A stretch of DNA of 64,000 bases from Candidatus Avelusimicrobium luingense. GTDB lineage: Bacteria; Elusimicrobiota; Elusimicrobia; Elusimicrobiales; Elusimicrobiaceae. The notes under the pieces were generated by a model. It saw only the letters and a program-made list of their open reading frames with translations. It did no database searches and was not told where the DNA came from. This document shows, one piece after another, positions 1-64,000 of this stretch. The stretch is taken from contig OOHK01000007.1 of assembly GCA_900315845.1 (NCBI GenBank), positions 1 through 64,000 on the forward strand. The letters are read 5' to 3'. Position numbers and translations under genes: made by a program. Every line of letters starts with the position of its first letter. Position 1 is the first letter of the stretch.

Positions 1-177
1 ATACGCCCCTTGGTATATTTCGGTGATGGCTTTTAAACTTTCCGCTACATATTTTCCGGTATTGGCACTCGTTACCAAAGCGCGGCCTATCTCAACAGGC
101 AAATTTTGCGCCGCAGCGGGAGCAACACTGGTAAAGATCATAGTAAAACTTAGTAGTAAAGATAGTAGTTTTTTCAT
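1..177 (-). CDS. secreted protein, N-terminal fragment (runs off window)
   Basis: Only the first 59 codons lie in the window. The peptide begins MKKLLSLLLSFTMIFTSVAP, a clear Sec signal peptide with a likely AXA cleavage around residues 21-23 (AAAQ), and continues NLPVEIGRALVTSANTGKYV without a stop to the window edge. The ATG at 177 has an AAGGAGT ribosome binding site at about 185-191. Upstream lie the paired GGYC-N4-GRCC palindromes and a TACAAT -10 box (227-232) that also precede seven other secreted-protein genes here. The mature part is too short to assign a family. Confidence 0.8.
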   Translation of the reverse strand, partial: MKKLLSLLLSFTMIFTSVAPAAAQNLPVEIGRALVTSANTGKYVAESLKAITEIYQGAY

Positions 178-226
178 CGGAAAACTCCTTATAAAAAATC
201 AAATTTTACGCCATAATCATAACCTT

Positions 227-293
227 ATTGTAATGCAATTACCAAAAAAGAGCAAGGGCCAAAAGGCCTATTTTTTACATAGGACTTTTTGCC
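227..293 (-). promoter_or_regulatory. secretome-type promoter: paired palindromes and -10 box
   Basis: On the minus strand the perfect palindrome GGCCTTTTGGCC (257-268) ends 24 bp upstream of TACAAT (232-227). A second, degenerate copy lies at 282-293, 25 bp centre to centre. The two together also form a 14-of-16 bp inverted repeat. The start codon at 177 lies about 50 nt downstream of the -10 box. The same arrangement recurs at seven other secreted-protein genes in the window. Confidence 0.7.
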
Positions 294-436
294 CTCTAAT
301 ACAGCATCAAACACTAACCAAGTGTTATACCTGTATTATAACAAAAAAGCAAACGCTGTCAATATTTTTATATTTAACCAACGCTTTTTCGTCCTATACA
401 ACAACCAAAATATATATAATAGTATAAGAGAGAAAT

Positions 437-1858
437 TTGAAAAAACAAGGTTGTTTTCCGTCAAGAATATACATTATGCACGTCAGAGCACCACATATCA
501 GCAAAAAATGGATGATTTTTTCCGTAACAGCCAACGGAACATTTATGTCCACCTTGTCAGCGGGCATTGTAAACATTGCACTACCGACCATGTCAGAGCA
601 GTTTCATGTATCGTTAGAAAACATCCAACTTGTCGTCAGTTTATATTTATTAGTATTGACGTGTTTATTACCGGTATTTGGCAAATTAAGCGACTTATAT
701 AGCCGTAAGTGGATGTATTTAGGTGGCTTTATTACGTTTGGAGTAGGGGCTTTATTTGGCGCGCTTGCCAATTCGCTTACAACCATGTTGCTGGCACGGG
801 CCGTACAAGGTATCGGATCATCGGCCATGATGGCTACATCGCAAGCCTTAATTGCACAAATTTTTCACGGGAAGTCGCGCGGAAAAGCGTTTGGCGCCAT
901 CGGTGCGGTAGTAGCAGGGGGATCTTTGGCAGGGCCGGCTATCGGCGGTGCGCTCATTCAAGCATGGGGTTGGCGATCTATCTTTTGGCTGACTATTCCT
1001 ATTTGTATATTAGGTGTATGGCGGGGTATTTATTTAATTCCGCGTTTTAAGGCTATTAAAAAGATGAAGATGGACTATCTCGGCGCGGCGTATTTTGCCG
1101 GGATGAGTTTTACCTTTTTATATGCGCTTAACACCGCTACCGATAAAGGATGGAATCACCCGCTTATTTTACTTTCTTTTGCTTTATCGCTCGTATTATT
1201 TCTTTTATTTTTCCGTCGGGAACATACCTCAAAATATCCTTTCATCGGTTTAACGATTTTTAACATCAAAGCCATTTCATACGGTTGTCTGGTGGCCGTG
1301 TTGGGATATACGGCCCTTTTTACAAACTCCGTATTACTTCCGTTTTATTTAGCCGATATTATGCACTTGGATCCTATTCATATAGGTATGCTTATTTTGC
1401 CTTTCCCTATAACATTAGCCATTACTTCCGCCGTTTCCGGAGCCCTGTGCGCTAAATGGCCCGCTCGTATTATTACAACGGCGGGGTTTGTCTTATTGAT
1501 AATTTCTACCTTAATGTTTGCCTTTATCGGCAGTGAACCGAGTTTATCTTATATTGTGCTGGCCCAACTAATTATGGGTGCCGGAAGCGGTACGTTTCAA
1601 GTACCTAATAATAATACCGTCATCAGCGCGGCACCGAAGGGAAAACTCGGTGTGGTGGCGAGTGTCAATGCGCTATCTCGCAACGTAGGGATGATAGCAG
1701 GGATTGCACTTTCCGTGGCCATTTGTGTACTCGTGCAACGTTATTTGGAAAGCCGCGGGATCTTACCTGATACCGCATTTATCGGCGGCTACCAAGCGGC
1801 CATGTTATTTGGAACGGCCTGTTCGGTGGTGGGGGGCGTTTTATCTGCCAAAAGGTAA
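437..1858 (+). CDS. MFS drug/H+ antiporter, EmrB/QacA (DHA2) type
   Basis: A 473-residue polytopic membrane protein of the major facilitator superfamily, the right length for the DHA2 multidrug family with 12-14 helices. Diagnostic stretches are GIVNIALPTMSEQF in helix 1, GKLSDLYSRKWMYLGG (motif A loop between helices 2 and 3), and RAVQGIGSSAMMATSQALIA in helix 4. It probably exports drugs or other amphipathic compounds by proton antiport in the inner membrane; the substrate is not predictable. The open start is TTG at 437 preceded by AGAGAGAA; ATG at 476 would remove 13 poorly conserved residues and is a fair alternative. A TATAAT sits near 415-420. No partner genes (EmrA, TolC) are adjacent. 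Confidence 0.88.
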   Translation: MKKQGCFPSRIYIMHVRAPHISKKWMIFSVTANGTFMSTLSAGIVNIALPTMSEQFHVSLENIQLVVSLYLLVLTCLLPVFGKLSDLYSRKWMYLGGFITFGVGALFGALANSLTTMLLARAVQGIGSSAMMATSQALIAQIFHGKSRGKAFGAIGAVVAGGSLAGPAIGGALIQAWGWRSIFWLTIPICILGVWRGIYLIPRFKAIKKMKMDYLGAAYFAGMSFTFLYALNTATDKGWNHPLILLSFALSLVLFLLFFRREHTSKYPFIGLTIFNIKAISYGCLVAVLGYTALFTNSVLLPFYLADIMHLDPIHIGMLILPFPITLAITSAVSGALCAKWPARIITTAGFVLLIISTLMFAFIGSEPSLSYIVLAQLIMGAGSGTFQVPNNNTVISAAPKGKLGVVASVNALSRNVGMIAGIALSVAICVLVQRYLESRGILPDTAFIGGYQAAMLFGTACSVVGGVLSAKR

Positions 1859-1861
1859 ATG

Positions 1862-1926
1862 GGTCTTTATTACCCAAACAAATAGGTCCAAAGACTCATT
1901 TCTTTTTGGCATATTTACGCTATAAT
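1862..1926 (+). promoter_or_regulatory. secretome-type promoter: paired palindromes and -10 box
   Basis: GGTCCAAAGACT (1885-1896) lies 24 bp upstream of TATAAT (1921-1926), and a second copy, GGTCTTTATTAC (1862-1873), is 23 bp further upstream centre to centre. The upstream site begins just after the stop codon of the MFS gene. It drives the secreted-protein gene at 1964. Confidence 0.7.
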
Positions 1927-1963
1927 ATAGAGGTATTTTTGAGTAGTAAAGGAGAGATAAACC

Positions 1964-3046
1964 GTGAAAAATGTATTACGTTTATGTTGCTTCAGTGTAC
2001 TACTGAGCATGGCCGCATTAAGTGTGCAAGCAACCACATTTTACCGACAACCCGACGGAGAAATAATTATGGAAGTTTCCACTCCGGAAGAGGCAACACG
2101 TTTGCTAACATTATTCGGAGGAAAAAAGACCAACACCTTACCCGAGGAAGAAGGGGGACAACCGCTTGTCCCGCTTACATTTTCTGAACAAGATTTTAAC
2201 TTGGCACAAGCCAAACTCATCGCATATGTGCGTGACATAAACTGGAAAACGGGCTTTAATCTCACGTTACGTGATGCCGGATTTTTTCGTCGGTTGAAAA
2301 TTATTTTCAGCGGTGTTATGGAATATACGCGGCCTTACCGCATGAGTGTAAGTGCAGTGTACCCGGATTTGGAAAACCAACTGGCAGATATGGAAGATGA
2401 ACTTATAACCGTTCTGCAAGATTACGCTACGGCCACGGCGTTTGATAGAGCCATTGAACTCTCTTTAATCGGTTTGCGTTACGCCATTTTAACCGACAAA
2501 CCGTTCCTTTTGCTGTTCGTGGACGAAGGGCAATATAAAGAGTTAATCGATTTAGATAACCGGTTACACCCGAATGAACCCTCTGCTATTGAGTCCCTCA
2601 TGAATAATCTGTATAAATTTTTTGCGTATCGTGCCGTATATATGGAAAACGGATATGAACAACACGGCTATGATGCCAACACCGAGCAACTCATTAAAAT
2701 TGCTAAAATGGGAGAAGGGGATGCCACGCATACATGGGAAAAATTAGCCGCATTTGCCGAAAAAATGTATGTCTATGAAGCAAAAGGCGATTTAGACCCC
2801 GGCAAAGAACATGATATTCATCTCCCGCGGTTAGAATATGCAATGCGCCGCGTTAAACACAATTTAGATGTGGAAAAGAAAGCGGCTGACATCGCTTACA
2901 AAGACCCGGCTTACCAAGATATTGTGATAGAAGCCAAAGAGGAAGGCCCTAAAAATCCGACGTTGGAACAAGAAGCCTTAAAATGGCTTCAAGAACATAC
3001 ACGGGATGAAATTAAAGAGGCCATTCTCAAACATAAAATGAAGTAG
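1964..3046 (+). CDS. secreted protein of unknown function
   Basis: A 360-residue protein starting at GTG 1964, eight bases after an AAAGGAGAG site. Residues 1-23 ([22 protein letters not shown]) form a Sec signal peptide. The mature part is mostly charged and predicted helical, with no motif I recognise; residues 60-130 and 220-330 look amphipathic. It ends 8 bp before rmlA, so the two are probably cotranscribed from the palindrome-type promoter at 1862-1926, although a functional link to nucleotide-sugar synthesis is not obvious. Confidence 0.75.
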
Positions 3047-3054
3047 AGGAAACT

Positions 3055-3924
3055 ATGAAAGGAATTATCCTAGCAGGCGGAGCAGGTACCCGGTTGTATC
3101 CGGCCTCGCGTCCGATTTCCAAAATTTTACTACCCGTCTATGACAAACCGATGATTTATTATCCTTTGTCTGTACTTATGCAGGCGGGCATACGTGATAT
3201 TTTGATTATTACCACACCTGAAGATAGTAGTAATTTCAAAAAACTACTGGGGGATGGTAGCAACTGGGGAATAAAACTTTCATACAAAGCACAACTTGTT
3301 AAACGCGGAATTGCCGATGCATTTTTACTGGGTGAAGAATTTATCGGGCAAGATTCCTGCGCACTCATTTTAGGAGATAACTTGTTTTACGGAAACGGTT
3401 TTGAACGTCTCTTAAAAGCCGCTTGTTTGCGTAAAACAGGGGCTACTGTTTTTGCTTACGAAGTAGCCAATCCGCAACGTTTCGGCGTGGTGGAATTTGA
3501 CGAAAATCATCGGGCTTTATCGTTGGAAGAAAAACCGGCCCAACCTAAAAGCCGTTTTGCGGTAACGGGGCTTTATTTTTACGATAACAACGTCGTAAAA
3601 TATGCCAAAGAATTAAAACCGTCCAAACGTGGCGAATTGGAAATTACCGACTTAAACAAACGCTATTTGGAAGAAGGAAATTTACACGTTACCACCTTGG
3701 AACGCGGCTTTGCCTGGTTGGACACCGGCACGCATGAAAGCGTACTGCAAGCGGCTAACTTCGTGCATAGTATGCAAGTAAATCAAGGCATTGAAATTGC
3801 CTGCTTAGAAGAAATTGCACTTCACAATGAATTTATTACACCGCAAGAATTAAAGGTACAACTTGTCAACCAACCGAACAACATTTATTATAATTTTGTG
3901 CGTGAGTTGGTAAAAGAGAAATAG
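3055..3924 (+). CDS. rmlA: glucose-1-phosphate thymidylyltransferase RmlA
   Basis: Makes dTDP-glucose from glucose-1-phosphate and dTTP (EC 2.7.7.24), the first step of dTDP-rhamnose and related sugar synthesis in the cytoplasm. At 289 residues it has the usual length. Residues 5-16 ([12 protein letters not shown]) are the nucleotide-binding signature, followed by [30 protein letters not shown] near residue 108 and [29 protein letters not shown] precedes the ATG. It follows a secreted-protein gene by 8 bp. The usual partners rmlB, rmlC and rmlD are not in the window. Confidence 0.96.
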
Positions 3925-4008
3925 CGTTTTTGATATGCATAAAAAAGCCGCCCTAACCAATAAGCGTAAAGGCTGCGTTGTTTCTCATAAATAATCTCCT
4001 TAAGAATA

Positions 4009-4509
4009 TTAGTTGGTACTGCCACAAACGGAGCGTCCTAATGCGGTTGTTCCCACGCAAGTTGTTTGGCCCGGATGGTCGGAATGATCTAACCAAACGG
4101 TATATAAAAATTCTCGGTTCGGATAACAATCATTATCCCAATGTGTTTGATGATAAGGACAATAAGAAGCACGAATATTCGGTACGGATCCCGCTAAATT
4201 ATCCACTACAAAATAGTTATCACACTTGAAAGCGGTAGTGTCTTGCACTAAATCACAAGAAAATTCCAAATCTAAATCAGCGAGGGCGCTCGCATAATTT
4301 CCATTGGCCAAATAATAGATTTCATTGGCGGTTTTGATGGCATTGATATAGGTGCGTGCATTAGCAAACCGGCTTTTGGCAACGGCCACCTTATATTGCG
4401 GCAAGGCGACACTGGCTAAAATGCCGATGATTAAAACAACGACTAATAATTCAATTAACGTAAAACCCTTTACGTCTAAATGGCCCAACAAACTTCTTTT
4501 ATTTTTCAT
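4009..4509 (-). CDS. type IV prepilin-like protein
   Basis: A 166-residue prepilin or pseudopilin. A short basic leader (MKNKRSLLGHLDVK) ends at the G|FTLIE prepilin peptidase site (cleavage after Gly15, Glu at mature position 5), followed by the hydrophobic assembly helix LLVVVLIIGILASVALPQY. The variable C-terminal part contains six cysteines that could form disulfides, including a C-terminal pair bracketing a D-region-like loop. It would be an envelope or surface filament subunit or minor pilin. AGGAGG lies 8 bp upstream. The promoter spacer carries a run of ten T (see 4537-4570). No pilus assembly genes adjoin it. Confidence 0.9.
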   Translation of the reverse strand: MKNKRSLLGHLDVKGFTLIELLVVVLIIGILASVALPQYKVAVAKSRFANARTYINAIKTANEIYYLANGNYASALADLDLEFSCDLVQDTTAFKCDNYFVVDNLAGSVPNIRASYCPYHQTHWDNDCYPNREFLYTVWLDHSDHPGQTTCVGTTALGRSVCGSTN

Positions 4510-4536
4510 ACATGTTCCTCCCTTAAAAACAGTCTC

Positions 4537-4570
4537 ATATAAAAAACGTAGAAAAAAAAAACGATGTCAA
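4537..4570 (-). promoter_or_regulatory. prepilin promoter with poly-T spacer
   Basis: On the minus strand TTGACA (4570-4565) is followed by TCG, ten T residues, C and TACGTT. The same block upstream of the prepilin at 34584 has 14 T and gives TTGACA-18-TATATT. With ten T the matching -10 is only 14 bp away, so this copy may be weak or off. The homopolymer could vary by slippage; that is inference. Confidence 0.5.
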
Positions 4571-4598
4571 GCATTATTTTTCTCTGACGAAAAAGCAA

Positions 4599-4629
4599 CG
4601 AAACCTAAAACATTTCGTTTTAGGTTTCG
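4599..4629 (-). terminator. intrinsic terminator of perR-rbr
   Basis: A 12-bp perfect inverted repeat (CGAAACCTAAAA / TTTTAGGTTTCG) with a 7-nt loop, followed on the minus strand by a T-rich stretch. It lies 36 bp downstream of the rubrerythrin stop. Confidence 0.75.
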
Positions 4630-4664
4630 TGCGTAAAACGCAAGATAACATCCGTTGTTATCTA

Positions 4665-5204
4665 TTAATAATTTTCCGGATGAATCATAAAGTAGGCTTG
4701 CGGGTGATTGCACACCGGGCAAACTTCGGGGGCTTTTTCGCCAATGACCACATGGCCGCAGTTGGCACATTCCCACATGACAATACCGGCTTTTTTGAAC
4801 ACCGCATTCGTTTCTACATTTTTTAAGAGTTTGCGGTAGCGTTCTTCGTGCATTTTTTCAATTTTACCGACGGCTTCAAACATAAAAGCCAATTTATCAA
4901 AACCTTCTTCTTTGGCTTCTTTGGCGAAAGTGGCATACATATCCGTCCATTCATAATTTTCGCCGTTAGCCGCGTCTAATAAATTGACGGTTGTGGTCGG
5001 GATTTCGTTATCATGGAGTGCTTTGAACCATAATTTGGCGTGTTCTTTTTCGTTATTGGCGGTTTCTTCAAAAATTTTAGCGATTTGAACAAACCCTTCT
5101 TTTTTGGCTTTAGAAGCGTAATACGTATATTTGTTGCGTGCCTGAGATTCACCGGCAAATGCGGTCATCAGGTTTTTTTCAGTTTTTGAGCCTTTGAGTT
5201 CCAT
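4665..5204 (-). CDS. rbr: rubrerythrin
   Basis: A cytoplasmic non-haem iron peroxidase of anaerobes that reduces hydrogen peroxide with electrons from NAD(P)H or rubredoxin. The 179 residues show the two-domain layout: an N-terminal four-helix ferritin-like domain with diiron ligands (ESQARNKY near 19-26, [14 protein letters not shown] near 46-59, [14 protein letters not shown] near 110-123), and a C-terminal rubredoxin-like domain with CANCG and CPVCNH at about 145-166. It follows perR by 24 bp and is probably controlled by it, which fits peroxide defence in an anaerobe. Confidence 0.97.
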
Positions 5205-5228
5205 ACTATTCTCCTTATATACAGTGCG

Positions 5229-5669
5229 CTATTTGCGACACCGTTTGCAAATTCCTTTGTATTGAATATTGACGTGTTTCACTTCGCCGCACGTTAACCG
5301 GGGCAGTTCCACGGGGGTGGTGACTTCGGGGGAGAAGATATCATACACTTCTCCGCAACGGTTGCAAATAAAATGCGCGTGCGGGCGCAAATCTCCGTCA
5401 AAGCGTTCTTTTTCCGGTGTACCCACCCGAACGAGTAAATCCATTTTTTCCAAGGATGCCAATGTACGGTACACTGTATCCAACGATACATTTGACATTG
5501 TACACCGCACCGCATCAAACACACGTTCTGCGCTAGGATGCTCTTTAGAAGATGCTACCGTCTTGAAAATCTCGCGGCGTTGGTTAGTCACACGCAATCC
5601 ACGGCGATGACATTCCCGTTCAAAATGTTTTACGCGTGCGGCAATTTCTTGAGAGGTCGGCGCAATCAT
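5229..5669 (-). CDS. perR: Fur-family peroxide regulator, PerR-like
   Basis: A 146-residue metal-dependent repressor. The winged helix (residues 15-85) contains LRVTNQRREIF and the recognition helix region NVSLDTVYRTLASLEK; the dimerisation domain has HAHFICNRCGEVYD and a C-terminal CKRC, giving the two CxxC pairs of a structural zinc site. Asp and His residues in the hinge (FDGDLRPHAHF) fit the PerR sensing site. Position directly upstream of rubrerythrin in the same operon supports peroxide sensing over iron uptake control. I could not identify a clear Per box in the divergent intergenic region 5670-5745. Confidence 0.88.
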   Translation of the reverse strand: MIAPTSQEIAARVKHFERECHRRGLRVTNQRREIFKTVASSKEHPSAERVFDAVRCTMSNVSLDTVYRTLASLEKMDLLVRVGTPEKERFDGDLRPHAHFICNRCGEVYDIFSPEVTTPVELPRLTCGEVKHVNIQYKGICKRCRK

Positions 5670-5745
5670 AGATTTATCCGTAATTTTTCTTAATAAAGTA
5701 TATCATATTTTGAAAAAAAGTATTTTTTTTGCTACGCTGTAAAAG

Positions 5746-6915
5746 ATGCGTACTACTTCTTTTTATCATACGGCTATCATTGGCGGCGGCGCAAGCGGAT
5801 TGTTTTGCGCAGGCAGTTTTGATGCACCGAAAATCGTTTTTGACACAAAATTAAAACCGGCACTAAAAGTGAGCGTTTCCGGCGGGGGAAAATGTAATTT
5901 TTCCAACCGTTTTGTTTCCGCGGCTAATTACAACTGCACCCACAAACACTTTTGCAAAAATGCGCTAAGTGCTTTTAAGCCCACCGATTTTACGGCCTTA
6001 TTAGACGAAGCACATATCCCTTGGGAAGAACGTAAAAACGGACAACTATTTGCTAAAAATGCCGCAGACATTGTCCGCTTTCTTGTTAAACGCGCCAAGG
6101 CGCACCATACCACACTAGCCCTAGGCGTACAGGTATTAGACATCCAACAAGATTCCGATGGCTTTTTACTACACACGTCCACCGGCCCGGTACATGCGCA
6201 AAATATCGTCCTAGCCAGTGGGGGGCAATCATTTCCGCAATTGGGGGGAAATGGTTTCGGAATTAAATTGGCTCGCCAATTGGGGCTATCTATTATAGAG
6301 CAACGTCCCGTTTTATGCGGGCTGACATTTCCTAAAGATTTACGCCCGTTATGCTCATCTCTGGCCGGGAACAGTTTGCCTGTCATCATTAAACAAGGCA
6401 AACACGTTTTTGAAGGCCCTTTACTTTTTACACATGACGGAATCAGCGGCCCCGCCGTATTACAACTGTCGTTATTTTGGCAACCGCAACTCCCCGTAGA
6501 AATTGATTTTCTGCCCCATCAAAACGCAACAGAAATTTTAACGGCCCATAAAAATTCTACCAAAACGATCTCATCGATTTTTGATTTACCACACAAAGTT
6601 GCCAAAACATTGCTAAAGACCTACGACGGCCCACTCGCGAATGCTTCGCGCGAACAATTGCGTCAAACCGAAAAAACACTTCATCACTTTTCCTTTATCG
6701 CCCCCGGTACTGCCGGTTACACCAAGGCCGAAGCCACCGCCGGAGGAATTGATACTTCTGCCATCAATCCATCCACCTTACAAGTTCGGCACATACCGGG
6801 ACTCTTTATTATCGGCGAAGTATTAGATGTAACCGGAAATCTGGGTGGGTTTAATTTGCATTGGGCATGGGCCAGCGGATTTGTAGCCGCACACGCATTA
6901 GCCCAACGTTTCTAA
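5746..6915 (+). CDS. HI0933-family FAD-dependent oxidoreductase
   Basis: A 389-residue flavoprotein of the HI0933/YhiN/BaiN family (pfam03486). Residues 10-18 carry the Rossmann motif IIGGGASGL, then VSGGGKCNFSNR near 46-57, ASGGQSFPQLGGNGFG near 158-173, and the C-terminal FAD contact GEVLDVTGNLGGFNLHWAWASG near 361-382, all typical of the family. The biochemical substrate of most members is unknown; some gut relatives reduce bile-acid intermediates, but nothing here shows that. The ATG has no Shine-Dalgarno sequence and lies about 7 nt after a TACGCT box placed 17 bp from TTGAAA, so the mRNA may be leaderless. It is divergent from perR. Confidence 0.9.
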   Translation: MRTTSFYHTAIIGGGASGLFCAGSFDAPKIVFDTKLKPALKVSVSGGGKCNFSNRFVSAANYNCTHKHFCKNALSAFKPTDFTALLDEAHIPWEERKNGQLFAKNAADIVRFLVKRAKAHHTTLALGVQVLDIQQDSDGFLLHTSTGPVHAQNIVLASGGQSFPQLGGNGFGIKLARQLGLSIIEQRPVLCGLTFPKDLRPLCSSLAGNSLPVIIKQGKHVFEGPLLFTHDGISGPAVLQLSLFWQPQLPVEIDFLPHQNATEILTAHKNSTKTISSIFDLPHKVAKTLLKTYDGPLANASREQLRQTEKTLHHFSFIAPGTAGYTKAEATAGGIDTSAINPSTLQVRHIPGLFIIGEVLDVTGNLGGFNLHWAWASGFVAAHALAQRF

Positions 6916-6962
6916 TTACGTTGATTTTTGATATAATAAAAAAGAGTATAAAGGATAGTATT

Positions 6963-8123
6963 ATGGATATCAGAGAACAACATTCTTTTCTAGCATTATT
7001 AGTTGAAAGTTTCCGTCTCATCAACCGTTCATTTAGTGTACTGTTGGTATTCGCAGGTTGTGCCGTAGTAGGCTATGCACTGTTAACTGCCCTTCTATTG
7101 ATTAAAGTACATCCGCTTTTGGTTTCGCTGTTACAAATGCTTTTTTCGTCTTTTTTGGGAGTCGTGCTCATCCGTTTGTTTGCTGCACGTGCAGAAGGAG
7201 ATAATATCTCTTTATCCGACACGGCCGCCGGTTCTATATTACCTACTGTTTATACAATTATATTTGGTTTGATGTGCGGTGCCGTCGGACTTGCTTGTGC
7301 GGTAATAGCACAACTCTTGGGCAAGACCGTAACGGCTATTTTAGCCATTCCGGCCGTATTAGCCCTCATCTTTGTAATGATCCGGTTAGTCTTTACCCAC
7401 ATTATTATTGCCGCACGCGAACAAAATCCAATTGCGGCATTATTGCACAGTTGGCAATTGACTAGCGGTCGTTTTTTCTACACATTAGGTATTTTGCTTA
7501 TTTCCGGCATACTCCCTACTTTGTTTCTACATGCTGTAGGTTACGGCTTATATGTGGCTATTCCGTTATATTTTCCGAATAGTTTTAGTTTGGTGCACCC
7601 GTCTGTATTGTGGATTTGTGTAGGAATTGTTATTCTTTTATGCTGGATAGGTTTATGGTTATCTATGATGGCCTATCTGGTACTTGTTTTCTTAAACTTA
7701 GATTACCAAGATAATCGCAGCGGTGGTTTGGCCGATCAAGCGGCTATAAATATGCCACAACCCCAAATGGTACAAGCCCCGACTTCCGTGATTATGCAAT
7801 CCGATTCGGAAGCACCCCAAACAGAGACTGCTCAGCCCCAAATACAACAACCGCAAGAAGTACAAATTGTTCGGGCTTCTGTTAAAACGCACTCCAGTGA
7901 CGAGTCCATTGAGCAACATTTGGAACAGGTCTATCAACCCACCTCTCAAGACACAGTAGAATATGCGGAAGAAGATCGTATGCCCACGATTTTGTTTGAT
8001 GATGACATGGCCCGGCAAATGGAAGAAAACCGGCGCAAATGGGAAGAAGAAAAAGCCAAATCACGTCAACGAAACCACCACGATGATGATGGAAACACTT
8101 CTACGATAAAAATGTCCAAATAA
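6963..8123 (+). CDS. integral membrane protein with Q-rich cytoplasmic tail
   Basis: A 386-residue protein of unknown function. I place the start at ATG 6963, preceded by AAAGGA, not at the upstream in-frame ATG inside the flavoprotein gene. Residues 1-250 contain about six transmembrane segments with a layout like the DUF975 or glycerophosphodiesterase-membrane-domain group (helical pairs around an amphipathic region RLFAARAEGDN); this is a weak resemblance. The tail from about 260 is hydrophilic, Gln/Pro-rich (PQTETAQPQIQQPQEVQIV) and ends in a charged helix. It is followed by a terminator, so it is probably monocistronic. Confidence 0.72.
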   Translation: MDIREQHSFLALLVESFRLINRSFSVLLVFAGCAVVGYALLTALLLIKVHPLLVSLLQMLFSSFLGVVLIRLFAARAEGDNISLSDTAAGSILPTVYTIIFGLMCGAVGLACAVIAQLLGKTVTAILAIPAVLALIFVMIRLVFTHIIIAAREQNPIAALLHSWQLTSGRFFYTLGILLISGILPTLFLHAVGYGLYVAIPLYFPNSFSLVHPSVLWICVGIVILLCWIGLWLSMMAYLVLVFLNLDYQDNRSGGLADQAAINMPQPQMVQAPTSVIMQSDSEAPQTETAQPQIQQPQEVQIVRASVKTHSSDESIEQHLEQVYQPTSQDTVEYAEEDRMPTILFDDDMARQMEENRRKWEEEKAKSRQRNHHDDDGNTSTIKMSK

Positions 8124-8130
8124 TTCTGGA

Positions 8131-8160
8131 AAGAGCGGACAATTTTTTCCGCTCTTTTTT
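8131..8160 (+). terminator. intrinsic terminator
   Basis: AAGAGCGGA pairs with TCCGCTCTT, followed by a T run. It separates the membrane protein gene from the Na/Pi transporter operon. Confidence 0.8.
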
Positions 8161-8173
8161 AATAAAACAAACT

Positions 8174-9940
8174 ATGACAGGGATACTTCAACTTTTTAAT
8201 TTATTAGGTGCGCTCTCACTTTTTTTATTCGGCATGAAAATGATGAGTGATGGGCTACAAAAAGCATCCGGCGATAAACTACGCAGTTTGCTTGCAGCCG
8301 CTACCGCCAACCGCTTTACTGCCATGTTATGCGGGGTATTTATTACCGGGTTGGTGCAATCATCCAGCGCTACTACTGTTATGGTCGTAGGTTTTACCAG
8401 TGCCGGACTTCTTAACTTGTACCAAGCATTAGGTGTAATTTTTGGGGCCAATATCGGTACCACCACCACCGCGTGGATTGTCAGTTTATTCGGTTTCAAA
8501 ATTCAAATTTCGCTCTTTGCCTTACCGGTAATTGCTTTAGGTTTTTTTATGCAATTTATTACCCGGCGCGCTTTATGGCGACGTATGGGGGAAACGCTCG
8601 TAGGGTTTGGATTATTATTTTTAGGGTTGGCCCTCATGAAAGACGCTATCCCTGCCGATTTAGCCTCTAACGAGCATCTTACGGCTTGGCTTTCGCGCAT
8701 TAGTCCTACCCATCTAGGTAATTTACTGATTTTAATTTTAAGCGGAGCCGTATTAACAATCGTTTTACAATCATCCAGTGCGGTAATGGCGATGACGTTG
8801 ACCTGTGCCGCTGCCGGGCTGATTGATTTTCCCGCCGCCTGTGCGCTTGTTCTTGGTGAAAACGTTGGGACAACGGTCACCGCCAATTTAGCCGCATTAG
8901 GAGCCAGCAAAAATGCTCGCCGCGCGGCATTAGGGCACTTTCTATTTAACTTTATCGGAGTATGCTGGGTAGTGGCTATTTTCCCGCATTTTATTCGTTT
9001 GATAGATTATTTAGTCCCCGGTTCGCCTTACACAAAAGAAACTGCCGTATTAAGTGCCGTTCTTCCGTATCATATTTCAGCCTTTCATACTGTTTTTAAC
9101 GTGTTAAATACGGCCCTGATGCTACCGTTATTAAAACCGTTAGCCAAACTAACGCTTGTATTTATTCCCAAAACAAAGCGGGAAGATAAAAACGAATATG
9201 ATTTACAATTTTTATCTACCGGTTTTATGCAAACCCCCGAATTGGCATTAGTGGCCATGCGTAAAGAATTAGAACGGATGATGGGGTTTGTTACCCGGAT
9301 GAGTGATAAAATTATTCACGCGCTAAAAGTACAAGATGACAGAATGTTTAGCCAACTCATTGACGACGTCAAAGAAGCCGAAAAAACAACCGATGTTTTA
9401 GAGCATAAAATCAATGCTTATCTGACTCAACTGACGCACGGAAACCTATCCCGCCATGCCGTAGCGCAATCATTTACACTATTTGATGTGTTAAATAGTA
9501 TTGAACGCATGGGAGATTGTGGCGAAAAAATTGCCCGCATTTTAGAAAAATTCCACACGAAGGAACCGTTTTCCCAAGCAGATATTGATAATTTGGAAAC
9601 CATCGCGCGGGACGTAAAGAAAATCACCAAACGTCCCCGTCGGTTATTGTTAGACTTTTCTCAACAAACCTCTTTTTGGAAGGAACAAGCCAAACGTGTT
9701 TTTAATGAAGCCGTTGAAGATGAAAAGAATCTAAATGCCTTACGAAAACAACTTTTGCGGGAGCGGCGCGAACGTATTGTATCCGGGCAACAAACGGTCT
9801 CGCCCGATGCAATTACCGCCTATGCGGATATTGTCAACAATTTTGAGCGCATGGGAGATTATGCCTTACGTATTGATGAAAATTTACTTGGCTTTCACGC
9901 ACAAGACAGCACCCCACAACCAGGAGAAAGAGCCTTATGA
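8174..9940 (+). CDS. Na+/phosphate cotransporter with PhoU-like domain
   Basis: A 588-residue member of the NptA/PNaS (SLC34-like) family that takes up phosphate with sodium, or may export it, across the inner membrane. The inverted transport repeats carry the hallmark QSSSATT (near residue 62) and QSSSAVM (near 200), with GANIGTTTTAW and GENVGTTVTAN following each. After the membrane part (about 1-315) comes a cytoplasmic region of two PhoU-like helical bundles (ALVAMRKELERMMGFV; DVLNSIERMGDCGEKIA; DIVNNFERMGDYALRI). It is the first gene of a translationally coupled trio with DUF1232 and AsmA genes. The start lacks an obvious ribosome binding site. Confidence 0.93.
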   Translation: MTGILQLFNLLGALSLFLFGMKMMSDGLQKASGDKLRSLLAAATANRFTAMLCGVFITGLVQSSSATTVMVVGFTSAGLLNLYQALGVIFGANIGTTTTAWIVSLFGFKIQISLFALPVIALGFFMQFITRRALWRRMGETLVGFGLLFLGLALMKDAIPADLASNEHLTAWLSRISPTHLGNLLILILSGAVLTIVLQSSSAVMAMTLTCAAAGLIDFPAACALVLGENVGTTVTANLAALGASKNARRAALGHFLFNFIGVCWVVAIFPHFIRLIDYLVPGSPYTKETAVLSAVLPYHISAFHTVFNVLNTALMLPLLKPLAKLTLVFIPKTKREDKNEYDLQFLSTGFMQTPELALVAMRKELERMMGFVTRMSDKIIHALKVQDDRMFSQLIDDVKEAEKTTDVLEHKINAYLTQLTHGNLSRHAVAQSFTLFDVLNSIERMGDCGEKIARILEKFHTKEPFSQADIDNLETIARDVKKITKRPRRLLLDFSQQTSFWKEQAKRVFNEAVEDEKNLNALRKQLLRERRERIVSGQQTVSPDAITAYADIVNNFERMGDYALRIDENLLGFHAQDSTPQPGERAL

Positions 9941-10269
9941 AATTTAGTCCGTCTGTAATTATTAGCGACATTAAAACTTTTTTCCCGATGGTTTTTGCCA
10001 TTTTCCGCGGCAAATATAAAATGCCATGGGGCACACTCATTTGGGCCATCGTATGTTTTATCTATTTGGTTAGTCCGGTGGATGCTCTCCCCGATGTATT
10101 ACCTTTGCTGGGAATTACCGATGATGCCGCCTTTGTGTTGTGGATATACACCAAACTTCATCAAGATTTGGCCCGCTATCGCGCCTTGCAAAACGGGGAA
10201 AACCCGGATATCATAGAAGCCGAAATCGTTTCAACAGATGAGGAAAAAAATAAAGGAATTAACAAATGA
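9937..10269 (+). CDS. DUF1232 (YkvA-like) membrane protein
   Basis: A small protein of 110 residues. Residues 28-65 (MPWGTLIWAIVCFIYLVSPVDALPDVLPLLG) match the DUF1232 signature, a transmembrane segment followed by SPVDxxPD and a short second hydrophobic segment (ITDDAAFVLW). Function of the family is unknown. It overlaps the transporter gene by 4 bp (ATGA) and the AsmA gene by 4 bp, so the three are cotranscribed and translationally coupled. Confidence 0.88.
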   Translation: MKFSPSVIISDIKTFFPMVFAIFRGKYKMPWGTLIWAIVCFIYLVSPVDALPDVLPLLGITDDAAFVLWIYTKLHQDLARYRALQNGENPDIIEAEIVSTDEEKNKGINK

Positions 10270-12440
10270 AAAAATTACTTAAATTAGTTGTAAAAATTAT
10301 AGTTATTGTAATCTTATTTATCGCCGTAGGGCTGGTAGTACTACGCGTGATGTTTCCGCCGCAAAAACTCAAACAAATGGCCATTGACTATGCCGCCAAC
10401 AATTTTCACCGAGAAATTTCGTTTGATAAACTGTCATTTAACCTAATCGGTTTTACGTTGGAAAATTTTGCCATGTCGGAAAATTCCACCTTTGAACAAG
10501 GCACCTTCATCAAAGCCAACCGTGTAGAAGCCAAAGCCGCCTTAAAACCATTGTTTAAAAAGCGCATAGAAATTGCCGCCATTTATTTAGACGGCGTAAA
10601 TGTTAATATCCAAAAAAACGAGGACGGAGCCTTCAATTTTGATTCGTTAGTTACTCCGGCTGAAGGGGAACAACCCACCGCCGAAAGCACGGCAGAAACT
10701 CCGGCGCCAGAAACCACCTCGGACGAATTTGTTTTTACCGCTCAACACATTAAAGCCACCGATTGTGATTTCTCTTATACCGATAAACAAAGCGGTTTAA
10801 TTACCGGTATAGAAGATCTTAATTTTCAATTGGACAATGTAGATTTCACCAAACCATTCCCGGTACAAATTTCGTTTGTCAGCCATACTAAAGATAATAC
10901 CGGGCTTACGCTTTCCATACCGGTCAATATTGCTTTTGATTTGTTTTTAGCCGGGTTAGATATGAATCAAGCATATGCTGATGTTACCCAAGCAAACGCT
11001 TCGTATAAAAATCTCAAGTTAGACTTACAAGGTAAAATTACCAACTTCCATGCGCCCGACGTTAATTTAACCGGAACGATCACCGGGCTTACAAATACGG
11101 TTCTTACGGATCTGCTGCCCGATTTGCCTAATTTTTCACTACCCGCTATTCAACTCGTCTTGCAAGCCGCTACCGATTTGGATAAGTCCACCGCCCAAAT
11201 TACAAAGGCGTCACTAAAAATTTTAGATAGCGAATTTGCCACGCATGGTCAAATCGGCTGGGGGGGAACAAACACCACTTATCAATTAAGCGGGAACTTA
11301 AAAGCCGATATTGCACAAATTGTCAAAATGACCGACGACACCGGCTTTGATCCTAAAGGAAATTTAAATGCCACCTTTACCGCAACAGATAAAAATAACG
11401 GAAGCGATGTTAAAGGGACACTTACCTTAAAAAATGTTAGTGCGTTATATCCGCCTTTTACATTAACGGAAACGAACGGGACGATTAAATTAGCCTCGTT
11501 AGATGATATTTCTTGTCCGTCGTTAACCGGATTATTAAACGGTGAAAAATTTGATTCGTCTTTCTCATACAAATCTCATAAAGATATAACTGATTTGGAC
11601 CTCAAATTAAATTTAGCCAAACTTACACTTACGCAATTTCCGTCCTCAAGCGAAGAACAAACAGCCGCCCCGGAAACGACGGCGAAAGGTCATGAAACAC
11701 CGGCACCCGAAACGTACTTGAACTTAACAACCGATATTAAGGTGGGCCCGGTAAGTATTCCGTATTTCCGTACCGACGGAGTAACGGCTCAAGCCGCCCT
11801 AACTAATTTAAGTGATTCTATGCAAAAAGCCAACGGTACCGTATCCTTTTCATTAGAGCCGGGGGCCATTACGGAAATGGATACTCTTATCAAAGAAAGC
11901 AAAGTGGCACGTATTATTTTACTACCGCTTAATATATTAAATTCCGTCGGCAAAAAATTAAATCTTAATTTATTTGAAGCCGAAGTCCAGGCAAAAAAAG
12001 GAGAAATCGCCATAACAAAAGCCGAAGGGAAATATACGTTTACCAACGGCGTAATGACGTTGGATACCACCAAATTTGAATCGACCCTAACAGATTTGAA
12101 TGCTACCGGAACGGTCAATTTTGTTTCGCGCGATCTAAACATGAAAGCGTCGGCCACGTTAGTCACCAAGCAAACCCCGGTCGTTATTAAAATCGGCGGG
12201 ACGATAGATAATCCGTCCGGCAAATTGGATGTCGTCAATACGGTAACATCCGTAGTGGGGGGAATTTTAAGTTACAAAGCCGCTAAATCAGCCGTTCAAG
12301 GCACTACACACGCAGCATCCAATGTGGCCAGCACAACGGCGCAAGATACCGTCAAAGCGGCCTCGTCTGCGGTAAAAGCATTGGGTGGATTATTCAAAAA
12401 GAAATCGGACAAAACCGCTGACGAAACCGAACAGAAATAA
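10266..12440 (+). CDS. AsmA-family protein
   Basis: A 724-residue protein with an N-terminal membrane anchor (residues 9-30, VKIIVIVILFIAVGLVVLRV) and a large periplasmic region. The opening MKKLLKLVVKI, followed by AIDYAANNFHREISFDKLSFNLIGFTLENF, is the typical AsmA/YhdP start, and beta-rich repeats with LNATGTVNFVSRDLNMKASATL and a C-terminal IGGTIDNPSGKLDV match the AsmA_2 region. Related proteins form bridges that move phospholipids between the membranes, which is known for the family and inferred here. A proline/glutamate-rich insert lies near residues 135-155. The tail from about 660 is Ala/Thr/Lys-rich. It closes the operon before a terminator. Confidence 0.87.
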   Translation: MKKLLKLVVKIIVIVILFIAVGLVVLRVMFPPQKLKQMAIDYAANNFHREISFDKLSFNLIGFTLENFAMSENSTFEQGTFIKANRVEAKAALKPLFKKRIEIAAIYLDGVNVNIQKNEDGAFNFDSLVTPAEGEQPTAESTAETPAPETTSDEFVFTAQHIKATDCDFSYTDKQSGLITGIEDLNFQLDNVDFTKPFPVQISFVSHTKDNTGLTLSIPVNIAFDLFLAGLDMNQAYADVTQANASYKNLKLDLQGKITNFHAPDVNLTGTITGLTNTVLTDLLPDLPNFSLPAIQLVLQAATDLDKSTAQITKASLKILDSEFATHGQIGWGGTNTTYQLSGNLKADIAQIVKMTDDTGFDPKGNLNATFTATDKNNGSDVKGTLTLKNVSALYPPFTLTETNGTIKLASLDDISCPSLTGLLNGEKFDSSFSYKSHKDITDLDLKLNLAKLTLTQFPSSSEEQTAAPETTAKGHETPAPETYLNLTTDIKVGPVSIPYFRTDGVTAQAALTNLSDSMQKANGTVSFSLEPGAITEMDTLIKESKVARIILLPLNILNSVGKKLNLNLFEAEVQAKKGEIAITKAEGKYTFTNGVMTLDTTKFESTLTDLNATGTVNFVSRDLNMKASATLVTKQTPVVIKIGGTIDNPSGKLDVVNTVTSVVGGILSYKAAKSAVQGTTHAASNVASTTAQDTVKAASSAVKALGGLFKKKSDKTADETEQK

Positions 12441-12460
12441 TAAACTTATAAGTAACATAA

Positions 12461-12486
12461 AAAATCTCCCGTTTGGGAGATTTTTT
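12461..12486 (+). terminator. intrinsic terminator
   Basis: AAATCTCCC-gttt-GGGAGATTTTTT, 21 bp after the AsmA stop codon. Confidence 0.85.
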
Positions 12487-12539
12487 ATTCTCAAAAAACA
12501 TCCCTATTACCCACCGATATATACCCATCAATTACTCCC

Positions 12540-12568
12540 TTGACGATTAGGGGTTTTTCTCTTACAAT
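12540..12568 (+). promoter_or_regulatory. sigma-70-like promoter of the caspase-like gene
   Basis: TTGACG (12540-12545), a 17-bp spacer and TACAAT (12563-12568) give a near-consensus promoter. Unlike other secreted-protein genes in the window this one lacks the GGYC-N4-GRCC palindrome. The leader to the ATG at 12644 is about 70 nt. Confidence 0.7.
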
Positions 12569-12643
12569 ATAGTTAAGGTTTTTCTTGCCGATTATCCGGC
12601 AGAGCAACACCTGTCTTTTTTTGTTGTATATATAGGAGCAATT

Positions 12644-15600
12644 ATGATTTTCTTACGGCAATATGCAAGCACTGGGTTGGTTTGCTTATCCTTATTGGTG
12701 GCAAACGAAGGAACCGTATTGGCTCAAACGAAGAAAAAAACGCCCACGCCCCCGGCCTCTTCAACCGTAAATGTTAACTTGACAATGCCTCAACGAGATC
12801 CTGCCTTACAGGATACTTCTTTTGCTGGTCAAGCCCAACGTGACCAAGCCTTTCAGAAGATAGCCCAAGCCACGAATAAAGCCTTAAAAGAAGAAGAGGC
12901 TCCTAAAGCCGTTATTACAGATTATTTAACTCGCATGAAGCAGGCATTGGCCAAAAATCAGTTTGATACTTATAAAACCTTGGTAGATGAATTAAACAAT
13001 TTAATTATTTCCGATTTGGAAAAAGAATTCTCCACTTTGGCCAAAGCCATTTTGGCCGAAAATAATGTTTATAAACTTATGGTATTACAAGACCATATTT
13101 CACAAGGTACTATTTCCGACAAAGATTACGAGCGTACCGTCAACGCATTATATGCCGATATATACCAACCTTGCAAAGGAAATGAATGCGAAGTGCGCGG
13201 GGCCATGATTTTAACTTTGGCAACGGCAGGGTCTTTCAATGTGGCCAAGAAACACGGCCACGATATAGCCTTTACAAATAAGATTGTAAGACGTATTTCG
13301 GGCGCCGCAAAAAATAATTACGGTGGGTTTGAGTCTGACAAAATCATCGGCGAACATCTTATTCCCGCTTTATCCATTCTCTCCAGCCCGACCGGGATGC
13401 GTACCGTCGTGCAAACCTATGTGAACAAATACGGCAAAAAAGGACGTTATGAACCGGCCTCCAACCCGCAAGATGCTTTTTTAATCCAACTGACGGAACT
13501 GGCCGTACAGTTTCCGGTATTATTAAAACGGACAGCTCCGAATTCTTACCATACTCCCAATTTATTAGCAGATTGGGCAAACAGTGATAATTTCTTATTG
13601 CAATTACGCGGAAATATTGAAATCGGCCGTTCTCAATTTAGGTTAGGTAAAAAATACTATAGCGATGAAACACTCGATCAAGTCAGACAATACTTGCGTA
13701 CCAAATATTGCAATATCGGCAACGCTTACGGTACAAATATTAAAGGTACCGCCGAAGATAAATTTTTAGCCCGTCGGGATATTTCTTTCGGATACAACAA
13801 TGGCAACAAATCCGAGGTGCTTACTTCAGCTGGTGCTAGCCGTTGTCATGTCACTACCCCGGCCGAACCGAATCAACAGGAAATCATTGATGATTTGGCG
13901 CATACTGCTTTGAAAACAGTCATTTTATTTGCTATTCCGCCGGGTTGTGCTTTAGCCGGTATAGCCAAAGTAGCAAAAAACGCTATTAAAGCCGTTAAAT
14001 TAGCCAACAAAACAGGCAAACCGTTGCGGGATATTTATAAGACCGCAAAAGCAGTCCACAAGGGACAAAAAGGCTACGATAGAGCTCATGCCCTGGAAAA
14101 TGCGGCCCGAAATATTCAAAACGGTCCTTCCGCTTTAGGCAGACAAGGTGCTTATGATGCAAAAGTAGCCGCAGAGGCCCGCCAAACCCAAAAGGCTTAT
14201 GCAGGCCAACGGGGAGTTGCCGGTAGTTCAAAAACCGCCACTCCGACTATACCTACCGCTACCAAAAAGGTCGCGCCAACAGCCGAAGGAACAATTGTTA
14301 AAGACGGAAACAGTTGGATTTCTCGCAGCAAGACAGCCCCTACCACGCCACCGCCCGGCGTAGAGGCAAACAGCGGAACATGGCAACGTCAAATCGGTTA
14401 TGGTGAACAACCGTATATCTGGCGGGGAAATGCCACGAATGCAAATCCGCGGGCAGACAAACTGACAGATATCCCGTCTACGATATCACAGGATAATACC
14501 CCGGCATGGGGCGGTTCTTATTACCGGACTCCGACCGATATGACCGGCACGGCGTCGGCGGTACATTATACACCGCAACCCATGGTCCGCGGAGGAAATG
14601 GGGGAACGACGACCACCACACGCAACCCGATCGGATATCGCATCAGAGCATCCGAACCGAGCGAGTATATTGTGACAGATAAACTCCGAGATCTCAAATT
14701 TGTTGTACGAGAGAGTGAAGGCCCCGCTATTCAAAAAATCTTAACGACGGCAGCGGATAATGTAAGGGCCAAAACAAAAGTAGTACATGATTTAAATATG
14801 GAAATCGCCCAATTAGAAAAGAAAGAACAACAATTGTTCAGTTTCTTCGGGCGAGATTCCCGACAAGCAAAACTGGCCCAAAAGCAACAAGAACTTCGCA
14901 GAGCCAAAACTGAATATGACCGAGCCGTACATCAACGCAGAGAGGTGTTAACTGCTATCAGAAACGACAAGACACCCCAGGAAATACAAAATGTCTACGA
15001 AACGGCTGCCAAATCTTTTGATCCCGCGGCCGCTACGGCCCGTCCGGCCGCACAAGCCAATAACAGCGGTTTAGAAGTAGTTGAAATGTCACCGGAAGAG
15101 GCACGACGGTTTGCGGGCCAAGAGTCCGTTACGCCACCAACGACCAAAGGTAGCACCACACGTCCGGCGCCCCAAGCCGATAACGCCGGCGTGGAAGTAG
15201 TCGAAATAACACCGGAAGAAGCACGACGGTTGGCAGGCAAGAAGTCCGTTACGCCACCGACGCCCAAAGCCCCTGTCCGAGCAACGACAATCCCGACGAA
15301 CGGTTTATCTACCCGGCTGAGCGGTCAAATAGAACGGGACGATTTTAAGGAACTTATTAACGAAATATCCACCAACTTGGATAAAGCCAAATCTAATACA
15401 GCGCTCTCGGCAGCCCAACGCGCCCGCGTAGAGGAAGCGGAACAGTATTTTGCCCGTTTGACACCCGCGCAAGCCAATGACATTCGCACACTGACTTCCG
15501 CTGAATTTAGACAACACGCGGCTGTTTTACGCTCGCCAACGGCAACCGAACACGCTTTCTATGTAGAAGGAGCGGGCTTTGAACATGCTTATGACGTATC

Positions 15601-16468
15601 TGCTTCGTGGTTTGTGGGACAAGAAAACGGTTTTATTCCTTCTGTGGTAGGAAATCCGCAAGAAGGTTTTTCCAGAATCAAACTGCAACAAACTTTTTCT
15701 ACGGCGGAAAAAACGAATAAACCCATATTGGTACAAATTACTTCTCACGGAGAAATTGACGGCGCAGGTCGATTTTATATTCCTTCCCGCGGGTTAAATA
15801 GTTCTACCCAAATAACGACAACCGAATTAGTAGATGACTTGCAAATGTTGCGCAAAACGACCGGCACTCCGGTAGTTAATTTGCAGTTAGATGCCTGCCA
15901 CTCCGGACAATTTATGCGGGAATTTGAAGCATTACCCAAAGCCAAGCGGGAAGGTATCAATGTATTTGCTCACTCGGGCGGAGTACAACAGGAAGGGTTA
16001 TTAGGATCCGGCTTTGCACAAACCAAATCGCGCGGCGTCGGTTCTATTGCCTCGCACCAACAACAAGTGTTAATTGACCAAATTAAGGACGGAAATGTTT
16101 TCTCACGCGGATATATTGACGGAGTCTCTTTCAATCCGTTAGAACAAGCCGCCTTACGCGCTAAAGCCGAAGGCAGCCCGTTGGCGACAGAATTACAATT
16201 GTTAAGCCGCCTTCAAAATGCTTCCAAACGGGAAGTAGAGGCCATTATGAAACAATATACTAAAATTAATCCCTCTGTCGGATTCAGCCGGGGAAGTAAT
16301 TTTAACAGAGCCAGTGTCAATGTAAGCAAACAAATTCTTAATTACATTACCGATACTTCTAACAAAATGATCTCCGGCCAACGTTGGGGGAAGCAAGCCG
16401 CTTCCTCATCGGGCGGGTTCTTTGGCAAATTCTTTCATAAAGAGCCGGAAATTGTTGGAGTAATATAA
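12644..16468 (+). CDS. large secreted caspase-like (clan CD) protein
   Basis: A 1274-residue protein with a signal peptide (residues about 1-28, ending TVLAQ). The region about 1000-1170 looks like a peptidase of clan CD (caspase/metacaspase, C14): ILVQITSHGEIDGAG places a putative catalytic His at 1035, and NLQLDACHSGQF a putative Cys at 1085, each after a hydrophobic strand and 50 residues apart, as in the family. Residues about 110-400 are helical with a cysteine cluster (PCKGNECEV). A hydrophobic stretch (TVILFAIPPGCALAGIAKVA, about 425-445) may be a membrane segment or hairpin. A coiled coil covers about 700-780. Two tandem 45-residue repeats with VVEMSPEEARR and VVEITPEEARR lie near 800-885. 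The role is unknown: toxin, surface protease and adhesin maturation are all possible. Confidence 0.8.
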   Translation: MIFLRQYASTGLVCLSLLVANEGTVLAQTKKKTPTPPASSTVNVNLTMPQRDPALQDTSFAGQAQRDQAFQKIAQATNKALKEEEAPKAVITDYLTRMKQALAKNQFDTYKTLVDELNNLIISDLEKEFSTLAKAILAENNVYKLMVLQDHISQGTISDKDYERTVNALYADIYQPCKGNECEVRGAMILTLATAGSFNVAKKHGHDIAFTNKIVRRISGAAKNNYGGFESDKIIGEHLIPALSILSSPTGMRTVVQTYVNKYGKKGRYEPASNPQDAFLIQLTELAVQFPVLLKRTAPNSYHTPNLLADWANSDNFLLQLRGNIEIGRSQFRLGKKYYSDETLDQVRQYLRTKYCNIGNAYGTNIKGTAEDKFLARRDISFGYNNGNKSEVLTSAGASRCHVTTPAEPNQQEIIDDLAHTALKTVILFAIPPGCALAGIAKVAKNAIKAVKLANKTGKPLRDIYKTAKAVHKGQKGYDRAHALENAARNIQNGPSALGRQGAYDAKVAAEARQTQKAYAGQRGVAGSSKTATPTIPTATKKVAPTAEGTIVKDGNSWISRSKTAPTTPPPGVEANSGTWQRQIGYGEQPYIWRGNATNANPRADKLTDIPSTISQDNTPAWGGSYYRTPTDMTGTASAVHYTPQPMVRGGNGGTTTTTRNPIGYRIRASEPSEYIVTDKLRDLKFVVRESEGPAIQKILTTAADNVRAKTKVVHDLNMEIAQLEKKEQQLFSFFGRDSRQAKLAQKQQELRRAKTEYDRAVHQRREVLTAIRNDKTPQEIQNVYETAAKSFDPAAATARPAAQANNSGLEVVEMSPEEARRFAGQESVTPPTTKGSTTRPAPQADNAGVEVVEITPEEARRLAGKKSVTPPTPKAPVRATTIPTNGLSTRLSGQIERDDFKELINEISTNLDKAKSNTALSAAQRARVEEAEQYFARLTPAQANDIRTLTSAEFRQHAAVLRSPTATEHAFYVEGAGFEHAYDVSASWFVGQENGFIPSVVGNPQEGFSRIKLQQTFSTAEKTNKPILVQITSHGEIDGAGRFYIPSRGLNSSTQITTTELVDDLQMLRKTTGTPVVNLQLDACHSGQFMREFEALPKAKREGINVFAHSGGVQQEGLLGSGFAQTKSRGVGSIASHQQQVLIDQIKDGNVFSRGYIDGVSFNPLEQAALRAKAEGSPLATELQLLSRLQNASKREVEAIMKQYTKINPSVGFSRGSNFNRASVNVSKQILNYITDTSNKMISGQRWGKQAASSSGGFFGKFFHKEPEIVGVI

Positions 16469-16496
16469 GACAAATCAGCGATATACCGTCCTTTCA

Positions 16497-16524
16497 AAAC
16501 CCGGAATTTGGTTCCGGGTTTTTT
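16497..16524 (+). terminator. intrinsic terminator
   Basis: AAAACCCGGAA pairs with TTCCGGGTTTT around a 5-nt loop and ends in six T. It lies 28 bp after the caspase-like gene. Confidence 0.85.
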
Positions 16525-16544
16525 AATTTTGCGGAATATCCGTG

Positions 16545-16611
16545 GCCCAAAAGGCCCACATACAACTAGGCCCTTTGACCCTTGTTGATAAGACGACAAA
16601 AAACTTAAAAT
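16545..16611 (+). promoter_or_regulatory. secretome-type promoter: paired palindromes and -10 box
   Basis: GGCCCTTTGACC (16569-16580) lies 25 bp upstream of TAAAAT (16606-16611), with TTGTTG just after the palindrome as a poor -35. A second palindrome, GCCCAAAAGGCC (16545-16556), is exactly 24 bp upstream centre to centre. Confidence 0.7.
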
Positions 16612-16635
16612 AAATAAAGAAAATAGGTACATACT

Positions 16636-18720
16636 ATGAAAAAAATTTTTATTTTAACACTTGTTTTATTAGGTTGCACGTGCGGGGAAACATTTGCCCA
16701 AGGGCCACTTGTAACGGCTGGAAAAAGTGCAAAAGTTATACTTCGCAGTAACGAGCAAATGATGCTCATTATGCGTCAATTATCTTCCGAAGGATTAGAA
16801 TTTAATGGAACTTTAACCGCGTTGGTTGCCAATACCAATTTGCCAAATCCGTCGCAGGTACACTCTTTTGACACCTACATAAACAGCACCTGGCCGGCCC
16901 GTGCGGAATCGGCATTAGTTTGGAAAAGCCCTACTCTCAATGTAGAACAGGCCGCCCAATTATTACTTAAGCAAGAACCTATTACCCATTTATCTGCAAA
17001 ACAACAACAAGATTTTTATTTAATTTCTTATCCGGCCTTAGTATTAGAAGGGCCTTTTGTCGCCGAACCGCAACAACTTTCTTATGCGCTGGCCTATTAC
17101 CGTAATATTTTAGAAGGCAAACCTGTCAAAGCCACCTTGCCTCAAGCCTTAAGTGATTGGGCCCGCTCCATGGCAGCCGTTACTGATTTGGGGCTGTTGG
17201 GCACTTCCAATGATATATTTTTGATTTTGAAAAATGCTAAAAAACCATTTCCGCCTTTAGTTACTCCGTGGACCGATTTAATCACGGTGCAAGCCTTGCT
17301 TCAACACGAAGCCTACGATGCTATTGAAGAATTGGCCAAATTCCGTTTGACAAATATCGAAAGCAATCACCCGGAACTTTTATCCAGTTATTGGCATCAC
17401 ATTGCGGAATATATGAATAATATCGGGCATCCGTTATCTATTACGCCCAATAAAATAGCCGGATATTTTTTCCAACGGCCTATGCCATCTAAAATTCAAA
17501 GATTACTTGCCCAATATAACCCGTATAATTTATTTTATGTACAACCGTCTGTCAAAGTATTTGAAAACGGGTTAGCCTTGCGTCAAAACTTTTTACAAAA
17601 AATGCAACAAGAACAAGTAGCCGAACAAGAAGATTTAACCGATCTTATTTCCCAACAACTTAGTGAGAACATCCGTCCGGAAACGATGCCATCTTCTTCT
17701 ATCGCGCCGGAACAACTCACTCCGGAAAATATGGGATTTTCACGCTATAACAATCGTGCTATTTGGCAAACGGACCCCAAAGAAGGATATGAAAAATTAA
17801 TTCGTCGGGCCTTGCAAGAATGTGTCACTTTACGACAACAAATTGAATTAACACAAATAAAACTCAACGGAAATCTCCGCCCCTATCGTACTAAAGAACG
17901 GCTGCAATTAGAACGCCAATTGGCTAATTTACAAATGCAATATCAAGCGGCCGAGGCCCGGTTGCATCAAATTCATACCGAGCATGCAAAAAACACCCCG
18001 ATTGATCAAATTTCTTATTTAACTTATAAAGAACCGTTAGATATAGAAAATGATAACACACTTCCTTTTTCTACCCATTTTGATCCTACTATGTCCACTT
18101 CTTCATTAGGATTATTAACATTCTTTCACGCGCCTGTTAGTTCCCGTGAAGAAGCCAATTTGAAACAAGCCTTATTAGATTATGCCGAACATAATGTGAC
18201 ATTAGCCCAACAAGCGGCAAGAAATTCTAATGATCCCGAATTACTGCGCCAACACCAAAATGCTATAGACAAACTGTCCTATATCCACCGGGAAATTATC
18301 GCAGGCGCCCCGTATGAAATTATTGTTGTCAATGCGTACGGCGTTTCGGCGGAAGAAACAACCAGCACCCTTTTTGAAATACCGCCCATGCCTTACCGGT
18401 TTGAAGGGCATGGCCGTTACAGTTCATTTGAAGCCCCGGTGAAAAATAAATCCGATGGGGATGCAAAACAAAAATTATTTGATGATATCTATTATCACCA
18501 AGAAGCATTCTTCCAACAGCAAGTCTTAATGTATCGATACGAGATAAGAGCCATGGAACAAGATAAACGCCTTATCGGACGTAAAAATCGCGCACAGTTG
18601 CTGGAAAAATACCGGTTTGAATTAGCCGAAGCTGAAGCGAATTTATTGCGGGCTCAACAACGGATAGAGCGCCTCCTTAACCAAATCAAACAAGGTACTG
18701 CAATTAAAGAAATTCACTAA
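16636..18720 (+). CDS. secreted or lipid-anchored coiled-coil protein, unknown
   Basis: A 694-residue protein of unknown family. The N-terminus MKKIFILTLVLLGCTCGETFAQG is a signal peptide; LLGC at residue 14 could be a loose lipobox, while TFAQ would suit signal peptidase I. The body is alpha-helical and Gln/Leu-rich. Coiled-coil-like segments lie near residues 385-455 (RLQLERQLANLQMQYQAAEA) and at the C-terminus near 650-690 (LAEAEANLLRAQQRIERLL). It follows the caspase-like gene but has its own terminator-separated, palindrome-type promoter. The ribosome binding site is weak (AAATAGGTA). Confidence 0.72.
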   Translation: MKKIFILTLVLLGCTCGETFAQGPLVTAGKSAKVILRSNEQMMLIMRQLSSEGLEFNGTLTALVANTNLPNPSQVHSFDTYINSTWPARAESALVWKSPTLNVEQAAQLLLKQEPITHLSAKQQQDFYLISYPALVLEGPFVAEPQQLSYALAYYRNILEGKPVKATLPQALSDWARSMAAVTDLGLLGTSNDIFLILKNAKKPFPPLVTPWTDLITVQALLQHEAYDAIEELAKFRLTNIESNHPELLSSYWHHIAEYMNNIGHPLSITPNKIAGYFFQRPMPSKIQRLLAQYNPYNLFYVQPSVKVFENGLALRQNFLQKMQQEQVAEQEDLTDLISQQLSENIRPETMPSSSIAPEQLTPENMGFSRYNNRAIWQTDPKEGYEKLIRRALQECVTLRQQIELTQIKLNGNLRPYRTKERLQLERQLANLQMQYQAAEARLHQIHTEHAKNTPIDQISYLTYKEPLDIENDNTLPFSTHFDPTMSTSSLGLLTFFHAPVSSREEANLKQALLDYAEHNVTLAQQAARNSNDPELLRQHQNAIDKLSYIHREIIAGAPYEIIVVNAYGVSAEETTSTLFEIPPMPYRFEGHGRYSSFEAPVKNKSDGDAKQKLFDDIYYHQEAFFQQQVLMYRYEIRAMEQDKRLIGRKNRAQLLEKYRFELAEAEANLLRAQQRIERLLNQIKQGTAIKEIH

Positions 18721-18763
18721 ATTTACGCCGCACACCAGCCGAAATTTCATATAATAAGTATAT

Positions 18764-20044
18764 ATGGGATTATTTGTATTATTCCTAACCAATTTGATTT
18801 TTCCGTTGGCGGCTTTGGGCGTATTGTTTAGTTTCTTATTCTCGGGCCGGAGGGGTTTGCTTGCCCACTTGGGGCAAGAACTTCGCGAACGGTTCGGACT
18901 AGAGAAAAAAGACGAAATCATCCAAAACGCCATTTGGTTGCATTGTGCCAGTGTCGGAGAGGTATTATCCGTCCGAGAAGTTATTAGCCAACTTAAAGCG
19001 TTTTATAACCGAGATATTTTAATCACTACCTCTACTCAAGCCGGAAAAGAAACCGCTCTTAAAAATCCGCAAGTAAAACAAGCCTTACTCGTTCCGCTTG
19101 ATTTTTATCCGTCTTGCCGCCGTTTTATTCGGTTGGCTAATCCTTATCGTTTGTTTGTCGTAGAGCGCGAAATCTGGCCCAACCTATTAGAAGCCGCCTT
19201 TCAAGCCAATGTTCCGACGGCTCTTATTAACGGGCGCATTTCTGTAAAATCGGCCCGCGCTTATACGTTAATTAAACCGCTTTTTTCGCGCTTATTAAAA
19301 CATTTATCTTTTGCCGCCTTGCAAACCCCCGAAGATGCCCAACGCTATGAGCGTTTAGGATTACCGCATGAAAACTGCCACATTTGCGGTAACGTTAAAT
19401 ACGATGCACTTAACGATGCTCCTGCCCGCCTCGCCGAAGTAGATAAACTGATCAGTACATTAGGCTGGGGGGGCAAACCGATTGTAGTATTAGGCAGCAC
19501 GCATCCGCAAGAAGAAACCATGTTATTACGTGCTGCGCCTGAATTTATTAAAAACAATATTCGGTTAATTTTCGCGCCGCGCCATTTAGAGCGTATGCCG
19601 GAAATTCGTGACACGTTACGTCAAAGTGGCATTTCCCACACATTTTTCAGCGATACCACTCCCAACAAAAATGCAGTCTTAGTTTGCGCAGATGTTATGG
19701 GCTTGTTACCCTCGTTATATGCGCGGGCCACGCTTACATTTGTAGGCGGCTCGGTTGTTCCGCGCGGCGCGCATAATTTGTTGGAACCGGCTATTCTGTC
19801 TAAAACCGTTTTATTCGGTAAATATTTTTTTAACACCCCACAAACAGCCGAAGCATTATTAGAAAGAGGTGGGGGAATTTTAGTCAACGAACACGATTTT
19901 AAAGCAGTAGTCTTACGGTTAATTGCCGACCCGGCGCAACTGGAAAACATGTCCCAAAAAGCACGCCAAACGGCATTACATTTCAAAGGAGCCACGCAAC
20001 GTATTATGCAAGTGGTAGAAAATTATGAACGAAAATACAACTAA
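18764..20044 (+). CDS. waaA: 3-deoxy-D-manno-octulosonic acid (Kdo) transferase
   Basis: Transfers Kdo from CMP-Kdo to lipid A precursor at the inner membrane (EC 2.4.99.12 and following). The 426 residues match WaaA/KdtA in length and order: N-terminal membrane anchor (LFVLFLTNLIFPLAALGVLF), WLHCASVGEVLSVREVI near 55, STQAGKETA near 85, EREIWPNLLEAA near 127, INGRIS near 150, VLGSTHPQEE near 240, and GGSVVPRGAHNLLEPA near 327. TATAAT at 18750-18755 is only 8 nt before the ATG and there is no Shine-Dalgarno sequence, so translation may start on a nearly leaderless mRNA. It overlaps the next heptosyltransferase gene by 20 bp. Confidence 0.95.
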   Translation: MGLFVLFLTNLIFPLAALGVLFSFLFSGRRGLLAHLGQELRERFGLEKKDEIIQNAIWLHCASVGEVLSVREVISQLKAFYNRDILITTSTQAGKETALKNPQVKQALLVPLDFYPSCRRFIRLANPYRLFVVEREIWPNLLEAAFQANVPTALINGRISVKSARAYTLIKPLFSRLLKHLSFAALQTPEDAQRYERLGLPHENCHICGNVKYDALNDAPARLAEVDKLISTLGWGGKPIVVLGSTHPQEETMLLRAAPEFIKNNIRLIFAPRHLERMPEIRDTLRQSGISHTFFSDTTPNKNAVLVCADVMGLLPSLYARATLTFVGGSVVPRGAHNLLEPAILSKTVLFGKYFFNTPQTAEALLERGGGILVNEHDFKAVVLRLIADPAQLENMSQKARQTALHFKGATQRIMQVVENYERKYN

Positions 20045-21584
20045 ACAAAAACCGAATATATTAGTGATTCGCTTGTCGTCACTTGGCGATATTGTGCTTT
20101 CCTCGCCCGTCTATAAAAACATCAAAGCGGCGTGGCCGGATGCCAAAATCACCTTGATGGTCAAGCCGCAATTTGCCCAAGTGCTGGCCGGACATCCGTA
20201 TATTGATGAAATTATGGTTGCCAAAAAAGGATTATGGGCCAATGTACGTCAAATCCGTGCGGGGGGATTTACCCACCTGTTAGATTTGCACGTAACGTTA
20301 AAAACCATTTTGCTTAGTTTCTTTAGCCGCGTGCCGAACCGTATCCGCTACGATAAAAACTCTCTTGACCGCCGGCTATTTGTTCATTTTCGCCGCATGT
20401 CGCCGGTGCTTAAAGACAGCCACAATTTAGATAAGTATTTAGCCGCTTTAAAAGCATGGAATATTCCGGTTAAATACCGTGAATTTAAATTGGGCGATTG
20501 GGCCTATAAACATGTGGAAAATCTCGGTAAAAAAATTAATACGATTGCTATTTTCCAAACGTCTTTTATCGGAGACAGCGTACTGACCACTCCGCTCATC
20601 CAAAAAACAGCCAAACTGTTTCCGGATGCTAAAATCGTCGTGGTAACTCGCCCGCAAACGGAAGATATTTTCCGCCCGATGAAAGAAGTTTCCCAAATTA
20701 TCTTAAATGATAAAAAAGGGTGGAACAAAATTGCCGGCGTATGGAAAACCGCCAATGCCATTAAAAAAACACATGCGGATATCTTGCTTGTACCGCACCG
20801 CAGTTTCAGAAGTGCGTTAATTGCCTGGCTCTCGCGCGTGCCGATACGCATTGGGTTTACATCCAGCGAAGGCAGATTCTTCTACACGAAAACGGTTCCG
20901 TTCTCGTGGATGATTCATGATGCAGAACGCAATTTATCCTTGTTGCAAGGAATTGCCAAAGAACAATTTACGGCTGAAAAATTAAGCATGCGTTATGCCC
21001 CGTCTGCCGAAGAAAATGTAGAACGGTTGATGAAAGACTTTAATTTAGAAGGCAAAGTACTCGTCGGTATTCATGCGGGAAGCGCGTGGCCGACCAAATG
21101 CTGGCCGATGGAATATTTCGTTAAACTCATTAGCCGCTTGCAAAGCGAATTAGGCGTGCAAGCCGTGCTTATCGGTGGGGGGAAAGAAGACACCGCCCAA
21201 GGTGAAAAAATCTGCCAACTTTCTACCGGACATGCTGCCAGTTTATGCGGTAAAACAAGTCTGGCCGATTTGATGGCGTTAATGAAACATTTTAAATTGT
21301 TCATTACCAACGATTCCGGCCCCATGCATATTGCTACCGCGTTTGATGTGCCGACGCTCGCCATCTTCGGGCCGACGACGCGCGAATTAGGATTCTTCCC
21401 ATATGGCGAAGGACACCGCGTTATGGAAGTGAAAGATTTGCCTTGCCGCCCTTGTGCTTTACACGGCGGAAAGAAATGTCCGAAAAAACATTTTAAATGT
21501 ATGCGTGACATTTCGCCGGATGTAGTATTTGAAAACGCCAAAGAGATGTTAGAAAAAGCCGGCGTTCTTCCGGTAAAAAAATAA
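20025..21584 (+). CDS. GT9-family heptosyltransferase with duplicated N-terminal domain
   Basis: An LPS core glycosyltransferase (ADP-heptose:LPS heptosyltransferase family, GT9), overlapping waaA by 20 bp. It is 519 residues, about 170 longer than usual. Residues 11-70 (NILVIRLSSLGDIVLSSPVY ... YIDEIMVAKKG) are a GT9 N-terminal acceptor domain. A second one starts near residue 170 (INTIAIFQTSFIGDSVLTTP ... VSQIILNDKKG) and leads into a complete enzyme with GIHAGSAWPTKCWP near 350, ITNDSGPMHIATAFDVPTLAIFGPT near 425-450, and CRPC/CPKKHFKCM near the C-terminus. So the order is N-N-C. The first N domain might bind acceptor or be a fusion relic. Confidence 0.9.
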   Translation: MNENTTKQKPNILVIRLSSLGDIVLSSPVYKNIKAAWPDAKITLMVKPQFAQVLAGHPYIDEIMVAKKGLWANVRQIRAGGFTHLLDLHVTLKTILLSFFSRVPNRIRYDKNSLDRRLFVHFRRMSPVLKDSHNLDKYLAALKAWNIPVKYREFKLGDWAYKHVENLGKKINTIAIFQTSFIGDSVLTTPLIQKTAKLFPDAKIVVVTRPQTEDIFRPMKEVSQIILNDKKGWNKIAGVWKTANAIKKTHADILLVPHRSFRSALIAWLSRVPIRIGFTSSEGRFFYTKTVPFSWMIHDAERNLSLLQGIAKEQFTAEKLSMRYAPSAEENVERLMKDFNLEGKVLVGIHAGSAWPTKCWPMEYFVKLISRLQSELGVQAVLIGGGKEDTAQGEKICQLSTGHAASLCGKTSLADLMALMKHFKLFITNDSGPMHIATAFDVPTLAIFGPTTRELGFFPYGEGHRVMEVKDLPCRPCALHGGKKCPKKHFKCMRDISPDVVFENAKEMLEKAGVLPVKK

Positions 21585-21597
21585 GGAAATTTTTACT

Positions 21598-21630
21598 AAA
21601 AAACCCGGAGACAAATTCTACGGGTTTTTT
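21598..21630 (+). terminator. intrinsic terminator after the waaA operon
   Basis: AAAAAACCCG pairs with CGGGTTTTTT across a 13-nt loop. The symmetry means it may also serve the minus-strand gene ending at 21647. Confidence 0.75.
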
Positions 21631-21646
21631 GTTTGCTACATAACCA

Positions 21647-22108
21647 TCAAAAGTCGTCTTCGGGCTGCTCGTCCAGAGCGGCTTTGGTTTCTTGAAATAA
21701 CTTTTTAATTTCTTTAATTTTTTCCAAGGGCAACCAAACCCCTTTTTTGGTCCAGCCCTTTTCATCTTCCCATTGTCGTAATACCAACCCGCGCACGCCT
21801 TTAAGCATACCGAAACCGGCCACAATACAGATTCCCGGACGTTTGGCAAATTTGCCCAAGGAGTCCGGAGGGATATTTTGCGGCTCATCGGATAGCGCAG
21901 ATATTTTGGCGGTAAGCGCCCGTACGATTGGCGGAGTAAGCGTTACACCATCATGAGTGGGCGCATTAAGCCCATCCATATCTATATACCTGCGTATAGA
22001 CACATAACGAAAATTGCGATATACATCTATACTAAAGTGTATCTCACTTTTATCGTCTAAGGTTAACACCCCGATTTCCCTAAGTACCGTAAAACTGCTT
22101 TCACTCAT
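21647..22108 (-). CDS. protein with two PC4/YdbC-like ssDNA-binding repeats
   Basis: A 153-residue basic protein. I see two copies of a pattern typical of the transcriptional coactivator p15/PC4 fold (beta strands, then KGhxL and an amphipathic helix): residues about 20-70 (FRYVSIRRYI ... DGVTLTPPIVRALTAKI) and about 95-145 (RGLVLRQWEDEKGWTKKGVW then LPLEKIKEIKKLF). Bacterial PC4-like proteins bind single-stranded DNA and usually dimerise; a tandem pair in one chain could make a monomeric equivalent. The assignment is by pattern only. Divergent from the kinase gene at 22262. Confidence 0.55.
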   Translation of the reverse strand: MSESSFTVLREIGVLTLDDKSEIHFSIDVYRNFRYVSIRRYIDMDGLNAPTHDGVTLTPPIVRALTAKISALSDEPQNIPPDSLGKFAKRPGICIVAGFGMLKGVRGLVLRQWEDEKGWTKKGVWLPLEKIKEIKKLFQETKAALDEQPEDDF

Positions 22109-22195
22109 ATTTATCCATCTGTCTTAAAACCAGATGCCCCCTATTATAAAACCCGAAAATATGGTATGATATTGCTAGTTATATTGTAACGGTTA

Positions 22196-22243
22196 GATGC
22201 CGGAAAAGCAAGCCGTTTTTAGTCATACCTCAAACCCGGCATC
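22196..22243 (+). promoter_or_regulatory. 5' leader inverted repeat before kinase gene
   Basis: GATGCCGG (22196-22203) and CCGGCATC (22236-22243) are perfect inverted repeats 32 nt apart, directly upstream of the start at 22262. They could form a leader hairpin or bind a dimeric regulator; neither is shown. Confidence 0.35.
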
Positions 22244-22261
22244 CAAAACAGAGAAAATAGT

Positions 22262-24592
22262 ATGAGCGAACTCCCTTCTTTAGTCGGACAAATTATCTCC
22301 GGTTGTGAGATTTTAGAAAAAACCGCCGAAGGCGGCATGGGGTCTGTGTACCGGGCCCGTCACCGCGCCTTAAACCGCATTGTCTGCGTAAAAATTTTAA
22401 GTCCGGCTTTATCTAAAGATAAAAAAGCCGTAGAATTATTCTTAACCGAAGCACGCGCTATTGCCGAACTGGATCACCCCAATATCGTTAATGTATATAA
22501 CGTAGGTAAAGAGCATGGATATTATTTTATTGTGATGTCCTTTATTGAAGGGCAAACACTCTCTTCCATGCTGAAGAAAGAAAAAGTCCTTCCGGTAGGA
22601 AAGGTTTTAGATTTATTTGACGGTGTATTGCAAGGGTTGGACGCCGCACACGCCAAAGGCATTATTCACCGCGATATTAAACCGTCTAACATTTTAATTA
22701 CTCCGCAAGGGCAAGCCAAATTGGTGGACTTCGGTATCGCCAAAAAAGTAGAAAAAGGCGGTTCTACCAAAACCAGTGAACTGGCAGGAACGGCTTACTT
22801 CATTGCGCCGGAACAGGCATTAGGCCAAAATTTAGATACCCGCGCCGATTTATATTCTATCGGGGCAAGTTTATTTTACGTTTTAACAGGGCAATTTCCG
22901 TATAACGGCAAAACTACGATTGATATTATCCAAAAACACATTAACGATCCCGTGCCGGACCCGAATAAATTACGCAAAGATTTACCGGCATGGTTAGGGC
23001 CTGCTATTCAAAAGTTAATGAGTAAAAACCCGGATGATCGTTTTGCTACCGCCAAAGAAACCTATTTATTTTTCCGCAAGATGCGCGCAGACGATCAACT
23101 TCGTTTGCAATCGGGCAGCGCCGGGAAAGCCATTGATTTGGGTGGGGAAGCCCCTAAAATGGTCGTGAAAGATGAACGGCAACATACCCAAACTTTTCAT
23201 ACGCCGCAACGTCAGGCACAACTTAAAACGCCTACACAACCGACGATAAATACCTCGTTGATGCCTAAAATTAACGTAGGCGCAGCCGCCCCCGATCCTG
23301 CACCGACTGCTCCCGAAAAAGCAGCACAATCCACAACGCAAATGTTAAATACGCAGAATGTGGCGACCAATCCTATTTATACAGGAACAAATAAAAAATC
23401 TTCTGTATTTGATTCGTCGCTTTCTCCGGCTGATAAAAAGGATATTCGTTCGTTAATTATTTTCTTGCCGTTATTTTTGTTATTTGCCGGGTTAATTACG
23501 TTTGTATTTTATAACTTAGGGACTATCGGATCCGTGCATTTGTCAAATTCGGCAGGCTTATTGCATAACTTTATTTCGCCGTTTATTGCTTCGCAATATG
23601 CTCCTAATCAAATGATATTTACGTTATTAAGCGGAGTGATGATTGTGCTCATATTCGCCTCGTCTTCCATACGGGCATTTTCTCATTCCACAACCGTGCT
23701 ACTCTTTTTAGCCCTTGTATCATTTGTAGCAGGGTTATTTACGCCGCATGCACCGGTAATGGATATCAGTCATATGTTCCAATATATCTTTTCACCGGAA
23801 TATTACTTCTGCTATTTGATTATTTCCTTATCATTAGGAATATCAATCTGCTGGACAATAAACCGTTCGCGCATGCAAGGTGTTTTAGGTGCCGCATTAG
23901 TTATTTTTGCTATCGGAATGTCCTTTGCCTCGTCTCACTTAACAATCGCACCGGATACCAAAGAAATCTTTTTCTCTGCGCTGTTCTATATTGCACTATT
24001 CTGCGGAATTTGTGCCGTGTATTATTTGTCTTCACAAAGACATAAAGATTCTATCCTATTACCTTGTTTCTTGTTGTTAGTTGCAGTAGGGGGGATATGG
24101 ATATATACGGTGTCTGGCTTAGTAGCCTCTACCAATAAAACATTAGATGTACTGATTTCACAAGTAGATGTACGACTCAATGCAGAAACACGTGAAGGTA
24201 CCGAACCGGAAGACAGTGTCCTTAATGAGAGTGTCCTTAATTTGAAAACCACTAAAAGACCGTCATTAAAAAACATTGACCGTTCTAATGAATTTACCGG
24301 TATGCCATTAGAAGAAGTAGCCAAAGAATTAAATGTACGTATTGAAAAAGCGGCACCTAATTTATTAGATGATGATACACGCGCCTTATTTGCGGGCCTA
24401 TTGGCGCCGTTCTATCAAGGCGGACGCCAAGCCATGAAATGGCGGATATGGGGTTATGCATTTACATATCCTATTCATCACTTTAACCGTAATGCTCAAA
24501 CCAACGGGGCCTATTTCTTCTTAATTGCCATGTTATATTTGGTAGGGCTAGTCGGTTGTGCCAATACCATTATCTTTAGGGAGGAGTTATGA
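22262..24592 (+). CDS. membrane Ser/Thr protein kinase (Hanks type)
   Basis: A 776-residue PknB/Stk-like kinase. The catalytic domain occupies residues 15-275: glycine loop AEGGMGSVYRA (22-32), ATP lysine K44 in CVKIL, catalytic loop HRDIKPSN with D138, and DFGIA with D156, followed by a GTAYFIAPEQ activation-segment end. A Pro/Thr-rich linker (about 280-385) leads to roughly eight transmembrane segments (about 400-630) and then a hydrophilic part with a final helix at the C-terminus (YFFLIAMLYLVGLVG). There are no PASTA repeats; the polytopic C-terminus may sense a membrane signal. It overlaps the PP2C gene by 4 bp, so kinase and phosphatase are made together. Confidence 0.93.
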   Translation: MSELPSLVGQIISGCEILEKTAEGGMGSVYRARHRALNRIVCVKILSPALSKDKKAVELFLTEARAIAELDHPNIVNVYNVGKEHGYYFIVMSFIEGQTLSSMLKKEKVLPVGKVLDLFDGVLQGLDAAHAKGIIHRDIKPSNILITPQGQAKLVDFGIAKKVEKGGSTKTSELAGTAYFIAPEQALGQNLDTRADLYSIGASLFYVLTGQFPYNGKTTIDIIQKHINDPVPDPNKLRKDLPAWLGPAIQKLMSKNPDDRFATAKETYLFFRKMRADDQLRLQSGSAGKAIDLGGEAPKMVVKDERQHTQTFHTPQRQAQLKTPTQPTINTSLMPKINVGAAAPDPAPTAPEKAAQSTTQMLNTQNVATNPIYTGTNKKSSVFDSSLSPADKKDIRSLIIFLPLFLLFAGLITFVFYNLGTIGSVHLSNSAGLLHNFISPFIASQYAPNQMIFTLLSGVMIVLIFASSSIRAFSHSTTVLLFLALVSFVAGLFTPHAPVMDISHMFQYIFSPEYYFCYLIISLSLGISICWTINRSRMQGVLGAALVIFAIGMSFASSHLTIAPDTKEIFFSALFYIALFCGICAVYYLSSQRHKDSILLPCFLLLVAVGGIWIYTVSGLVASTNKTLDVLISQVDVRLNAETREGTEPEDSVLNESVLNLKTTKRPSLKNIDRSNEFTGMPLEEVAKELNVRIEKAAPNLLDDDTRALFAGLLAPFYQGGRQAMKWRIWGYAFTYPIHHFNRNAQTNGAYFFLIAMLYLVGLVGCANTIIFREEL

Positions 24593-25416
24593 GCCATTTT
24601 GATATAGAATTTGCCGCCGTAACCGATATTGGCAAAATCAGAGAAAAAAATGAAGATAACGTGCTGATTTCTTCTTCCTTAGGATTAGGGGTAGTGGCCG
24701 ACGGAATGGGGGGGCATAGTGCCGGAGAAGTAGCCAGCAATATTGCCGTTTCCGTATTGGCCGAAACCGTACGCAAATTAAACAACGGCCAACTTAAAAT
24801 TCCCGCCACCTTTTTACCCAAGTTAGATTATACCGAACGTAAAATGTTAATGGCAGCGAACTTGGCCAATATCGCCATTTACTCTACGGCCCAATCGTCT
24901 GAAATTTACAAGATGATGGGTACCACGTTAACGGGCGTTATTTTTGACCACGATTACGCTACGGCTGTTCACGTAGGCGATTCCCGCTTATATTTGTTCC
25001 GTAACGATAAAATTGTTCAAATCACCACCGATCACTCCTTGGCTAACGAACAAGTACGTCGCGGCTTACTCACGCGCGCAGAAGCCGACCGCTCTAAAAT
25101 TCAAAACGTGCTTACGCGTGCTATGGGTATTAAAAAGAACATTGAATTTGACTTGTTAAAATTCCCTATCAAAGCAGGAGACGAAATTTTGCTCTGCTCC
25201 GATGGCCTTTATAAAGGCCTTCGTGAAAGTGATATGGCAGATATTTTACGCAACGGCAAAGATATGCCGATTGTCAAACTGTGCAAACAATTAGTTAATT
25301 GCTCTAACGAAAAAGACGGACAGGATAACATTTCTGCCGTACTTATCAAAGTCATGCCACCTAAAAAATTGACTTTCCGGCAACGGATGCGTCGGTTTTT
25401 TGGGGTTAAATCGTAA
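24589..25416 (+). CDS. PP2C-family Ser/Thr protein phosphatase
   Basis: A 275-residue metal-dependent phosphatase that should reverse the phosphorylation by the kinase just upstream (4-bp ATGA overlap). The family's ordered motifs are all there: TDIGKIREKNEDN near 11-23, VVADGMGGHSAGEVAS near 35-50 (metal-binding Asp), MGTTLTGVIF near 110, AVHVGDSRLYLFRN near 125-138, DHSLANEQVRRG near 147, LLCSDGLYKGL near 205-215 and GQDNISAVLI near 245. It ends with a basic tail. Cytoplasmic. Confidence 0.95.
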   Translation: MSHFDIEFAAVTDIGKIREKNEDNVLISSSLGLGVVADGMGGHSAGEVASNIAVSVLAETVRKLNNGQLKIPATFLPKLDYTERKMLMAANLANIAIYSTAQSSEIYKMMGTTLTGVIFDHDYATAVHVGDSRLYLFRNDKIVQITTDHSLANEQVRRGLLTRAEADRSKIQNVLTRAMGIKKNIEFDLLKFPIKAGDEILLCSDGLYKGLRESDMADILRNGKDMPIVKLCKQLVNCSNEKDGQDNISAVLIKVMPPKKLTFRQRMRRFFGVKS

Positions 25417-25446
25417 TATTTAACGACCTCATTTTTACGTCTGAAA

Positions 25447-25484
25447 TCAACCCTTCTTTTTTAGCACTCAAAAAGAAGGGTTGA
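25447..25484 (+). terminator. hairpin terminating the kinase operon and overlapping the groESL promoter
   Basis: A perfect 15-bp inverted repeat (25447-25461 and 25470-25484) with an 8-nt loop. The loop and stem edge contain TTAGCACTC (25461-25469), a consensus CIRCE half-site, and the right arm runs into the groESL -35 box. It lacks a strong T tract after the right arm, so termination efficiency is uncertain. Confidence 0.55.
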
Positions 25485-25534
25485 CAATTATGTAAAGATA
25501 TGCTAAATTAGCATTATGCTTGAAAGAGTGCTAA
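25481..25534 (+). promoter_or_regulatory. groESL promoter with CIRCE (HrcA) element
   Basis: TTGACA (25481-25486), 17 bp, TAAATT (25504-25509). Downstream, TTAGCATTA (25508-25516), N9, GAGTGCTAA (25526-25534) matches the CIRCE consensus TTAGCACTC-N9-GAGTGCTAA with a perfect right half and 7 of 9 in the left half. A perfect left half also occurs at 25461. This indicates repression by HrcA and heat induction. Confidence 0.85.
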
Positions 25535-25589
25535 AAACACTACCCCAAGCACATCAACTTTAATTCCAAAAATAAGGAGTGTATGGAAT

Positions 25590-25883
25590 ATGGCAGAAGT
25601 AAAAATTAAACCGTTGGGTGACCGTGTAATCGTGAAGCCCATTGAAAGAGAGACGATGAAAGGGGGAATCATCATTCCTGACACCGCCAAAGAAAAACCG
25701 ATGGAAGGGGAAGTATTAGCCGTCGGCCCGGGTAAATTAAATGAAAAAGGCGAACGCGCCGCTATGGACGTTAAAAAAGGCGACCGCGTGTTGTACGGGA
25801 AATACTCCGGTACGGAAGTAAAATTAGATGATGAAACGTATTTAATTATTCACCAAGACGAAATCTTGGGTATTTTGGGGTAA
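25590..25883 (+). CDS. groES: co-chaperonin GroES
   Basis: The 97-residue lid of the chaperonin. It begins [20 protein letters not shown], the mobile loop is [20 protein letters not shown] (about 20-38), and the end [18 protein letters not shown] is typical. Upstream CIRCE control and AAGGAG; groEL follows 17 bp later. It caps the GroEL cavity during ATP-driven folding in the cytoplasm. Confidence 0.98.
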
Positions 25884-25888
25884 AATAA

Positions 25889-27535
<1,647 letters not shown>

Positions 27536-27577
27536 GTGCGAGGCGCACTCCCAGTGCCCGCGCGTTACGCGTAATTT

Positions 27578-27616
27578 AACCCCCTTGTGGCAAGTGTCCG
27601 CGAGGGGGTTCGTTTT
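27578..27616 (+). terminator. groESL terminator
   Basis: AACCCCCT pairs with AGGGGGTT across a 17-nt loop, followed by CGTTTTG. A second, stronger hairpin follows at 27652. Confidence 0.7.
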
Positions 27617-27651
27617 GAGTTTTTACTAAACACCATAAGATGTCCTTTACG

Positions 27652-27690
27652 AAAGAGCGGATAAGAAAATTTCTTATCCGCTCTTTTTTT
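27652..27690 (+). terminator. strong hairpin terminator
   Basis: A 17-bp perfect stem (AAAGAGCGGATAAGAAA and its complement) with a short loop and seven T. It shares the AAGAGCGGA arm with the terminator at 8131. Confidence 0.85.
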
Positions 27691-27703
27691 CATATACACA
27701 AAA

Positions 27704-27732
27704 CAAAAAAATCCCCGCGTCTAAGCGCGGGG
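27704..27732 (-). terminator. terminator of the minus-strand prepilin
   Basis: On the minus strand CCCCGCG-cttaga-CGCGGGG is followed by ATTTTTTTG. It lies directly after the stop codon of the prepilin gene ending at 27741. Confidence 0.8.
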
Positions 27733-27740
27733 TTGTTCAA

Positions 27741-28295
27741 CTAATTAAGTTCGTAATAATAATAACCGCTTACCCAACCGTCGGGGGTACTGGTACTGGT
27801 GGCCGTACCCGTTTGCCCACCGCTCATAGCCTTACATATCGCCTTGTATTTTTCTTCTTTGGCTATGCAAGTTGCGTTTTGAATAGGCGTTCCGTCAATC
27901 GCGGCAAACCCGCGGGCATACATTAAATGATAATCATTGTCCCCGCATTTTACTGATCCGGCAATACCTGCTCCGTTAGGAAATAACATACAGCAAAACA
28001 TTTTATTATTTTTCCGGCAGACGCCATTGGATATATCATTTTGCGTACTCATATCGGCAGGTATTTCCACAGCTAACTCGTCTAATGTAGTAGGCCAACT
28101 GCTATTAGCCAAATAAAACGCATCAGCAGATTGTGCCAAACTGCCGGCCAAGGCACGGTACGTCGCAAAGCGCGATTTTTCCACCGCTTGCGTATATTGC
28201 GGCAACGCCACCGCCGCCAATATGCCGATAATCAAAACTACCACTAACAATTCTATGAGCGTAAAACCTTTTACACATTCCGATTGATTTTTCAT
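27741..28295 (-). CDS. type IV prepilin-like protein
   Basis: A 184-residue prepilin when started at ATG 28295, which has AAGGAATAAAC upstream; an upstream in-frame ATG at 28361 lies in the promoter and is unlikely. The short leader MKNQSECVKG ends at the prepilin peptidase site G|FTLIE, followed by LLVVVLIIGILAAVALPQY. The C-terminal domain contains several cysteines (VCRKNNKMFCCML, KCGD, CIAKEEKYKAIC) and a Gly/Thr/Ser-rich loop near the end. It shares only the N-terminal helix with the other two prepilins here. The promoter TTGATA-17-TATTTT lies at 28333-28361. Confidence 0.9.
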   Translation of the reverse strand: MKNQSECVKGFTLIELLVVVLIIGILAAVALPQYTQAVEKSRFATYRALAGSLAQSADAFYLANSSWPTTLDELAVEIPADMSTQNDISNGVCRKNNKMFCCMLFPNGAGIAGSVKCGDNDYHLMYARGFAAIDGTPIQNATCIAKEEKYKAICKAMSGGQTGTATSTSTPDGWVSGYYYYELN

Positions 28296-28332
28296 ATGTT
28301 TATTCCTTATTGTCACACTATTTCTATAAATA

Positions 28333-28361
28333 AAAATAGCAAAAAACAAATCGGATATCAA
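28333..28361 (-). promoter_or_regulatory. prepilin promoter
   Basis: TTGATA (28361-28356), 17-bp T-rich spacer, TATTTT (28338-28333). It resembles the other two prepilin promoters but its T run is interrupted (TTTG then six T), so slippage is less likely. Confidence 0.55.
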
Positions 28362-28386
28362 GTTTTATGATATCAAACTTCTCAAA

Positions 28387-28453
28387 AGCCAAAAGGCCCA
28401 GACGGTAATAGGTCTTTTGACCCTCGTCGGACAATCTATAAATTATCTAAAAT
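28387..28453 (+). promoter_or_regulatory. secretome-type promoter: paired palindromes and -10 box
   Basis: The perfect palindrome GGTCTTTTGACC (28411-28422) lies 25 bp upstream of TAAAAT (28448-28453); TATAAT at 28453 is an alternative -10. A second palindrome AGCCAAAAGGCC (28387-28398) is exactly 24 bp upstream centre to centre. Confidence 0.72.
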
Positions 28454-28475
28454 ATAATAAAGGAGATTATTAATC

Positions 28476-29465
28476 ATGAAATTTTTAGTAACATTTTTCT
28501 TACTGCTGGCGGGGGGAAATTTTGCTTTTGCAACGACGACGCACGATACAATTCACGAACAATTAACCCGTAGCGTAGCGCAACAACAAATAAGTCCGGC
28601 CGGATTTTCCAATGAAGGAGCCATAGAGAAAAATCACCGGATAACCTTTACCGCTTTCGACGGCAGATTCGTACAGGAAGATCATAATTTCGCCCCGATG
28701 GAACAGGCGACGATTTATTGTAAAGCCTATGCGTTAGATGCCCATTGGACGTTAGTAGCAGCCCCTTGCGCACACGCTTTTGCTTTTAACGGTTGGAAGA
28801 AAAATATCCCGTATGCCCAACAGATTTATTCCGTTTCCATGCATACCAACAACTTTGAAAATTGGGACAGTATTTTTCAAGATGATACAAATTATTTTTT
28901 AGGTTGGATTTCTAAAAACGGGCAACTGCCGCACGAAGATACCCACATGGCCTATAACAATCACATTATGCTGATTTGGCACGAACAACGACTCTATGAA
29001 GGGCCATACGTAAATGTGCTTGCCACGACATCACCTGAACAATTATTTGCATTAGAAACCAACAATACCTTCAAAATCAATACCGCGCGTTACATGTTTT
29101 TTTCCGACAGCATACGCGAGCGTTCTTTGCAAAAAGGCTCCGTCAAAGGCAATACGTTTAGATTAGATGAAAGTGCCACCGACTTATCCGGTACATCCAC
29201 CGATCCGCTGTTTTTAATTACCCCGCAACATACCGAATTTATTGCCGGATATAATGCCGCCAAATTAGGTAAAAAATGGTTTCGTGCCCAGTGGCTATCC
29301 GGTGAGAAAAGTTTAGAAGGGTTGGCTTGTCCGGTTTGGTACAGTTTAACAAAAAATGATTTACAGTTTATTGAACAAACCGTCCGCGCTTATCGCCCGC
29401 AAGATTGGTTTAGTATTAAAGGCCGTTTATTTTTCAACCAAACGCAAACGCCCTTTTTTAAGTAA
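28476..29465 (+). CDS. secreted trypsin-fold protein, probably catalytically dead (copy 1)
   Basis: A 329-residue protein with signal peptide (KFLVTFFLLLAGGNFAFA). It is the first of three tandem paralogues. YALDAHWTLVAAPCAHAF (residues about 90-107) resembles the strand ending in the trypsin active-site His (xLTAAHC), but the His is replaced by Pro. HIMLIWHEQ (about 168-176) sits where DIALL would hold the catalytic Asp, with His in that place. LSGTSTDPLFLI (about 236-247) resembles GDSGGPLF and retains a Ser. This suggests a chymotrypsin-fold protein that has lost at least two triad residues. It ends with RLFFNQTQTPFFK, shared with copy 2. Promoter with paired palindromes at 28387. Confidence 0.7.
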   Translation: MKFLVTFFLLLAGGNFAFATTTHDTIHEQLTRSVAQQQISPAGFSNEGAIEKNHRITFTAFDGRFVQEDHNFAPMEQATIYCKAYALDAHWTLVAAPCAHAFAFNGWKKNIPYAQQIYSVSMHTNNFENWDSIFQDDTNYFLGWISKNGQLPHEDTHMAYNNHIMLIWHEQRLYEGPYVNVLATTSPEQLFALETNNTFKINTARYMFFSDSIRERSLQKGSVKGNTFRLDESATDLSGTSTDPLFLITPQHTEFIAGYNAAKLGKKWFRAQWLSGEKSLEGLACPVWYSLTKNDLQFIEQTVRAYRPQDWFSIKGRLFFNQTQTPFFK

Positions 29466-29481
29466 GTCCTAAAACAATCTA

Positions 29482-29547
29482 GGTCTTTTTTACTGCGTAT
29501 ATTAGGTCTTAAGACCGATGAAACTTTAGTTATTTATTATCTATACT
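29482..29547 (+). promoter_or_regulatory. secretome-type promoter: paired palindromes and -10 box
   Basis: The perfect palindrome GGTCTTAAGACC (29505-29516) lies 25 bp upstream of TATACT (29542-29547). A degenerate copy GGTCTTTTTTAC (29482-29493) is 23 bp upstream centre to centre. The layout is nearly identical to the one at 30573. Confidence 0.72.
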
Positions 29548-29580
29548 ATAATTATGGAATATATTTTATAAGGAGATTGT

Positions 29581-30525
29581 ATGAAAAAAATTATTGCTGC
29601 AGTAAGTCTGTTAATTTGTGCCGGAGTTGTATCTTTTGCAAGCGACGTCAAGTACGCCATAGATAAGCAACTTCAAGAAGCCGTTGCCAAAACCGTTCTG
29701 GCCCAACCGTCTCCCAACAAAGGGGCCATTGATGAAAACATTACCATGGAATTTGATCTTTACGGCGGGGATCTCGTTGTAGGGCGCACCCAAGTCAACG
29801 GAGAATATAAAGAAGACGATTTAATTGAAAACCCCTATCCCAGTTTTTCTATCAAATGTAAAGCCTATGCATTAGATGAACATTGGGCCATTTTAGCGGG
29901 TACTTGCCCCGAAGCCATCAACACCGGCTTACAAAATGAGTGGAGTGATGACCCCAATTCTATGACTGTTTTTGCGGTAGGCACCTATATGGGACGGAAA
30001 GAAAAATTTTTGGGTTTCTTTTTAGATTATGGCTTAAAAGAAGATATCAAAAACCGTATGGATCATAATGATCATGTTATGTTAGTGTGGAACGAGGAAG
30101 CCACTTTCTCCGGCCCGTTTGTTAAAGTGTTAGCCACGCAAAACCCAAACCGTTTGTTTGCCTTGTCCGACACACACACGTTCAAAATCAATTCGGCTTC
30201 GTTAGGGTTAAATGCCGTTAGAACCAGAACGCTTAAAACGGGTTCTGTTAAAAACGGAACGTTGGAATTACAAGAATCTTTTGCAGATTTGTCCGGTACG
30301 TACACCGATCCGTTATTTGCTATCAATTCACGCGGAAATGAATTTATTACCGGGTATAACCAAGCCGTACAATTTGTTAACGTCCATTCTTCCAGTTGGT
30401 ATACGTTAACCGAGAGAGATTTACATTTCATTAAAAATACGGTTCAAGCAAATCGCCCGCAGGATTGGGCCCGTATTAAAAATCGGTTGTTTTTCAACCA
30501 AACTCAAAAGCCTTTCTTTAAGTAA
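29581..30525 (+). CDS. secreted trypsin-fold protein, probably catalytically dead (copy 2)
   Basis: A 314-residue paralogue of the preceding gene, with signal peptide KKIIAAVSLLICAGVVSFAS and AAGGAG upstream. YALDEHWAILAGTCPEA (about 98-114) matches the trypsin His region but has Thr for His. HVMLVWNEEA (about 163-172) has His in the Asp position. DLSGTYTDPLFAI (about 235-247) has Tyr where the nucleophile Ser is expected. So all three triad positions look substituted. Two conserved cysteines (CKAYALD and GTC) could form the trypsin Cys42-Cys58-like disulfide. The end FFNQTQKPFFK is like copy 1, and the last 13 bp of the gene region are repeated once downstream. Confidence 0.7.
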   Translation: MKKIIAAVSLLICAGVVSFASDVKYAIDKQLQEAVAKTVLAQPSPNKGAIDENITMEFDLYGGDLVVGRTQVNGEYKEDDLIENPYPSFSIKCKAYALDEHWAILAGTCPEAINTGLQNEWSDDPNSMTVFAVGTYMGRKEKFLGFFLDYGLKEDIKNRMDHNDHVMLVWNEEATFSGPFVKVLATQNPNRLFALSDTHTFKINSASLGLNAVRTRTLKTGSVKNGTLELQESFADLSGTYTDPLFAINSRGNEFITGYNQAVQFVNVHSSSWYTLTERDLHFIKNTVQANRPQDWARIKNRLFFNQTQKPFFK

Positions 30526-30548
30526 GTCTTAGAAACTTTAAGTAAGTC
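30516..30548 (+). repeat. duplicated gene end after pseudo-trypsin copy 2
   Basis: CTTTAAGTAAGTC, which spans the last codons and stop of the gene, occurs at 30516-30528 and again at 30536-30548. It is a short counterpart of the larger gene-end repeats after pgk and the ferredoxin gene. Confidence 0.6.
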
Positions 30549-30551
30549 CCC

Positions 30552-30583
30552 AAAAAGGCCTAAAAAGATTTAGGCCTTTTTTG
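30552..30583 (+). terminator. intrinsic terminator
   Basis: AAAAAGGCCTAAA-aaga-TTTAGGCCTTTTTT, a perfect 13-bp stem. Its right arm is also the upstream operator copy (30573-30584) of the next promoter. Confidence 0.85.
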
Positions 30584-30638
30584 TCTGTTGCATTAGGTCT
30601 TAAGACTGCTGGAATTTTTACTATTTATTATTTATACT
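30573..30638 (+). promoter_or_regulatory. secretome-type promoter: paired palindromes and -10 box
   Basis: GGTCTTAAGACT (30596-30607) lies 25 bp upstream of TATACT (30633-30638). GGCCTTTTTTGT (30573-30584), shared with the terminator stem, is 23 bp upstream centre to centre. Confidence 0.7.
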
Positions 30639-30671
30639 ATGTGTATGAAGCACATTTTACAAGGAGAGTCT

Positions 30672-31568
30672 ATGAAAAAATTACTACTACTGCTGATTGC
30701 CGCTATAACAACCATGACATTTGCGCCCTGCGCTTCTGCCGCCGATCCGCAAATCATGGATAAACTTAACGAAGAATTAACTAAAATGAAGATCGTCGAT
30801 CCGACTTCTACCGATTCACACGAAGACGGCGTCTTTGAAGTTACCTTTCGCGTAAGAAGCAAATTTGATGAACCCTATGCCAAAGAGCATGCTTTTGATA
30901 AAACATGTGCCGCCGTACGTATTTCCACACATTATGTATTGGCCTCTATGGTATGTATTGGTTATTCTAATACTTCCCAGAAAACAACTTACATGGGCGC
31001 AGGGGAACCTCCTGTCGTAACGCAAACACCCGTTGCCTATCGTATTGTTGATTATGCAACTATTGAAGGGCAAAAAATCTCCGCAAAAAACATTTTTACC
31101 AATTACGACGCCCGCGTAATCTTGTTACGCTGGGATGATAAAAATGCCAAGTTAAAAAAGGAACTTTCTCCTTTACCGATTCCGAATTTGTTTATTCCGA
31201 AAAATCCTCAATCGTTGAAGACTACGTTTGATGATATCGTGGTGAATCGCAATCGTTTTCCCAACGTGGGGCGTACTACGGCAGATGTGGACATAGCCAC
31301 TATCTGCACCGCAACCAGATGCTTCCAAGTAGAATGGAAAGCCATTGATGCCCAAACAGGTTCGCCGATATTCGGCTTACTTGACAATAACAATCAAGAA
31401 TTCTTACTCGGTTTTAACGCGGCAGAACCGATTGGTAGCAATCGTCAGTCCGGCAAAACCTATTTCTTGCTGACGGATAAACTTGTTCCTTTCTTACGAC
31501 AAGTCATGGACGAGCAAGAATTTAACAACGTACAACGAAAAATAGTCGATGAAACATTTTTCAAATAA
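30672..31568 (+). CDS. secreted trypsin-fold protein, probably catalytically dead (copy 3)
   Basis: A 298-residue divergent paralogue of the two upstream genes. The start at 30672 has AAGGAG 7 bp before it and gives the signal peptide KKLLLLLIAAITTMTFAPCASAAD. CAAVRISTHYVLASMVCIGY (about 81-100) aligns with the trypsin His strand, but no His precedes the Cys. RVILLRWDD (about 145-153) lacks the Asp at the expected place, and IDAQTGSPIFGLLDNNNQEFLLGFN (about 236-260) resembles the GDSGGPLF...GI region with Thr for the nucleophile. It ends VDETFFK. Its own palindrome-type promoter and terminator make it an independent unit. Confidence 0.65.
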   Translation: MKKLLLLLIAAITTMTFAPCASAADPQIMDKLNEELTKMKIVDPTSTDSHEDGVFEVTFRVRSKFDEPYAKEHAFDKTCAAVRISTHYVLASMVCIGYSNTSQKTTYMGAGEPPVVTQTPVAYRIVDYATIEGQKISAKNIFTNYDARVILLRWDDKNAKLKKELSPLPIPNLFIPKNPQSLKTTFDDIVVNRNRFPNVGRTTADVDIATICTATRCFQVEWKAIDAQTGSPIFGLLDNNNQEFLLGFNAAEPIGSNRQSGKTYFLLTDKLVPFLRQVMDEQEFNNVQRKIVDETFFK

Positions 31569-31585
31569 AAAATAAAGGCTATTCA

Positions 31586-31617
31586 AAACTCCCCGGTAAA
31601 AAACCGGGGAGTTTTTT
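31586..31617 (+). terminator. intrinsic terminator
   Basis: AAACTCCCCGG pairs with CCGGGGAGTTT and ends in six T. Confidence 0.88.
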
Positions 31618-31692
31618 CTAACCCCAAAAACGTACGCCTATAATTCCCGCAATTTTATAAAATATAGAAAATTAGTTATAAGGAGATTACCA

Positions 31693-32490
31693 ATGGCACA
31701 AAACCCAATGTTTAACGAAGCCGCGTTTGAACGCGCCAAAAAAGAACAACACCGTCCATCCGCGCAAGAAGAAAGAGAATTACGCGCCAAAGATCTTTCA
31801 CCGCGCTACCAAGCCGTACCCGGCGGGCAAGTAATGACGTTGCAAGGAACCATCAATAAAACTTTTGTTTTATTTGCTTTATGTGCCGTGGGGGGATTTT
31901 TCGGTTGGATCAAAGGCAGTATATTGCCCCCGTTCGTACTGTTCGGTGCACTTTTCGGAGCCTTTATTTTGGCGATATGGACCAGTTTTAAGCCGTCCGT
32001 TTCGCCTATCACCGCCCCTATTTATGCGTTAGCCGAAGGGGTTGTTTTGGGTATTATTTCCGCCACGTATAATGCGATGTATGAAGGCATTGTATTAAAC
32101 GCCTTGTTGATTACGGCTCTTGTGTTTGCCGTGATGTTGTTTATCTTTAAGACAGGCATTATTAAAGTAACCCAAGGATTTGCTACGGCTATCGTCTCGG
32201 CTACGGCGGCGATTGCCATTATGTATTTGGGTTCGTGGATATTCTCGCTTTTTGGGGGGAATATTTCGTATTTAGTGTCTTCCTCGCCGTTATCTATCGG
32301 GATTAGCGTCGTGGTGTGCATTGTAGCCGCCTTAAATTTGATGTTAGATTTCCAATTTATTACGGTCATGTCCCAACGGGGGGACGTACCGCAATTTATG
32401 GAATGGTACGGCGGGTTTGGTTTACTCGTTACGATTGTATGGCTTTACATTGAAATTTTGAAATTGTTAGCCAAATCTAAACGCCGCTAA
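31693..32490 (+). CDS. Bax inhibitor-1-like (YccA/BaxI_1) membrane protein
   Basis: A 265-residue protein with a charged N-terminal segment (about 1-45) and seven transmembrane segments. MTLQGTINKTFVLFALCAVGG (about 48-68) and the following GVVLGIISATYNAMYEGIVLNALLITALVFAVML are typical of the BaxI_1 branch of the Bax inhibitor-1 family. Eukaryotic and some bacterial relatives are calcium leak channels, but the role in bacteria is not settled. AAGGAG precedes the ATG. It appears to be monocistronic, 63 bp before pgk, with a possible promoter (GGTAAAATATAG) between. Confidence 0.9.
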   Translation: MAQNPMFNEAAFERAKKEQHRPSAQEERELRAKDLSPRYQAVPGGQVMTLQGTINKTFVLFALCAVGGFFGWIKGSILPPFVLFGALFGAFILAIWTSFKPSVSPITAPIYALAEGVVLGIISATYNAMYEGIVLNALLITALVFAVMLFIFKTGIIKVTQGFATAIVSATAAIAIMYLGSWIFSLFGGNISYLVSSSPLSIGISVVVCIVAALNLMLDFQFITVMSQRGDVPQFMEWYGGFGLLVTIVWLYIEILKLLAKSKRR

Positions 32491-32553
32491 ATTTGGTAAA
32501 ATATAGACGTAACGGTTTGAAAAAACCGCAACTTAAATCAAGGAGTCAAAAGT

Positions 32554-33747
32554 ATGAATTTTAACAGCATTAAAAAAATGCAAGATATGGACTTAAAAAA
32601 TAAAAAAGTCTTGGTACGTGTAGATTACAACGTGCCGCTTAAAGACGGTAAAGTAGATAATACGAAACGTATTGTTGCGACGGAAAAAACGATTAAACAT
32701 TTGTTAGATAATAACTGCCGCGTCGTTTTGATTGCTCACCTAGGCCGCCCGAAAGGAAAAGTCTGCCCGGAATTTAGTTTGGCTCCTGTGGCTGCGGAAG
32801 TAGAAAAATTGTTCGGTGTACCGGTACATTTTGCTAAAGATTGCGTCGGGCCGGAAGCCGATAAAGTCGTAGCCGAAACGAAAAACGGCGAAATTGCCTT
32901 GTTGGAAAACTTGCGTTTCCACCCCGAAGAAGAAAAGAACGATACGGAATTTGCCAAGCAACTGGCTAAACACGGCGAAATATTTGTGCAAGAAGCGTTT
33001 GGTACGGTACACCGCGCCCATGCGTCCACCAGCGCCGTAGCGCAATTACTCCCCAGCGGTGCGGGATATCTCGTACAAAAAGAAGTGGAATTTTTAGGTA
33101 AAGCCCTTGAAAACCCGGCCCGTCCGTTTGCGGCTGTTATCGGTGGGGCGAAAGTATCCGATAAAATTTTACTCTTAAATAACTTATTGGACAAAGTCAA
33201 TGTGTTAATTATCGGCGGCGGTATGGCTTACACTTTCTTAAAAGCCAAAGGCATGGAAATCGGCAAATCGCTCGTAGATGACACGAAGATTGAAGAAGCC
33301 AAACAAGTAATGGACAAAGCCGCGGCTAAAGGCGTCAAAATGTTGATGCCGGTAGATTTCCGCGTAGCCAAAGAATTTTCCGAAACCGCCACAGCGACTG
33401 ACGTGGACGTTATTCCGGCAGATATGGAATCTATGGATATCGGCCCGAAAACCGAAAAATTGTTTGCAGACGAACTCTTGAAATGCAAAACGATTTTCTG
33501 GAACGGCCCGATGGGCGTATTTGAATTCCCGAACTTTGCTCACGGCAGTTTTGCTATTGCTGACGCTATGATTGCCGCCACGAAAAATGGAGCCATTTCC
33601 ATTATCGGCGGGGGCGACAGTGTCAACGTACTGAAGAAAGGCAAAATCAACCAAAAAGAATTTTCACACGTCTCCACCGGCGGTGGTGCGAGCATGGAGT
33701 TTGTGGAAGGAAAAGAATTGCCGGGTTTAGTCGCGTTAGCGAAATAA
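32554..33747 (+). CDS. pgk: phosphoglycerate kinase
   Basis: Glycolytic enzyme that makes ATP and 3-phosphoglycerate from 1,3-bisphosphoglycerate (EC 2.7.2.3). The 397 residues contain KVLVRVDYNVPLKDGKV (about 19-35), HLGRPKG (about 63-69), ENLRFHPEEE (about 114-123), GGAKVSDKI (about 196-204), FWNGPMGVFEFPNFAHG (about 315-331) and the nucleotide loop GGGDSVNVLKK (about 351-361), then STGGGASMEFVEGKELPGL. The last eleven codons and the stop codon lie within the first of three tandem copies of a structured gene-end element (33712-34045). Confidence 0.98.
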   Translation: MNFNSIKKMQDMDLKNKKVLVRVDYNVPLKDGKVDNTKRIVATEKTIKHLLDNNCRVVLIAHLGRPKGKVCPEFSLAPVAAEVEKLFGVPVHFAKDCVGPEADKVVAETKNGEIALLENLRFHPEEEKNDTEFAKQLAKHGEIFVQEAFGTVHRAHASTSAVAQLLPSGAGYLVQKEVEFLGKALENPARPFAAVIGGAKVSDKILLLNNLLDKVNVLIIGGGMAYTFLKAKGMEIGKSLVDDTKIEEAKQVMDKAAAKGVKMLMPVDFRVAKEFSETATATDVDVIPADMESMDIGPKTEKLFADELLKCKTIFWNGPMGVFEFPNFAHGSFAIADAMIAATKNGAISIIGGGDSVNVLKKGKINQKEFSHVSTGGGASMEFVEGKELPGLVALAK

Positions 33748-33790
33748 ACACGGCAAGTTCTTTCAGAAAATTTGTTGTACTGGAACAAAC

Positions 33791-33820
33791 CAACCCCGCC
33801 GCAAGGTGGGGTTGATTTTG
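33791..33820 (+). terminator. hairpin terminator of pgk (unit 1)
   Basis: CAACCCCGCC-gcaa-GGTGGGGTTG followed by ATTTTG. Confidence 0.7.
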
Positions 33821-33905
33821 CTACAAAAAGAATTGCCGGGTTTAGTAGCGTTAGCGAAATAAACACGGCAAGTTCTTTCAGAAAATTTGTCATTCTGACA
33901 CAAAC

Positions 33906-33939
33906 CTGCCCTGCGTTGTTTAGCAGGGCAGAATTTTTT
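33906..33939 (+). terminator. hairpin terminator (unit 2)
   Basis: CTGCCCTGC and GCAGGGCAG form a 9-bp stem followed by AATTTTTTC. Confidence 0.8.
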
Positions 33940-34014
33940 CTAAAAAAGAACTTCCGGGTTTAGTAGCGTTAGCGAAATAAACCGGAAGATCTTTAAAACA
34001 TTCGCTAAAATAAA

Positions 34015-34045
34015 TCAGCCCTGCTTTATGGCAGGGCTGATTTTC
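34015..34045 (+). terminator. hairpin terminator (unit 3)
   Basis: TCAGCCCTGC-tttatg-GCAGGGCTGA followed by TTTTC. It may also terminate the convergent prepilin gene. Confidence 0.75.
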
Positions 34046-34059
34046 AAATTACTATATTA

Positions 34060-34584
34060 TCACTTCGTATAATAATTATTGCCCCCATCGCTATAGGCTA
34101 AATTTTGAAATCCCATAAACGAGCAGAAATTTTTTGTTCCGTTTTCATAACACAGCAACGTATTAAACGGAACTTGCGGATTGCCGCTTTCCCGAAACAT
34201 AAAACCTGTATAACGATACGGCCCTGTATGGAAGAAAGATAAACTTTCTATCGGATTCATATACACCAGCCCATAGTCGTTAGCCCGGCAATCTAACGGT
34301 TGATAATATCCATTAAGCAAATTACCGCATGCCTGATTAAATCCGGTAGGTTCCACCGCTAATTCTTCAAAAGAAGATGCCAATTCTCCGTTTGCCATCT
34401 GGTTGGCCAATCTGGCAGTATGTACGCCCGATACCGCCACTATTAACTGTGTTGCGCGGCTTTTCCATACTGCTTTTTTATATTGCGGCAAAGCCACCGC
34501 CGCCAATATGCCGATAATCAGCACCACTACCAATAATTCAATAAGCGTAAATCCGCCAAAACGGCCCGTTCTTGTATTTTTCAT
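34060..34584 (-). CDS. type IV prepilin-like protein
   Basis: A 174-residue prepilin. Leader MKNTRTGRFGG, cleavage at G|FTLIE, then LLVVVLIIGILAAVALPQY and KKAVWKSRATQ. The globular part (about 50-174) has four or five cysteines (FNQACGNLLNGYYQPLDCR, LLCYENGTKNFC) and ends in aromatic/Gly-rich SDGGNNYYTK. It looks like a minor pilin or pseudopilin; the assembly machinery is elsewhere. AAGGAG precedes the ATG. The promoter at 34621-34650 contains a run of 14 T between its -35 and -10 boxes. Confidence 0.9.
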   Translation of the reverse strand: MKNTRTGRFGGFTLIELLVVVLIIGILAAVALPQYKKAVWKSRATQLIVAVSGVHTARLANQMANGELASSFEELAVEPTGFNQACGNLLNGYYQPLDCRANDYGLVYMNPIESLSFFHTGPYRYTGFMFRESGNPQVPFNTLLCYENGTKNFCSFMGFQNLAYSDGGNNYYTK

Positions 34585-34620
34585 CCGGTTTCTCCTTTTG
34601 ATTTTACTCTGCTTTTATAA

Positions 34621-34650
34621 AATATAGAAAAAAAAAAAAAACAATGTCAA
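34621..34650 (-). promoter_or_regulatory. prepilin promoter with 14-T spacer tract
   Basis: TTGACA (34650-34645), TTG, 14 T, C, TATATT (34626-34621): an 18-bp spacer. It is the counterpart of the promoter at 4537-4570, which has only 10 T. A homopolymer of this size in the spacer is a classic slippage target. Confidence 0.6.
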
Positions 34651-34670
34651 TTTTTCTCGTTAGAAAAGAA

Positions 34671-34699
34671 ATAAAAACCCCACTCATACGAGTGGGGGG
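34671..34699 (-). terminator. intrinsic terminator
   Basis: On the minus strand CCCCACTC-gtat-GAGTGGGG is followed by TTTTTAT; it lies 25 bp after the stop of the gene at 34723-35280. Confidence 0.8.
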
Positions 34700-34722
34700 A
34701 AAATGTATCACATGATAGTATT

Positions 34723-35280
34723 TTACATGTCGGCGGGATCTGTTACACACGCTTTTGTCGCCTCTAAAATGCGCGTTAAGGCGGTAGGATTTAAGGCCAG
34801 CGTACGCATTTGGAATTGCACATTCATACTGTCCTGCGTAGTAGTTTCAGACACTTCCGTTTCTTTCATTAAATTAAGCGTTACGCCGGGCTCAAGCCAT
34901 TGCGGATGTTTGGCTAAAATGCGTTTCCATTCTTGTAAAATACCAATTGCTTTCGTATCATTTTGTTCACATACGCAGGTATTATATCCTTTCATCACAT
35001 CTTCCTGACGCTGCAAACAATCGCCCAAATAAGCCAATTCTTGCATAGAATTATTGATGGCTAAAAAATCGGGGGCATCTTCCGGCGGAACTTGAAGAAT
35101 CTGCGGAACAGGCATAGCCACCGGCTGAGTGGCCGCCGGCACAGGCTGACTTACCGGTTGTTGTACCGGGGCCGCTTGCGACGCCATCGGTTGCGTTTCG
35201 GCGGCGGTATTGGATTTGTACATATAGCCGACAAACCCCAATACACATAAGACTAACAAAACTCCAATCAGTTTTTTCAT
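34723..35280 (-). CDS. anchored or secreted protein with Pro/Gln-rich linker
   Basis: A 185-residue protein of unknown function. Residues 3-20 (KLIGVLLVLCVLGFVGYM) form a signal anchor or signal peptide; there is no lipobox. Residues 25-70 are a low-complexity Ala/Pro/Gln/Val linker (QPVSQPVPAATQPVAMPVPQ), probably spanning the periplasm. The rest (about 75-185) is helical with four cysteines (GDCLQRQ, YNTCVC, KACVTD). AAGGAG precedes the ATG at 35280. It is divergent from secG. Confidence 0.7.
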   Translation of the reverse strand: MKKLIGVLLVLCVLGFVGYMYKSNTAAETQPMASQAAPVQQPVSQPVPAATQPVAMPVPQILQVPPEDAPDFLAINNSMQELAYLGDCLQRQEDVMKGYNTCVCEQNDTKAIGILQEWKRILAKHPQWLEPGVTLNLMKETEVSETTTQDSMNVQFQMRTLALNPTALTRILEATKACVTDPADM

Positions 35281-35400
35281 AAAAACTCCTTAAGATAAAT
35301 TTTCTACTTCTTTAGTATTATATAATACTTTATGAAATGAAAATCTTTTTTCTAAAAAAATTGGTATAATATAGTATCATTTGAAAGGAGATTTAATGCT

Positions 35401-35700
35401 ATGTACGGACTGATTTTGACGTTACATTTTATTGTTTGTTTATTACTGATTTTACTCGTATTATTACAAAGCGGAAAAGGCTCGGCCGCCGGAATTTTCG
35501 GTGCGTCCGGTGCAGACAATTTATTTGCTAGCCCCACGGCCTTTAATGCTGTAAATAAATTTACCGCTATTTTAGCCGCGGTGTTAATGGCAACGTCTAT
35601 TGTTTTGACGATCGCCTCTAACAAAAAAAATTCCACTTCGGTTATGGATAAAGTAACCGTCATGGAAAAAGTAAATATACCGGCGCCTGCGGATAAATAA
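35401..35700 (+). CDS. secG: preprotein translocase subunit SecG
   Basis: A 99-residue inner-membrane subunit of the SecYEG translocon. The layout is typical: transmembrane helix 1 (GLILTLHFIVCLLLILLVLLQ), the conserved cytoplasmic loop QSGKGSAAGIFGASGADNLF, and helix 2 (FTAILAAVLMATSIVLTIAS), then a short polar tail. GGAGAT lies upstream; an overlapping ATG five bases earlier is out of frame. A tRNA-Leu gene follows 95 bp downstream, an order common in many bacteria. Confidence 0.95.
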   Translation: MYGLILTLHFIVCLLLILLVLLQSGKGSAAGIFGASGADNLFASPTAFNAVNKFTAILAAVLMATSIVLTIASNKKNSTSVMDKVTVMEKVNIPAPADK

Positions 35701-35794
35701 TTTTTCCGTCGGTAATTTGTCAGCCGTATTATTTTTTTGTAAAATAGTTGTAGGATAGTTCTTTTAATCTCTCGTCGTAAATAAAAATTTTTTC

Positions 35795-35876
35795 GCGCAG
35801 GTGGCGGAATTGGTATACGCGTGCGTTTGAGGGGCGCATGCCGAAAGGCTTGAGGGTTCGAGTCCCTCTCTGCGCA
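35795..35876 (+). tRNA. tRNA-Leu (anticodon GAG)
   Basis: An 82-nt class II tRNA. The acceptor stem GCGCAGG pairs with TCTGCGC (one G-U), the D-region is GGCGGAATTGGTATACGC, the anticodon loop is TTGAGGG with GAG at 35829-35831, there is a long variable arm (GCCGAAAGGC), and the T-arm contains GGTTCGAGTCC. The discriminator is A and the CCA is not encoded. Confidence 0.95.
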
Positions 35877-35885
35877 TAAAATTAT

Positions 35886-35912
35886 AAAAACCGGGTAAAT
35901 ACCCGGTTTTTT
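35886..35912 (+). terminator. intrinsic terminator after tRNA-Leu
   Basis: AAAAACCGGGT-aaat-ACCCGGTTTTTT, a perfect 11-bp stem with T run. Confidence 0.88.
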
Positions 35913-35928
35913 AATTTTATATGCAGAA

Positions 35929-36071
35929 GCGCACCAACTGCTTGGTGCGCGTGAGGGACTCAAAGCCCGCAGCGATGTGCGAGTTTTGCCGTTAGGCAAA
36001 GGCGAGTACCGCGAGGGCGGGCCCGGACAAAATTTCCGTCAGGAAATTTATGTAGGGCGAGTCCGCACCAA
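35929..36071. repeat. GC-rich palindromic element with terminal inverted repeats
   Basis: The left end holds GCGCACCA-actgc-TTGGTGCGC (35929-35950) and GGACTC; the right end holds GAGTCCGCACCAA (36059-36071), complementary to the left end apart from a bulge. Inside lie further hairpins (TTTTGCC-gtta-GGCAAA; AAATTTCC-gtca-GGAAATTT; GCCCGC/GCGGGC). No ORF of note. It could be a MITE-like remnant or a structured RNA. The rest of the 427-bp interval between secG and the SIS gene holds only the tRNA, its terminator and a promoter. Confidence 0.55.
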
Positions 36072-36115
36072 CATTTTTATAACATCAATCGCTCTATCCG
36101 CCATACACATTTTGC

Positions 36116-36128
36116 TATAATAAACACA
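36116..36128 (+). promoter_or_regulatory. extended -10 box directly before a leaderless start
   Basis: TGCTATAAT, with TATAAT at 36116-36121, is only 6 nt before the ATG at 36128, so transcription would begin at or next to the start codon. There is no Shine-Dalgarno sequence. Confidence 0.6.
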
Positions 36129-36868
36129 TGACAAACACCTATAAAAATCCATATTTTCAAGAAATTGCCAATTTATTAACGCGGCTGGAAAGCACCCAGC
36201 AACATGCGATGAATCAAGCCGCCGAAAAAATCGCTCATTGCCTAAAAAACGACGGAATTATTCACACGTTTGGTTGCGGGCATAGCGGGAGTGCGGCGTT
36301 GGAGCCGTTCCACCGTAGTGGCTGTTTTGTGGGGGTTAATGCAATTTTAGACCCCGGGCTTATGTTTCAGCGCGGCGCACATACCGGCACCGATTTAGAA
36401 CGGTTAGAAGGCTATACACCGCTAATACTTAATCATCACGATTTACGCCCCGGGGATGTGTTACTCGTATTTTCTAATTCCGGGCGAAACCCTGCCGGGA
36501 TTGATGCGGTACTCTCCGCCAAACAAAAAGGTGTTTTCACCATCGCCTTTACCGCCGCAAGCGCACATGCGCAAAGTAAAAGCCGTCATTCATCGGGGAA
36601 ACTGCTTAAAGACGCAGCCGATTTAACGATTGATAATTGTGCGGGGAAAAACGAAACGTGTTTAACGTGCGGCGACACCGAAGTCGCCCCGATTTCTACC
36701 ATAGCATTTGCCGCGATATTGCACCAAATTTTATTTCAAGCGGCGCAGATTTTAGAAAAAGAAAACGTACCGCTACCCGTCTATAAAAGCAGTAACGCAC
36801 CGGGGGGAGATGAACACAACACGGCCCTTGCCAAAAAATACGGTGCGCGCATTAAACATTTAGATTAA
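36128..36868 (+). CDS. SIS-domain phosphosugar-binding protein (UPF0309-like)
   Basis: A 246-residue protein of the sugar isomerase fold. IIHTFGCGHSGSAALEP (about 44-60) is the phosphosugar-binding loop, and VLLVFSNSGRNPAGIDAVLSAKQKGVFTIAFTA (about 115-147) is the second SIS signature (SNSGxxxxxI). APISTIAFAAILHQIL near 193-208 fits the UPF0309/DUF2529 group related to GmhA and MurQ. The substrate is unknown; an amino-sugar phosphate is a reasonable guess. It is monocistronic, possibly leaderless, and convergent with the polyene operon. Confidence 0.85.
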   Translation: MTNTYKNPYFQEIANLLTRLESTQQHAMNQAAEKIAHCLKNDGIIHTFGCGHSGSAALEPFHRSGCFVGVNAILDPGLMFQRGAHTGTDLERLEGYTPLILNHHDLRPGDVLLVFSNSGRNPAGIDAVLSAKQKGVFTIAFTAASAHAQSKSRHSSGKLLKDAADLTIDNCAGKNETCLTCGDTEVAPISTIAFAAILHQILFQAAQILEKENVPLPVYKSSNAPGGDEHNTALAKKYGARIKHLD

Positions 36869-36874
36869 CCCACA

Positions 36875-36905
36875 AAAAACCCTTCCAAACGGAAGGGCTT
36901 TTTAT
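36875..36905. terminator. bidirectional terminator between SIS gene and polyene operon
   Basis: AACCCTTCC-aaac-GGAAGGG with A tract on the left and T tract on the right, so it can serve both convergent genes. Confidence 0.82.
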
Positions 36906-36918
36906 TCAATCTATACAT

Positions 36919-38052
36919 TTACCAATCGCTGGCTTTGCCCATGGCGTTAACAGGTAACGACGGCCCAAATGCAAAAGACCGCGGCATCTCGTGCGAAGAT
37001 AATTTGTCCGCTAAAAATTGCCGTATATCCGGCAATTCCTGCTCGGAATGTCCTTTTTCAAGCACAATAAATGCTTTTAAGCGTTGCCCTTCCTCGGGAC
37101 GCATCAGACGAACGCGGCAAGCGGCTACCGCCGGATGAGATTGCAACACTTGTTCCACTTTTTTAAGCGATACATTCACACCCGCCACTTGCACCACGGC
37201 ATCTAACCGTTTGAGCGGGAAAATAGCACGCGGCGGTACAAAGCGTACTTCATCGGGAAAATCAAGCCAACCGTCAATACCGTCCCGATGAATACGCGGG
37301 GATACTGACGTCGTATCCACTTGCCAATAATCGTTTATTTCAAAGGGTTCTTCTTCGCTGTAACGCACACCGATTCCGCCCGTTTCACTGGCGCCGTACA
37401 ATTCCACTACTTTTTCCGCGCCGGCTTGTTTAAGGCGGTCAAACAAACCTTTTGGACAAGGGGCGGTAGAAGTTACCGCTGTTATCCCGGACGGGAATGT
37501 ATTTCCGGCTTTCAAAAAATATTCCCAAAACAGCGGAAATCCGGCCACGACATCGCCCGGTTTTAATAAAGTGTGCCACGGTTGAACGGGCAACGGTGGT
37601 AACGGCACGGCGGGGATATCAAAAACAGACGGAAAAAATACGGCAAACGAAAGCCCGTATAAGTGTTGGCGGGGGGTAAGCGTGATAAACCGTTTGGCCG
37701 TTTTGAAATGCGCGCCCACACTTTTGGCTTCGGCAAGCATCATCTCGTGCGTATGGCGGGCCAGTTTGGGCGTACCCGTACTGCCCGACGTAGAAAGATA
37801 AACCGCTTTGCCTTGTTGATAGGCGCTAACGGCTTGCTTTACTAATTCTTCCAATGAATTAAATGGGGAAGGCGTGAAACCCAAAAAACACCCGACTTGC
37901 GCCGTAGCCTGTGCCAAAACATCTTTTGGCATACCGGTAAGCACCACCGGCGTTTGGGTATCAAAAAAAGCAAACGCATCGCGGCGCTGTTTTACTAATT
38001 CAGTGCGAAAAATATCTTCTATCAAAAACGATATTTGCTCAAGAGAAAACAT
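36919..38052 (-). CDS. AMP-dependent acyl/aryl ligase of the polyene cluster (ApeH-like)
   Basis: A 377-residue adenylating enzyme, last gene of the 16-gene operon. It should activate the aryl starter acid as the adenylate and load it onto an ACP. AVYLSTSGSTGTPKLARHT (about 98-116) is the P-loop, VELYGASETGG (about 236-246) the A5 motif, RLDAVVQVAGVNVSLKKVEQVL (about 305-326) the hinge region, and the protein ends PVNAMGKASDW, where K is the usual catalytic lysine. It is short for the superfamily, mainly because the N-terminal domain is reduced. It overlaps the upstream gene by 14 bp. Confidence 0.85.
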   Translation of the reverse strand: MFSLEQISFLIEDIFRTELVKQRRDAFAFFDTQTPVVLTGMPKDVLAQATAQVGCFLGFTPSPFNSLEELVKQAVSAYQQGKAVYLSTSGSTGTPKLARHTHEMMLAEAKSVGAHFKTAKRFITLTPRQHLYGLSFAVFFPSVFDIPAVPLPPLPVQPWHTLLKPGDVVAGFPLFWEYFLKAGNTFPSGITAVTSTAPCPKGLFDRLKQAGAEKVVELYGASETGGIGVRYSEEEPFEINDYWQVDTTSVSPRIHRDGIDGWLDFPDEVRFVPPRAIFPLKRLDAVVQVAGVNVSLKKVEQVLQSHPAVAACRVRLMRPEEGQRLKAFIVLEKGHSEQELPDIRQFLADKLSSHEMPRSFAFGPSLPVNAMGKASDW

Positions 38053-38833
38053 ACGGCTCTCCGGTAATTTCTAAAATACTTCCGGCAAATTGTTCGCGCC
38101 AAACAAACGGACTGTTTGTTTTTAATCGTTCTTCAAAAAGCAGTACGCTGTGTGCACACGAACTAACCGGAAATTGCGGTTGAGATTGGGTAGAAATATC
38201 GTCGGTACGAGAAAGGCTGACTTGCCGTAATATATGACTGGTTTTTTCCGTGGGTTTGGCACTAATTACAAACGCCCCGGCTACACGTTGAAAGGCAGAT
38301 TGCGGCTGATAAATAAACGGATCAAACACGTGAGCATCTTGTTGTACACATTGTTCAACCAGCGGGTTGATATCTTCCGAAATAACTACTAATACTTGCT
38401 CACACATGTTTTTTTGTAAAAATTGCTGGGCACTCAGTAATGCGGCGGCAAAAGATGAATCAAACTGCCCCGTCACGATACACGGCCCGTGAATATGTAA
38501 AAACATGGAAAGCATTAACGCGGTAGAATTATGCACAGAACTGGCAAACGCCGTCGGAGAAGACAATTCATCTCCGTCCTCAACAATGGTATCTATAAAT
38601 TTAAGCGTACTTTCCAAGGCACCCGCACCTAACGCCAAACTAATGCCCATATCCGTTTGTGCTTGCGGTGTCAGTTGTGCCTGTGCCAAGGCTTTGCAGG
38701 CACACAATAACGCGTTTTTGGAAACCGCTTGCGCACGGCGTAATTTACGTACATCTAAAAAGGGCGCAAAATCTTCTACCGGGGCATCTCCGGTCAAGCA
38801 CGATTGTCCGTTAATAAACAAATCAAAAGGCAT
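38039..38833 (-). CDS. ketosynthase-like chain-length-factor homologue, no active Cys
   Basis: A 264-residue protein like the N-terminal half of a beta-ketoacyl synthase. SPTAFASSVHNSTALMLSMFLHIHGPCIVTGQFDSSFAAALLSA aligns with the region before the nucleophile elbow, but where active enzymes have ACASG or ACSSG this has QFDSS, so the catalytic Cys is lost. The C-terminal half with the two catalytic His is also missing. In aryl polyene systems such a subunit pairs with an active ketosynthase; here the next gene upstream (38823-40025, overlapping by 11 bp) is the obvious partner. Confidence 0.78.
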   Translation of the reverse strand: MPFDLFINGQSCLTGDAPVEDFAPFLDVRKLRRAQAVSKNALLCACKALAQAQLTPQAQTDMGISLALGAGALESTLKFIDTIVEDGDELSSPTAFASSVHNSTALMLSMFLHIHGPCIVTGQFDSSFAAALLSAQQFLQKNMCEQVLVVISEDINPLVEQCVQQDAHVFDPFIYQPQSAFQRVAGAFVISAKPTEKTSHILRQVSLSRTDDISTQSQPQFPVSSCAHSVLLFEERLKTNSPFVWREQFAGSILEITGEPYVFS

Positions 38834-40025
38834 CGCACGCTCCTAATACCACAGCCGCATTACACCCGCCAAAAGCAAGCGAATCTGAGACGGCAAATTT
38901 TTTAGTTATCGGTAACGGTTTCGTTGTAGGAATAAGATTTAACTGCTCATCCGGTTCCGTAAATCCGGCAGTAGCGGGCACCAAACGATTATTAAGGGCT
39001 TGCAAAGTCAAAACGGCCTCTACGGCGCCGGCGGCCCCTAAAGTATGCCCAGTCACGCTTTTAGAGCCCCATACAGGCACACCGGGCAACTGGGCGTGAA
39101 ATGCTACTGATTCGGCACTGTCATTGGCTTGACTGGCCGTACCGTGTGCGTTAACAAAAGCGATGTCTTGCGAAGTCAGCCCGGCTTCTTGCAAAGCAAA
39201 CGACAATGCTTTTTGCAACCCAACGGCTTGCGGATCGGGGGCGGTGGGGTGAAAGCCGTCACACGCATTTCCATATCCTAATACATATCCTTGACAAGAT
39301 AGCGAAAATTTCTGAACAGTTTTTTTATTAGCCAACAATAACGCCGCCGCGCCTTCACCTAAGTTTATACCGTTGCGGGTTTTGCAAAACGGACGGCATT
39401 TTTCCGGTGTAGAAACCAGCAAGCGGATAAACCCGTCATAAGGACTTTCGCTCACTTCATCGGTACCGCCGCATAATACCACGTCACAAAGTCCGGTATC
39501 TATCCAATTTTTCGCCATACCGATGGCATCCGTTCCGCTTGCGCATGCGGTAACTACCGTTTGAAACGGCCCTGTAAAACCAAACTGGGCACTAAGCCAT
39601 TGGGCAAGCGGAGTGGCTAAATACTTTTTAATCTCTTGCGTATCTTGCGCGGTGAACGAATGGTTTTTCCAATGCTTATAGGAAAAGAAACAATGGAATG
39701 ACGGGTGGACAGATGCGCCGACAATAACACCCACCCGGCTTGCGTCTAATTGTTGGGGGGAAATACCCGCTTGCAAAAATGCCTGTTTGGCGGCCTGCAA
39801 CATAAAAAATTGGCTATGAGTTAAAGAGGCGGGTTTATCCGCATAATCGCTGGGTGGCACTAAAAAAACGGGATATTTGGCAGTATAGGTACTTTCTACG
39901 CGCTGAGTAGGTAATGCGAAATAAGATTGTCCGGTTAGCGCATTAGCAAAAGATTGCTGTGGCGTATTTCCACAGGCACAAATACACCCCGTTCCCACCA
40001 CAGATACCGGACTGGACAGTTTCAT
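38823..40025 (-). CDS. beta-ketoacyl-ACP synthase of the polyene cluster
   Basis: A 400-residue condensing enzyme of the FabF type. It has the full triad: TACASGTDAIGMA (Cys near 170), NAHGTASQANDSAE (His near 305) and KSVTGHTLGAAGAVEA (His near 340). It extends the acyl-ACP chain with malonyl-ACP. Its ATG overlaps the ACP stop (ATGA), and the chain-length-factor-like gene follows with an 11-bp overlap, which suggests a KS-CLF heterodimer with balanced translation. Confidence 0.93.
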   Translation of the reverse strand: MKLSSPVSVVGTGCICACGNTPQQSFANALTGQSYFALPTQRVESTYTAKYPVFLVPPSDYADKPASLTHSQFFMLQAAKQAFLQAGISPQQLDASRVGVIVGASVHPSFHCFFSYKHWKNHSFTAQDTQEIKKYLATPLAQWLSAQFGFTGPFQTVVTACASGTDAIGMAKNWIDTGLCDVVLCGGTDEVSESPYDGFIRLLVSTPEKCRPFCKTRNGINLGEGAAALLLANKKTVQKFSLSCQGYVLGYGNACDGFHPTAPDPQAVGLQKALSFALQEAGLTSQDIAFVNAHGTASQANDSAESVAFHAQLPGVPVWGSKSVTGHTLGAAGAVEAVLTLQALNNRLVPATAGFTEPDEQLNLIPTTKPLPITKKFAVSDSLAFGGCNAAVVLGACDAF

Positions 40026-40285
40026 TTTTTGCGGTTTTTTTCAATATAATCAGTCAACGTGCCTAACGTCTTAAACACTTCGCGGCCCTGCTGCATATTT
40101 TCAATAACGATACCGTATTTTTTTTGCAGTACCATAATCAGTTCTACCGCATCTAAACTATCTAAACATAACCCGGTATCACCGAAGATAGGTTCATCAG
40201 CGCCACAGGCTGATATATCATTTCCGCCCAAATCAATGTTTTGGCTGATGAGCGTTTTTACTTCTTCCAGAAGTTGTTGTTGCAT
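40022..40285 (-). CDS. acyl carrier protein 2 of the polyene cluster
   Basis: An 87-residue ACP. CLDSLDAVELIMVLQKKYG (about 39-57) holds the phosphopantetheine Ser in the DSL motif. ATG 40285 is preceded by GGAGTCCTT, inside the end of the acyltransferase reading frame. It overlaps the ketosynthase start by 4 bp. It carries the growing polyene chain. Confidence 0.93.
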   Translation of the reverse strand: MQQQLLEEVKTLISQNIDLGGNDISACGADEPIFGDTGLCLDSLDAVELIMVLQKKYGIVIENMQQGREVFKTLGTLTDYIEKNRKK

Positions 40286-41180
40286 AAGGACTCCACCAAT
40301 TAAAATAATTAAAAAACTGATATGGATATTTTATACAAAATTGGGCGAGTGCGTCTATAAATTGTTGGGCATAAGATATATAGTTTTCTTTTACGGTACC
40401 CTTATCTTCCACTGTTACCGGGGGGAATACCCACGCGGACAATTTACCACAGCCCTCCCACGGGAAAAAAGCAATAACAATGGGCGCCCCCGTCGCGGCA
40501 GAGAGACGATAGAAACTGTACGGCACGCGGACTTCACCCCCTAAAAAATGTACCGGCAACGCATTTTTAGGATTTCCGAACACACGGTCTGCCATCGCGC
40601 AGACAATTTCGCCGCGGTTCAGCGCCGCTATCATTTCCGGCACACCGCCTAACGGCCCCGCTGGGTTAATAAACGAAAACGGGGCTTTTTTTCCGCTATG
40701 TTGGGCAACGGTTTTATCATTATCTTTGGGGTTGCGGTAATACAAAATGTGCATTTTGGTATGTAAAAAATTCATGCAATTTACCGCACTTTGCCAACAT
40801 CCCACGTGTGCTGTCAAAAGTAAAAGTCCTTTTTTTTGTTGTAAGAGATTTTCACATAATTGGCGTGTTTTCTCGTCAGTATGAAATTCGGCAGAGCCTA
40901 AAATCCCCAACGCGGCCCGATCTACCAACGTGCGCCCGAATGTCAAATTTAAGCGGTAGGTATGTTTGAAAAACTCCCAATTCGTTTTGGGTGAAAAACG
41001 ACGCACAATATACGCACGTGATTTATTTCGCACCGACGGATAAAGACAATATACTAATACGAGCGGGTATAAAAACCAATAAGCCAATTTCCGCCCGCCC
41101 AACGAAATCAACCCATATACAAACCGATGCTTAAAACGCGAAGCAATACTACGCCCGGTTGTTTCTTCAAGCGTGTTCAT
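40233..41180 (-). CDS. LpxL/HtrB-like acyltransferase of the polyene cluster
   Basis: A 315-residue membrane-associated acyltransferase of the lysophospholipid/lipid A (LpxL) superfamily, probably joining the polyene to its lipid or sugar anchor. I use ATG 41180 (TAGGAGT upstream). The N-terminus has a hydrophobic segment (LAYWFLYPLVLVYCLY), and LLLTAHVGCWQSAVNCMNFL contains the catalytic His; five residues later, where LpxL has Glu or Asp, there is Gln. DRVFGNPKNALPVHFLGGEVRVPYSFYRLSAATGAPIV is the second conserved block. The reading frame runs 53 bp into the ACP gene, an unusually long overlap. Confidence 0.85.
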   Translation of the reverse strand: MNTLEETTGRSIASRFKHRFVYGLISLGGRKLAYWFLYPLVLVYCLYPSVRNKSRAYIVRRFSPKTNWEFFKHTYRLNLTFGRTLVDRAALGILGSAEFHTDEKTRQLCENLLQQKKGLLLLTAHVGCWQSAVNCMNFLHTKMHILYYRNPKDNDKTVAQHSGKKAPFSFINPAGPLGGVPEMIAALNRGEIVCAMADRVFGNPKNALPVHFLGGEVRVPYSFYRLSAATGAPIVIAFFPWEGCGKLSAWVFPPVTVEDKGTVKENYISYAQQFIDALAQFCIKYPYQFFNYFNWWSPYATTTSGRSKNAHQPKH

Positions 41181-42339
41181 GTAAACTCCTACGTAATATC
41201 CACCCGACGGCAGCAACTACCGCCAGCGTAATTGTCGCCAATACCGGCGCCACAATCAGCGAACCGAGTATCCACTCGCCTATCCGTTGTAAGGCTTGCC
41301 GTCCCAACGTTGTGAAGTTAAATTGTGTTAAAAAATGGCCGTAGCGCACGTAATATCCTACTTCAATACATACGGCAGGCACAATAGGCCCGACGCATAA
41401 TTTTTCAAACGATATACATAGTAAACGGTTCAAATTCCACCATCCCGCCCCGCTAAATAGCCAAACTTGCCTGATTCCGGGAAAAGCAATAGAGCCGCAG
41501 AAAATACCCCATGCCGCGCTACACGCATTACGCCACACACTGCCCGGCGCGGCTAAATTATCACGCAAGGTTTGACGAAACGGGCGGGGAGTTAATTCTC
41601 CGTCTTTATATTCGTATTGACGGTGAGCAACCGGAAGCATAGCGCGCAATGTTAAATAAGTATTAAGCACCGTAAGACGCACATTATCTTTTAGTTTATG
41701 AAAATGCGATACACGCTCTTTAGTATATACAACCGGAATATCCAGTTCCCTCACTTCAAATCCGGCCCACAACGCACGCACCGTTACTTCTACTTCAAAA
41801 GCATAGCGCTTACTCCATACGGTTAATACGTTAAGCATATCTACCGGATAACAACGGTAACCGCTTTGAATATCCCGTACGGCTTTCCCGGTTTGGATAT
41901 GCACCCAAAAATTACCGAACTTCCGTCCAAAACGCGAACTGCGCGGCACCGTATCATCAAATTTGCGTACCCCCATAATTAACGCAGCAGGGTTCTTTTC
42001 AACCGCCGATACAAAAAGCGGAATATCTTCCGGATGGTGTTGACCATCGGCATCCAGCGTAATAATATGAGTAAAACCATGCGCTTTGGCCCATGTGCTC
42101 CCCGCCAAGATAGCCGTTCCTTTGCCTTGATTGGGTGTTTGGCACAAAAAGGAAACAGACAAACCGTCTAATAAAGGTTTTACAGAAACAGAACTTCCGT
42201 CATCCACCACCAGCACATCCGGCCACACGGCAAGACAGCGCTCTGCCACTTCGCGCAACGTTTTGGTGTGATTATAATGAGCAATAACTACTAAAATTTT
42301 TACGGACGTTTGAGTGTTCCCTGTTTCCATGCTTGGCAT
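41167..42339 (-). CDS. GT2 glycosyltransferase with C-terminal DUF2062 membrane region
   Basis: A 390-residue protein. The family 2 glycosyltransferase domain (about 12-235) shows ILVVIAHYNHTKTLREV, VLVVDDGSS, and HIITLDADGQHHPEDIP, where DAD is the metal/nucleotide-sugar motif, followed by SGYRCYPVDMLN. The C-terminal part (about 270-390) is hydrophobic and matches the DUF2062 layout (GIFCGSIAFPGIRQVWLF, KLCVGPIVPAVCIEVGYY). It could glycosylate the polyene lipid or its anchor. The start is uncertain: ATG 42339 or 42330; both overlap the thioesterase gene by 31-40 bp. Confidence 0.85.
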   Translation of the reverse strand: MPSMETGNTQTSVKILVVIAHYNHTKTLREVAERCLAVWPDVLVVDDGSSVSVKPLLDGLSVSFLCQTPNQGKGTAILAGSTWAKAHGFTHIITLDADGQHHPEDIPLFVSAVEKNPAALIMGVRKFDDTVPRSSRFGRKFGNFWVHIQTGKAVRDIQSGYRCYPVDMLNVLTVWSKRYAFEVEVTVRALWAGFEVRELDIPVVYTKERVSHFHKLKDNVRLTVLNTYLTLRAMLPVAHRQYEYKDGELTPRPFRQTLRDNLAAPGSVWRNACSAAWGIFCGSIAFPGIRQVWLFSGAGWWNLNRLLCISFEKLCVGPIVPAVCIEVGYYVRYGHFLTQFNFTTLGRQALQRIGEWILGSLIVAPVLATITLAVVAAVGWILRRSLHEHA

Positions 42340-42770
42340 ATTTCTTCGTAAAAAGCCGGACGTTCAAACAAAACCTGTTGATTCATGTCCGTAAGCAACT
42401 GCACGCTATATCCGCGTGCCATTACCTTTTTTTGTTCGTCTAATATCGTAAAATCTACATTGAGCCGCACCGCTTCGGTATAAAAAAGCCGCGCTTTTAC
42501 TTCATACGTATGACCATAGACAAGGGGGGATAAATAATCAAGATGCATCTGCCGCACGGGCAGCAATACCCCGTGCTTAAAAAAATCGCCATAGCCAAGG
42601 CCGACGCTGTCGCCCAACGCCATACGGGCATCTTCGCACATCGCCACATAATGACCGTGCCACACAATACGCATGACATCTATTTCGTTAAAACGCACGG
42701 TATGAAAAATAGATTTTTCCAACGGGGCGGGCGCGCCGGGTTCGGGCTTAAAATAGGTATATTGTTTCAT
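42300..42770 (-). CDS. 4HBT-family thioesterase (ApeK-like)
   Basis: A 156-residue hot-dog thioesterase. HTVRFNEIDVMRIVWHGHYVAMCEDARMAL (about 24-53) is close to the YbgC/4HBT signature with the catalytic Asp in EIDVMRIVWHGHY, followed by MHLDYLSPLVYGHTYEVKARL. It may release misprimed or finished chains from the ACP. It overlaps the gene before it by 4 bp (ATGA). Confidence 0.88.
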   Translation of the reverse strand: MKQYTYFKPEPGAPAPLEKSIFHTVRFNEIDVMRIVWHGHYVAMCEDARMALGDSVGLGYGDFFKHGVLLPVRQMHLDYLSPLVYGHTYEVKARLFYTEAVRLNVDFTILDEQKKVMARGYSVQLLTDMNQQVLFERPAFYEEICQAWKQGTLKRP

Positions 42771-43123
42771 TTAGATTTCTCCGTAAACTGCAAGGTAAGT
42801 TGACTGATTTTTGCACTGTCTTTGGCGTTTATCAACTCCGCTAAGAAACTCCCGTCCGGACGGGATGAAAGACAAACAAGAATATCCGTTTGCGGTAGTA
42901 CCGGACGCAAAAATTTTGCCCGTTTCAGTGCCCGCAGTTGCACCGGATAACCCAACAAGCGGCTGGCCGCGTCGCTACACAGCGATATTTGGCACACTGC
43001 CGGCAACACCGCATACGCATCAAAATGTCCCTTAAACGCCGGGAAATCTTCAGCAAGGCGGTATAAAAAACCGTTAGGTGTTTGAGTTTGAAAACTATCT
43101 TTTACAGCCTGTTCTACGGACAT
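42767..43123 (-). CDS. hot-dog dehydratase of the polyene cluster (ApeI-like)
   Basis: A 118-residue protein of the FabA/FabZ-like hot-dog fold. FPAFKGHFDAYAVLPAVCQISLCSDAA (about 28-54) matches the FabZ pattern FPGHFPxxPVxPGV with its catalytic His; the central helix and LRALKRAKFLRPVLPQTDI follow. It should remove water from 3-hydroxyacyl-ACP to leave a trans double bond. A second dehydratase gene (46357) is in the operon, as in other aryl polyene clusters. It overlaps the lipoprotein gene by 10 bp. Confidence 0.82.
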   Translation of the reverse strand: MSVEQAVKDSFQTQTPNGFLYRLAEDFPAFKGHFDAYAVLPAVCQISLCSDAASRLLGYPVQLRALKRAKFLRPVLPQTDILVCLSSRPDGSFLAELINAKDSAKISQLTLQFTEKSK

Positions 43124-43524
43124 ACGCCCCCCGTTACTTCCAATTCAAAATTTCCGCGTAACTTTTTAGCCGGACGGTTGATACTACGCGCCGGGCACGC
43201 GGTCAAAAATTGTGCTTGCACCAGTTTGCCCAGTTCAAGGGCCAATTGATTAGGAACTTGTGCATTTTTCTCGTGGAAAATAATTTCTTTTTCCGTCACG
43301 CTCATATCTACCCACGTAAAAGCAGGCTCACCAATCACCACCGCCCGTGCACGGCCTTGTTGGTAATCACTAATTAGTGTAAAAGAAATATCTTGCGGAC
43401 GCAATACCCCTTTAGCAATAACCGCCTTTTGCATAGCCAGCGACTTAGTAGGAGCCGGCGCATATACAAGCGGCAAACTGCAACCTGTTAATAAAAAGCA
43501 AATAATATACGTTAATTTTTTCAT
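43114..43524 (-). CDS. lipoprotein of the polyene cluster (DUF3261/ApeN-like)
   Basis: A 136-residue lipoprotein. Starting at ATG 43524 (ATGA overlap with the MMPL gene) gives KKLTYIICFLLTGCSLP, a signal peptide with lipobox LTGC. The remainder has short beta-rich stretches (RARAVVIGEPAFTWVDMSVT, KEIIFHEKNAQVPNQLA) and fits the small outer-membrane lipoprotein found next to the MMPL exporter in aryl polyene clusters. It probably helps place the polyene in the outer membrane. Confidence 0.75.
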   Translation of the reverse strand: MKKLTYIICFLLTGCSLPLVYAPAPTKSLAMQKAVIAKGVLRPQDISFTLISDYQQGRARAVVIGEPAFTWVDMSVTEKEIIFHEKNAQVPNQLALELGKLVQAQFLTACPARSINRPAKKLRGNFELEVTGGVCP

Positions 43525-45767
43525 ATAAAACGCTCCCATAAAGGCGGTAAAACAAACATCGCAATAAGCACCGCCGCCCCAATACCGACCAGTGCACAAA
43601 AACCCATCATAAACAGCACCGCATGTTTGGCTAGGATAAGGACGCCGAATCCGGCCAGCGTAGATAACCCGGCCGCCAAAAGGGCTTGCGGCGGATATAA
43701 GGGGGCAAGCCCGGATTTACCGGCCCGTAATTTCATCAGTTGGAAAATGGCATAATCTATACCTAACCCAACCAGTAGCGGTAAAAAAATGAGCCCGAAT
43801 AAATTAACAGGCAATCGCACCAAGGCCAACACACCCACCAGCGCGCACGCCCCTAATACGACGGGAACAAAGCAAAGCAACGTTTCAGGCAATCGGCGAA
43901 AAACTAACCACACGGCTATAAAATTAAACAATAAGGCCAAACATACTACCCACAAGGCTTCGCGTTTGATACTGTGCGTCAACCGGTATTGTAATTGCGA
44001 AACCGACACAAATTGTGCCGGGAAACGGAAAGAAATTTCTTCATATATTTTTTCATCGGGCACCACATTGACAAGCGCATATGAGCCGTCACGCAGCAAA
44101 ATAAGCGGGTTATACCACGACGAAAAATCCACATCGTCTTGTTCGGCAGCATTATCTAATTCTTTCCAAAAAGGCGCAAAAGCCGCTGCATTGAAACCTA
44201 ATTTTGCAGATTGTTGTTGCAAGAGATTTTTGGCATATGCACGTCGTGTTTCATTCCAAAAAGAAACCCATCGTTGTTTGTTTTGCGCTTGCGTATGCGC
44301 CGAAACAAAAAGATCGGCCGTAGCCAACGGACGCGGTAAGGCACGCGAAAGTTGTTCATTACTTTCAAGCACTTCCTGCGGGGTTTTGCCGAGTACAAAA
44401 AGTAACGCATGCGTACCGGTATCAAACAGTTGGTTGGTCAGTTGTTTATCACGCCTAAATTGCGCCGATGTAGAATTTAATGAATCTAATTGTGCATTAA
44501 ACGACACGTGAAACATGCCCCATATTCCAAAACCCACTAAAATGATGCTTGTTAAACACGCTAAACGAAATGAAAACGGCTTAAAAAAATGCACCATATG
44601 CGCGGGAGTTTGCAACGGAGCCTTTTTAAAATACGGCGGAAAAACAAAGCACGCTATCATAAAAGAAAGCACCAGGGCCACTAAAGCAAATACGGCAATT
44701 TGCTTAAACACTTCTACCGACGAAAAAAGGAGCGCAGCAAAACATAATGCAGACGTTAAAAAATTGCATCCCAAATGATAATATAACGCACGTTTTGCAC
44801 CGGGCAAATGCAAAGATGCCGTAGCAAAATATACATACACCGCATAGTCCACCGATAGCCCCGCCACCACGCTACCAAATCCTAATGTAATACCGCTGAT
44901 ACGTCCGAAAATTTGTTGGGTAATAAAAGCCGCCGGAAATAACACCAGTAACGGTAACGCATACACCAATAGTGCACGTTTAGAACGGAAAAACCATGCA
45001 AAAATCAGCCCCAAACAACAAAGTCCGGCCAAACTCACCCACACTAAATCACGTTTAATTAACTGCACATTTTCCAATGTATAACGAAGTCCGCCCATAA
45101 AAAATACGCGCACATTTTGTGCCAGTTCTTGCGCCAAGCGCGCCAGTTCTTGTTGCACGCGAATAGCCGTAGAAAAATCAGCGGTAGGCACTGTTAAATC
45201 ATACAAGCCTGCTTGTAATGTGCCGCCTGCGGAAGATAAAAACCCATCTTGATAATGCGTTTGGGTTTGCTCGCCCAGTTGCGCCCATTTATCAAATAAT
45301 AATGGGGCTAAATTAAACGGATCGTGTGTAATAAGTTGTTGAAAAAATATACCGGAAAAAGAAAATAATTGTTCTTGGTATTTTTCAAATTGGGCGGCTA
45401 CTGCTTGCGGTTCTAATTTTTGTTCGGCTTGCTGTTGGTCTCTCGCCGTAAAACGAGCAGGCAACGCGCGTAACATTTCGGTCAGATTTTGTTGGGGGGA
45501 AAAAACACGCACCAGACCGGCTTGCGTCAGTTTTTCGCGCACCGTTTGTGCGGCCCGATTGGTCTGTTCTTCCGACGGGCCTTGCACCATTACAATTAAC
45601 TTTTGGCTTAACGGAGAATGTTCAAACAGTTCAACCTGTTTTTTTATAGATTTAGGCACAAGAGCCAAGATGTTTTCTTCTATTGGATTACGGAATAATC
45701 CCACCGCGCACGCCACGCATAACAGACTAATAGCCATTAATTTGCAGTGCGTGCCGATCCATGTCAT
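43521..45767 (-). CDS. MMPL/RND-type exporter of the polyene cluster
   Basis: A 748-residue polytopic exporter (start ATG 45767, ATGA overlap with the LolA-like gene). It has the RND layout: one N-terminal helix, a periplasmic domain (about 40-230), a group of five to six helices (RDLVWVSLAGLCCLGLIFAWFF ... FGSVVAGLSVDYAVYVYFAT), a second periplasmic domain, and a second group with LPLLVGLGIDYAIFQLMK. The two GLxxDYAxxxxF motifs carry the proton-relay Asp of MMPL proteins. It should move the polyene lipid across or out of the inner membrane. Confidence 0.9.
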   Translation of the reverse strand: MTWIGTHCKLMAISLLCVACAVGLFRNPIEENILALVPKSIKKQVELFEHSPLSQKLIVMVQGPSEEQTNRAAQTVREKLTQAGLVRVFSPQQNLTEMLRALPARFTARDQQQAEQKLEPQAVAAQFEKYQEQLFSFSGIFFQQLITHDPFNLAPLLFDKWAQLGEQTQTHYQDGFLSSAGGTLQAGLYDLTVPTADFSTAIRVQQELARLAQELAQNVRVFFMGGLRYTLENVQLIKRDLVWVSLAGLCCLGLIFAWFFRSKRALLVYALPLLVLFPAAFITQQIFGRISGITLGFGSVVAGLSVDYAVYVYFATASLHLPGAKRALYYHLGCNFLTSALCFAALLFSSVEVFKQIAVFALVALVLSFMIACFVFPPYFKKAPLQTPAHMVHFFKPFSFRLACLTSIILVGFGIWGMFHVSFNAQLDSLNSTSAQFRRDKQLTNQLFDTGTHALLFVLGKTPQEVLESNEQLSRALPRPLATADLFVSAHTQAQNKQRWVSFWNETRRAYAKNLLQQQSAKLGFNAAAFAPFWKELDNAAEQDDVDFSSWYNPLILLRDGSYALVNVVPDEKIYEEISFRFPAQFVSVSQLQYRLTHSIKREALWVVCLALLFNFIAVWLVFRRLPETLLCFVPVVLGACALVGVLALVRLPVNLFGLIFLPLLVGLGIDYAIFQLMKLRAGKSGLAPLYPPQALLAAGLSTLAGFGVLILAKHAVLFMMGFCALVGIGAAVLIAMFVLPPLWERFI

Positions 45768-46360
45768 AAAAAGACTCCGTCTTGTAATTGGGGATTCAGT
45801 TTCGTATCGGAAAATCGCCATAATACAAAATCGCCGTTTGGGTTATCCATTTTGACTCGGTGGACAATGCGCGAATCTTTTTCGTCTAACCAAACGGTAA
45901 TTAGTTTGACGGCTTGGTTGTTTTTATCACGCGGAGTAAAGATAATCTCCTGTCCGTTTAGTGTGATAAGATATGTTTTAGACAACGTATCAAAATCAAG
46001 CGTAAGCCACTGCAACATTTGCCCGGCCATCAAACGCCCCATAGCATTTTGAATAGGCTGCTTTTGACTATTTTTCAGACGGGAAATACGATTTTTTTCA
46101 ATCAAAAAACCATTTTCAAAAGGAGTCTTATATTGCCAGCGCAATTTCTGTGCGTCCTTATCAAAATTTAGCGTACCGGTACTTTGCATCGGCTGAGAAA
46201 GTAGCGCCAAATGTTTTTCTTCCACAAAATTACTCGTTAAAGTTTTGACTTCTTTTAGTCGTGCGGCATAATCTTGCAAAGACGGCTTTTTAACATGTTG
46301 CGCACTGACCGAAAGACATATTAAAACTATGGATAAAAAAGTCCAAAATAATTTTTTCAT
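45764..46360 (-). CDS. LolA-like periplasmic lipid carrier
   Basis: A 198-residue periplasmic protein. ATG 46360 (GGAGAC upstream) gives the signal peptide KKLFWTFLSIVLICLSVSA. The body matches the LolA fold: RLKEVKTLTSNFVEEKHLALL, then STGTLNFDKDAQKLRWQYKTPFENGFLIEKNRI, VSLDFDTLSKTYLITLNGQEIIFTPRD. It would shuttle the polyene lipid or its carrier through the periplasm between the exporter and the outer-membrane lipoprotein. It is a cluster-specific copy, not the housekeeping LolA, judging by its place. Confidence 0.85.
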   Translation of the reverse strand: MKKLFWTFLSIVLICLSVSAQHVKKPSLQDYAARLKEVKTLTSNFVEEKHLALLSQPMQSTGTLNFDKDAQKLRWQYKTPFENGFLIEKNRISRLKNSQKQPIQNAMGRLMAGQMLQWLTLDFDTLSKTYLITLNGQEIIFTPRDKNNQAVKLITVWLDEKDSRIVHRVKMDNPNGDFVLWRFSDTKLNPQLQDGVFL

Positions 46361-46815
46361 TTTGTCTCCGGTGTTTTTCCTTGCCACATAAAAATATAGA
46401 CGGTGGCTTGCGCGAGTTTTTGCTCGTTAGAAAATACTTCGCCTTTCACAATATACGTACCAAAACACTCGTCTACTCTTTCGGTTTTAACGGTTAAAGT
46501 GTCGCCTGTTTTGGCAGATGCAAAAATTTCCACATCACGCAAACTGGCCAAATAACCACCGCCGTCCAACGTAAGGCCTTTCTCAAGTCGGCGGCAGGCT
46601 TCACACACGCCAAATCCTTGCGCTACGAGTTCGCAAAAAACTTCCGGCGAAACAGTGCCATCCTGACGCAAAAATAAATGGTTAGGCCCGATACAAGCCC
46701 GCGCCGTTCCGATAACCGGTTCCACGGACAAGACTTCATCCACCAGTAACATCGGCGGGCGATGCGGAAGTAAAGAAGTAACTGTCGGAAAAGTTTTCTT
46801 TTCTACTTGTTGCAT
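46357..46815 (-). CDS. 3-hydroxyacyl-ACP dehydratase (ApeP/FabZ-like)
   Basis: A 152-residue hot-dog dehydratase. VTSLLPHRPPMLLVDEVLSVEP (about 13-34) is the FabZ opening (LPHRxPxLLVD), followed by CIGPNHLFLRQDGTVSPEVFCELVAQGFGVCEA, and DTLTVKTERVDECFGTYIVKGEVF. It acts with the ketoreductase to create the conjugated double bonds. AGGAAACAG precedes the ATG, which lies 13 bp inside the acyltransferase gene. Confidence 0.85.
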   Translation of the reverse strand: MQQVEKKTFPTVTSLLPHRPPMLLVDEVLSVEPVIGTARACIGPNHLFLRQDGTVSPEVFCELVAQGFGVCEACRRLEKGLTLDGGGYLASLRDVEIFASAKTGDTLTVKTERVDECFGTYIVKGEVFSNEQKLAQATVYIFMWQGKTPETK

Positions 46816-47540
46816 AGTTCTGTTTCCTGATTCACTACATCCATAATTTGTTTTTTAACGGCTTGCGCCATGTGTAAATGTCCTAACTCGCCGGGATAAT
46901 CTGCGGGCAAGACAGCGGGGAAAGATTTTAATACCAAATGCGCGGGGGCTATGGTAAAATGTCCGGCGGGAAGCATTGTTTGTGTGCCGCAAATCGCCAC
47001 CGGAACAACGGGCAAGTCAAGTTGTTTTGCCAAATAAAATGCACCGCTTTTGAACCGGGCTTGCGGGTCTTTGCGTGACCCCTGTGGGAAAAGGACAATA
47101 TCGCACCCTTTTTGAACCGCTTGCCGACATAAATTTAACATTTGTTCGGGCGGTGTTTTTTCAGCATCTATATATCCGGCGCTGTTCATTACGTAACGGA
47201 AAAACGGCAGTTTGAACACCCACCCTTTGGTAATATACACCACATTATCAAATCCAAACGCGCTAATTGTGTATAAGTCCAACGCGGAAGCGTGATTGGC
47301 AACCACCACGCAAGGGCCCGATGGGCGGGGAGAAACATCCACCCGAAGTGACTTGCCCGCCAGTTGCATTAACCACACAATACCGCGCGATTGAATAAAT
47401 ACAAATTTTCGCACGGCCCGGCCTGTTTTATCGCGTCGGATATTAAGAAACACTGCCGCCACCAACGACGACAGCACTAACCAACTTATCGCCACTGTAC
47501 CAATTACAACCGTATTAAAAAAGGTACGCAAACGCGTCAT
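46803..47540 (-). CDS. PlsC-like 1-acylglycerol-phosphate acyltransferase of the polyene cluster
   Basis: A 245-residue membrane acyltransferase. VVVANHASALDLYTI (about 75-89) is the NHX4D catalytic motif, YITKGWVFKLPFFRYVMNSAGYIDAEK the second block, and IVLFPQGSRKDP a variant of the FPEGTR block. An N-terminal helix (TVVIGTVAISWLVLSSLVAA) anchors it. It may build the lipid anchor for the polyene. Only 3 bp separate it from the ACP gene. Confidence 0.88.
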   Translation of the reverse strand: MTRLRTFFNTVVIGTVAISWLVLSSLVAAVFLNIRRDKTGRAVRKFVFIQSRGIVWLMQLAGKSLRVDVSPRPSGPCVVVANHASALDLYTISAFGFDNVVYITKGWVFKLPFFRYVMNSAGYIDAEKTPPEQMLNLCRQAVQKGCDIVLFPQGSRKDPQARFKSGAFYLAKQLDLPVVPVAICGTQTMLPAGHFTIAPAHLVLKSFPAVLPADYPGELGHLHMAQAVKKQIMDVVNQETELCNK

Positions 47541-47543
47541 AAG

Positions 47544-47804
47544 TTAGTTGGTATGGGTCTGGGCTAATTTTTCAATAAAGTCGTACAAATCATTCAAGGT
47601 AACGATGGTGCGTAAATCATATCCTTGGCGTAATGTGACACCAAATTTTTGCTCCAGCACCACTACCATATCTACCGCGTCCAAACTGTCTAGCCCTAAA
47701 TCATCGCGTAACCGGGCGGCGGGAACTAACTGTTCCGGTTTAAATTCAAACTCCTTTTGCAAGGCTTCGTTCGTTTGTTTAATAATTTCTTCACGTGTAA
47801 TCAC
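47544..47804 (-). CDS. acyl carrier protein 1 of the polyene cluster
   Basis: An 86-residue ACP. I place the start at GTG 47804, which overlaps the ketosynthase stop (GTGA) and follows AAGGAG; the longer frame from 47831 lies inside the ketosynthase gene. LGLDSLDAVDMVVVLEQKFG (about 34-53) carries the phosphopantetheine Ser. It is clearly paralogous to the second ACP at 40022. Confidence 0.92.
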   Translation of the reverse strand: MITREEIIKQTNEALQKEFEFKPEQLVPAARLRDDLGLDSLDAVDMVVVLEQKFGVTLRQGYDLRTIVTLNDLYDFIEKLAQTHTN

Positions 47805-49021
47805 AGGGGTCTCCTTATCAGTAATGAACAATTATTTCCACCAATAGCAAAACTGTTTTTCATGATAATATGCAAGGGCGTTTGGCGGGGAGAACGCACA
47901 TAATCTACCCTACCGCAACGTGCGTCCGGTTGTTGTAAATTTTTCGTCGGCAAAATTTGTTGATCGGCCAGCATTTTTACACAAGCAATACTTTCTAAAC
48001 TGCCGCTTGCGCCCATCGTATGGCCCAGATGTCCTTTCAAACTATTGATTTTTAAGGACGGGCCGAAAACCGCTTGTGCGGCTTGTGTTTCGGCAATATC
48101 TCCGGCGATTGTTCCGGTAGCATGGGCATTTAATAAATCTACTTGTTTAGGCGATATATGGGCGGACGCCAACGCGCCGCGCATACATGCTTCCAATGTT
48201 TTCTGCGACGGAAAAGCCATATTTTCCGTATCCGTATTGGAATAAAAACCAAGCACTTCGGCTAAAATCGGTACGCCGCGGGCAAGCGCACTTTTTTTAC
48301 TTTCCATAAATACAAGTCCACATCCTTCCGATACGACAAGGCCCGTACGACTTTCGTCAAACGGACGGCACGCCGCAGACGGGTTATCATTGGAATTGGT
48401 GGACGTGGCTTGCATAATATCAAAGCACGCACTAAACATCGGATGATATTCTTCCGTACCGCCGCACAAGGCTTGCGAAACAAGTCCGCTGCGAATGGCT
48501 AAAAAACCAAGGCCCATATTCATGAGTCCGGTCGCACACGCTTCACTACCGCCCATGGCGGGGCCGTTTATTTTTAACGCTTGGCACACCGCCGCTAACG
48601 GCGAGTGATTCATAATTTGTAAAAAATCGGACGTTTTAATTCGTTCCAAATGTGCCCCTTGGCTATATGATGCAAGTTCTAACCATACGGAAATACTGTT
48701 TAGCGTAGAACCCATAAAAAAGCCGAGGTGATCCGGTGCGTTTTCATAACCGGCCTGTTGCAGGGCTTCTTGTGCTGCCAAATAGGCATAAATGCCCATA
48801 CGACTCATGGAACGGCGTATTTTGCGGGGAATAAACGAGTAATCGGTATCGGGAACAGTCGCCGCCACTTTGGTATTTACCATCGGCAATTCTGTTAATT
48901 CCGACACAGCGTGCATACAATTTGCACCTTGGGAAAGTCCTTCCCAAAGTTTCTGCACACCCGGGCCATACGGAGACACGGCCCCCATGCCCGTAATTAC
49001 AACAGTAGTAGAATCGTCCAT
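47801..49021 (-). CDS. beta-ketoacyl-ACP synthase of the polyene cluster (second active KS)
   Basis: A 406-residue FabF-type condensing enzyme. GGSEACATGLMNMGLG (Cys near 161), LLNAHATGTIAGDIAETQA (His near 295) and SLKGHLGHTMGASGSLESIA (His near 330) supply the catalytic triad. It is divergent from the KS at 38823. In known aryl polyene pathways one KS does the first condensation on the aryl starter and another does elongation; which is which cannot be told here. Confidence 0.93.
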   Translation of the reverse strand: MDDSTTVVITGMGAVSPYGPGVQKLWEGLSQGANCMHAVSELTELPMVNTKVAATVPDTDYSFIPRKIRRSMSRMGIYAYLAAQEALQQAGYENAPDHLGFFMGSTLNSISVWLELASYSQGAHLERIKTSDFLQIMNHSPLAAVCQALKINGPAMGGSEACATGLMNMGLGFLAIRSGLVSQALCGGTEEYHPMFSACFDIMQATSTNSNDNPSAACRPFDESRTGLVVSEGCGLVFMESKKSALARGVPILAEVLGFYSNTDTENMAFPSQKTLEACMRGALASAHISPKQVDLLNAHATGTIAGDIAETQAAQAVFGPSLKINSLKGHLGHTMGASGSLESIACVKMLADQQILPTKNLQQPDARCGRVDYVRSPRQTPLHIIMKNSFAIGGNNCSLLIRRPL

Positions 49022-49053
49022 ATTCGTATTATATCAATTTTAGTACGGCAGAT

Positions 49054-49785
49054 TTACATACAAATTCCGCCATTGACTTGAAACGCTTGTCCTGTAATAT
49101 AGGAGGCTTTTTCCGAACATAAAAACGACACGAGCCCCGCCACTTCTTCCGGTTTACCTAAACGGTTTAACGGAATAAGCGGCAAAATTTTATCGATGGG
49201 AAGTCCGTCCAACATTTCCGTTTCAATAAACCCCGGCGAAACGGCATTGACTAAAATATTGCGTTTGGCCACTTCGGCGGCTAAACTGCGCGTCGCGCCG
49301 ACAATACCTGCTTTGGCGGCGGAATAATTGGTCTGCCCCGGCACGGGCGCGTGTGCCGCCGACGAAGCAATATTAACAATGCGTCCTTGACGTGCACGAA
49401 TCATCGCAGCCAAGACGGTACGCGTAACATGATAAAAACCGCCTAATATAGTGGAAAGCACATCGTGCCACTCATTATCTTGCATAAAAATCAGCAAATT
49501 ATCTTTGCGGATACCGGCATTATTGATAAGTGCAAACGGAGTTTGTTTGGCAAGCAACGGGTTTAACGCCTCTTGTACGGCTTTTCCGTCGGCCACATCA
49601 AAGGGAACAAGGGTACAAGTTGCCCCTAATTGTTCAATAGATTGTTTGGCTTTCTCGGCCGCGGCGTGGTTGGAGCGGTAGTTGAGCCAAATATCAAAAC
49701 CGTCTTGCGCTAATTGTTTGGCAATCGCCAACCCAATGCCGCGACTGGCGCCTGTTACTAATGCAATTTTTCGTGCCGTTGTCAT
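49054..49785 (-). CDS. 3-oxoacyl-ACP reductase (FabG-like) of the polyene cluster
   Basis: A 243-residue short-chain dehydrogenase, first gene of the operon. It has VTGASRGIGLAIAKQL (NADPH loop, about 10-25), NNAGIRKDNL near 90, the catalytic Ser in IVNIASSAAHA and YSAAKAGIVGA (Tyr and Lys near 155-159), and ITGQAFQVNGGICM at the end. It reduces the 3-keto group during each polyene cycle. AAGGAG precedes the ATG, and ATATAAAAAT lies about 30 bp upstream as a probable -10. Confidence 0.93.
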   Translation of the reverse strand: MTTARKIALVTGASRGIGLAIAKQLAQDGFDIWLNYRSNHAAAEKAKQSIEQLGATCTLVPFDVADGKAVQEALNPLLAKQTPFALINNAGIRKDNLLIFMQDNEWHDVLSTILGGFYHVTRTVLAAMIRARQGRIVNIASSAAHAPVPGQTNYSAAKAGIVGATRSLAAEVAKRNILVNAVSPGFIETEMLDGLPIDKILPLIPLNRLGKPEEVAGLVSFLCSEKASYITGQAFQVNGGICM

Positions 49786-49797
49786 AGAAGATACTCC

Positions 49798-49850
49798 TTA
49801 TATATAAAATCTATTTTTATATCATATCAAAAAATAAGGCTCACGAACGG
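49798..49850 (-). promoter_or_regulatory. probable promoter region of the polyene operon
   Basis: AT-rich minus-strand sequence with GATATGATATAAAAAT upstream of AAGGAG and the FabG start at 49785. No good -35 is visible. All sixteen downstream genes lie on one strand with overlaps or gaps below 35 bp, so a single transcript is likely. Confidence 0.4.
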
Positions 49851-49916
49851 ACGTATGAGCACAAATTACTTCTCCGACGAAGAAAAGTGGTATAATAGAT
49901 TAACAAGGAGGGTTTT

Positions 49917-50795
49917 ATGTCCCCATTAGTTGCGGCTTGGATATGTTGGGCCATCGTCGGCTTTTCACCAATTGCCGGAAAATTTGCCGCCGGTATTGTT
50001 AGCCCCGCATTATTAGTTTTTTTAGGCACGTTAATCGGCGTAGGTTATTTTGCTCCGTGGATTACCCACCACCACAAGTGGGGGGAATTACTCGCCCGGG
50101 AAACTTTACTCAAATTTCTATTTATCGGCACATTCGGTACCGCCTTACCATTTACCATTTCTTTGATTGCCTTGCACTATACCACACCGGGAAATGCTGC
50201 CATTTTGCAACAATCGGAACTGGTATATTCGCTAATTATCGCTGCTATTTTTTTGCGGGAAATCCCCAGCAAAGCCCAACTGGCGGCCTGCACGCTTATC
50301 GTAACAGGCGTTTTGATTATTCTGCATAAAGGACAATATACGCCGTGTTGGAAAGGTGATTTACTTATCGTCGGAAGTACATGGATGTTGCAAGCCGGCT
50401 CAACGGTGGCAAAAAAACTCCCAAAATCGCTAGATTACCGCGTTATCGGTATGGCACGCAACTTGTTTGCCCTACCGGCACTCGTACTGATTTTACTAGT
50501 TATGTATTTTTATACCGATACATTTGTACTTGTTCCCAACACTACTTTTTTTGTCGTGTTAGGCTATACCGGACTTTTCAAATACGGTCTTGCGATGGTG
50601 GTGTGGTACAAAGCCATACGCGCGTTAGATTTAAGTAAAGTAACCGCTATTTATTTATCATATCCGGTACTTTCGCTACTTATTTCCGCTGCGTTAGGGA
50701 TGGAAACGCCCTCTTTCGCGCAATTAGTCGGGTTAGCGGTTACTACCGCTGGGGCTTATTGGATCAGTTTAACCGTAAAAAAAGAAGGCCATTAA
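49917..50795 (+). CDS. EamA/DMT-superfamily transporter 1
   Basis: A 292-residue protein of ten transmembrane helices in two EamA halves (about 1-140 and 150-290). FLFIGTFGTALPFTISLIALHYTTPGNAAILQQSELVYSLIIAAIFLRE and YKAIRALDLSKVTAIYLSYPVLSLLISAALG are typical end-of-domain blocks. It likely exports or imports a small metabolite such as an amino acid; the substrate is unknown. AAGGAGG and TATAAT precede it. It is a paralogue of the next gene. Confidence 0.9.
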   Translation: MSPLVAAWICWAIVGFSPIAGKFAAGIVSPALLVFLGTLIGVGYFAPWITHHHKWGELLARETLLKFLFIGTFGTALPFTISLIALHYTTPGNAAILQQSELVYSLIIAAIFLREIPSKAQLAACTLIVTGVLIILHKGQYTPCWKGDLLIVGSTWMLQAGSTVAKKLPKSLDYRVIGMARNLFALPALVLILLVMYFYTDTFVLVPNTTFFVVLGYTGLFKYGLAMVVWYKAIRALDLSKVTAIYLSYPVLSLLISAALGMETPSFAQLVGLAVTTAGAYWISLTVKKEGH

Positions 50796-50834
50796 ATTTT
50801 ATTTTTCCGTAGTAAAAATTAGTAAAATAAATAT

Positions 50835-51725
50835 ATGTCTAAATTATCCCCATTAGTTGCTATTTGGATTTCGTGCGTTTGCACCGCTATTAATGTAGTG
50901 ATTTCCAAAATGGCTACACCGTATGTAACATCGGCGTTATTTTTACTCGGCGCATGTTTTAGCGCCTGTGTATTTTTATCATTCCACTTGGGAAAAAGCG
51001 GTTGGAAACGCATTTTAGCCCCGGATGTACGTTGGAAAGGGTTAGGCATGGGAACATTCGGCACGGCACTTACCATGACCGTTTTTATGATTGCCTTAAA
51101 TTACACCACCCCCGTTAATAGCGCCGTGGATAACCAGTTTGAAATTATTTATTCGCTGATTTTATCCGCTATTATATTAAAAGAACGGCCGACGGTAAAA
51201 CAAATTGGCGGCTCGTTGTTTATTTTGCTGGGTGTCATTTTAATTGTACTTAAAGGCGGCTACACACAGGCCAAAGGAGACTTTTTAATTTTAGGCAGTT
51301 TGTGGATGTTTCAGGTAAGTCACATCTTTGCCAAAAAACTTCCGGCCGGACTTACGGCTCCGCAAATTGCCGCCGCGCGTGCGTTTTATGCCATGCCCGC
51401 CTTGATTATTTTACTGATAGCATTATATTTCATACAAGGGCCGTTTTTGTTCGTCGGCAATGCTACTTTATGGGGGACGTTACTGGGAAGTGCGGTTATT
51501 AACTATGTGGCGGGAAACATTTTATGGTACCACGCCATACGCAACATGGATTTGAGTAAAGCCACCGCCATTATTTTATGTTATCCGGTATTTACATTTA
51601 TTTTGTCCGTTGCCATTGGGCAAGATACACTTTCTATGTATAAGATAGTAGGTATGGCACTGGCAGTTGGCGGTGCTTATATGGTTACCAGCAGTGCAAA
51701 AAAACAACAAGGAGCAAACGCATGA
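50835..51725 (+). CDS. EamA/DMT-superfamily transporter 2
   Basis: A 296-residue ten-helix transporter, clearly a paralogue of the preceding gene (shared MGTFGTALxxTxFxIALxYTTPxNxA and AIRxxDLSKxTAIxLxYPV blocks). It has no Shine-Dalgarno site; TAAAAT at 50821 is about 8 nt before the ATG, so the transcript may be leaderless or the gene may be read from the upstream promoter. It overlaps the HAD gene by 4 bp. Confidence 0.9.
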   Translation: MSKLSPLVAIWISCVCTAINVVISKMATPYVTSALFLLGACFSACVFLSFHLGKSGWKRILAPDVRWKGLGMGTFGTALTMTVFMIALNYTTPVNSAVDNQFEIIYSLILSAIILKERPTVKQIGGSLFILLGVILIVLKGGYTQAKGDFLILGSLWMFQVSHIFAKKLPAGLTAPQIAAARAFYAMPALIILLIALYFIQGPFLFVGNATLWGTLLGSAVINYVAGNILWYHAIRNMDLSKATAIILCYPVFTFILSVAIGQDTLSMYKIVGMALAVGGAYMVTSSAKKQQGANA

Positions 51726-52576
51726 AAAAACTCGTTTTATTTGATTTGGACGGAACGCTCGTAGATGCAGGCGGCTGCGGACGGCGCGCCTTGGTGCGCG
51801 CGATAGAAGAACTCTATCACACGACGCCCAAATTTGAACATGCACTTATATCGGGCCGAACCGATTTAGACAACTTTTCTATCGTCTATGGTCTTATTAA
51901 AAAAGGCAAAAAGCCTTCGGCGGTAGAGATGAAAAAAATGAAAGCCAAATACTTGGAAATTTTACCGCAAGAAGTACGTGCCTCGGTAAAAGCAAAAAAA
52001 TACAAATTAATACCCGGTATTAAAAAGTTTTTGGAATTTTTATCTAAAGATAAAGATATTATTTTAGGTTTAGGTACAGGCAATTTGGAAGAAGGCGCCA
52101 AACTTAAATTAGAACCCAGCGGTTTATCGGCTTACTTTACCGTCGGCGGATATGGCGAGGACGGACACACCCGCGAAGAAATGTTACAAGCCGCCGTCAA
52201 ACGTGCCGAGAAAAAATACAAAACAAAAATTTTACCCGAAAATGTTTTTGTTATCGGAGATACGCACCGCGATATCGTGGCTGCCAAAAACTGCGGTTTT
52301 CATAATGCAGTATTGACTACCGGTTTTGGCGAAGCACAAAAAATTCAACGCGCCGCCGCCGAATTGGAAGCCAGAGATTTTACCAAAGATTTTGCTTTAT
52401 TTTGCGTATGGCTTTGCGTCAAAGCCGACCCCAAAGGGGTCAAACGCGGCAGTTATATCATGCCCGCTACTGCTATCGAACACGTTTTTTTTAGCCGTAC
52501 CGGCATTGACGAAGACCGCTTAAAAATGTTGCGTATTAAAAAATACGAAGATTTAGAATCTGGTACCATTATGTAA
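51722..52576 (+). CDS. HAD-superfamily hydrolase (phosphoglycolate phosphatase-like)
   Basis: A 284-residue cytoplasmic phosphatase. LVLFDLDGTLVDAGGCGRRA (about 4-23) carries the nucleophile and acid Asp, GLGTGNLEEGAKLKLE (about 117-132) motif II, and NVFVIGDTHRDIVAAKNCG (about 176-194) motif III/IV with Asp residues. The helical cap lies between. Residues from about 230 form an extra C-terminal segment not usual in the family. Its ATG overlaps the transporter stop (ATGA). Confidence 0.88.
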   Translation: MKKLVLFDLDGTLVDAGGCGRRALVRAIEELYHTTPKFEHALISGRTDLDNFSIVYGLIKKGKKPSAVEMKKMKAKYLEILPQEVRASVKAKKYKLIPGIKKFLEFLSKDKDIILGLGTGNLEEGAKLKLEPSGLSAYFTVGGYGEDGHTREEMLQAAVKRAEKKYKTKILPENVFVIGDTHRDIVAAKNCGFHNAVLTTGFGEAQKIQRAAAELEARDFTKDFALFCVWLCVKADPKGVKRGSYIMPATAIEHVFFSRTGIDEDRLKMLRIKKYEDLESGTIM

Positions 52577-52588
52577 AGGAGTTCATTT

Positions 52589-53158
52589 ATGGAATGGTTT
52601 ACTGCTGCTGAAAAATTTACTACTGCCCTAGCCTCATCTGACCCGACACCGGGTGGGGGGGCCGCTGCCGCGCATACGGGCGCTATGGGATGTGCGTTAG
52701 TTTTAATGGCTGCGGGAACGACTCTGAAAAGAAAGACTACTACGCCGCAGACTAAAGAACGGTTAGAAAAATCTATCCGCCGGCTAACAGCCCTAAAAAC
52801 ACAATTAAGTGCATACGTTCAAAAAGACGGCGAAGCATACAGCGCTTATATAACAGCCAAAAAATTACCTAAAGAAAATCCGACTCGCCACGACGCCATG
52901 CAACAAGCCCTTATTTTTGCGGCCAGCGTCCCGGCAGATACAGCCACCACGGCGCTTGAAGTGCTTAAAGAATTAGAAAATATCAAACCGGATATTGCGG
53001 ATATTATTATGTCGGATATCCTTTGCGCCAAACATCTTTTACAAGCCTGTTTGCGTTGTGCGGTAGAAAATATCCGCGCCAATTTAGTATTTATAGAAAA
53101 TGAAGACCGAAAAAATGCAGTTGAAAAACAAATTGCCCTTTTTCTAAAATCGTGTTAG
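52589..53158 (+). CDS. cyclodeaminase/cyclohydrolase family protein (FTCD_C)
   Basis: A 189-residue all-helical protein matching the C-terminal domain of formiminotransferase-cyclodeaminase, also found as the stand-alone methenyl-tetrahydrofolate cyclohydrolase FchA. SDPTPGGGAAAAHTGAMGCALVLMAA (about 17-42) is the family's folate-binding signature. It probably acts on formimino- or methenyl-tetrahydrofolate in one-carbon metabolism. AAGGAG precedes the ATG, 12 bp after the HAD gene. Confidence 0.87.
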   Translation: MEWFTAAEKFTTALASSDPTPGGGAAAAHTGAMGCALVLMAAGTTLKRKTTTPQTKERLEKSIRRLTALKTQLSAYVQKDGEAYSAYITAKKLPKENPTRHDAMQQALIFAASVPADTATTALEVLKELENIKPDIADIIMSDILCAKHLLQACLRCAVENIRANLVFIENEDRKNAVEKQIALFLKSC

Positions 53159-53167
53159 TGAGGTTTT

Positions 53168-54730
53168 ATGACAGAAAAATCTACGCTTCGTAGCGGTATG
53201 CTCAGCACTATTTATAAAATGCTCCCGGCTATTGACGACGATTACGCCGCCCGGCTTGTTTATACCTTAGAAGATAAAAAAACCTTACCCCAATTAGAAC
53301 AGGATATCGCCAATATATCTGCCCAACTCGGCTCCGATTCACCCAGTGCAGATACGCTGGTTGCCCAAATGTTATTAGACGAAATTACCTTACCGGCAGC
53401 CTTGCGGCAACTTCGTATTTATAATAACGCTCTGTCTATTGGTGAATTGTGCGATTCGTTGGAAGTATCTTCACAAGATACTCAATTATTAGTGGAAGTA
53501 TATGCGTCTTTCTCCTCACGCAAATACTTTGATGAGGCTTTTGCCAATGCTTTAAAAACATTACCGCAAGGCAAAAAATTAACGGATGTGGAAAAAGCCC
53601 AACACGCCGTAGATACGTTACTTCAAGAAGGACGGCAATGGTTGGAACAGCAAAATCCCGTCGTAAAAAAAAATAAACAAGAAATTTTTACTCTGGCCGA
53701 TAAATACCATTTACCATTAAAAATAACCGCCCAACTCCAAGAACGCTACACGCATCCGGGCAGTATAGCGTTTGAACCGGAATTTATGCGCTTGGTGGGG
53801 GAAATTACCAAACAAAATCCGGATGAAAACTTGGCCACCTCTTTGGCGGCGCATGTCATGTTAGGCAACCTTACCCTAAAAGACGCCAGCGAAACAGCCT
53901 TAGTTTCTAAACTGGTGGACGGGCAAATTTTAGAAGAAGATCTACTTATTATCGCTTGCAGATACCTGAAAGTAAAAACTCCTGCCGACATTGTAGCCAC
54001 GTTCAAAGCCGTTTTATCCAAGTTGCCCCATGTGGCAGATCCGGCTGAAAATTTAGGACTTGCCGTACGGGTATTGTTGGATGGAACAGCCGCCAGTTTT
54101 GATTATGCTTGCCGTAAAGCAGCCTTGCGCCAAGAACGCGAATTACTGCGCCGCAATTTAACCCAAAACGAATTATATGCCGGGTATGAACAAGATTTAT
54201 CTGTACACTTTGGCGGCAAAAAAACATTTACACAATTAGAAAAAGAAACGGAAGAAATTCTTCAAAATTTACCGTTTTGCGTAGAAAAGACCGAAAACAA
54301 AGAGTTGGCTTGCAAAGTATTATTAGGAACACTCAGCCAAGAAGAAGCCGCTAAACAAGCCCAATACTTGCGTGATTTGAAAGCGAAATCACTTACGCAG
54401 GGGCTCGCTCCGGAAGTAATGAAAAGTTATTTGGGGACAAAATCAGCCGAAGAAATTTTGGAATTTTTTGATACTTCGCTTGCCCCGTACACTTTTTGGA
54501 AATCAGATAGAGAAAAACATGAATTTGTATTACGGGTATTACTTGGCGAATTAAACGGACATTATAACCGCCAAATTTCCCAATTTGTATTGGAAATGTT
54601 GGAAAACGGCTCGTCGTTAGAACTAATGACGGATATGCTTTCCAATATCCAAACGCGCAAAACCAGTAAAGAAGATTTAGACAATTTGCTAAGCCTTTAT
54701 AAACAGGCGCGGGCCAATTCTAAAGCATAA
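53168..54730 (+). CDS. alpha-helical repeat protein of unknown function
   Basis: A 520-residue soluble protein without signal peptide or known domain. I see five or six degenerate repeats of about 85-90 residues, each ending in a pattern like ExxLAxxVLLGxLxxxxA: DTLVAQMLLDEITLPAALRQ (about 57-76), ENLATSLAAHVMLGNLTLKDA (about 219-239), ENLGLAVRVLLDGTAASFDYA (about 294-314), KELACKVLLGTLSQEEAA (about 379-396), HEFVLRVLLGELNGHYN (about 454-470). Each is preceded by a segment with a Tyr/Leu-rich helix and an acidic FxxxLxxLP stretch. This suggests an extended helical scaffold. It may be cotranscribed with the cyclodeaminase gene 9 bp upstream. Confidence 0.7.
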   Translation: MTEKSTLRSGMLSTIYKMLPAIDDDYAARLVYTLEDKKTLPQLEQDIANISAQLGSDSPSADTLVAQMLLDEITLPAALRQLRIYNNALSIGELCDSLEVSSQDTQLLVEVYASFSSRKYFDEAFANALKTLPQGKKLTDVEKAQHAVDTLLQEGRQWLEQQNPVVKKNKQEIFTLADKYHLPLKITAQLQERYTHPGSIAFEPEFMRLVGEITKQNPDENLATSLAAHVMLGNLTLKDASETALVSKLVDGQILEEDLLIIACRYLKVKTPADIVATFKAVLSKLPHVADPAENLGLAVRVLLDGTAASFDYACRKAALRQERELLRRNLTQNELYAGYEQDLSVHFGGKKTFTQLEKETEEILQNLPFCVEKTENKELACKVLLGTLSQEEAAKQAQYLRDLKAKSLTQGLAPEVMKSYLGTKSAEEILEFFDTSLAPYTFWKSDREKHEFVLRVLLGELNGHYNRQISQFVLEMLENGSSLELMTDMLSNIQTRKTSKEDLDNLLSLYKQARANSKA

Positions 54731-54812
54731 AGTAAAAAATTACTGTTAAAATGCGCCATAATCTGCTATACTGTTATCATATTGTTTTATATTTATTTAA
54801 GGGTGATAAATC

Positions 54813-57593
54813 ATGAAATATTGGGTCTATATAAACAACAAAGTAACCGGGCCGTTCACAGCCGGTAAACTGGTAACGCTTAATGGCTTTACCCCTGATA
54901 CATTAATTTGTTCTGAAGATGCCGCCAATAGCGGTAATCAAGAATGGGTTAAAGCATCTACTGTATTTGAATTTGAGCAACCCGCTCCTGTTCAAACACC
55001 AACTACTACGCCGGCAGAACAAGTAGCAACAGCCGCAGCAACTGCCGCAGCCGTTGCACCCGCCGCTTCAAATGATGCCATAGTATCCGCTTTGATGGAA
55101 AAATTAGATATGCTTACTAACCAACTTACGGGTATGCAATCTAAAATAGACCGCGTGCAAGGCAAATTAGACGGCATGCAAGAAAAAATGGACGGTATGC
55201 AAAACAAAATAGATGAGTCCATTGCTACCCAACAACAAAATGCCGAACGCACCGAAGTTTTGACCCAACAAATAGACCACATGGCCCATACGATCCACCC
55301 CGAATCGAAAGAATCTGCGCCGGAAGATACAGATCTGCTAGCAGATACTCCGACGGAAAACTTTATCACCCCACAAGATACGCCGGCTGAAAACGCGGCA
55401 GAAGCACCGGCCGAAACCCAAGAAAATACTCCCGCTGAAACTCCGACCGAAACTCCCGCAGAGGCACCGGCCGAAACTCCCGTAGGGACTCCGGCAAGTG
55501 ATTTAGACAAACCCGCTACGGAAGAAGATAGTTTATTAGATAAAGCGGGAGATGCGCTTGTATTAAATGCGGCGTTGGAAACTTTACGCATGCCCACGCC
55601 GGATAATCAAGATGATAAAGAAAATACATTCCAAGATTTATTAACTCCGGCGCAAGCCAAAACGTTAGCGCAAGAAGCGCAAGCTAATCAAGCCCAAGCC
55701 AAACAAGAACAAGAAAAAGAACAAGAACAAAAAGAGGAGTTGATTAACGAATTAACTACTCCGCCGCAATCGACGGACGTAGTAGATCAACTTATCCAAG
55801 AAAAAGAAGAAGATGAAGCCAAAAAATCAATGACCATGCGTATTCTTTCCGCCGGGGCTGCTGTCTTTGGTTTAGGAAAGAAAAAAAGTGAACCCAAACC
55901 GGAAGAGCAAAAAGAAGAACCGGCCGCAGAGGAAAAACAACCCGAACCGGAACAACCCGCCCAAGAAGGGCAGACTGAACCGGAAGTTGTTGAACAAGAA
56001 CCTACCGCGGAAGAAAAACAACCGGAAGGGATTTCTCTTAGCGAACAAAACAATCAAGAAAACCCGGCCGACATTGAATTGGTAACGCCTTCTTCCGACG
56101 GGCAAACCACTGATTCGGCGGAAGAATTGCCGGAAAAACAAGATTTAAACTTAGAAGATATGGGGGAAGATCAACCATCGTTGACCATCTCGCCCGATAC
56201 TCCCAAATTACAACAAGTCGAAGAAATTACAGCGCAACCGCAAGCCTTGCAAGCCGCTGATGTGGCGGACGTTTCTCAAGAAGAATCACAAACCAAAATT
56301 GGTGAACGCTTACAAGCCTCGCCGGACAATCAATCGGTTTTACCGTCGTTGGATAGCAACGATGCCGTAGGGGAAACTTTTGCTCAAGAACAAAAAGACT
56401 TAAGCCCGCAAGAATTAGTTCCCAATGCAAAAGAAGAAAAACCGGAGGATTTAATCTCCGAAGCAGATTTGCAAATTGCATTTGCCGATCAAAAAACGCA
56501 TGAAGAAGAATCGGTAGAAAAACTGTTTGGATTAGCCAGTGCCGGCGGAGCCGTAGCAGCCACCCAAGGCAAAGAAGAACACATAGAGCAATTAGACAAT
56601 GCCCTTCCGTCATTAGATGATATTAACAATACTTCTTCTACGCCTGAGAAACAACCCGCCTCACAAGAAAGCGATCCGAACGGTATATCGGAAGTAGAAT
56701 TAAAAGCCGGATCTACCTATTTGATTTCCGACTTTGTACCGCCGGCCTTGTCCGAAAATAAAGATGGCAATACAACCACCAATCTTTCCAACCAAAACAA
56801 TAAAGACAAGGACGACATTGAATTACAAGAAATGGTACCGGGCGCTCAAACAGCCACAACGACTGATGCCCCGAAAGATGCCGTTTCCGATGTAACCGTT
56901 TCGCAAATCGTGTTAGAAAACACCATCAAGGCCAAACGCGGGGCCGCTTTAGATATTAAAACGGTACCGCTCGTACCGGAACCGGCCCAATCCGACCGCT
57001 TACAAATTGAAGGCATGGATGATATTAACACCCAACACGATATCAAGAGCGCCGAAGCAGAACCTGCCGGCAAAATGGTAAAAATGATTGGCGGTTCTCT
57101 CTTTGCGTTATTGTTGGCGGCGATTATTTACGGTATGCTCGCGTTTATGAACTTGATTCCGCAACAGTTTAACGTGTTTGCCAAAAAACAAGCCGCCGAA
57201 GTAGCCCAACAACAAGATGCGCAAATTAACGAAATGCTTGGCACAGATGAACAATTGCCGACACCCGTAAACGCCGAAGAACAGACACCGGTTACGGAGC
57301 AACAAAACCCGCAAGATGCCGTTTTAACAGAAGTAAAGAATTATGTGCTTCCTAACGGAAAGACCTTGCAAGCGTTTATTGAAGCCAAACACCCGGCTGC
57401 CGTGAATTTGATTACGTGGGATATTTCTACGGCCGTTGACCCGGATAATTATTCTGTCTTAGTCAAAGTACCGCCGGAGAATCCACAGAGTTTCAAAATC
57501 TCTTACCGCTTCAATTACAATGCGGTAACTAAAGCATTAGATCCGACTATTTCTGATGCTAAGAACCTGTTAGATTCAGCCGCAGCTCAATAA
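54813..57593 (+). CDS. large acidic GYF_2-domain membrane protein
   Basis: A 926-residue protein. Residues 1-55 (KYWVYINNKVTGPFTAGKLV ... EWVKASTVFEFE) match the GYF_2 (DUF4339) domain, thought to bind proline-rich peptides. A coiled coil follows at about 90-150 with near-heptad MQSKIDRVQGKLDGMQEKMD repeats. About 170-750 is low-complexity, strongly acidic and Glu/Gln/Pro/Thr-rich. One transmembrane helix lies at about 757-778 (GGSLFALLLAAIIYGMLAFM), and the C-terminal 140 residues form a small beta-rich domain, probably periplasmic. So the long acidic part should be cytoplasmic. Function unknown. Confidence 0.78.
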   Translation: MKYWVYINNKVTGPFTAGKLVTLNGFTPDTLICSEDAANSGNQEWVKASTVFEFEQPAPVQTPTTTPAEQVATAAATAAAVAPAASNDAIVSALMEKLDMLTNQLTGMQSKIDRVQGKLDGMQEKMDGMQNKIDESIATQQQNAERTEVLTQQIDHMAHTIHPESKESAPEDTDLLADTPTENFITPQDTPAENAAEAPAETQENTPAETPTETPAEAPAETPVGTPASDLDKPATEEDSLLDKAGDALVLNAALETLRMPTPDNQDDKENTFQDLLTPAQAKTLAQEAQANQAQAKQEQEKEQEQKEELINELTTPPQSTDVVDQLIQEKEEDEAKKSMTMRILSAGAAVFGLGKKKSEPKPEEQKEEPAAEEKQPEPEQPAQEGQTEPEVVEQEPTAEEKQPEGISLSEQNNQENPADIELVTPSSDGQTTDSAEELPEKQDLNLEDMGEDQPSLTISPDTPKLQQVEEITAQPQALQAADVADVSQEESQTKIGERLQASPDNQSVLPSLDSNDAVGETFAQEQKDLSPQELVPNAKEEKPEDLISEADLQIAFADQKTHEEESVEKLFGLASAGGAVAATQGKEEHIEQLDNALPSLDDINNTSSTPEKQPASQESDPNGISEVELKAGSTYLISDFVPPALSENKDGNTTTNLSNQNNKDKDDIELQEMVPGAQTATTTDAPKDAVSDVTVSQIVLENTIKAKRGAALDIKTVPLVPEPAQSDRLQIEGMDDINTQHDIKSAEAEPAGKMVKMIGGSLFALLLAAIIYGMLAFMNLIPQQFNVFAKKQAAEVAQQQDAQINEMLGTDEQLPTPVNAEEQTPVTEQQNPQDAVLTEVKNYVLPNGKTLQAFIEAKHPAAVNLITWDISTAVDPDNYSVLVKVPPENPQSFKISYRFNYNAVTKALDPTISDAKNLLDSAAAQ

Positions 57594-57608
57594 ACAACAT
57601 AGATTACC

Positions 57609-57641
57609 AAAAAACCCCCGGTAGAAATACCGGGGTTTTTT
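57609..57641 (+). terminator. intrinsic terminator
   Basis: AACCCCCGGTA-gaaa-TACCGGGGTT with six T. The same GGTAGAAATACC core is used by the terminator at 58383. Confidence 0.88.
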
Positions 57642-57645
57642 ATAA

Positions 57646-57705
57646 GGCCTATACTTCTTTTAGGCCTTTTGGCCCTTGTTATCCCATGTGCTGATTTCAT
57701 AGAAT
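57646..57705 (+). promoter_or_regulatory. secretome-type promoter: palindrome, half-site and -10 box
   Basis: The perfect palindrome GGCCTTTTGGCC (57663-57674) lies 25 bp upstream of TAGAAT (57700-57705), with TTGTTA (57676-57681) as a weak -35. Only a half-site GGCC (57646-57649) remains 25 bp upstream. Confidence 0.68.
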
Positions 57706-57730
57706 TGGAACAATAAAGGAGCATTATTGT

Positions 57731-58339
57731 ATGAAACGATTTATAACAGTTTGTGCGTGTTTATTTGTTCTTTGCACCCCTGTGGTGGCGCAAGATAGTT
57801 ACTATACTAAAATAAAAAGGCATATTGCAGAAAAAATAGTTCTTGCCCAAGAGCAAAAGAAAATAGAAGCCCAGCAAAAACAGGATGCGAAATTAGACAA
57901 TTGGACGAAAGCGCTGGGGGGAGATGTAGCACTTGCCAAAAGATTCTATGCACAACTGGGCGAAATACGACACGGTTTAGACGTATTTTATTTGCCCCAA
58001 GGTGTGCGCAATCTTGTTGAAGATGATAAAAATAAAGAAGCATATTATACAGAGCAACCGGTCGTTCTTGTTGTCAGTTGGCATGCTGTGTATGCGGCTT
58101 ATGGCCATCGGAATTGCACCCACCAAGTAACGATCTACAATTTAAATGCCCAACCACTCTATACTACCCGTTGGTGTCACAAGGTATTTTTTAGAGATCC
58201 TACGCAAAATATAACGTATTGGTATGACAGATTTCAAAGTGGCATCAGTTCTAACGCGGGCTATTTTAAAAGAAACCATCCCTACATCATTGACACCTAC
58301 GGAAATGGTTCCCTATATTCGAAAGGTCGCTACTACTAA
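57731..58339 (+). CDS. secreted protein of unknown function
   Basis: A 202-residue protein with signal peptide KRFITVCACLFVLCTPVVAQ. Residues about 25-75 are a charged helix rich in Lys/Gln. The C-terminal part is rich in Tyr, Trp and His (SWHAVYAAYGHRNCTHQVTIYNL, YTTRWCHKVFF, YWYDRFQSG) with a possible Cys pair (NCT, WCH). I do not recognise a family. AAAGGAG precedes the ATG. It has its own palindrome-type promoter and terminator. Confidence 0.75.
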   Translation: MKRFITVCACLFVLCTPVVAQDSYYTKIKRHIAEKIVLAQEQKKIEAQQKQDAKLDNWTKALGGDVALAKRFYAQLGEIRHGLDVFYLPQGVRNLVEDDKNKEAYYTEQPVVLVVSWHAVYAAYGHRNCTHQVTIYNLNAQPLYTTRWCHKVFFRDPTQNITYWYDRFQSGISSNAGYFKRNHPYIIDTYGNGSLYSKGRYY

Positions 58340-58382
58340 CAGATCCCCCAACACAAACCGCACTTTGAAAATTGTTTCAGCC

Positions 58383-58420
58383 AAAAACACCCCTGGTAGA
58401 AATACCGGGGGTGTTTTTTT
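58383..58420 (+). terminator. intrinsic terminator
   Basis: ACACCCCtGGTA-gaaa-TACCGGGGGTGT with seven T. The A tract on the left may let it serve the convergent pepT gene too. Confidence 0.85.
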
Positions 58421-58438
58421 CTTATTACTTCTCAAGAG

Positions 58439-59674
58439 TTATTTCACGGCGTTTTTAGCAATCGTTTCTAAAATATGAAACGCTTTTTCCGCCCAATTCA
58501 TACTCAGCCATTCGTACGGCCCGTGGGGGTTTTCGTATCCGGCAAAGATGTTCGGCGTAGGAAGCCCGCACAAGGACAAGCGCGCTCCGTCCGTACCGCC
58601 GCGCGCTTGCGTCAAGCGGTAAGCGATATTATTTTCTTTGAGTGCCCCTTCCAACAATTCCATAGCCTTAGGCTGCGCGCGCAATACATCACGCATATTG
58701 CGGTATTGTTCTTTGAACGAAATTTCAATTTTCGCCGCCGGATATTGTTTGCGTTTTGTCTCCACAAGGGCGGTTAAATCTTTCTTAAATTGCTCAAATT
58801 TAGTTAAATCGTGTTCACGCACAATTCCTTGAATTTCGGCCTGATCCAATCCGCCGGTAATATCTTTGAACAAAATAAATCCGTCTTCGCCGTCGGTAGT
58901 TTCAGGCAATTTATCCGTCGGCCACGAGGAAATAATATCCGCCGCAATACGCACCGGATTAGCCATAAACCCTTTGGCAGAGCCGGGGTGGCACGATTTG
59001 CCTATAATATGAATAGTAACGGAATCGGCATTAAAGTTACCGCAATCAATATCGCCCAAGAGAGCGCCGTCCACCGTATAAGCGAAATCCGCATTAAAGC
59101 GTTTGACGTCAAAATAGTTAATACCGGTTCCGGTTTCTTCGTCAATAGTGAACGCGGCTTTTAACGGGCCGTGTTTAATTTCCGGGTGTTCTTGGAAATA
59201 TTCGGCCAGTGTCATAATAATAGCAATACCGATTTTATCGTCGGCTGCTAAAATAGAATTGCCGTCAGCGGTAACGATAGCATCCCCGACGCACAATTTC
59301 AAATTCGGCGCAGTTTGGGGGGAGAGAAACATCTTTTTCTCGGCGTTAATCGTCAGCGTACCGCCGTCGTAATTTTCATGCAAAATGGGGTGAATATCTT
59401 TTCCGTTAAAATCGCTAACGGTATCCAAGTGAGCAAACAAACCAATAACAGGAACTTTTTTATCCGTATTAGCCGGAAGCAGTCCGGTTACAAAACCATA
59501 TTCGTCCACTTCCACTTCGGTAAATCCTACTTTGGGCATTTCCGCCGCCAACGAGTGTGCAAAAGGAATTTGGGAAGGCGTCGTCGGTACAGACGTGCTT
59601 TCCGGGTCACTCGTCGTATCTACGGCGATGTAACGAATAAAACGATTATAGATTTTTTGTTGTAATAAATTCAT
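58439..59674 (-). CDS. pepT: peptidase T (tripeptide aminopeptidase)
   Basis: A 411-residue cytoplasmic zinc aminopeptidase of family M20 that removes the N-terminal residue from tripeptides. Length and motifs match PepT: RYIAVDTTSDPES (about 14-26), GLFAHLDTVSDFNGKDI (about 77-93; zinc His and Asp), ILAADDKIGIAIIMTLAEYF (about 138-157; bridging Asp), FTIDEETGTGINYFDVKRFN (about 172-191; catalytic Glu and zinc Glu), and RGGTDGARLSLCGLPTPNIFAGYENPHGPYEW (about 357-388; C-terminal His). It stands alone on the minus strand. Confidence 0.96.
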   Translation of the reverse strand: MNLLQQKIYNRFIRYIAVDTTSDPESTSVPTTPSQIPFAHSLAAEMPKVGFTEVEVDEYGFVTGLLPANTDKKVPVIGLFAHLDTVSDFNGKDIHPILHENYDGGTLTINAEKKMFLSPQTAPNLKLCVGDAIVTADGNSILAADDKIGIAIIMTLAEYFQEHPEIKHGPLKAAFTIDEETGTGINYFDVKRFNADFAYTVDGALLGDIDCGNFNADSVTIHIIGKSCHPGSAKGFMANPVRIAADIISSWPTDKLPETTDGEDGFILFKDITGGLDQAEIQGIVREHDLTKFEQFKKDLTALVETKRKQYPAAKIEISFKEQYRNMRDVLRAQPKAMELLEGALKENNIAYRLTQARGGTDGARLSLCGLPTPNIFAGYENPHGPYEWLSMNWAEKAFHILETIAKNAVK

Positions 59675-59740
59675 ATTTTCTCCAATTCTAACTCTTTTTA
59701 TTATACAATTATTTAAGCAGTTATTTCTTCGGAGGGTATT

Positions 59741-60205
59741 ATGAAAAAAATTTTACTACTATTAGTAAGTGTTTGTTTATTAGGGGCCTGTGCCAGTACG
59801 CAAGAAGCGCAAAATCTGGCCAATTGCAAATTTGCCTTGCGTAATGTGGAATTAACCGATTACAATTTAACGTCACTCGGTTTTACAGTAGTTATTGCGA
59901 TTACCAACTTGAATAAAAAACAAGCGGCTTCCATCAAACGCTTTACGGGGAAACTCACCGTCAATGATGAACCCATGGCCGATGTAACGCTTAAAGATAT
60001 TCGCATTGAGCCTAACGCTACGCAAAATGCCAAAGCCAAAATGGTAATTCCCATGTCGGTATTTAGTAACAAAGTATTGGGGTTAATCAGCATGAACAGT
60101 GCCACGCTTGATTATCATTTAACGGGTACGATGTATTTTGAAGGACCGCTTGGGGTAGAAATTCCCGTTCCGGTGGACATCGGACGTGTAGGAAACGGAA
60201 AATAA
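59741..60205 (+). CDS. LEA14/WHy-like lipoprotein
   Basis: A 154-residue lipoprotein: signal peptide KKILLLLVSVCLLGACAST with lipobox LLGAC. The body has an LEA type 2 (WHy) pattern, beta-rich with LRNVELTDYNLTSLGFTVVIAITNLNKKQAASIKRFTGKLTVND (about 35-78) and TLDYHLTGTMYFEGPLGVEIPVPVDIG near the end. Such proteins are often linked to desiccation or envelope stress but the bacterial role is unclear. GGAGGG precedes the ATG, and TATACAAT lies upstream near 59702. Confidence 0.85.
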   Translation: MKKILLLLVSVCLLGACASTQEAQNLANCKFALRNVELTDYNLTSLGFTVVIAITNLNKKQAASIKRFTGKLTVNDEPMADVTLKDIRIEPNATQNAKAKMVIPMSVFSNKVLGLISMNSATLDYHLTGTMYFEGPLGVEIPVPVDIGRVGNGK

Positions 60206-60220
60206 ATTCAGTATTTAAAG

Positions 60221-60260
60221 AAAAAACCGGGCTAAGGAAATTTCCTTGGCCCGGTTTTTT
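60221..60260. terminator. bidirectional terminator
   Basis: A long stem AAAAAACCGGGC(t)AAGGAAA / TTTCCTT(gg)CCCGGTTTTTT between convergent genes. Confidence 0.88.
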
Positions 60261-60270
60261 ACGCGTATTT

Positions 60271-62241
60271 TTACAACAAAATCAGCCGCAAGATAAAGCC
60301 CGTTGTCAATGCAAGTCCCAGCGTCAGGGCCACTACGCGCAACGTATCTTTCCAGCCGTTCTCACGCAGCATTACAAAGAAAGTAGCGATACACGGCAAA
60401 TACATCGTCATAAACACACACGCCACCACCAGCATTTGCGCAGACAAATTAAACGGCTCTAACAGCGCAATTGCCACGTCCTTACGCAAGAACCCTAAAA
60501 TAAGTAGAGACGTCGTATCGGCGGGCAACCCCAAAATATATTCCACCGGATAGCGCGATAATTTCGTCACCAAATCGGTAATGCCCGACATTTGCATTAA
60601 ATCTACAAACAGCACGCCACACAAAATAAGCGGCAACGCATCGCACAAATATTCTTTCATCCGTAGCCACAACTTACGCCCCAGCGAGCGCAAATGCGGG
60701 ATCTGCCACGACGGGATTTCCATAAATAATTCCGGCGTGGTACCTTTCATCAAACTATTTAAAATCGTTCCCGCTATAATACCGTTTAGCACGAGTACCC
60801 CAAACACCATCAGCATATATTTTAGGCCATGGGGGGATAAAATGGAAATAATCATCGCCGTCTGAGAAATACAAGGGGCAAGCACCAATACAAGGGCTAG
60901 CGCAATCACGCGCTCGCGCCGTGTTTCCAATACGCGCGCGCCCATAACTGCCGGCACTTTACACCCAAAGCCAAGCATAATCGGCAACGCTCCGTAACCG
61001 TGCAACCCGATTTTGTGCAAAAGGCCGTCCAATAGTACGGCTAAACGCGGTAAATATCCCAAATCGCCCAAAAACCCAAAGAGCGCATAAAATGCAAGCA
61101 CATAACTCATCACGTCTACAAGTGCCAGTTTGAGTCCGTCGGTAAGCAAACCGAAATACATTTCGCCGCCGTCACCCACAAGCAGCATCCCTACCCAATT
61201 ATTGCGCCACGCCCCCAGCAAATTTTCCATAAACGGAAAATAATAATTCTCATACAAGGGGTCCACAAAGTTAATGATACTTTCGCCCACAAAACGTACG
61301 ATAAAGAACGAGGCCACCAGCACCAATAATGCAATCGGCAATCCGGTCAATGGGGTAGTTGCCCATGCTTGCAAATGTTCCCATACGGACGGATGTTTGT
61401 GTTTGACTTGTTGCACTTGCCGGATCAGTTGCCCGATTAACTGCCATTTTCCTTCGTCGGTAGGGGGGATGTCTATTTGGGGGCGATCCCCATCTAAATC
61501 ACTGACCGTATTAGCCAATTCTTTAAGGCCTTCCCCGGTGGTGGCAACGGTCGGGATGACGGCCACTCCCAACAATTTGGACAATTTTTTCACGTCAATC
61601 AAAATACCTTTGCGTTTGGCTTCGTCAAACTTATTAAGCATAAACACAACGGGTTTTTTAAGTGACAACAACTCCAGCAAAAAGTATAAATTGCGCTCTA
61701 AATGCGAGGCATCCGCCACACAGACAATAAAATCATATTCCAGTTCCTCAAACAAATGATGTTTTTTACCCTCCATCTGCCACTCTTCTTCCAAGCGGTA
61801 CAAACCGGGAATATCAATAATATCGTATGATTCACCGTTAAAATGTGTGGTTCCGTAATTGAGTCCTACCGTTGTACCCGGAAAATTAGAAGAAATAACC
61901 CCAATACCTGTTAAACGCGAAAAGATTAAACTTTTCCCTACGTTAGGGTTTCCGGCCAGCAAAAAGGTATTTTTTTTAGATGTAACAATAATTTTTTTAG
62001 CGGTTTCGCGCCCGATTGCCACATCGGTACCCGATACACTTACCACCACCGGGCTATTACCCGCTTGGCGTTTGACAAATTGTCCGCGCACCAGTCCCAT
62101 TGCGGCGAGTTTGTCCGTCATTTTAGCATCGGTTTGAATTTCTTTGATTTGGGCAGTTTGCCCGGGTCGTAATTGATGAAGTGAACGAGAATTATTTTTT
62201 TCCATAAAAGTTAGTTTTTCCTTACTTTTATATTGTATCAT
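60271..62241 (-). CDS. feoB: ferrous iron transporter FeoB with fused FeoA domain
   Basis: A 656-residue inner-membrane Fe(II) transporter. Residues about 20-88 form a FeoA (SH3-like) domain (HQLRPGQTAQIKEIQ ... GTDVAIGRETAKKIIV). The G domain follows with GNPNVGKSLIFSRLTG (G1), FPGTTVG (G2), DIPGLYRLEE (G3) and MLNKFDEAK (G4). About nine membrane helices follow with the gate motifs MLGFGCKVPAVMGAR and ALVLVLAPCISQTAMI, and LPCIATFFVMLRENG near the end. Start ATG 62241 has AAAAAGGA six bases upstream; ATG 62205 is an alternative. No FeoC is adjacent. Confidence 0.95.
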   Translation of the reverse strand: MIQYKSKEKLTFMEKNNSRSLHQLRPGQTAQIKEIQTDAKMTDKLAAMGLVRGQFVKRQAGNSPVVVSVSGTDVAIGRETAKKIIVTSKKNTFLLAGNPNVGKSLIFSRLTGIGVISSNFPGTTVGLNYGTTHFNGESYDIIDIPGLYRLEEEWQMEGKKHHLFEELEYDFIVCVADASHLERNLYFLLELLSLKKPVVFMLNKFDEAKRKGILIDVKKLSKLLGVAVIPTVATTGEGLKELANTVSDLDGDRPQIDIPPTDEGKWQLIGQLIRQVQQVKHKHPSVWEHLQAWATTPLTGLPIALLVLVASFFIVRFVGESIINFVDPLYENYYFPFMENLLGAWRNNWVGMLLVGDGGEMYFGLLTDGLKLALVDVMSYVLAFYALFGFLGDLGYLPRLAVLLDGLLHKIGLHGYGALPIMLGFGCKVPAVMGARVLETRRERVIALALVLVLAPCISQTAMIISILSPHGLKYMLMVFGVLVLNGIIAGTILNSLMKGTTPELFMEIPSWQIPHLRSLGRKLWLRMKEYLCDALPLILCGVLFVDLMQMSGITDLVTKLSRYPVEYILGLPADTTSLLILGFLRKDVAIALLEPFNLSAQMLVVACVFMTMYLPCIATFFVMLRENGWKDTLRVVALTLGLALTTGFILRLILL

Positions 62242-62346
62242 TCTAATCCTTTTTCCACAAGTCCTTTTATCGTCTTATCCGCAACGAAATGCAGTTTTTT
62301 GGTATAATTTAAGAGTAACCTTAATCTTATTTATAGGAGAAAAAAC

Positions 62347-62517
62347 ATGGCTTATAAAGTAAATCCGGAAGTTTGCATTAACTGTGGTGCTTGCGAATCC
62401 GCTTGCCCCGTAACCGCTATTTGCGAAAAAGATACCAAACGCTGCATTGACGCATCCAAATGCATTGAGTGCGGCGCTTGCGCCGGCACCTGCCCGGTCA
62501 GCGCAATTGCTCTGTAA
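62347..62517 (+). CDS. 2[4Fe-4S] ferredoxin
   Basis: A 56-residue clostridial-type ferredoxin. It has both cluster motifs, CINCGACESACPV (residues 10-22) and CIECGACAGTCPV (39-51), i.e. CxxCxxCxxxCP twice. It carries electrons at low potential in the cytoplasm of anaerobes, for instance for pyruvate oxidation and hydrogenase. The ATG at 62347 follows AGGAG. The last codons and stop codon lie in the first of four tandem copies of a structured gene-end element (62485-62733). Confidence 0.97.
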   Translation: MAYKVNPEVCINCGACESACPVTAICEKDTKRCIDASKCIECGACAGTCPVSAIAL

Positions 62518-62733
62518 GAGTAAAGAGCGCAGGGCAGAATGCAAATATTACAGGCACCTGCCCGGTCAGCGCAATTGCTCTGTAAGAGTAAAGAGCGCAG
62601 GGCAGAATGCTAGCTAAGCTAGTTGCCCGGTCAGCGCAATTGCTCTGTAAGAGTAAAGAGCGCAGGGCAGAATGCTAGCTAAGCTAGCTGCCCGGTCAGC
62701 GCAATTGCTCTGTAAGAGTAAGATATTATTGCT
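62485..62733 (+). repeat. four tandem copies of the ferredoxin 3' end
   Basis: TGCCCGGTCAGCGC and what follows starts at 62491, 62559, 62624 and 62689 (spacing 68, 65, 65 bp). In the first three copies 52 bp are identical, covering codons CPVSAIAL, the TAA and 25 bp beyond; copy 4 is cut off after the stop. Each full copy folds as CTGCCC...GGGCAG with inner GCTCT...AGAGC, and the TAA is in the loop. The spacers before copies 3 and 4 contain the palindrome-like GCTAGCTAAGCTAG. This fills the 370-bp gap before the next gene together with a terminator and promoter. Confidence 0.88.
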
Positions 62734-62767
62734 AAAAAGCCCTGTCTTATGACGGGGCTTTTTTTGG
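62734..62767 (+). terminator. intrinsic terminator of the ferredoxin transcript
   Basis: AAAAAGCCCTGTC-ttat-GACGGGGCTTTTTTT, after the last gene-end repeat. Confidence 0.88.
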
Positions 62768-62794
62768 GCCGCTTTCCCGAAAAACGAAAAAATA

Positions 62795-62853
62795 GACCCA
62801 GCCGCTTCATAGGCCTTTTGACCCTTGTAAGGAAATTTGTTCTCTCATACAAT
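62795..62853 (+). promoter_or_regulatory. secretome-type promoter: palindrome, half-site and -10 box
   Basis: GGCCTTTTGACC (62812-62823) lies 24 bp upstream of TACAAT (62848-62853), with TTGTAA (62825-62830) as a weak -35 at 17 bp. A half-site GACC (62795-62798) is about 25 bp upstream. Confidence 0.7.
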
Positions 62854-62887
62854 AAAATAAAGGGACTTATAGGGGAGAAATAGGTTC

Positions 62888-64000
62888 ATGAAACGGTTAT
62901 ATTTCCTGTGCATACAATGTTTATTATTGGTTATTGCTACCACGGACACCTTCGCTTGGGGCATACTGTCCGAGGTCGTTGAAAATCCACGCATATTTGC
63001 TGTCGGCAAACTCTTAAGCAAAACGCCCATCTATTATACCGTAGAAGGGGAAATTACTCCCGAAAACGAACAAATATTTACCGACAATATACGCAAGTGG
63101 CCCCAAGAAGTAGCCCGTCTGATTGAACAAAGCAGCCGCCAAGCAGAATTTCGCGATGTGCTGCCTATTTTACAACACCCCTTACAAATTAAAAGAGCCC
63201 CCCGGGGCGTATCGCCGCACATCACCTTAAAATTAAGAGAAAGCCCGCACAGTTCCAGCGGAGAATTCATTACTGACGAACGAAGTATTTATGTAAATCT
63301 TTCTGCCATTTCTGCCACCGAGTTTGAGCGCATATCTTTGCACGAAATCGGACATTATTTCGGCTTGGCAGACCAGTATCCGGCACACCGCGGAAATGCA
63401 CACACAGAATATTCCAGCAATGCCGACACCGCAGAAGACAGTCTTATGAATACGGGTAAACAAATTACATGTGATGATGCAGACGGATTTATCAATCTGC
63501 TTGATTTCCGGCAATACCAACGAAACAAAGTTTTTCCGAAAAGGGCTACTATCGGATGGAAAAGTTTATGCCCGAATTCTGCCAATATATACAAAAAAGC
63601 AAAAACAATTAATCGCCGCTATGATATTCGCCTTGCCAACGGACTGGCGAGTTTAAAAATGAAACCCATGGAATTTTTAAAATATGATGCCGGCACGCTT
63701 ACAAACACCTATCCCTTTTATGATGAAAATATGACTTTGTTGAAACTCTTTACTATTGAACAAACCGATGAAGTTGTACGTGCCGAAGACGCGCCCTATA
63801 TTACGGCCATTCATTCCGAACTGACCGTTTCCGGCTTACCCCAAAAACTCCGTCTTACACGGAAATTTACCTATACCAAACGAAACGAAAATGAATATGA
63901 AATCGAAGTAAAAAAATTTCTGGATGATATACATATGGCAACGTTCACGTTGGCATTACGCTCGGAATCCTCAAAAACTCAAACAAAGGATACTTATATT
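62888..64000 (+). CDS. secreted metzincin-like metalloprotease (3' end outside window)
   Basis: The first 371 codons of a secreted protein, open to the window edge. The signal peptide is KRLYFLCIQCLLLVIATTDTFAW. SLHEIGHYFGLADQY places a zinc motif HExxHxxGxxD at residues 152-162 (His152, Glu153, His156, Asp162 as third ligand), and SLMNTG with Met187 is a candidate Met-turn, so it looks like a metzincin. Cysteines at ITCDD and SLCPN could pair. About 200-371 is a separate region with no family I know. The start has a weak ribosome binding site (GGGGAGAAATAG). Promoter of the palindrome type. Confidence 0.82.
   Translation, partial: MKRLYFLCIQCLLLVIATTDTFAWGILSEVVENPRIFAVGKLLSKTPIYYTVEGEITPENEQIFTDNIRKWPQEVARLIEQSSRQAEFRDVLPILQHPLQIKRAPRGVSPHITLKLRESPHSSSGEFITDERSIYVNLSAISATEFERISLHEIGHYFGLADQYPAHRGNAHTEYSSNADTAEDSLMNTGKQITCDDADGFINLLDFRQYQRNKVFPKRATIGWKSLCPNSANIYKKAKTINRRYDIRLANGLASLKMKPMEFLKYDAGTLTNTYPFYDENMTLLKLFTIEQTDEVVRAEDAPYITAIHSELTVSGLPQKLRLTRKFTYTKRNENEYEIEVKKFLDDIHMATFTLALRSESSKTQTKDTYI

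Follow-up and report, generated by a model that had tools for sequence, protein, structure and literature searches.

A palindrome at a nearly constant distance from the -10 box marks the promoters of eight genes for exported proteins in the window (the whole 64,000-nucleotide stretch analysed here), and it forms the central part of an 18-bp element, TRGGYCTTTTGRCCCTTG, with the consensus RGGYC-TTTT-GRCCY or, in its extended palindromic form, TRGGYC-TTTT-GRCCYA. The common promoter architecture described in an earlier sequence-only reading was thus confirmed, and it was larger than reported, recurring genome-wide, in other members of the genus and also in two further families of its class. We consider it probable that the element is the operator of RR2, a NarL-family response regulator, and that a sensor kinase/receiver-kinase/RR2 pathway drives this secretome regulon by class II activation.

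All eight palindromes of the earlier reading were found where it had placed them (8/8). The sequence GGYC-N4-GRCC that it gave for all of them was exact in six, while those at 1885 (GGTCCAAAGACT) and 30596 (GGTCTTAAGACT) were one base off at the right edge. The promoters in the window were as follows.

227..294, minus strand: promoter of gene 177, with the 18-mer at 253-270, palindrome at 257-268, -10 box TACAAT at 227-232 and an upstream copy at about 280-294
1883..1926, plus strand: promoter of gene 1964, with a weaker palindrome at 1885-1896 and -10 box TATAAT at 1921-1926
16545..16611, plus strand: promoter of gene 16636, with an upstream copy at 16545-16558, the 18-mer at 16567-16584 and -10 box TAAAAT at 16606-16611
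28387..28453, plus strand: promoter of gene 28476, with an upstream copy at 28387-28400, the 18-mer at 28409-28426 and -10 box TAAAAT at 28448-28453
29480..29547, plus strand: promoter of gene 29581, with an upstream copy at 29480-29493, palindrome at 29503-29516 and -10 box TATACT at 29542-29547
30594..30638, plus strand: promoter of gene 30672, with a palindrome at 30596-30607 (right edge GACT) and -10 box TATACT at 30633-30638
57638..57705, plus strand: promoter of gene 57731, with an upstream half-site within 57638-57651, the 18-mer at 57661-57678 and -10 box TAGAAT at 57700-57705
62795..62853, plus strand: promoter of gene 62888, with a half-site GACCCA at about 62795-62800, the 18-mer at 62810-62827 and -10 box TACAAT at 62848-62853

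The promoter of gene 1964 fell outside the 18-mer set at up to three mismatches and carried a degenerate upstream copy directly before its palindrome. The upstream copy at 28387-28400 sits in the space common to gene 28476 and a divergent pilin-like gene (27741-28361). By eye, the upstream copy of the gene 30672 promoter lies within a terminator-like hairpin.

Counted by itself in the window, the bare 12-mer GGYC-N4-GRCC was weak and not significant, with six exact occurrences against 2.6 expected and at least six in 9 of 100 shuffles. All six preceded genes named in the earlier reading, and the rest of the window had none. Chance did not account for the extended 18-mer: at up to two mismatches it matched 23 times in the 1.46 Mb genome, and the reversed pattern did not match at all. 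Window matches at this threshold were confined to the named promoters and one upstream copy (28383-28400).

The -10 spacing and the second upstream copy or half-site proposed for the window held across the genome. A TATAAT-like hexamer began 38 or 39 bases from the start of the 18-mer in 22 of the 23 sites (13 and 9, respectively), and a GRCCYA half-site (at least five of six bases), usually 24-25 bp upstream of the element centre to centre, ended 9 or 10 bp short of the 18-mer in 19/23. Start codons offered a further reference point. Within the genus, about a third of the start codons lay where transcription should begin; a ribosome-site-like sequence preceded none of 17 starts lying 29-35 nt from the 18-mer, compared with 27 of 34 other starts, and in family f2 the corresponding counts were 1/7 and 19/22. 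Start codons that coincide with the expected transcription start and lack a ribosome site place the palindrome centre, together with the -10 box at 38-39, at -42.5 from the predicted transcription start, so that roughly one third of genus transcripts would begin at the start codon. By computation, the promoters thus showed the geometry of class II sigma-70 promoters, in which the operator lies at about -41 to -43, overlaps the -35 region and is followed by a -10 box, which supports the shared activator-type promoter near -42 suggested earlier.

The genes behind the window promoters were as follows.

1..177, minus strand: gene 177, with only the gene start on the contig; signal peptide MKKLLSLLLSFTMIFTSVAPAAAQ
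1964..3046, plus strand: gene 1964, exported protein of no Pfam family
16636..18720, plus strand: gene 16636, exported protein with weak similarity to the regulon product at L302
28476..29465, plus strand: gene 28476, exported protein with trypsin-like features by eye only and no Pfam family over cut-off
29581..30525, plus strand: gene 29581, exported paralogue of the 28476 product
30672..31568, plus strand: gene 30672, exported protein aligning poorly (18%) to the 28476 and 29581 products
57731..58339, plus strand: gene 57731, exported 202-aa protein with no Pfam family over cut-off
62888..64000, plus strand: gene 62888, exported metzincin-like protein with HExxHxxGLxD by eye and a Pfam match below cut-off; extends past the window

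Signal-peptide-like N-termini were seen by eye in 8/8 products, as had been claimed. For the third protease-like gene, the start chosen in the earlier reading (30672) is more likely than that of the ORF caller (30639). The 28476 and 29581 products are paralogues, 38% identical, and the 62888 product has paralogues among regulon members at C6:187787 and C8:131047. An AlphaFold model of the trypsin-like paralogues from three sequences was useless (mean pLDDT 33). PDB sequence searches gave no match for the regulon protein L292 and a single weak match, 3k7n (E 0.0017), for the metzincin L297. Exported products without the site also exist in the window, for example that of the gene at 12644.

The proposed regulon of secreted proteins was supported by the whole genome. 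We examined 25 sites, comprising the 23 at up to two mismatches and two from a separate scan, and 24 preceded a same-strand ORF whose product has a signal peptide. The remaining site, C5:28383, belongs to the 28476 promoter, already counted, as its upstream copy and faces the pilin-like gene. The site-to-ORF distance was 31-80 bp in the 23 measured cases. In the genome scan for signal-peptide enrichment that the earlier reading had called for, 22 of 23 downstream ORFs passed a crude test compared with 3/23 in the opposite direction, the sole failure being a gene truncated where the contig ends. Although this test is permissive, with 22 of 57 window ORFs passing it, the chance of 22/23 passes is about 1e-8. 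The targets found in this genome are exported proteins and include proteases.

At least one element match was present in 61/61 relatives. In two genus members, a signal-peptide ORF followed 29 of 36 sites (8 in the opposite direction). The counts were 29/44 in f2 (opposite direction 4) and 30/50 in f7 (opposite direction 11), in genomes chosen for high counts or RR1 absence, so that these rates are not those of whole families. Beyond f1, many sites stand before genes that lack a signal peptide. The sites scored were 25/29 in G029, 11/22 in G011 (0-1 mismatch), 9/9 in G052, 6/6 each in G043 and G058, 9/9 in G037, 4/13 in G040, 10/16 in G039, 21/21 in G139, 10/15 in G120 and 19/22 in G143. Three of the four unscored sites in G029 are upstream copies adjacent to a site that was scored; the fourth, C4:91952, was replaced by its upstream copy, which was scored as a miss.

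The genome encodes two GerE/LuxR-type (NarL-type) response regulators, RR1 and RR2. The regulator had been expected outside the window, in agreement with the position of the best candidate.

G000:C8:175795-176478, outside the window: RR2, NarL-family response regulator

RR2 combines a receiver domain (PF00072, E 9.1e-30) with a GerE helix-turn-helix (PF00196, E 8.4e-18), both over cut-off, and its nearest solved relatives by sequence include VraR, DevR/DosR and GerE. Two kinases accompany it in one conserved cluster, a membrane sensor kinase (dCache-like, HAMP, HisKA) and a receiver-HisKA kinase, in the order kinase-kinase-RR2 in 62/62 loci with enough flank. The usual kinase type of NarL partners is HisKA_3, whereas a search for this domain in RR2's neighbouring kinases found HisKA (PF00512) instead. 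With a regulator counted as absent when the search concerned gave no match at its E-value threshold, 59 of 66 genomes with RR2 were enriched in the element, compared with 1 of 83 without it, and where RR2 was present and RR1 unmatched, 9/14 were enriched. The seven RR2-bearing genomes without enrichment were G163, G038, G042, G048, G111, G133 and G180; the recognition helix is intact in G111 and G133, yet their sites stand at 3 v 3 each. Conversely, sites were 3 v 0 in G088, which has no RR2, 5 v 0 in G060 (93% complete, no RR2 match) and 8 v 1 in G025 (72% complete, RR1 match only); incomplete assembly could account for G060 and G025. A K-K-N base-contact triad (K-T-x-K-N helix) was present in 70/70 RR2 loci and in 19 of 20 fetched orthologues. 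The only orthologue without it, having lost the first lysine, is that of G163, the single own-family genome without the element; this RR2 has diverged elsewhere too (60% identity), and the helix change is one case. No site was found in 786,295 bases of the 70 RR2 loci (control 1), and thus no autoregulation backs RR2. Taken together, the phylogenetic profile, the recognition-helix residues and the operator register point to RR2 as the candidate regulator.

The CRP/FNR-type activator suggested in the earlier reading fits the position, since FNR sites combine a class II location near -42 with a short spacer. A search for the cNMP-binding domain (PF00027, E<=0.001) nevertheless gave no match in this 94.5% complete genome and was positive in 10 of 14 control genomes, and to our knowledge neither FNR nor CRP half-sites resemble TRGGYC, the half-site found here. 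We therefore rejected this regulator, which is contradicted unless its gene lies within the missing 5% of the assembly and appears extremely improbable. Activation by RR1 (C4:100182-100820), whose partner kinase does contain HisKA_3, is very unlikely: although 50 of 52 RR1-bearing genomes were enriched and RR1 has one regulon gene about 1.4 kb downstream, this regulator was unmatched (E<=1e-38) in element-bearing G120, G139 and G143 of f7 and G043 of f2 (15 v 3, 21 v 3, 22 v 1 and 6 v 0) and, at 1e-30, in G052 (9 v 0). RR1 is also retained in G163 despite the absence of the element there, and its helix, SLNTIHVH, has no K-K-N triad; RR1 was disfavoured on these grounds. By co-occurrence the two regulators are separated by exceptions only, and RR2 tracks the element best.

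RR2 presence follows phylogeny, so any gene of the same history would show this profile, and co-occurrence cannot separate RR2 from another regulator inherited together with it. Such a regulator would have to match the profile including G163, and the base-contact residues of RR2 already fit the site, which makes binding by a co-inherited protein improbable, if less so than by RR1. An alternative sigma factor might instead recognise the 18-mer as its -35 region, with no activator site, as the 18-mer abuts the -35 position and the -10 box follows at fixed spacing. We regard this as a slim prospect: the core is palindromic, a half-site lies upstream in 19/23 sites, the -10 box is ordinary and TATAAT-like, and, judged by eye, most departures in the f7 matches affect the final four bases, in a search allowing at most two departures.

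Known systems resemble that proposed for RR2 in part. VraR, which gave the best PDB match to the full-length RR2 sequence, responds to cell-wall stress in Gram-positives and uses other sites. GerE of Bacillus subtilis, a LuxR-type helix-turn-helix protein, is the best PDB sequence match to the RR2 DNA-binding domain, and its site, which we take to be TRGGY, equals a half-site of the element; this half-site was not found in print in the literature searched. GerE has no receiver domain, unlike RR2, and acts with sigma-K in sporulation. The DosR/DevR regulon of Mycobacterium tuberculosis also has a NarL-family regulator. According to published accounts, DosR contacts bases through Lys179, Lys182 and Asn183, residues that RR2 has at the same helix positions (PMC4082495, PMC5861037), and its box, TTSGGGACTWWAGTCCCSAA, shares GG-N-C-T with the element in the same register (PMC2275270). 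These and a further source also describe a proximal box overlapping -35 with a second, weaker box nearby, as for the element (PMC4082495, PMC5861037, PMC2275270, PMC3029386). The element does not match the DosR operator core GGGAC-TWWA-GTCCC, as its base at ±4 is Y, not A, and the outer bases differ, and DosR targets are dormancy genes, whereas those of the element are exported proteins. The two-component system SgmT/DigR of Myxococcus xanthus has several secreted proteins, including a metalloprotease, among its direct targets (PMC3509222), but its palindrome differs (TAATC...GATTA), site positions vary and DigR acts as both activator and repressor, with a site at eight activated genes.

The element, its geometry, its association with signal peptides, its conservation and its co-occurrence with RR2 were established by computation; we infer the signal, the order of the phosphorelay, RR2 binding and activation. 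A signal sensed outside the membrane would lead to RR2 phosphorylation, and an RR2 dimer would bind the palindrome TRGGYC-TTTT-GRCCYA at -42.5, assisted by another dimer that occupies the weaker copy lying 24-25 bp upstream. RR2 would then recruit sigma-70 RNA polymerase, class II style, to a promoter whose -35 is poor (TTG adjoining the palindrome).

Most of what is known about gut Elusimicrobiota comes from metagenomes, and nearly all of the relatives listed are metagenome-assembled genomes. A surface-level search of the open-access literature found no description of such a regulon in these bacteria. The regulon, defined by sequence, provides a handle on many exported proteins of no known family and names one candidate regulator together with its kinases. 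Leaderless start codons could serve as built-in markers of transcription starts, and the RR2-element pairing can be tested directly through the altered recognition helix of G163. More tentatively, and with slightly less than even confidence, we suggest an ancient secretome switch of the Elusimicrobia, in which one envelope-sensing relay of sensor kinase, receiver-kinase and RR2, acting through a fixed tandem operator, may jointly control a large share of the host- or environment-facing proteins, with many leaderless messages in which transcription starts at the start codon.

All eight palindromes lie where the sequence-only reading had placed them, and its consensus GGYC-N4-GRCC is exact in six of the eight; the other two, at 1885 and 30596, have GACT at the right edge. 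Within the window the bare 12-mer was found only at the named genes, with six copies against 2.6 expected by chance (at least six in 9 of 100 shuffles). Alignment of the promoters yielded a longer asymmetric element, TRGGYCTTTTGRCCCTTG (the 18-mer), and the TTG adjoining the palindrome occupies the -35 place. Across the whole genome (1.46 Mb, 94.5% complete), the 18-mer had 23 matches with at most two mismatches versus none for the reversed pattern; when TA was held fixed and three mismatches were allowed, the counts were 31 versus 10 for the control. Of the ten three-mismatch matches (TA fixed), two look real (C3:173531 and C8:115418), one (28383) is the second, upstream copy belonging to the 28476 promoter, and the other seven look like chance, about the number predicted by the control. 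Counting C3:173531, 1885 and 30596 too, the regulon comprises at least 27 promoters.

The association with signal peptides extends from the window to the genome. We examined 25 sites, namely the 23 with at most two mismatches and two more from another genome scan. Downstream of 24 of them lies an ORF that begins with a signal peptide, in 23 cases at 31-80 bases and judged by eye, the 24th being C8:115418; the 25th, the upstream copy at C5:28383, faces a pilin-like gene. A scripted test was positive at 22/23 sites versus 3/23 in the opposite direction, the single failure being a gene cut by a contig end. This test is crude and liberal, passing 22 of 57 window ORFs (including membrane proteins, pilins and regulon genes), and 22/23 against that liberal background has a probability of about 1e-8.

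Promoter geometry was regular. At 22 of 23 sites a TATAAT-like hexamer begins at an offset of 38 (13 sites) or 39 bases (9) from the start of the 18-mer, which confirms the palindrome to -10 spacing noted earlier. The sole exception is locus L004, where the matched palindrome is probably, judging from the sequence, an upstream copy followed by a poorer primary site. The upstream half-site GRCCYA terminates 9 or 10 bases ahead of the 18-mer at 19/23 sites, a spacing that would put the centre of a second dimer site another 24-25 bp upstream. Start codons form two classes by distance from the 18-mer and ribosome-site-like sequence, the latter being present at 0/17 genus starts 29-35 bases away versus 27/34 others, and at 1/7 versus 19/22 in f2, another family of the class. 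The near starts fit leaderless messages beginning at AUG, although no gene among the eight in the window has such a start; +1 would then fall about 50 bases from where the 18-mer begins, with the palindrome centred at -42.5, within the -42 to -44 originally suggested.

The 18-mer had at least one match in 61/61 relatives, own genome included. The 36 other genus members carry 2 to 30 matches each versus 0 to 4 for the reversed control; the excess in f2 is smaller, and within chance in some genomes. Signal-peptide ORFs lie downstream of 29/36 scored sites in genomes G029 and G011 (opposite direction, 8) and, in hand-chosen rather than randomly drawn genomes, of 29/44 in f2 (4) and 30/50 in f7, a further family of the class (11). 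The hexamer lies at 38 and 39 in 26 and 4 of the 36 sites, and its peak shifts to 37-38 in f2 (9 and 20 of 44). In f7 it lies at 38 in 28/50 sites and start codons often fall at 32 bases, indicating the same architecture in another part of the class. At some f2 and f7 sites the downstream protein lacks a signal peptide. Behind the same element, L244, L247, L248 and L249 (f2) and L306 (f7) encode a coiled-coil-like family without signal peptide that starts ...PATKxD; these are unexplained regulon members outside the organism's own family, f1.

In a Pfam scan of 20 regulon proteins, three exceeded the cut-off: L291 (M20 peptidase) and L296 and L299 (trypsin-like domains), with L299 also matching Peptidase_C3. 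Weak metzincin signals fell below it in L297, L298 and 62888, and most other products had no family. The regulon is therefore partly a set of secreted proteases. Other features were noted:

28476-31568: three exported products whose C...H...C spacing is trypsin-like, with P, T or V in place of the usual catalytic His of AAHC (by eye), possibly inactive protease folds
12644-16468: exported protein of large size in which a caspase-like signature, HG...DACHSG, can be seen by eye; signal peptide present, upstream element absent
L006 1-177 and L029: near-identical N-terminal stretches (VPVEIGRALVTSANTGKYVAESLKAITEIYQGAY) within which contigs C5 and C6 end; the assembly is probably broken at these points by a repeated gene for a secreted protein

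A CRP/FNR-type regulator, suggested earlier from the promoter geometry, was not borne out, as no cNMP-binding protein was found in the 94.5% complete genome. Two GerE-type regulators are present:

C4:100182-100820: RR1, adjoining a HisKA_3 kinase
C8:175795-176478: RR2, with a sensor kinase (HAMP, HisKA, and a dCache-like stretch at 40.5 bits, under the cut-off of 45) and a receiver-HisKA protein upstream

The kinase / receiver-HisKA / RR2 order is kept in 62/62 related loci whose flanks are long enough. RR2 is followed in 64/64 loci with sufficient flank by two genes that have no known family and look pilus-like by eye (L045 1916-3654); these genes carry no element; around RR2 genes, no site occurred in 786 kb.

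We surveyed 149 genomes of the phylum, scoring RR2 as present at E<=1e-45 and the element as enriched at three or more sites above control. Enrichment was seen in 59/66 genomes with RR2 versus 1/83 without, although these genomes are related, so the Fisher value cannot be read as if the events were independent. RR2 was absent from all 78 genomes outside the class, which had 18 sites versus 84 controls. RR1 as the regulator would also accord with co-occurrence (50/52 genomes with RR1 were enriched), but so were 9/14 genomes that carry RR2 without an RR1 match, and G120, G139 and G143, without an RR1 match at E<=1e-38, have 15, 21 and 22 sites versus 3, 3 and 1. G163, of the organism's own family, keeps RR1 with a site count of zero, and RR1 is thus disfavoured. 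G163 also retains an RR2 yet has no site, being one of seven RR2-bearing genomes without enrichment (with G038, G042, G048, G111, G133 and G180); G111 and G133 have an intact RR2 recognition helix and 3 sites versus 3 each. Conversely, G088, without RR2, has 3 sites versus 0, and the incomplete assemblies G060 and G025, with no RR2 match, have 5 versus 0 and 8 versus 1. Taken together, the conserved secretome regulon is real with near certainty, and RR2 is the likely candidate for its activator.

The nearest named relatives of RR2 come from uncultured Elusimicrobium / Elusimicrobiaceae genomes (identity up to 96%; 87% for Candidatus Avelusimicrobium), which places the genome in Elusimicrobiota. 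The predicted base-contact triad of RR2, Lys184, Lys187 and Asn188, within SVKT[IV]KNH or close variants, is conserved in 70/70 loci and in 19/20 fetched orthologues. In G163 the helix reads SINTVKNH, asparagine replacing the first lysine, and its RR2 is more diverged overall as well (60% identity). DosR contacts bases through Lys179, Lys182 and Asn183, within a peptide spanning residues 175-188 (FLAEKTVKNYVSRL) (PMC4082495, PMC5861037); these three residues align with the RR2 triad. The DosR box is TTSGGGACTWWAGTCCCSAA (PMC2275270); it shares GG-N-C-T with our element, in register from the centre, whereas the bases at +-4 differ. In DevR promoters, as in those of the regulon, the proximal box covers the -35 and a further box lies close by; the DevR boxes are tightly packed and cooperative (PMC3029386). 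Because the operator core and kinase type differ, we do not class the regulon as a DosR member; by analogy, this secretome regulon would work like the DosR system.
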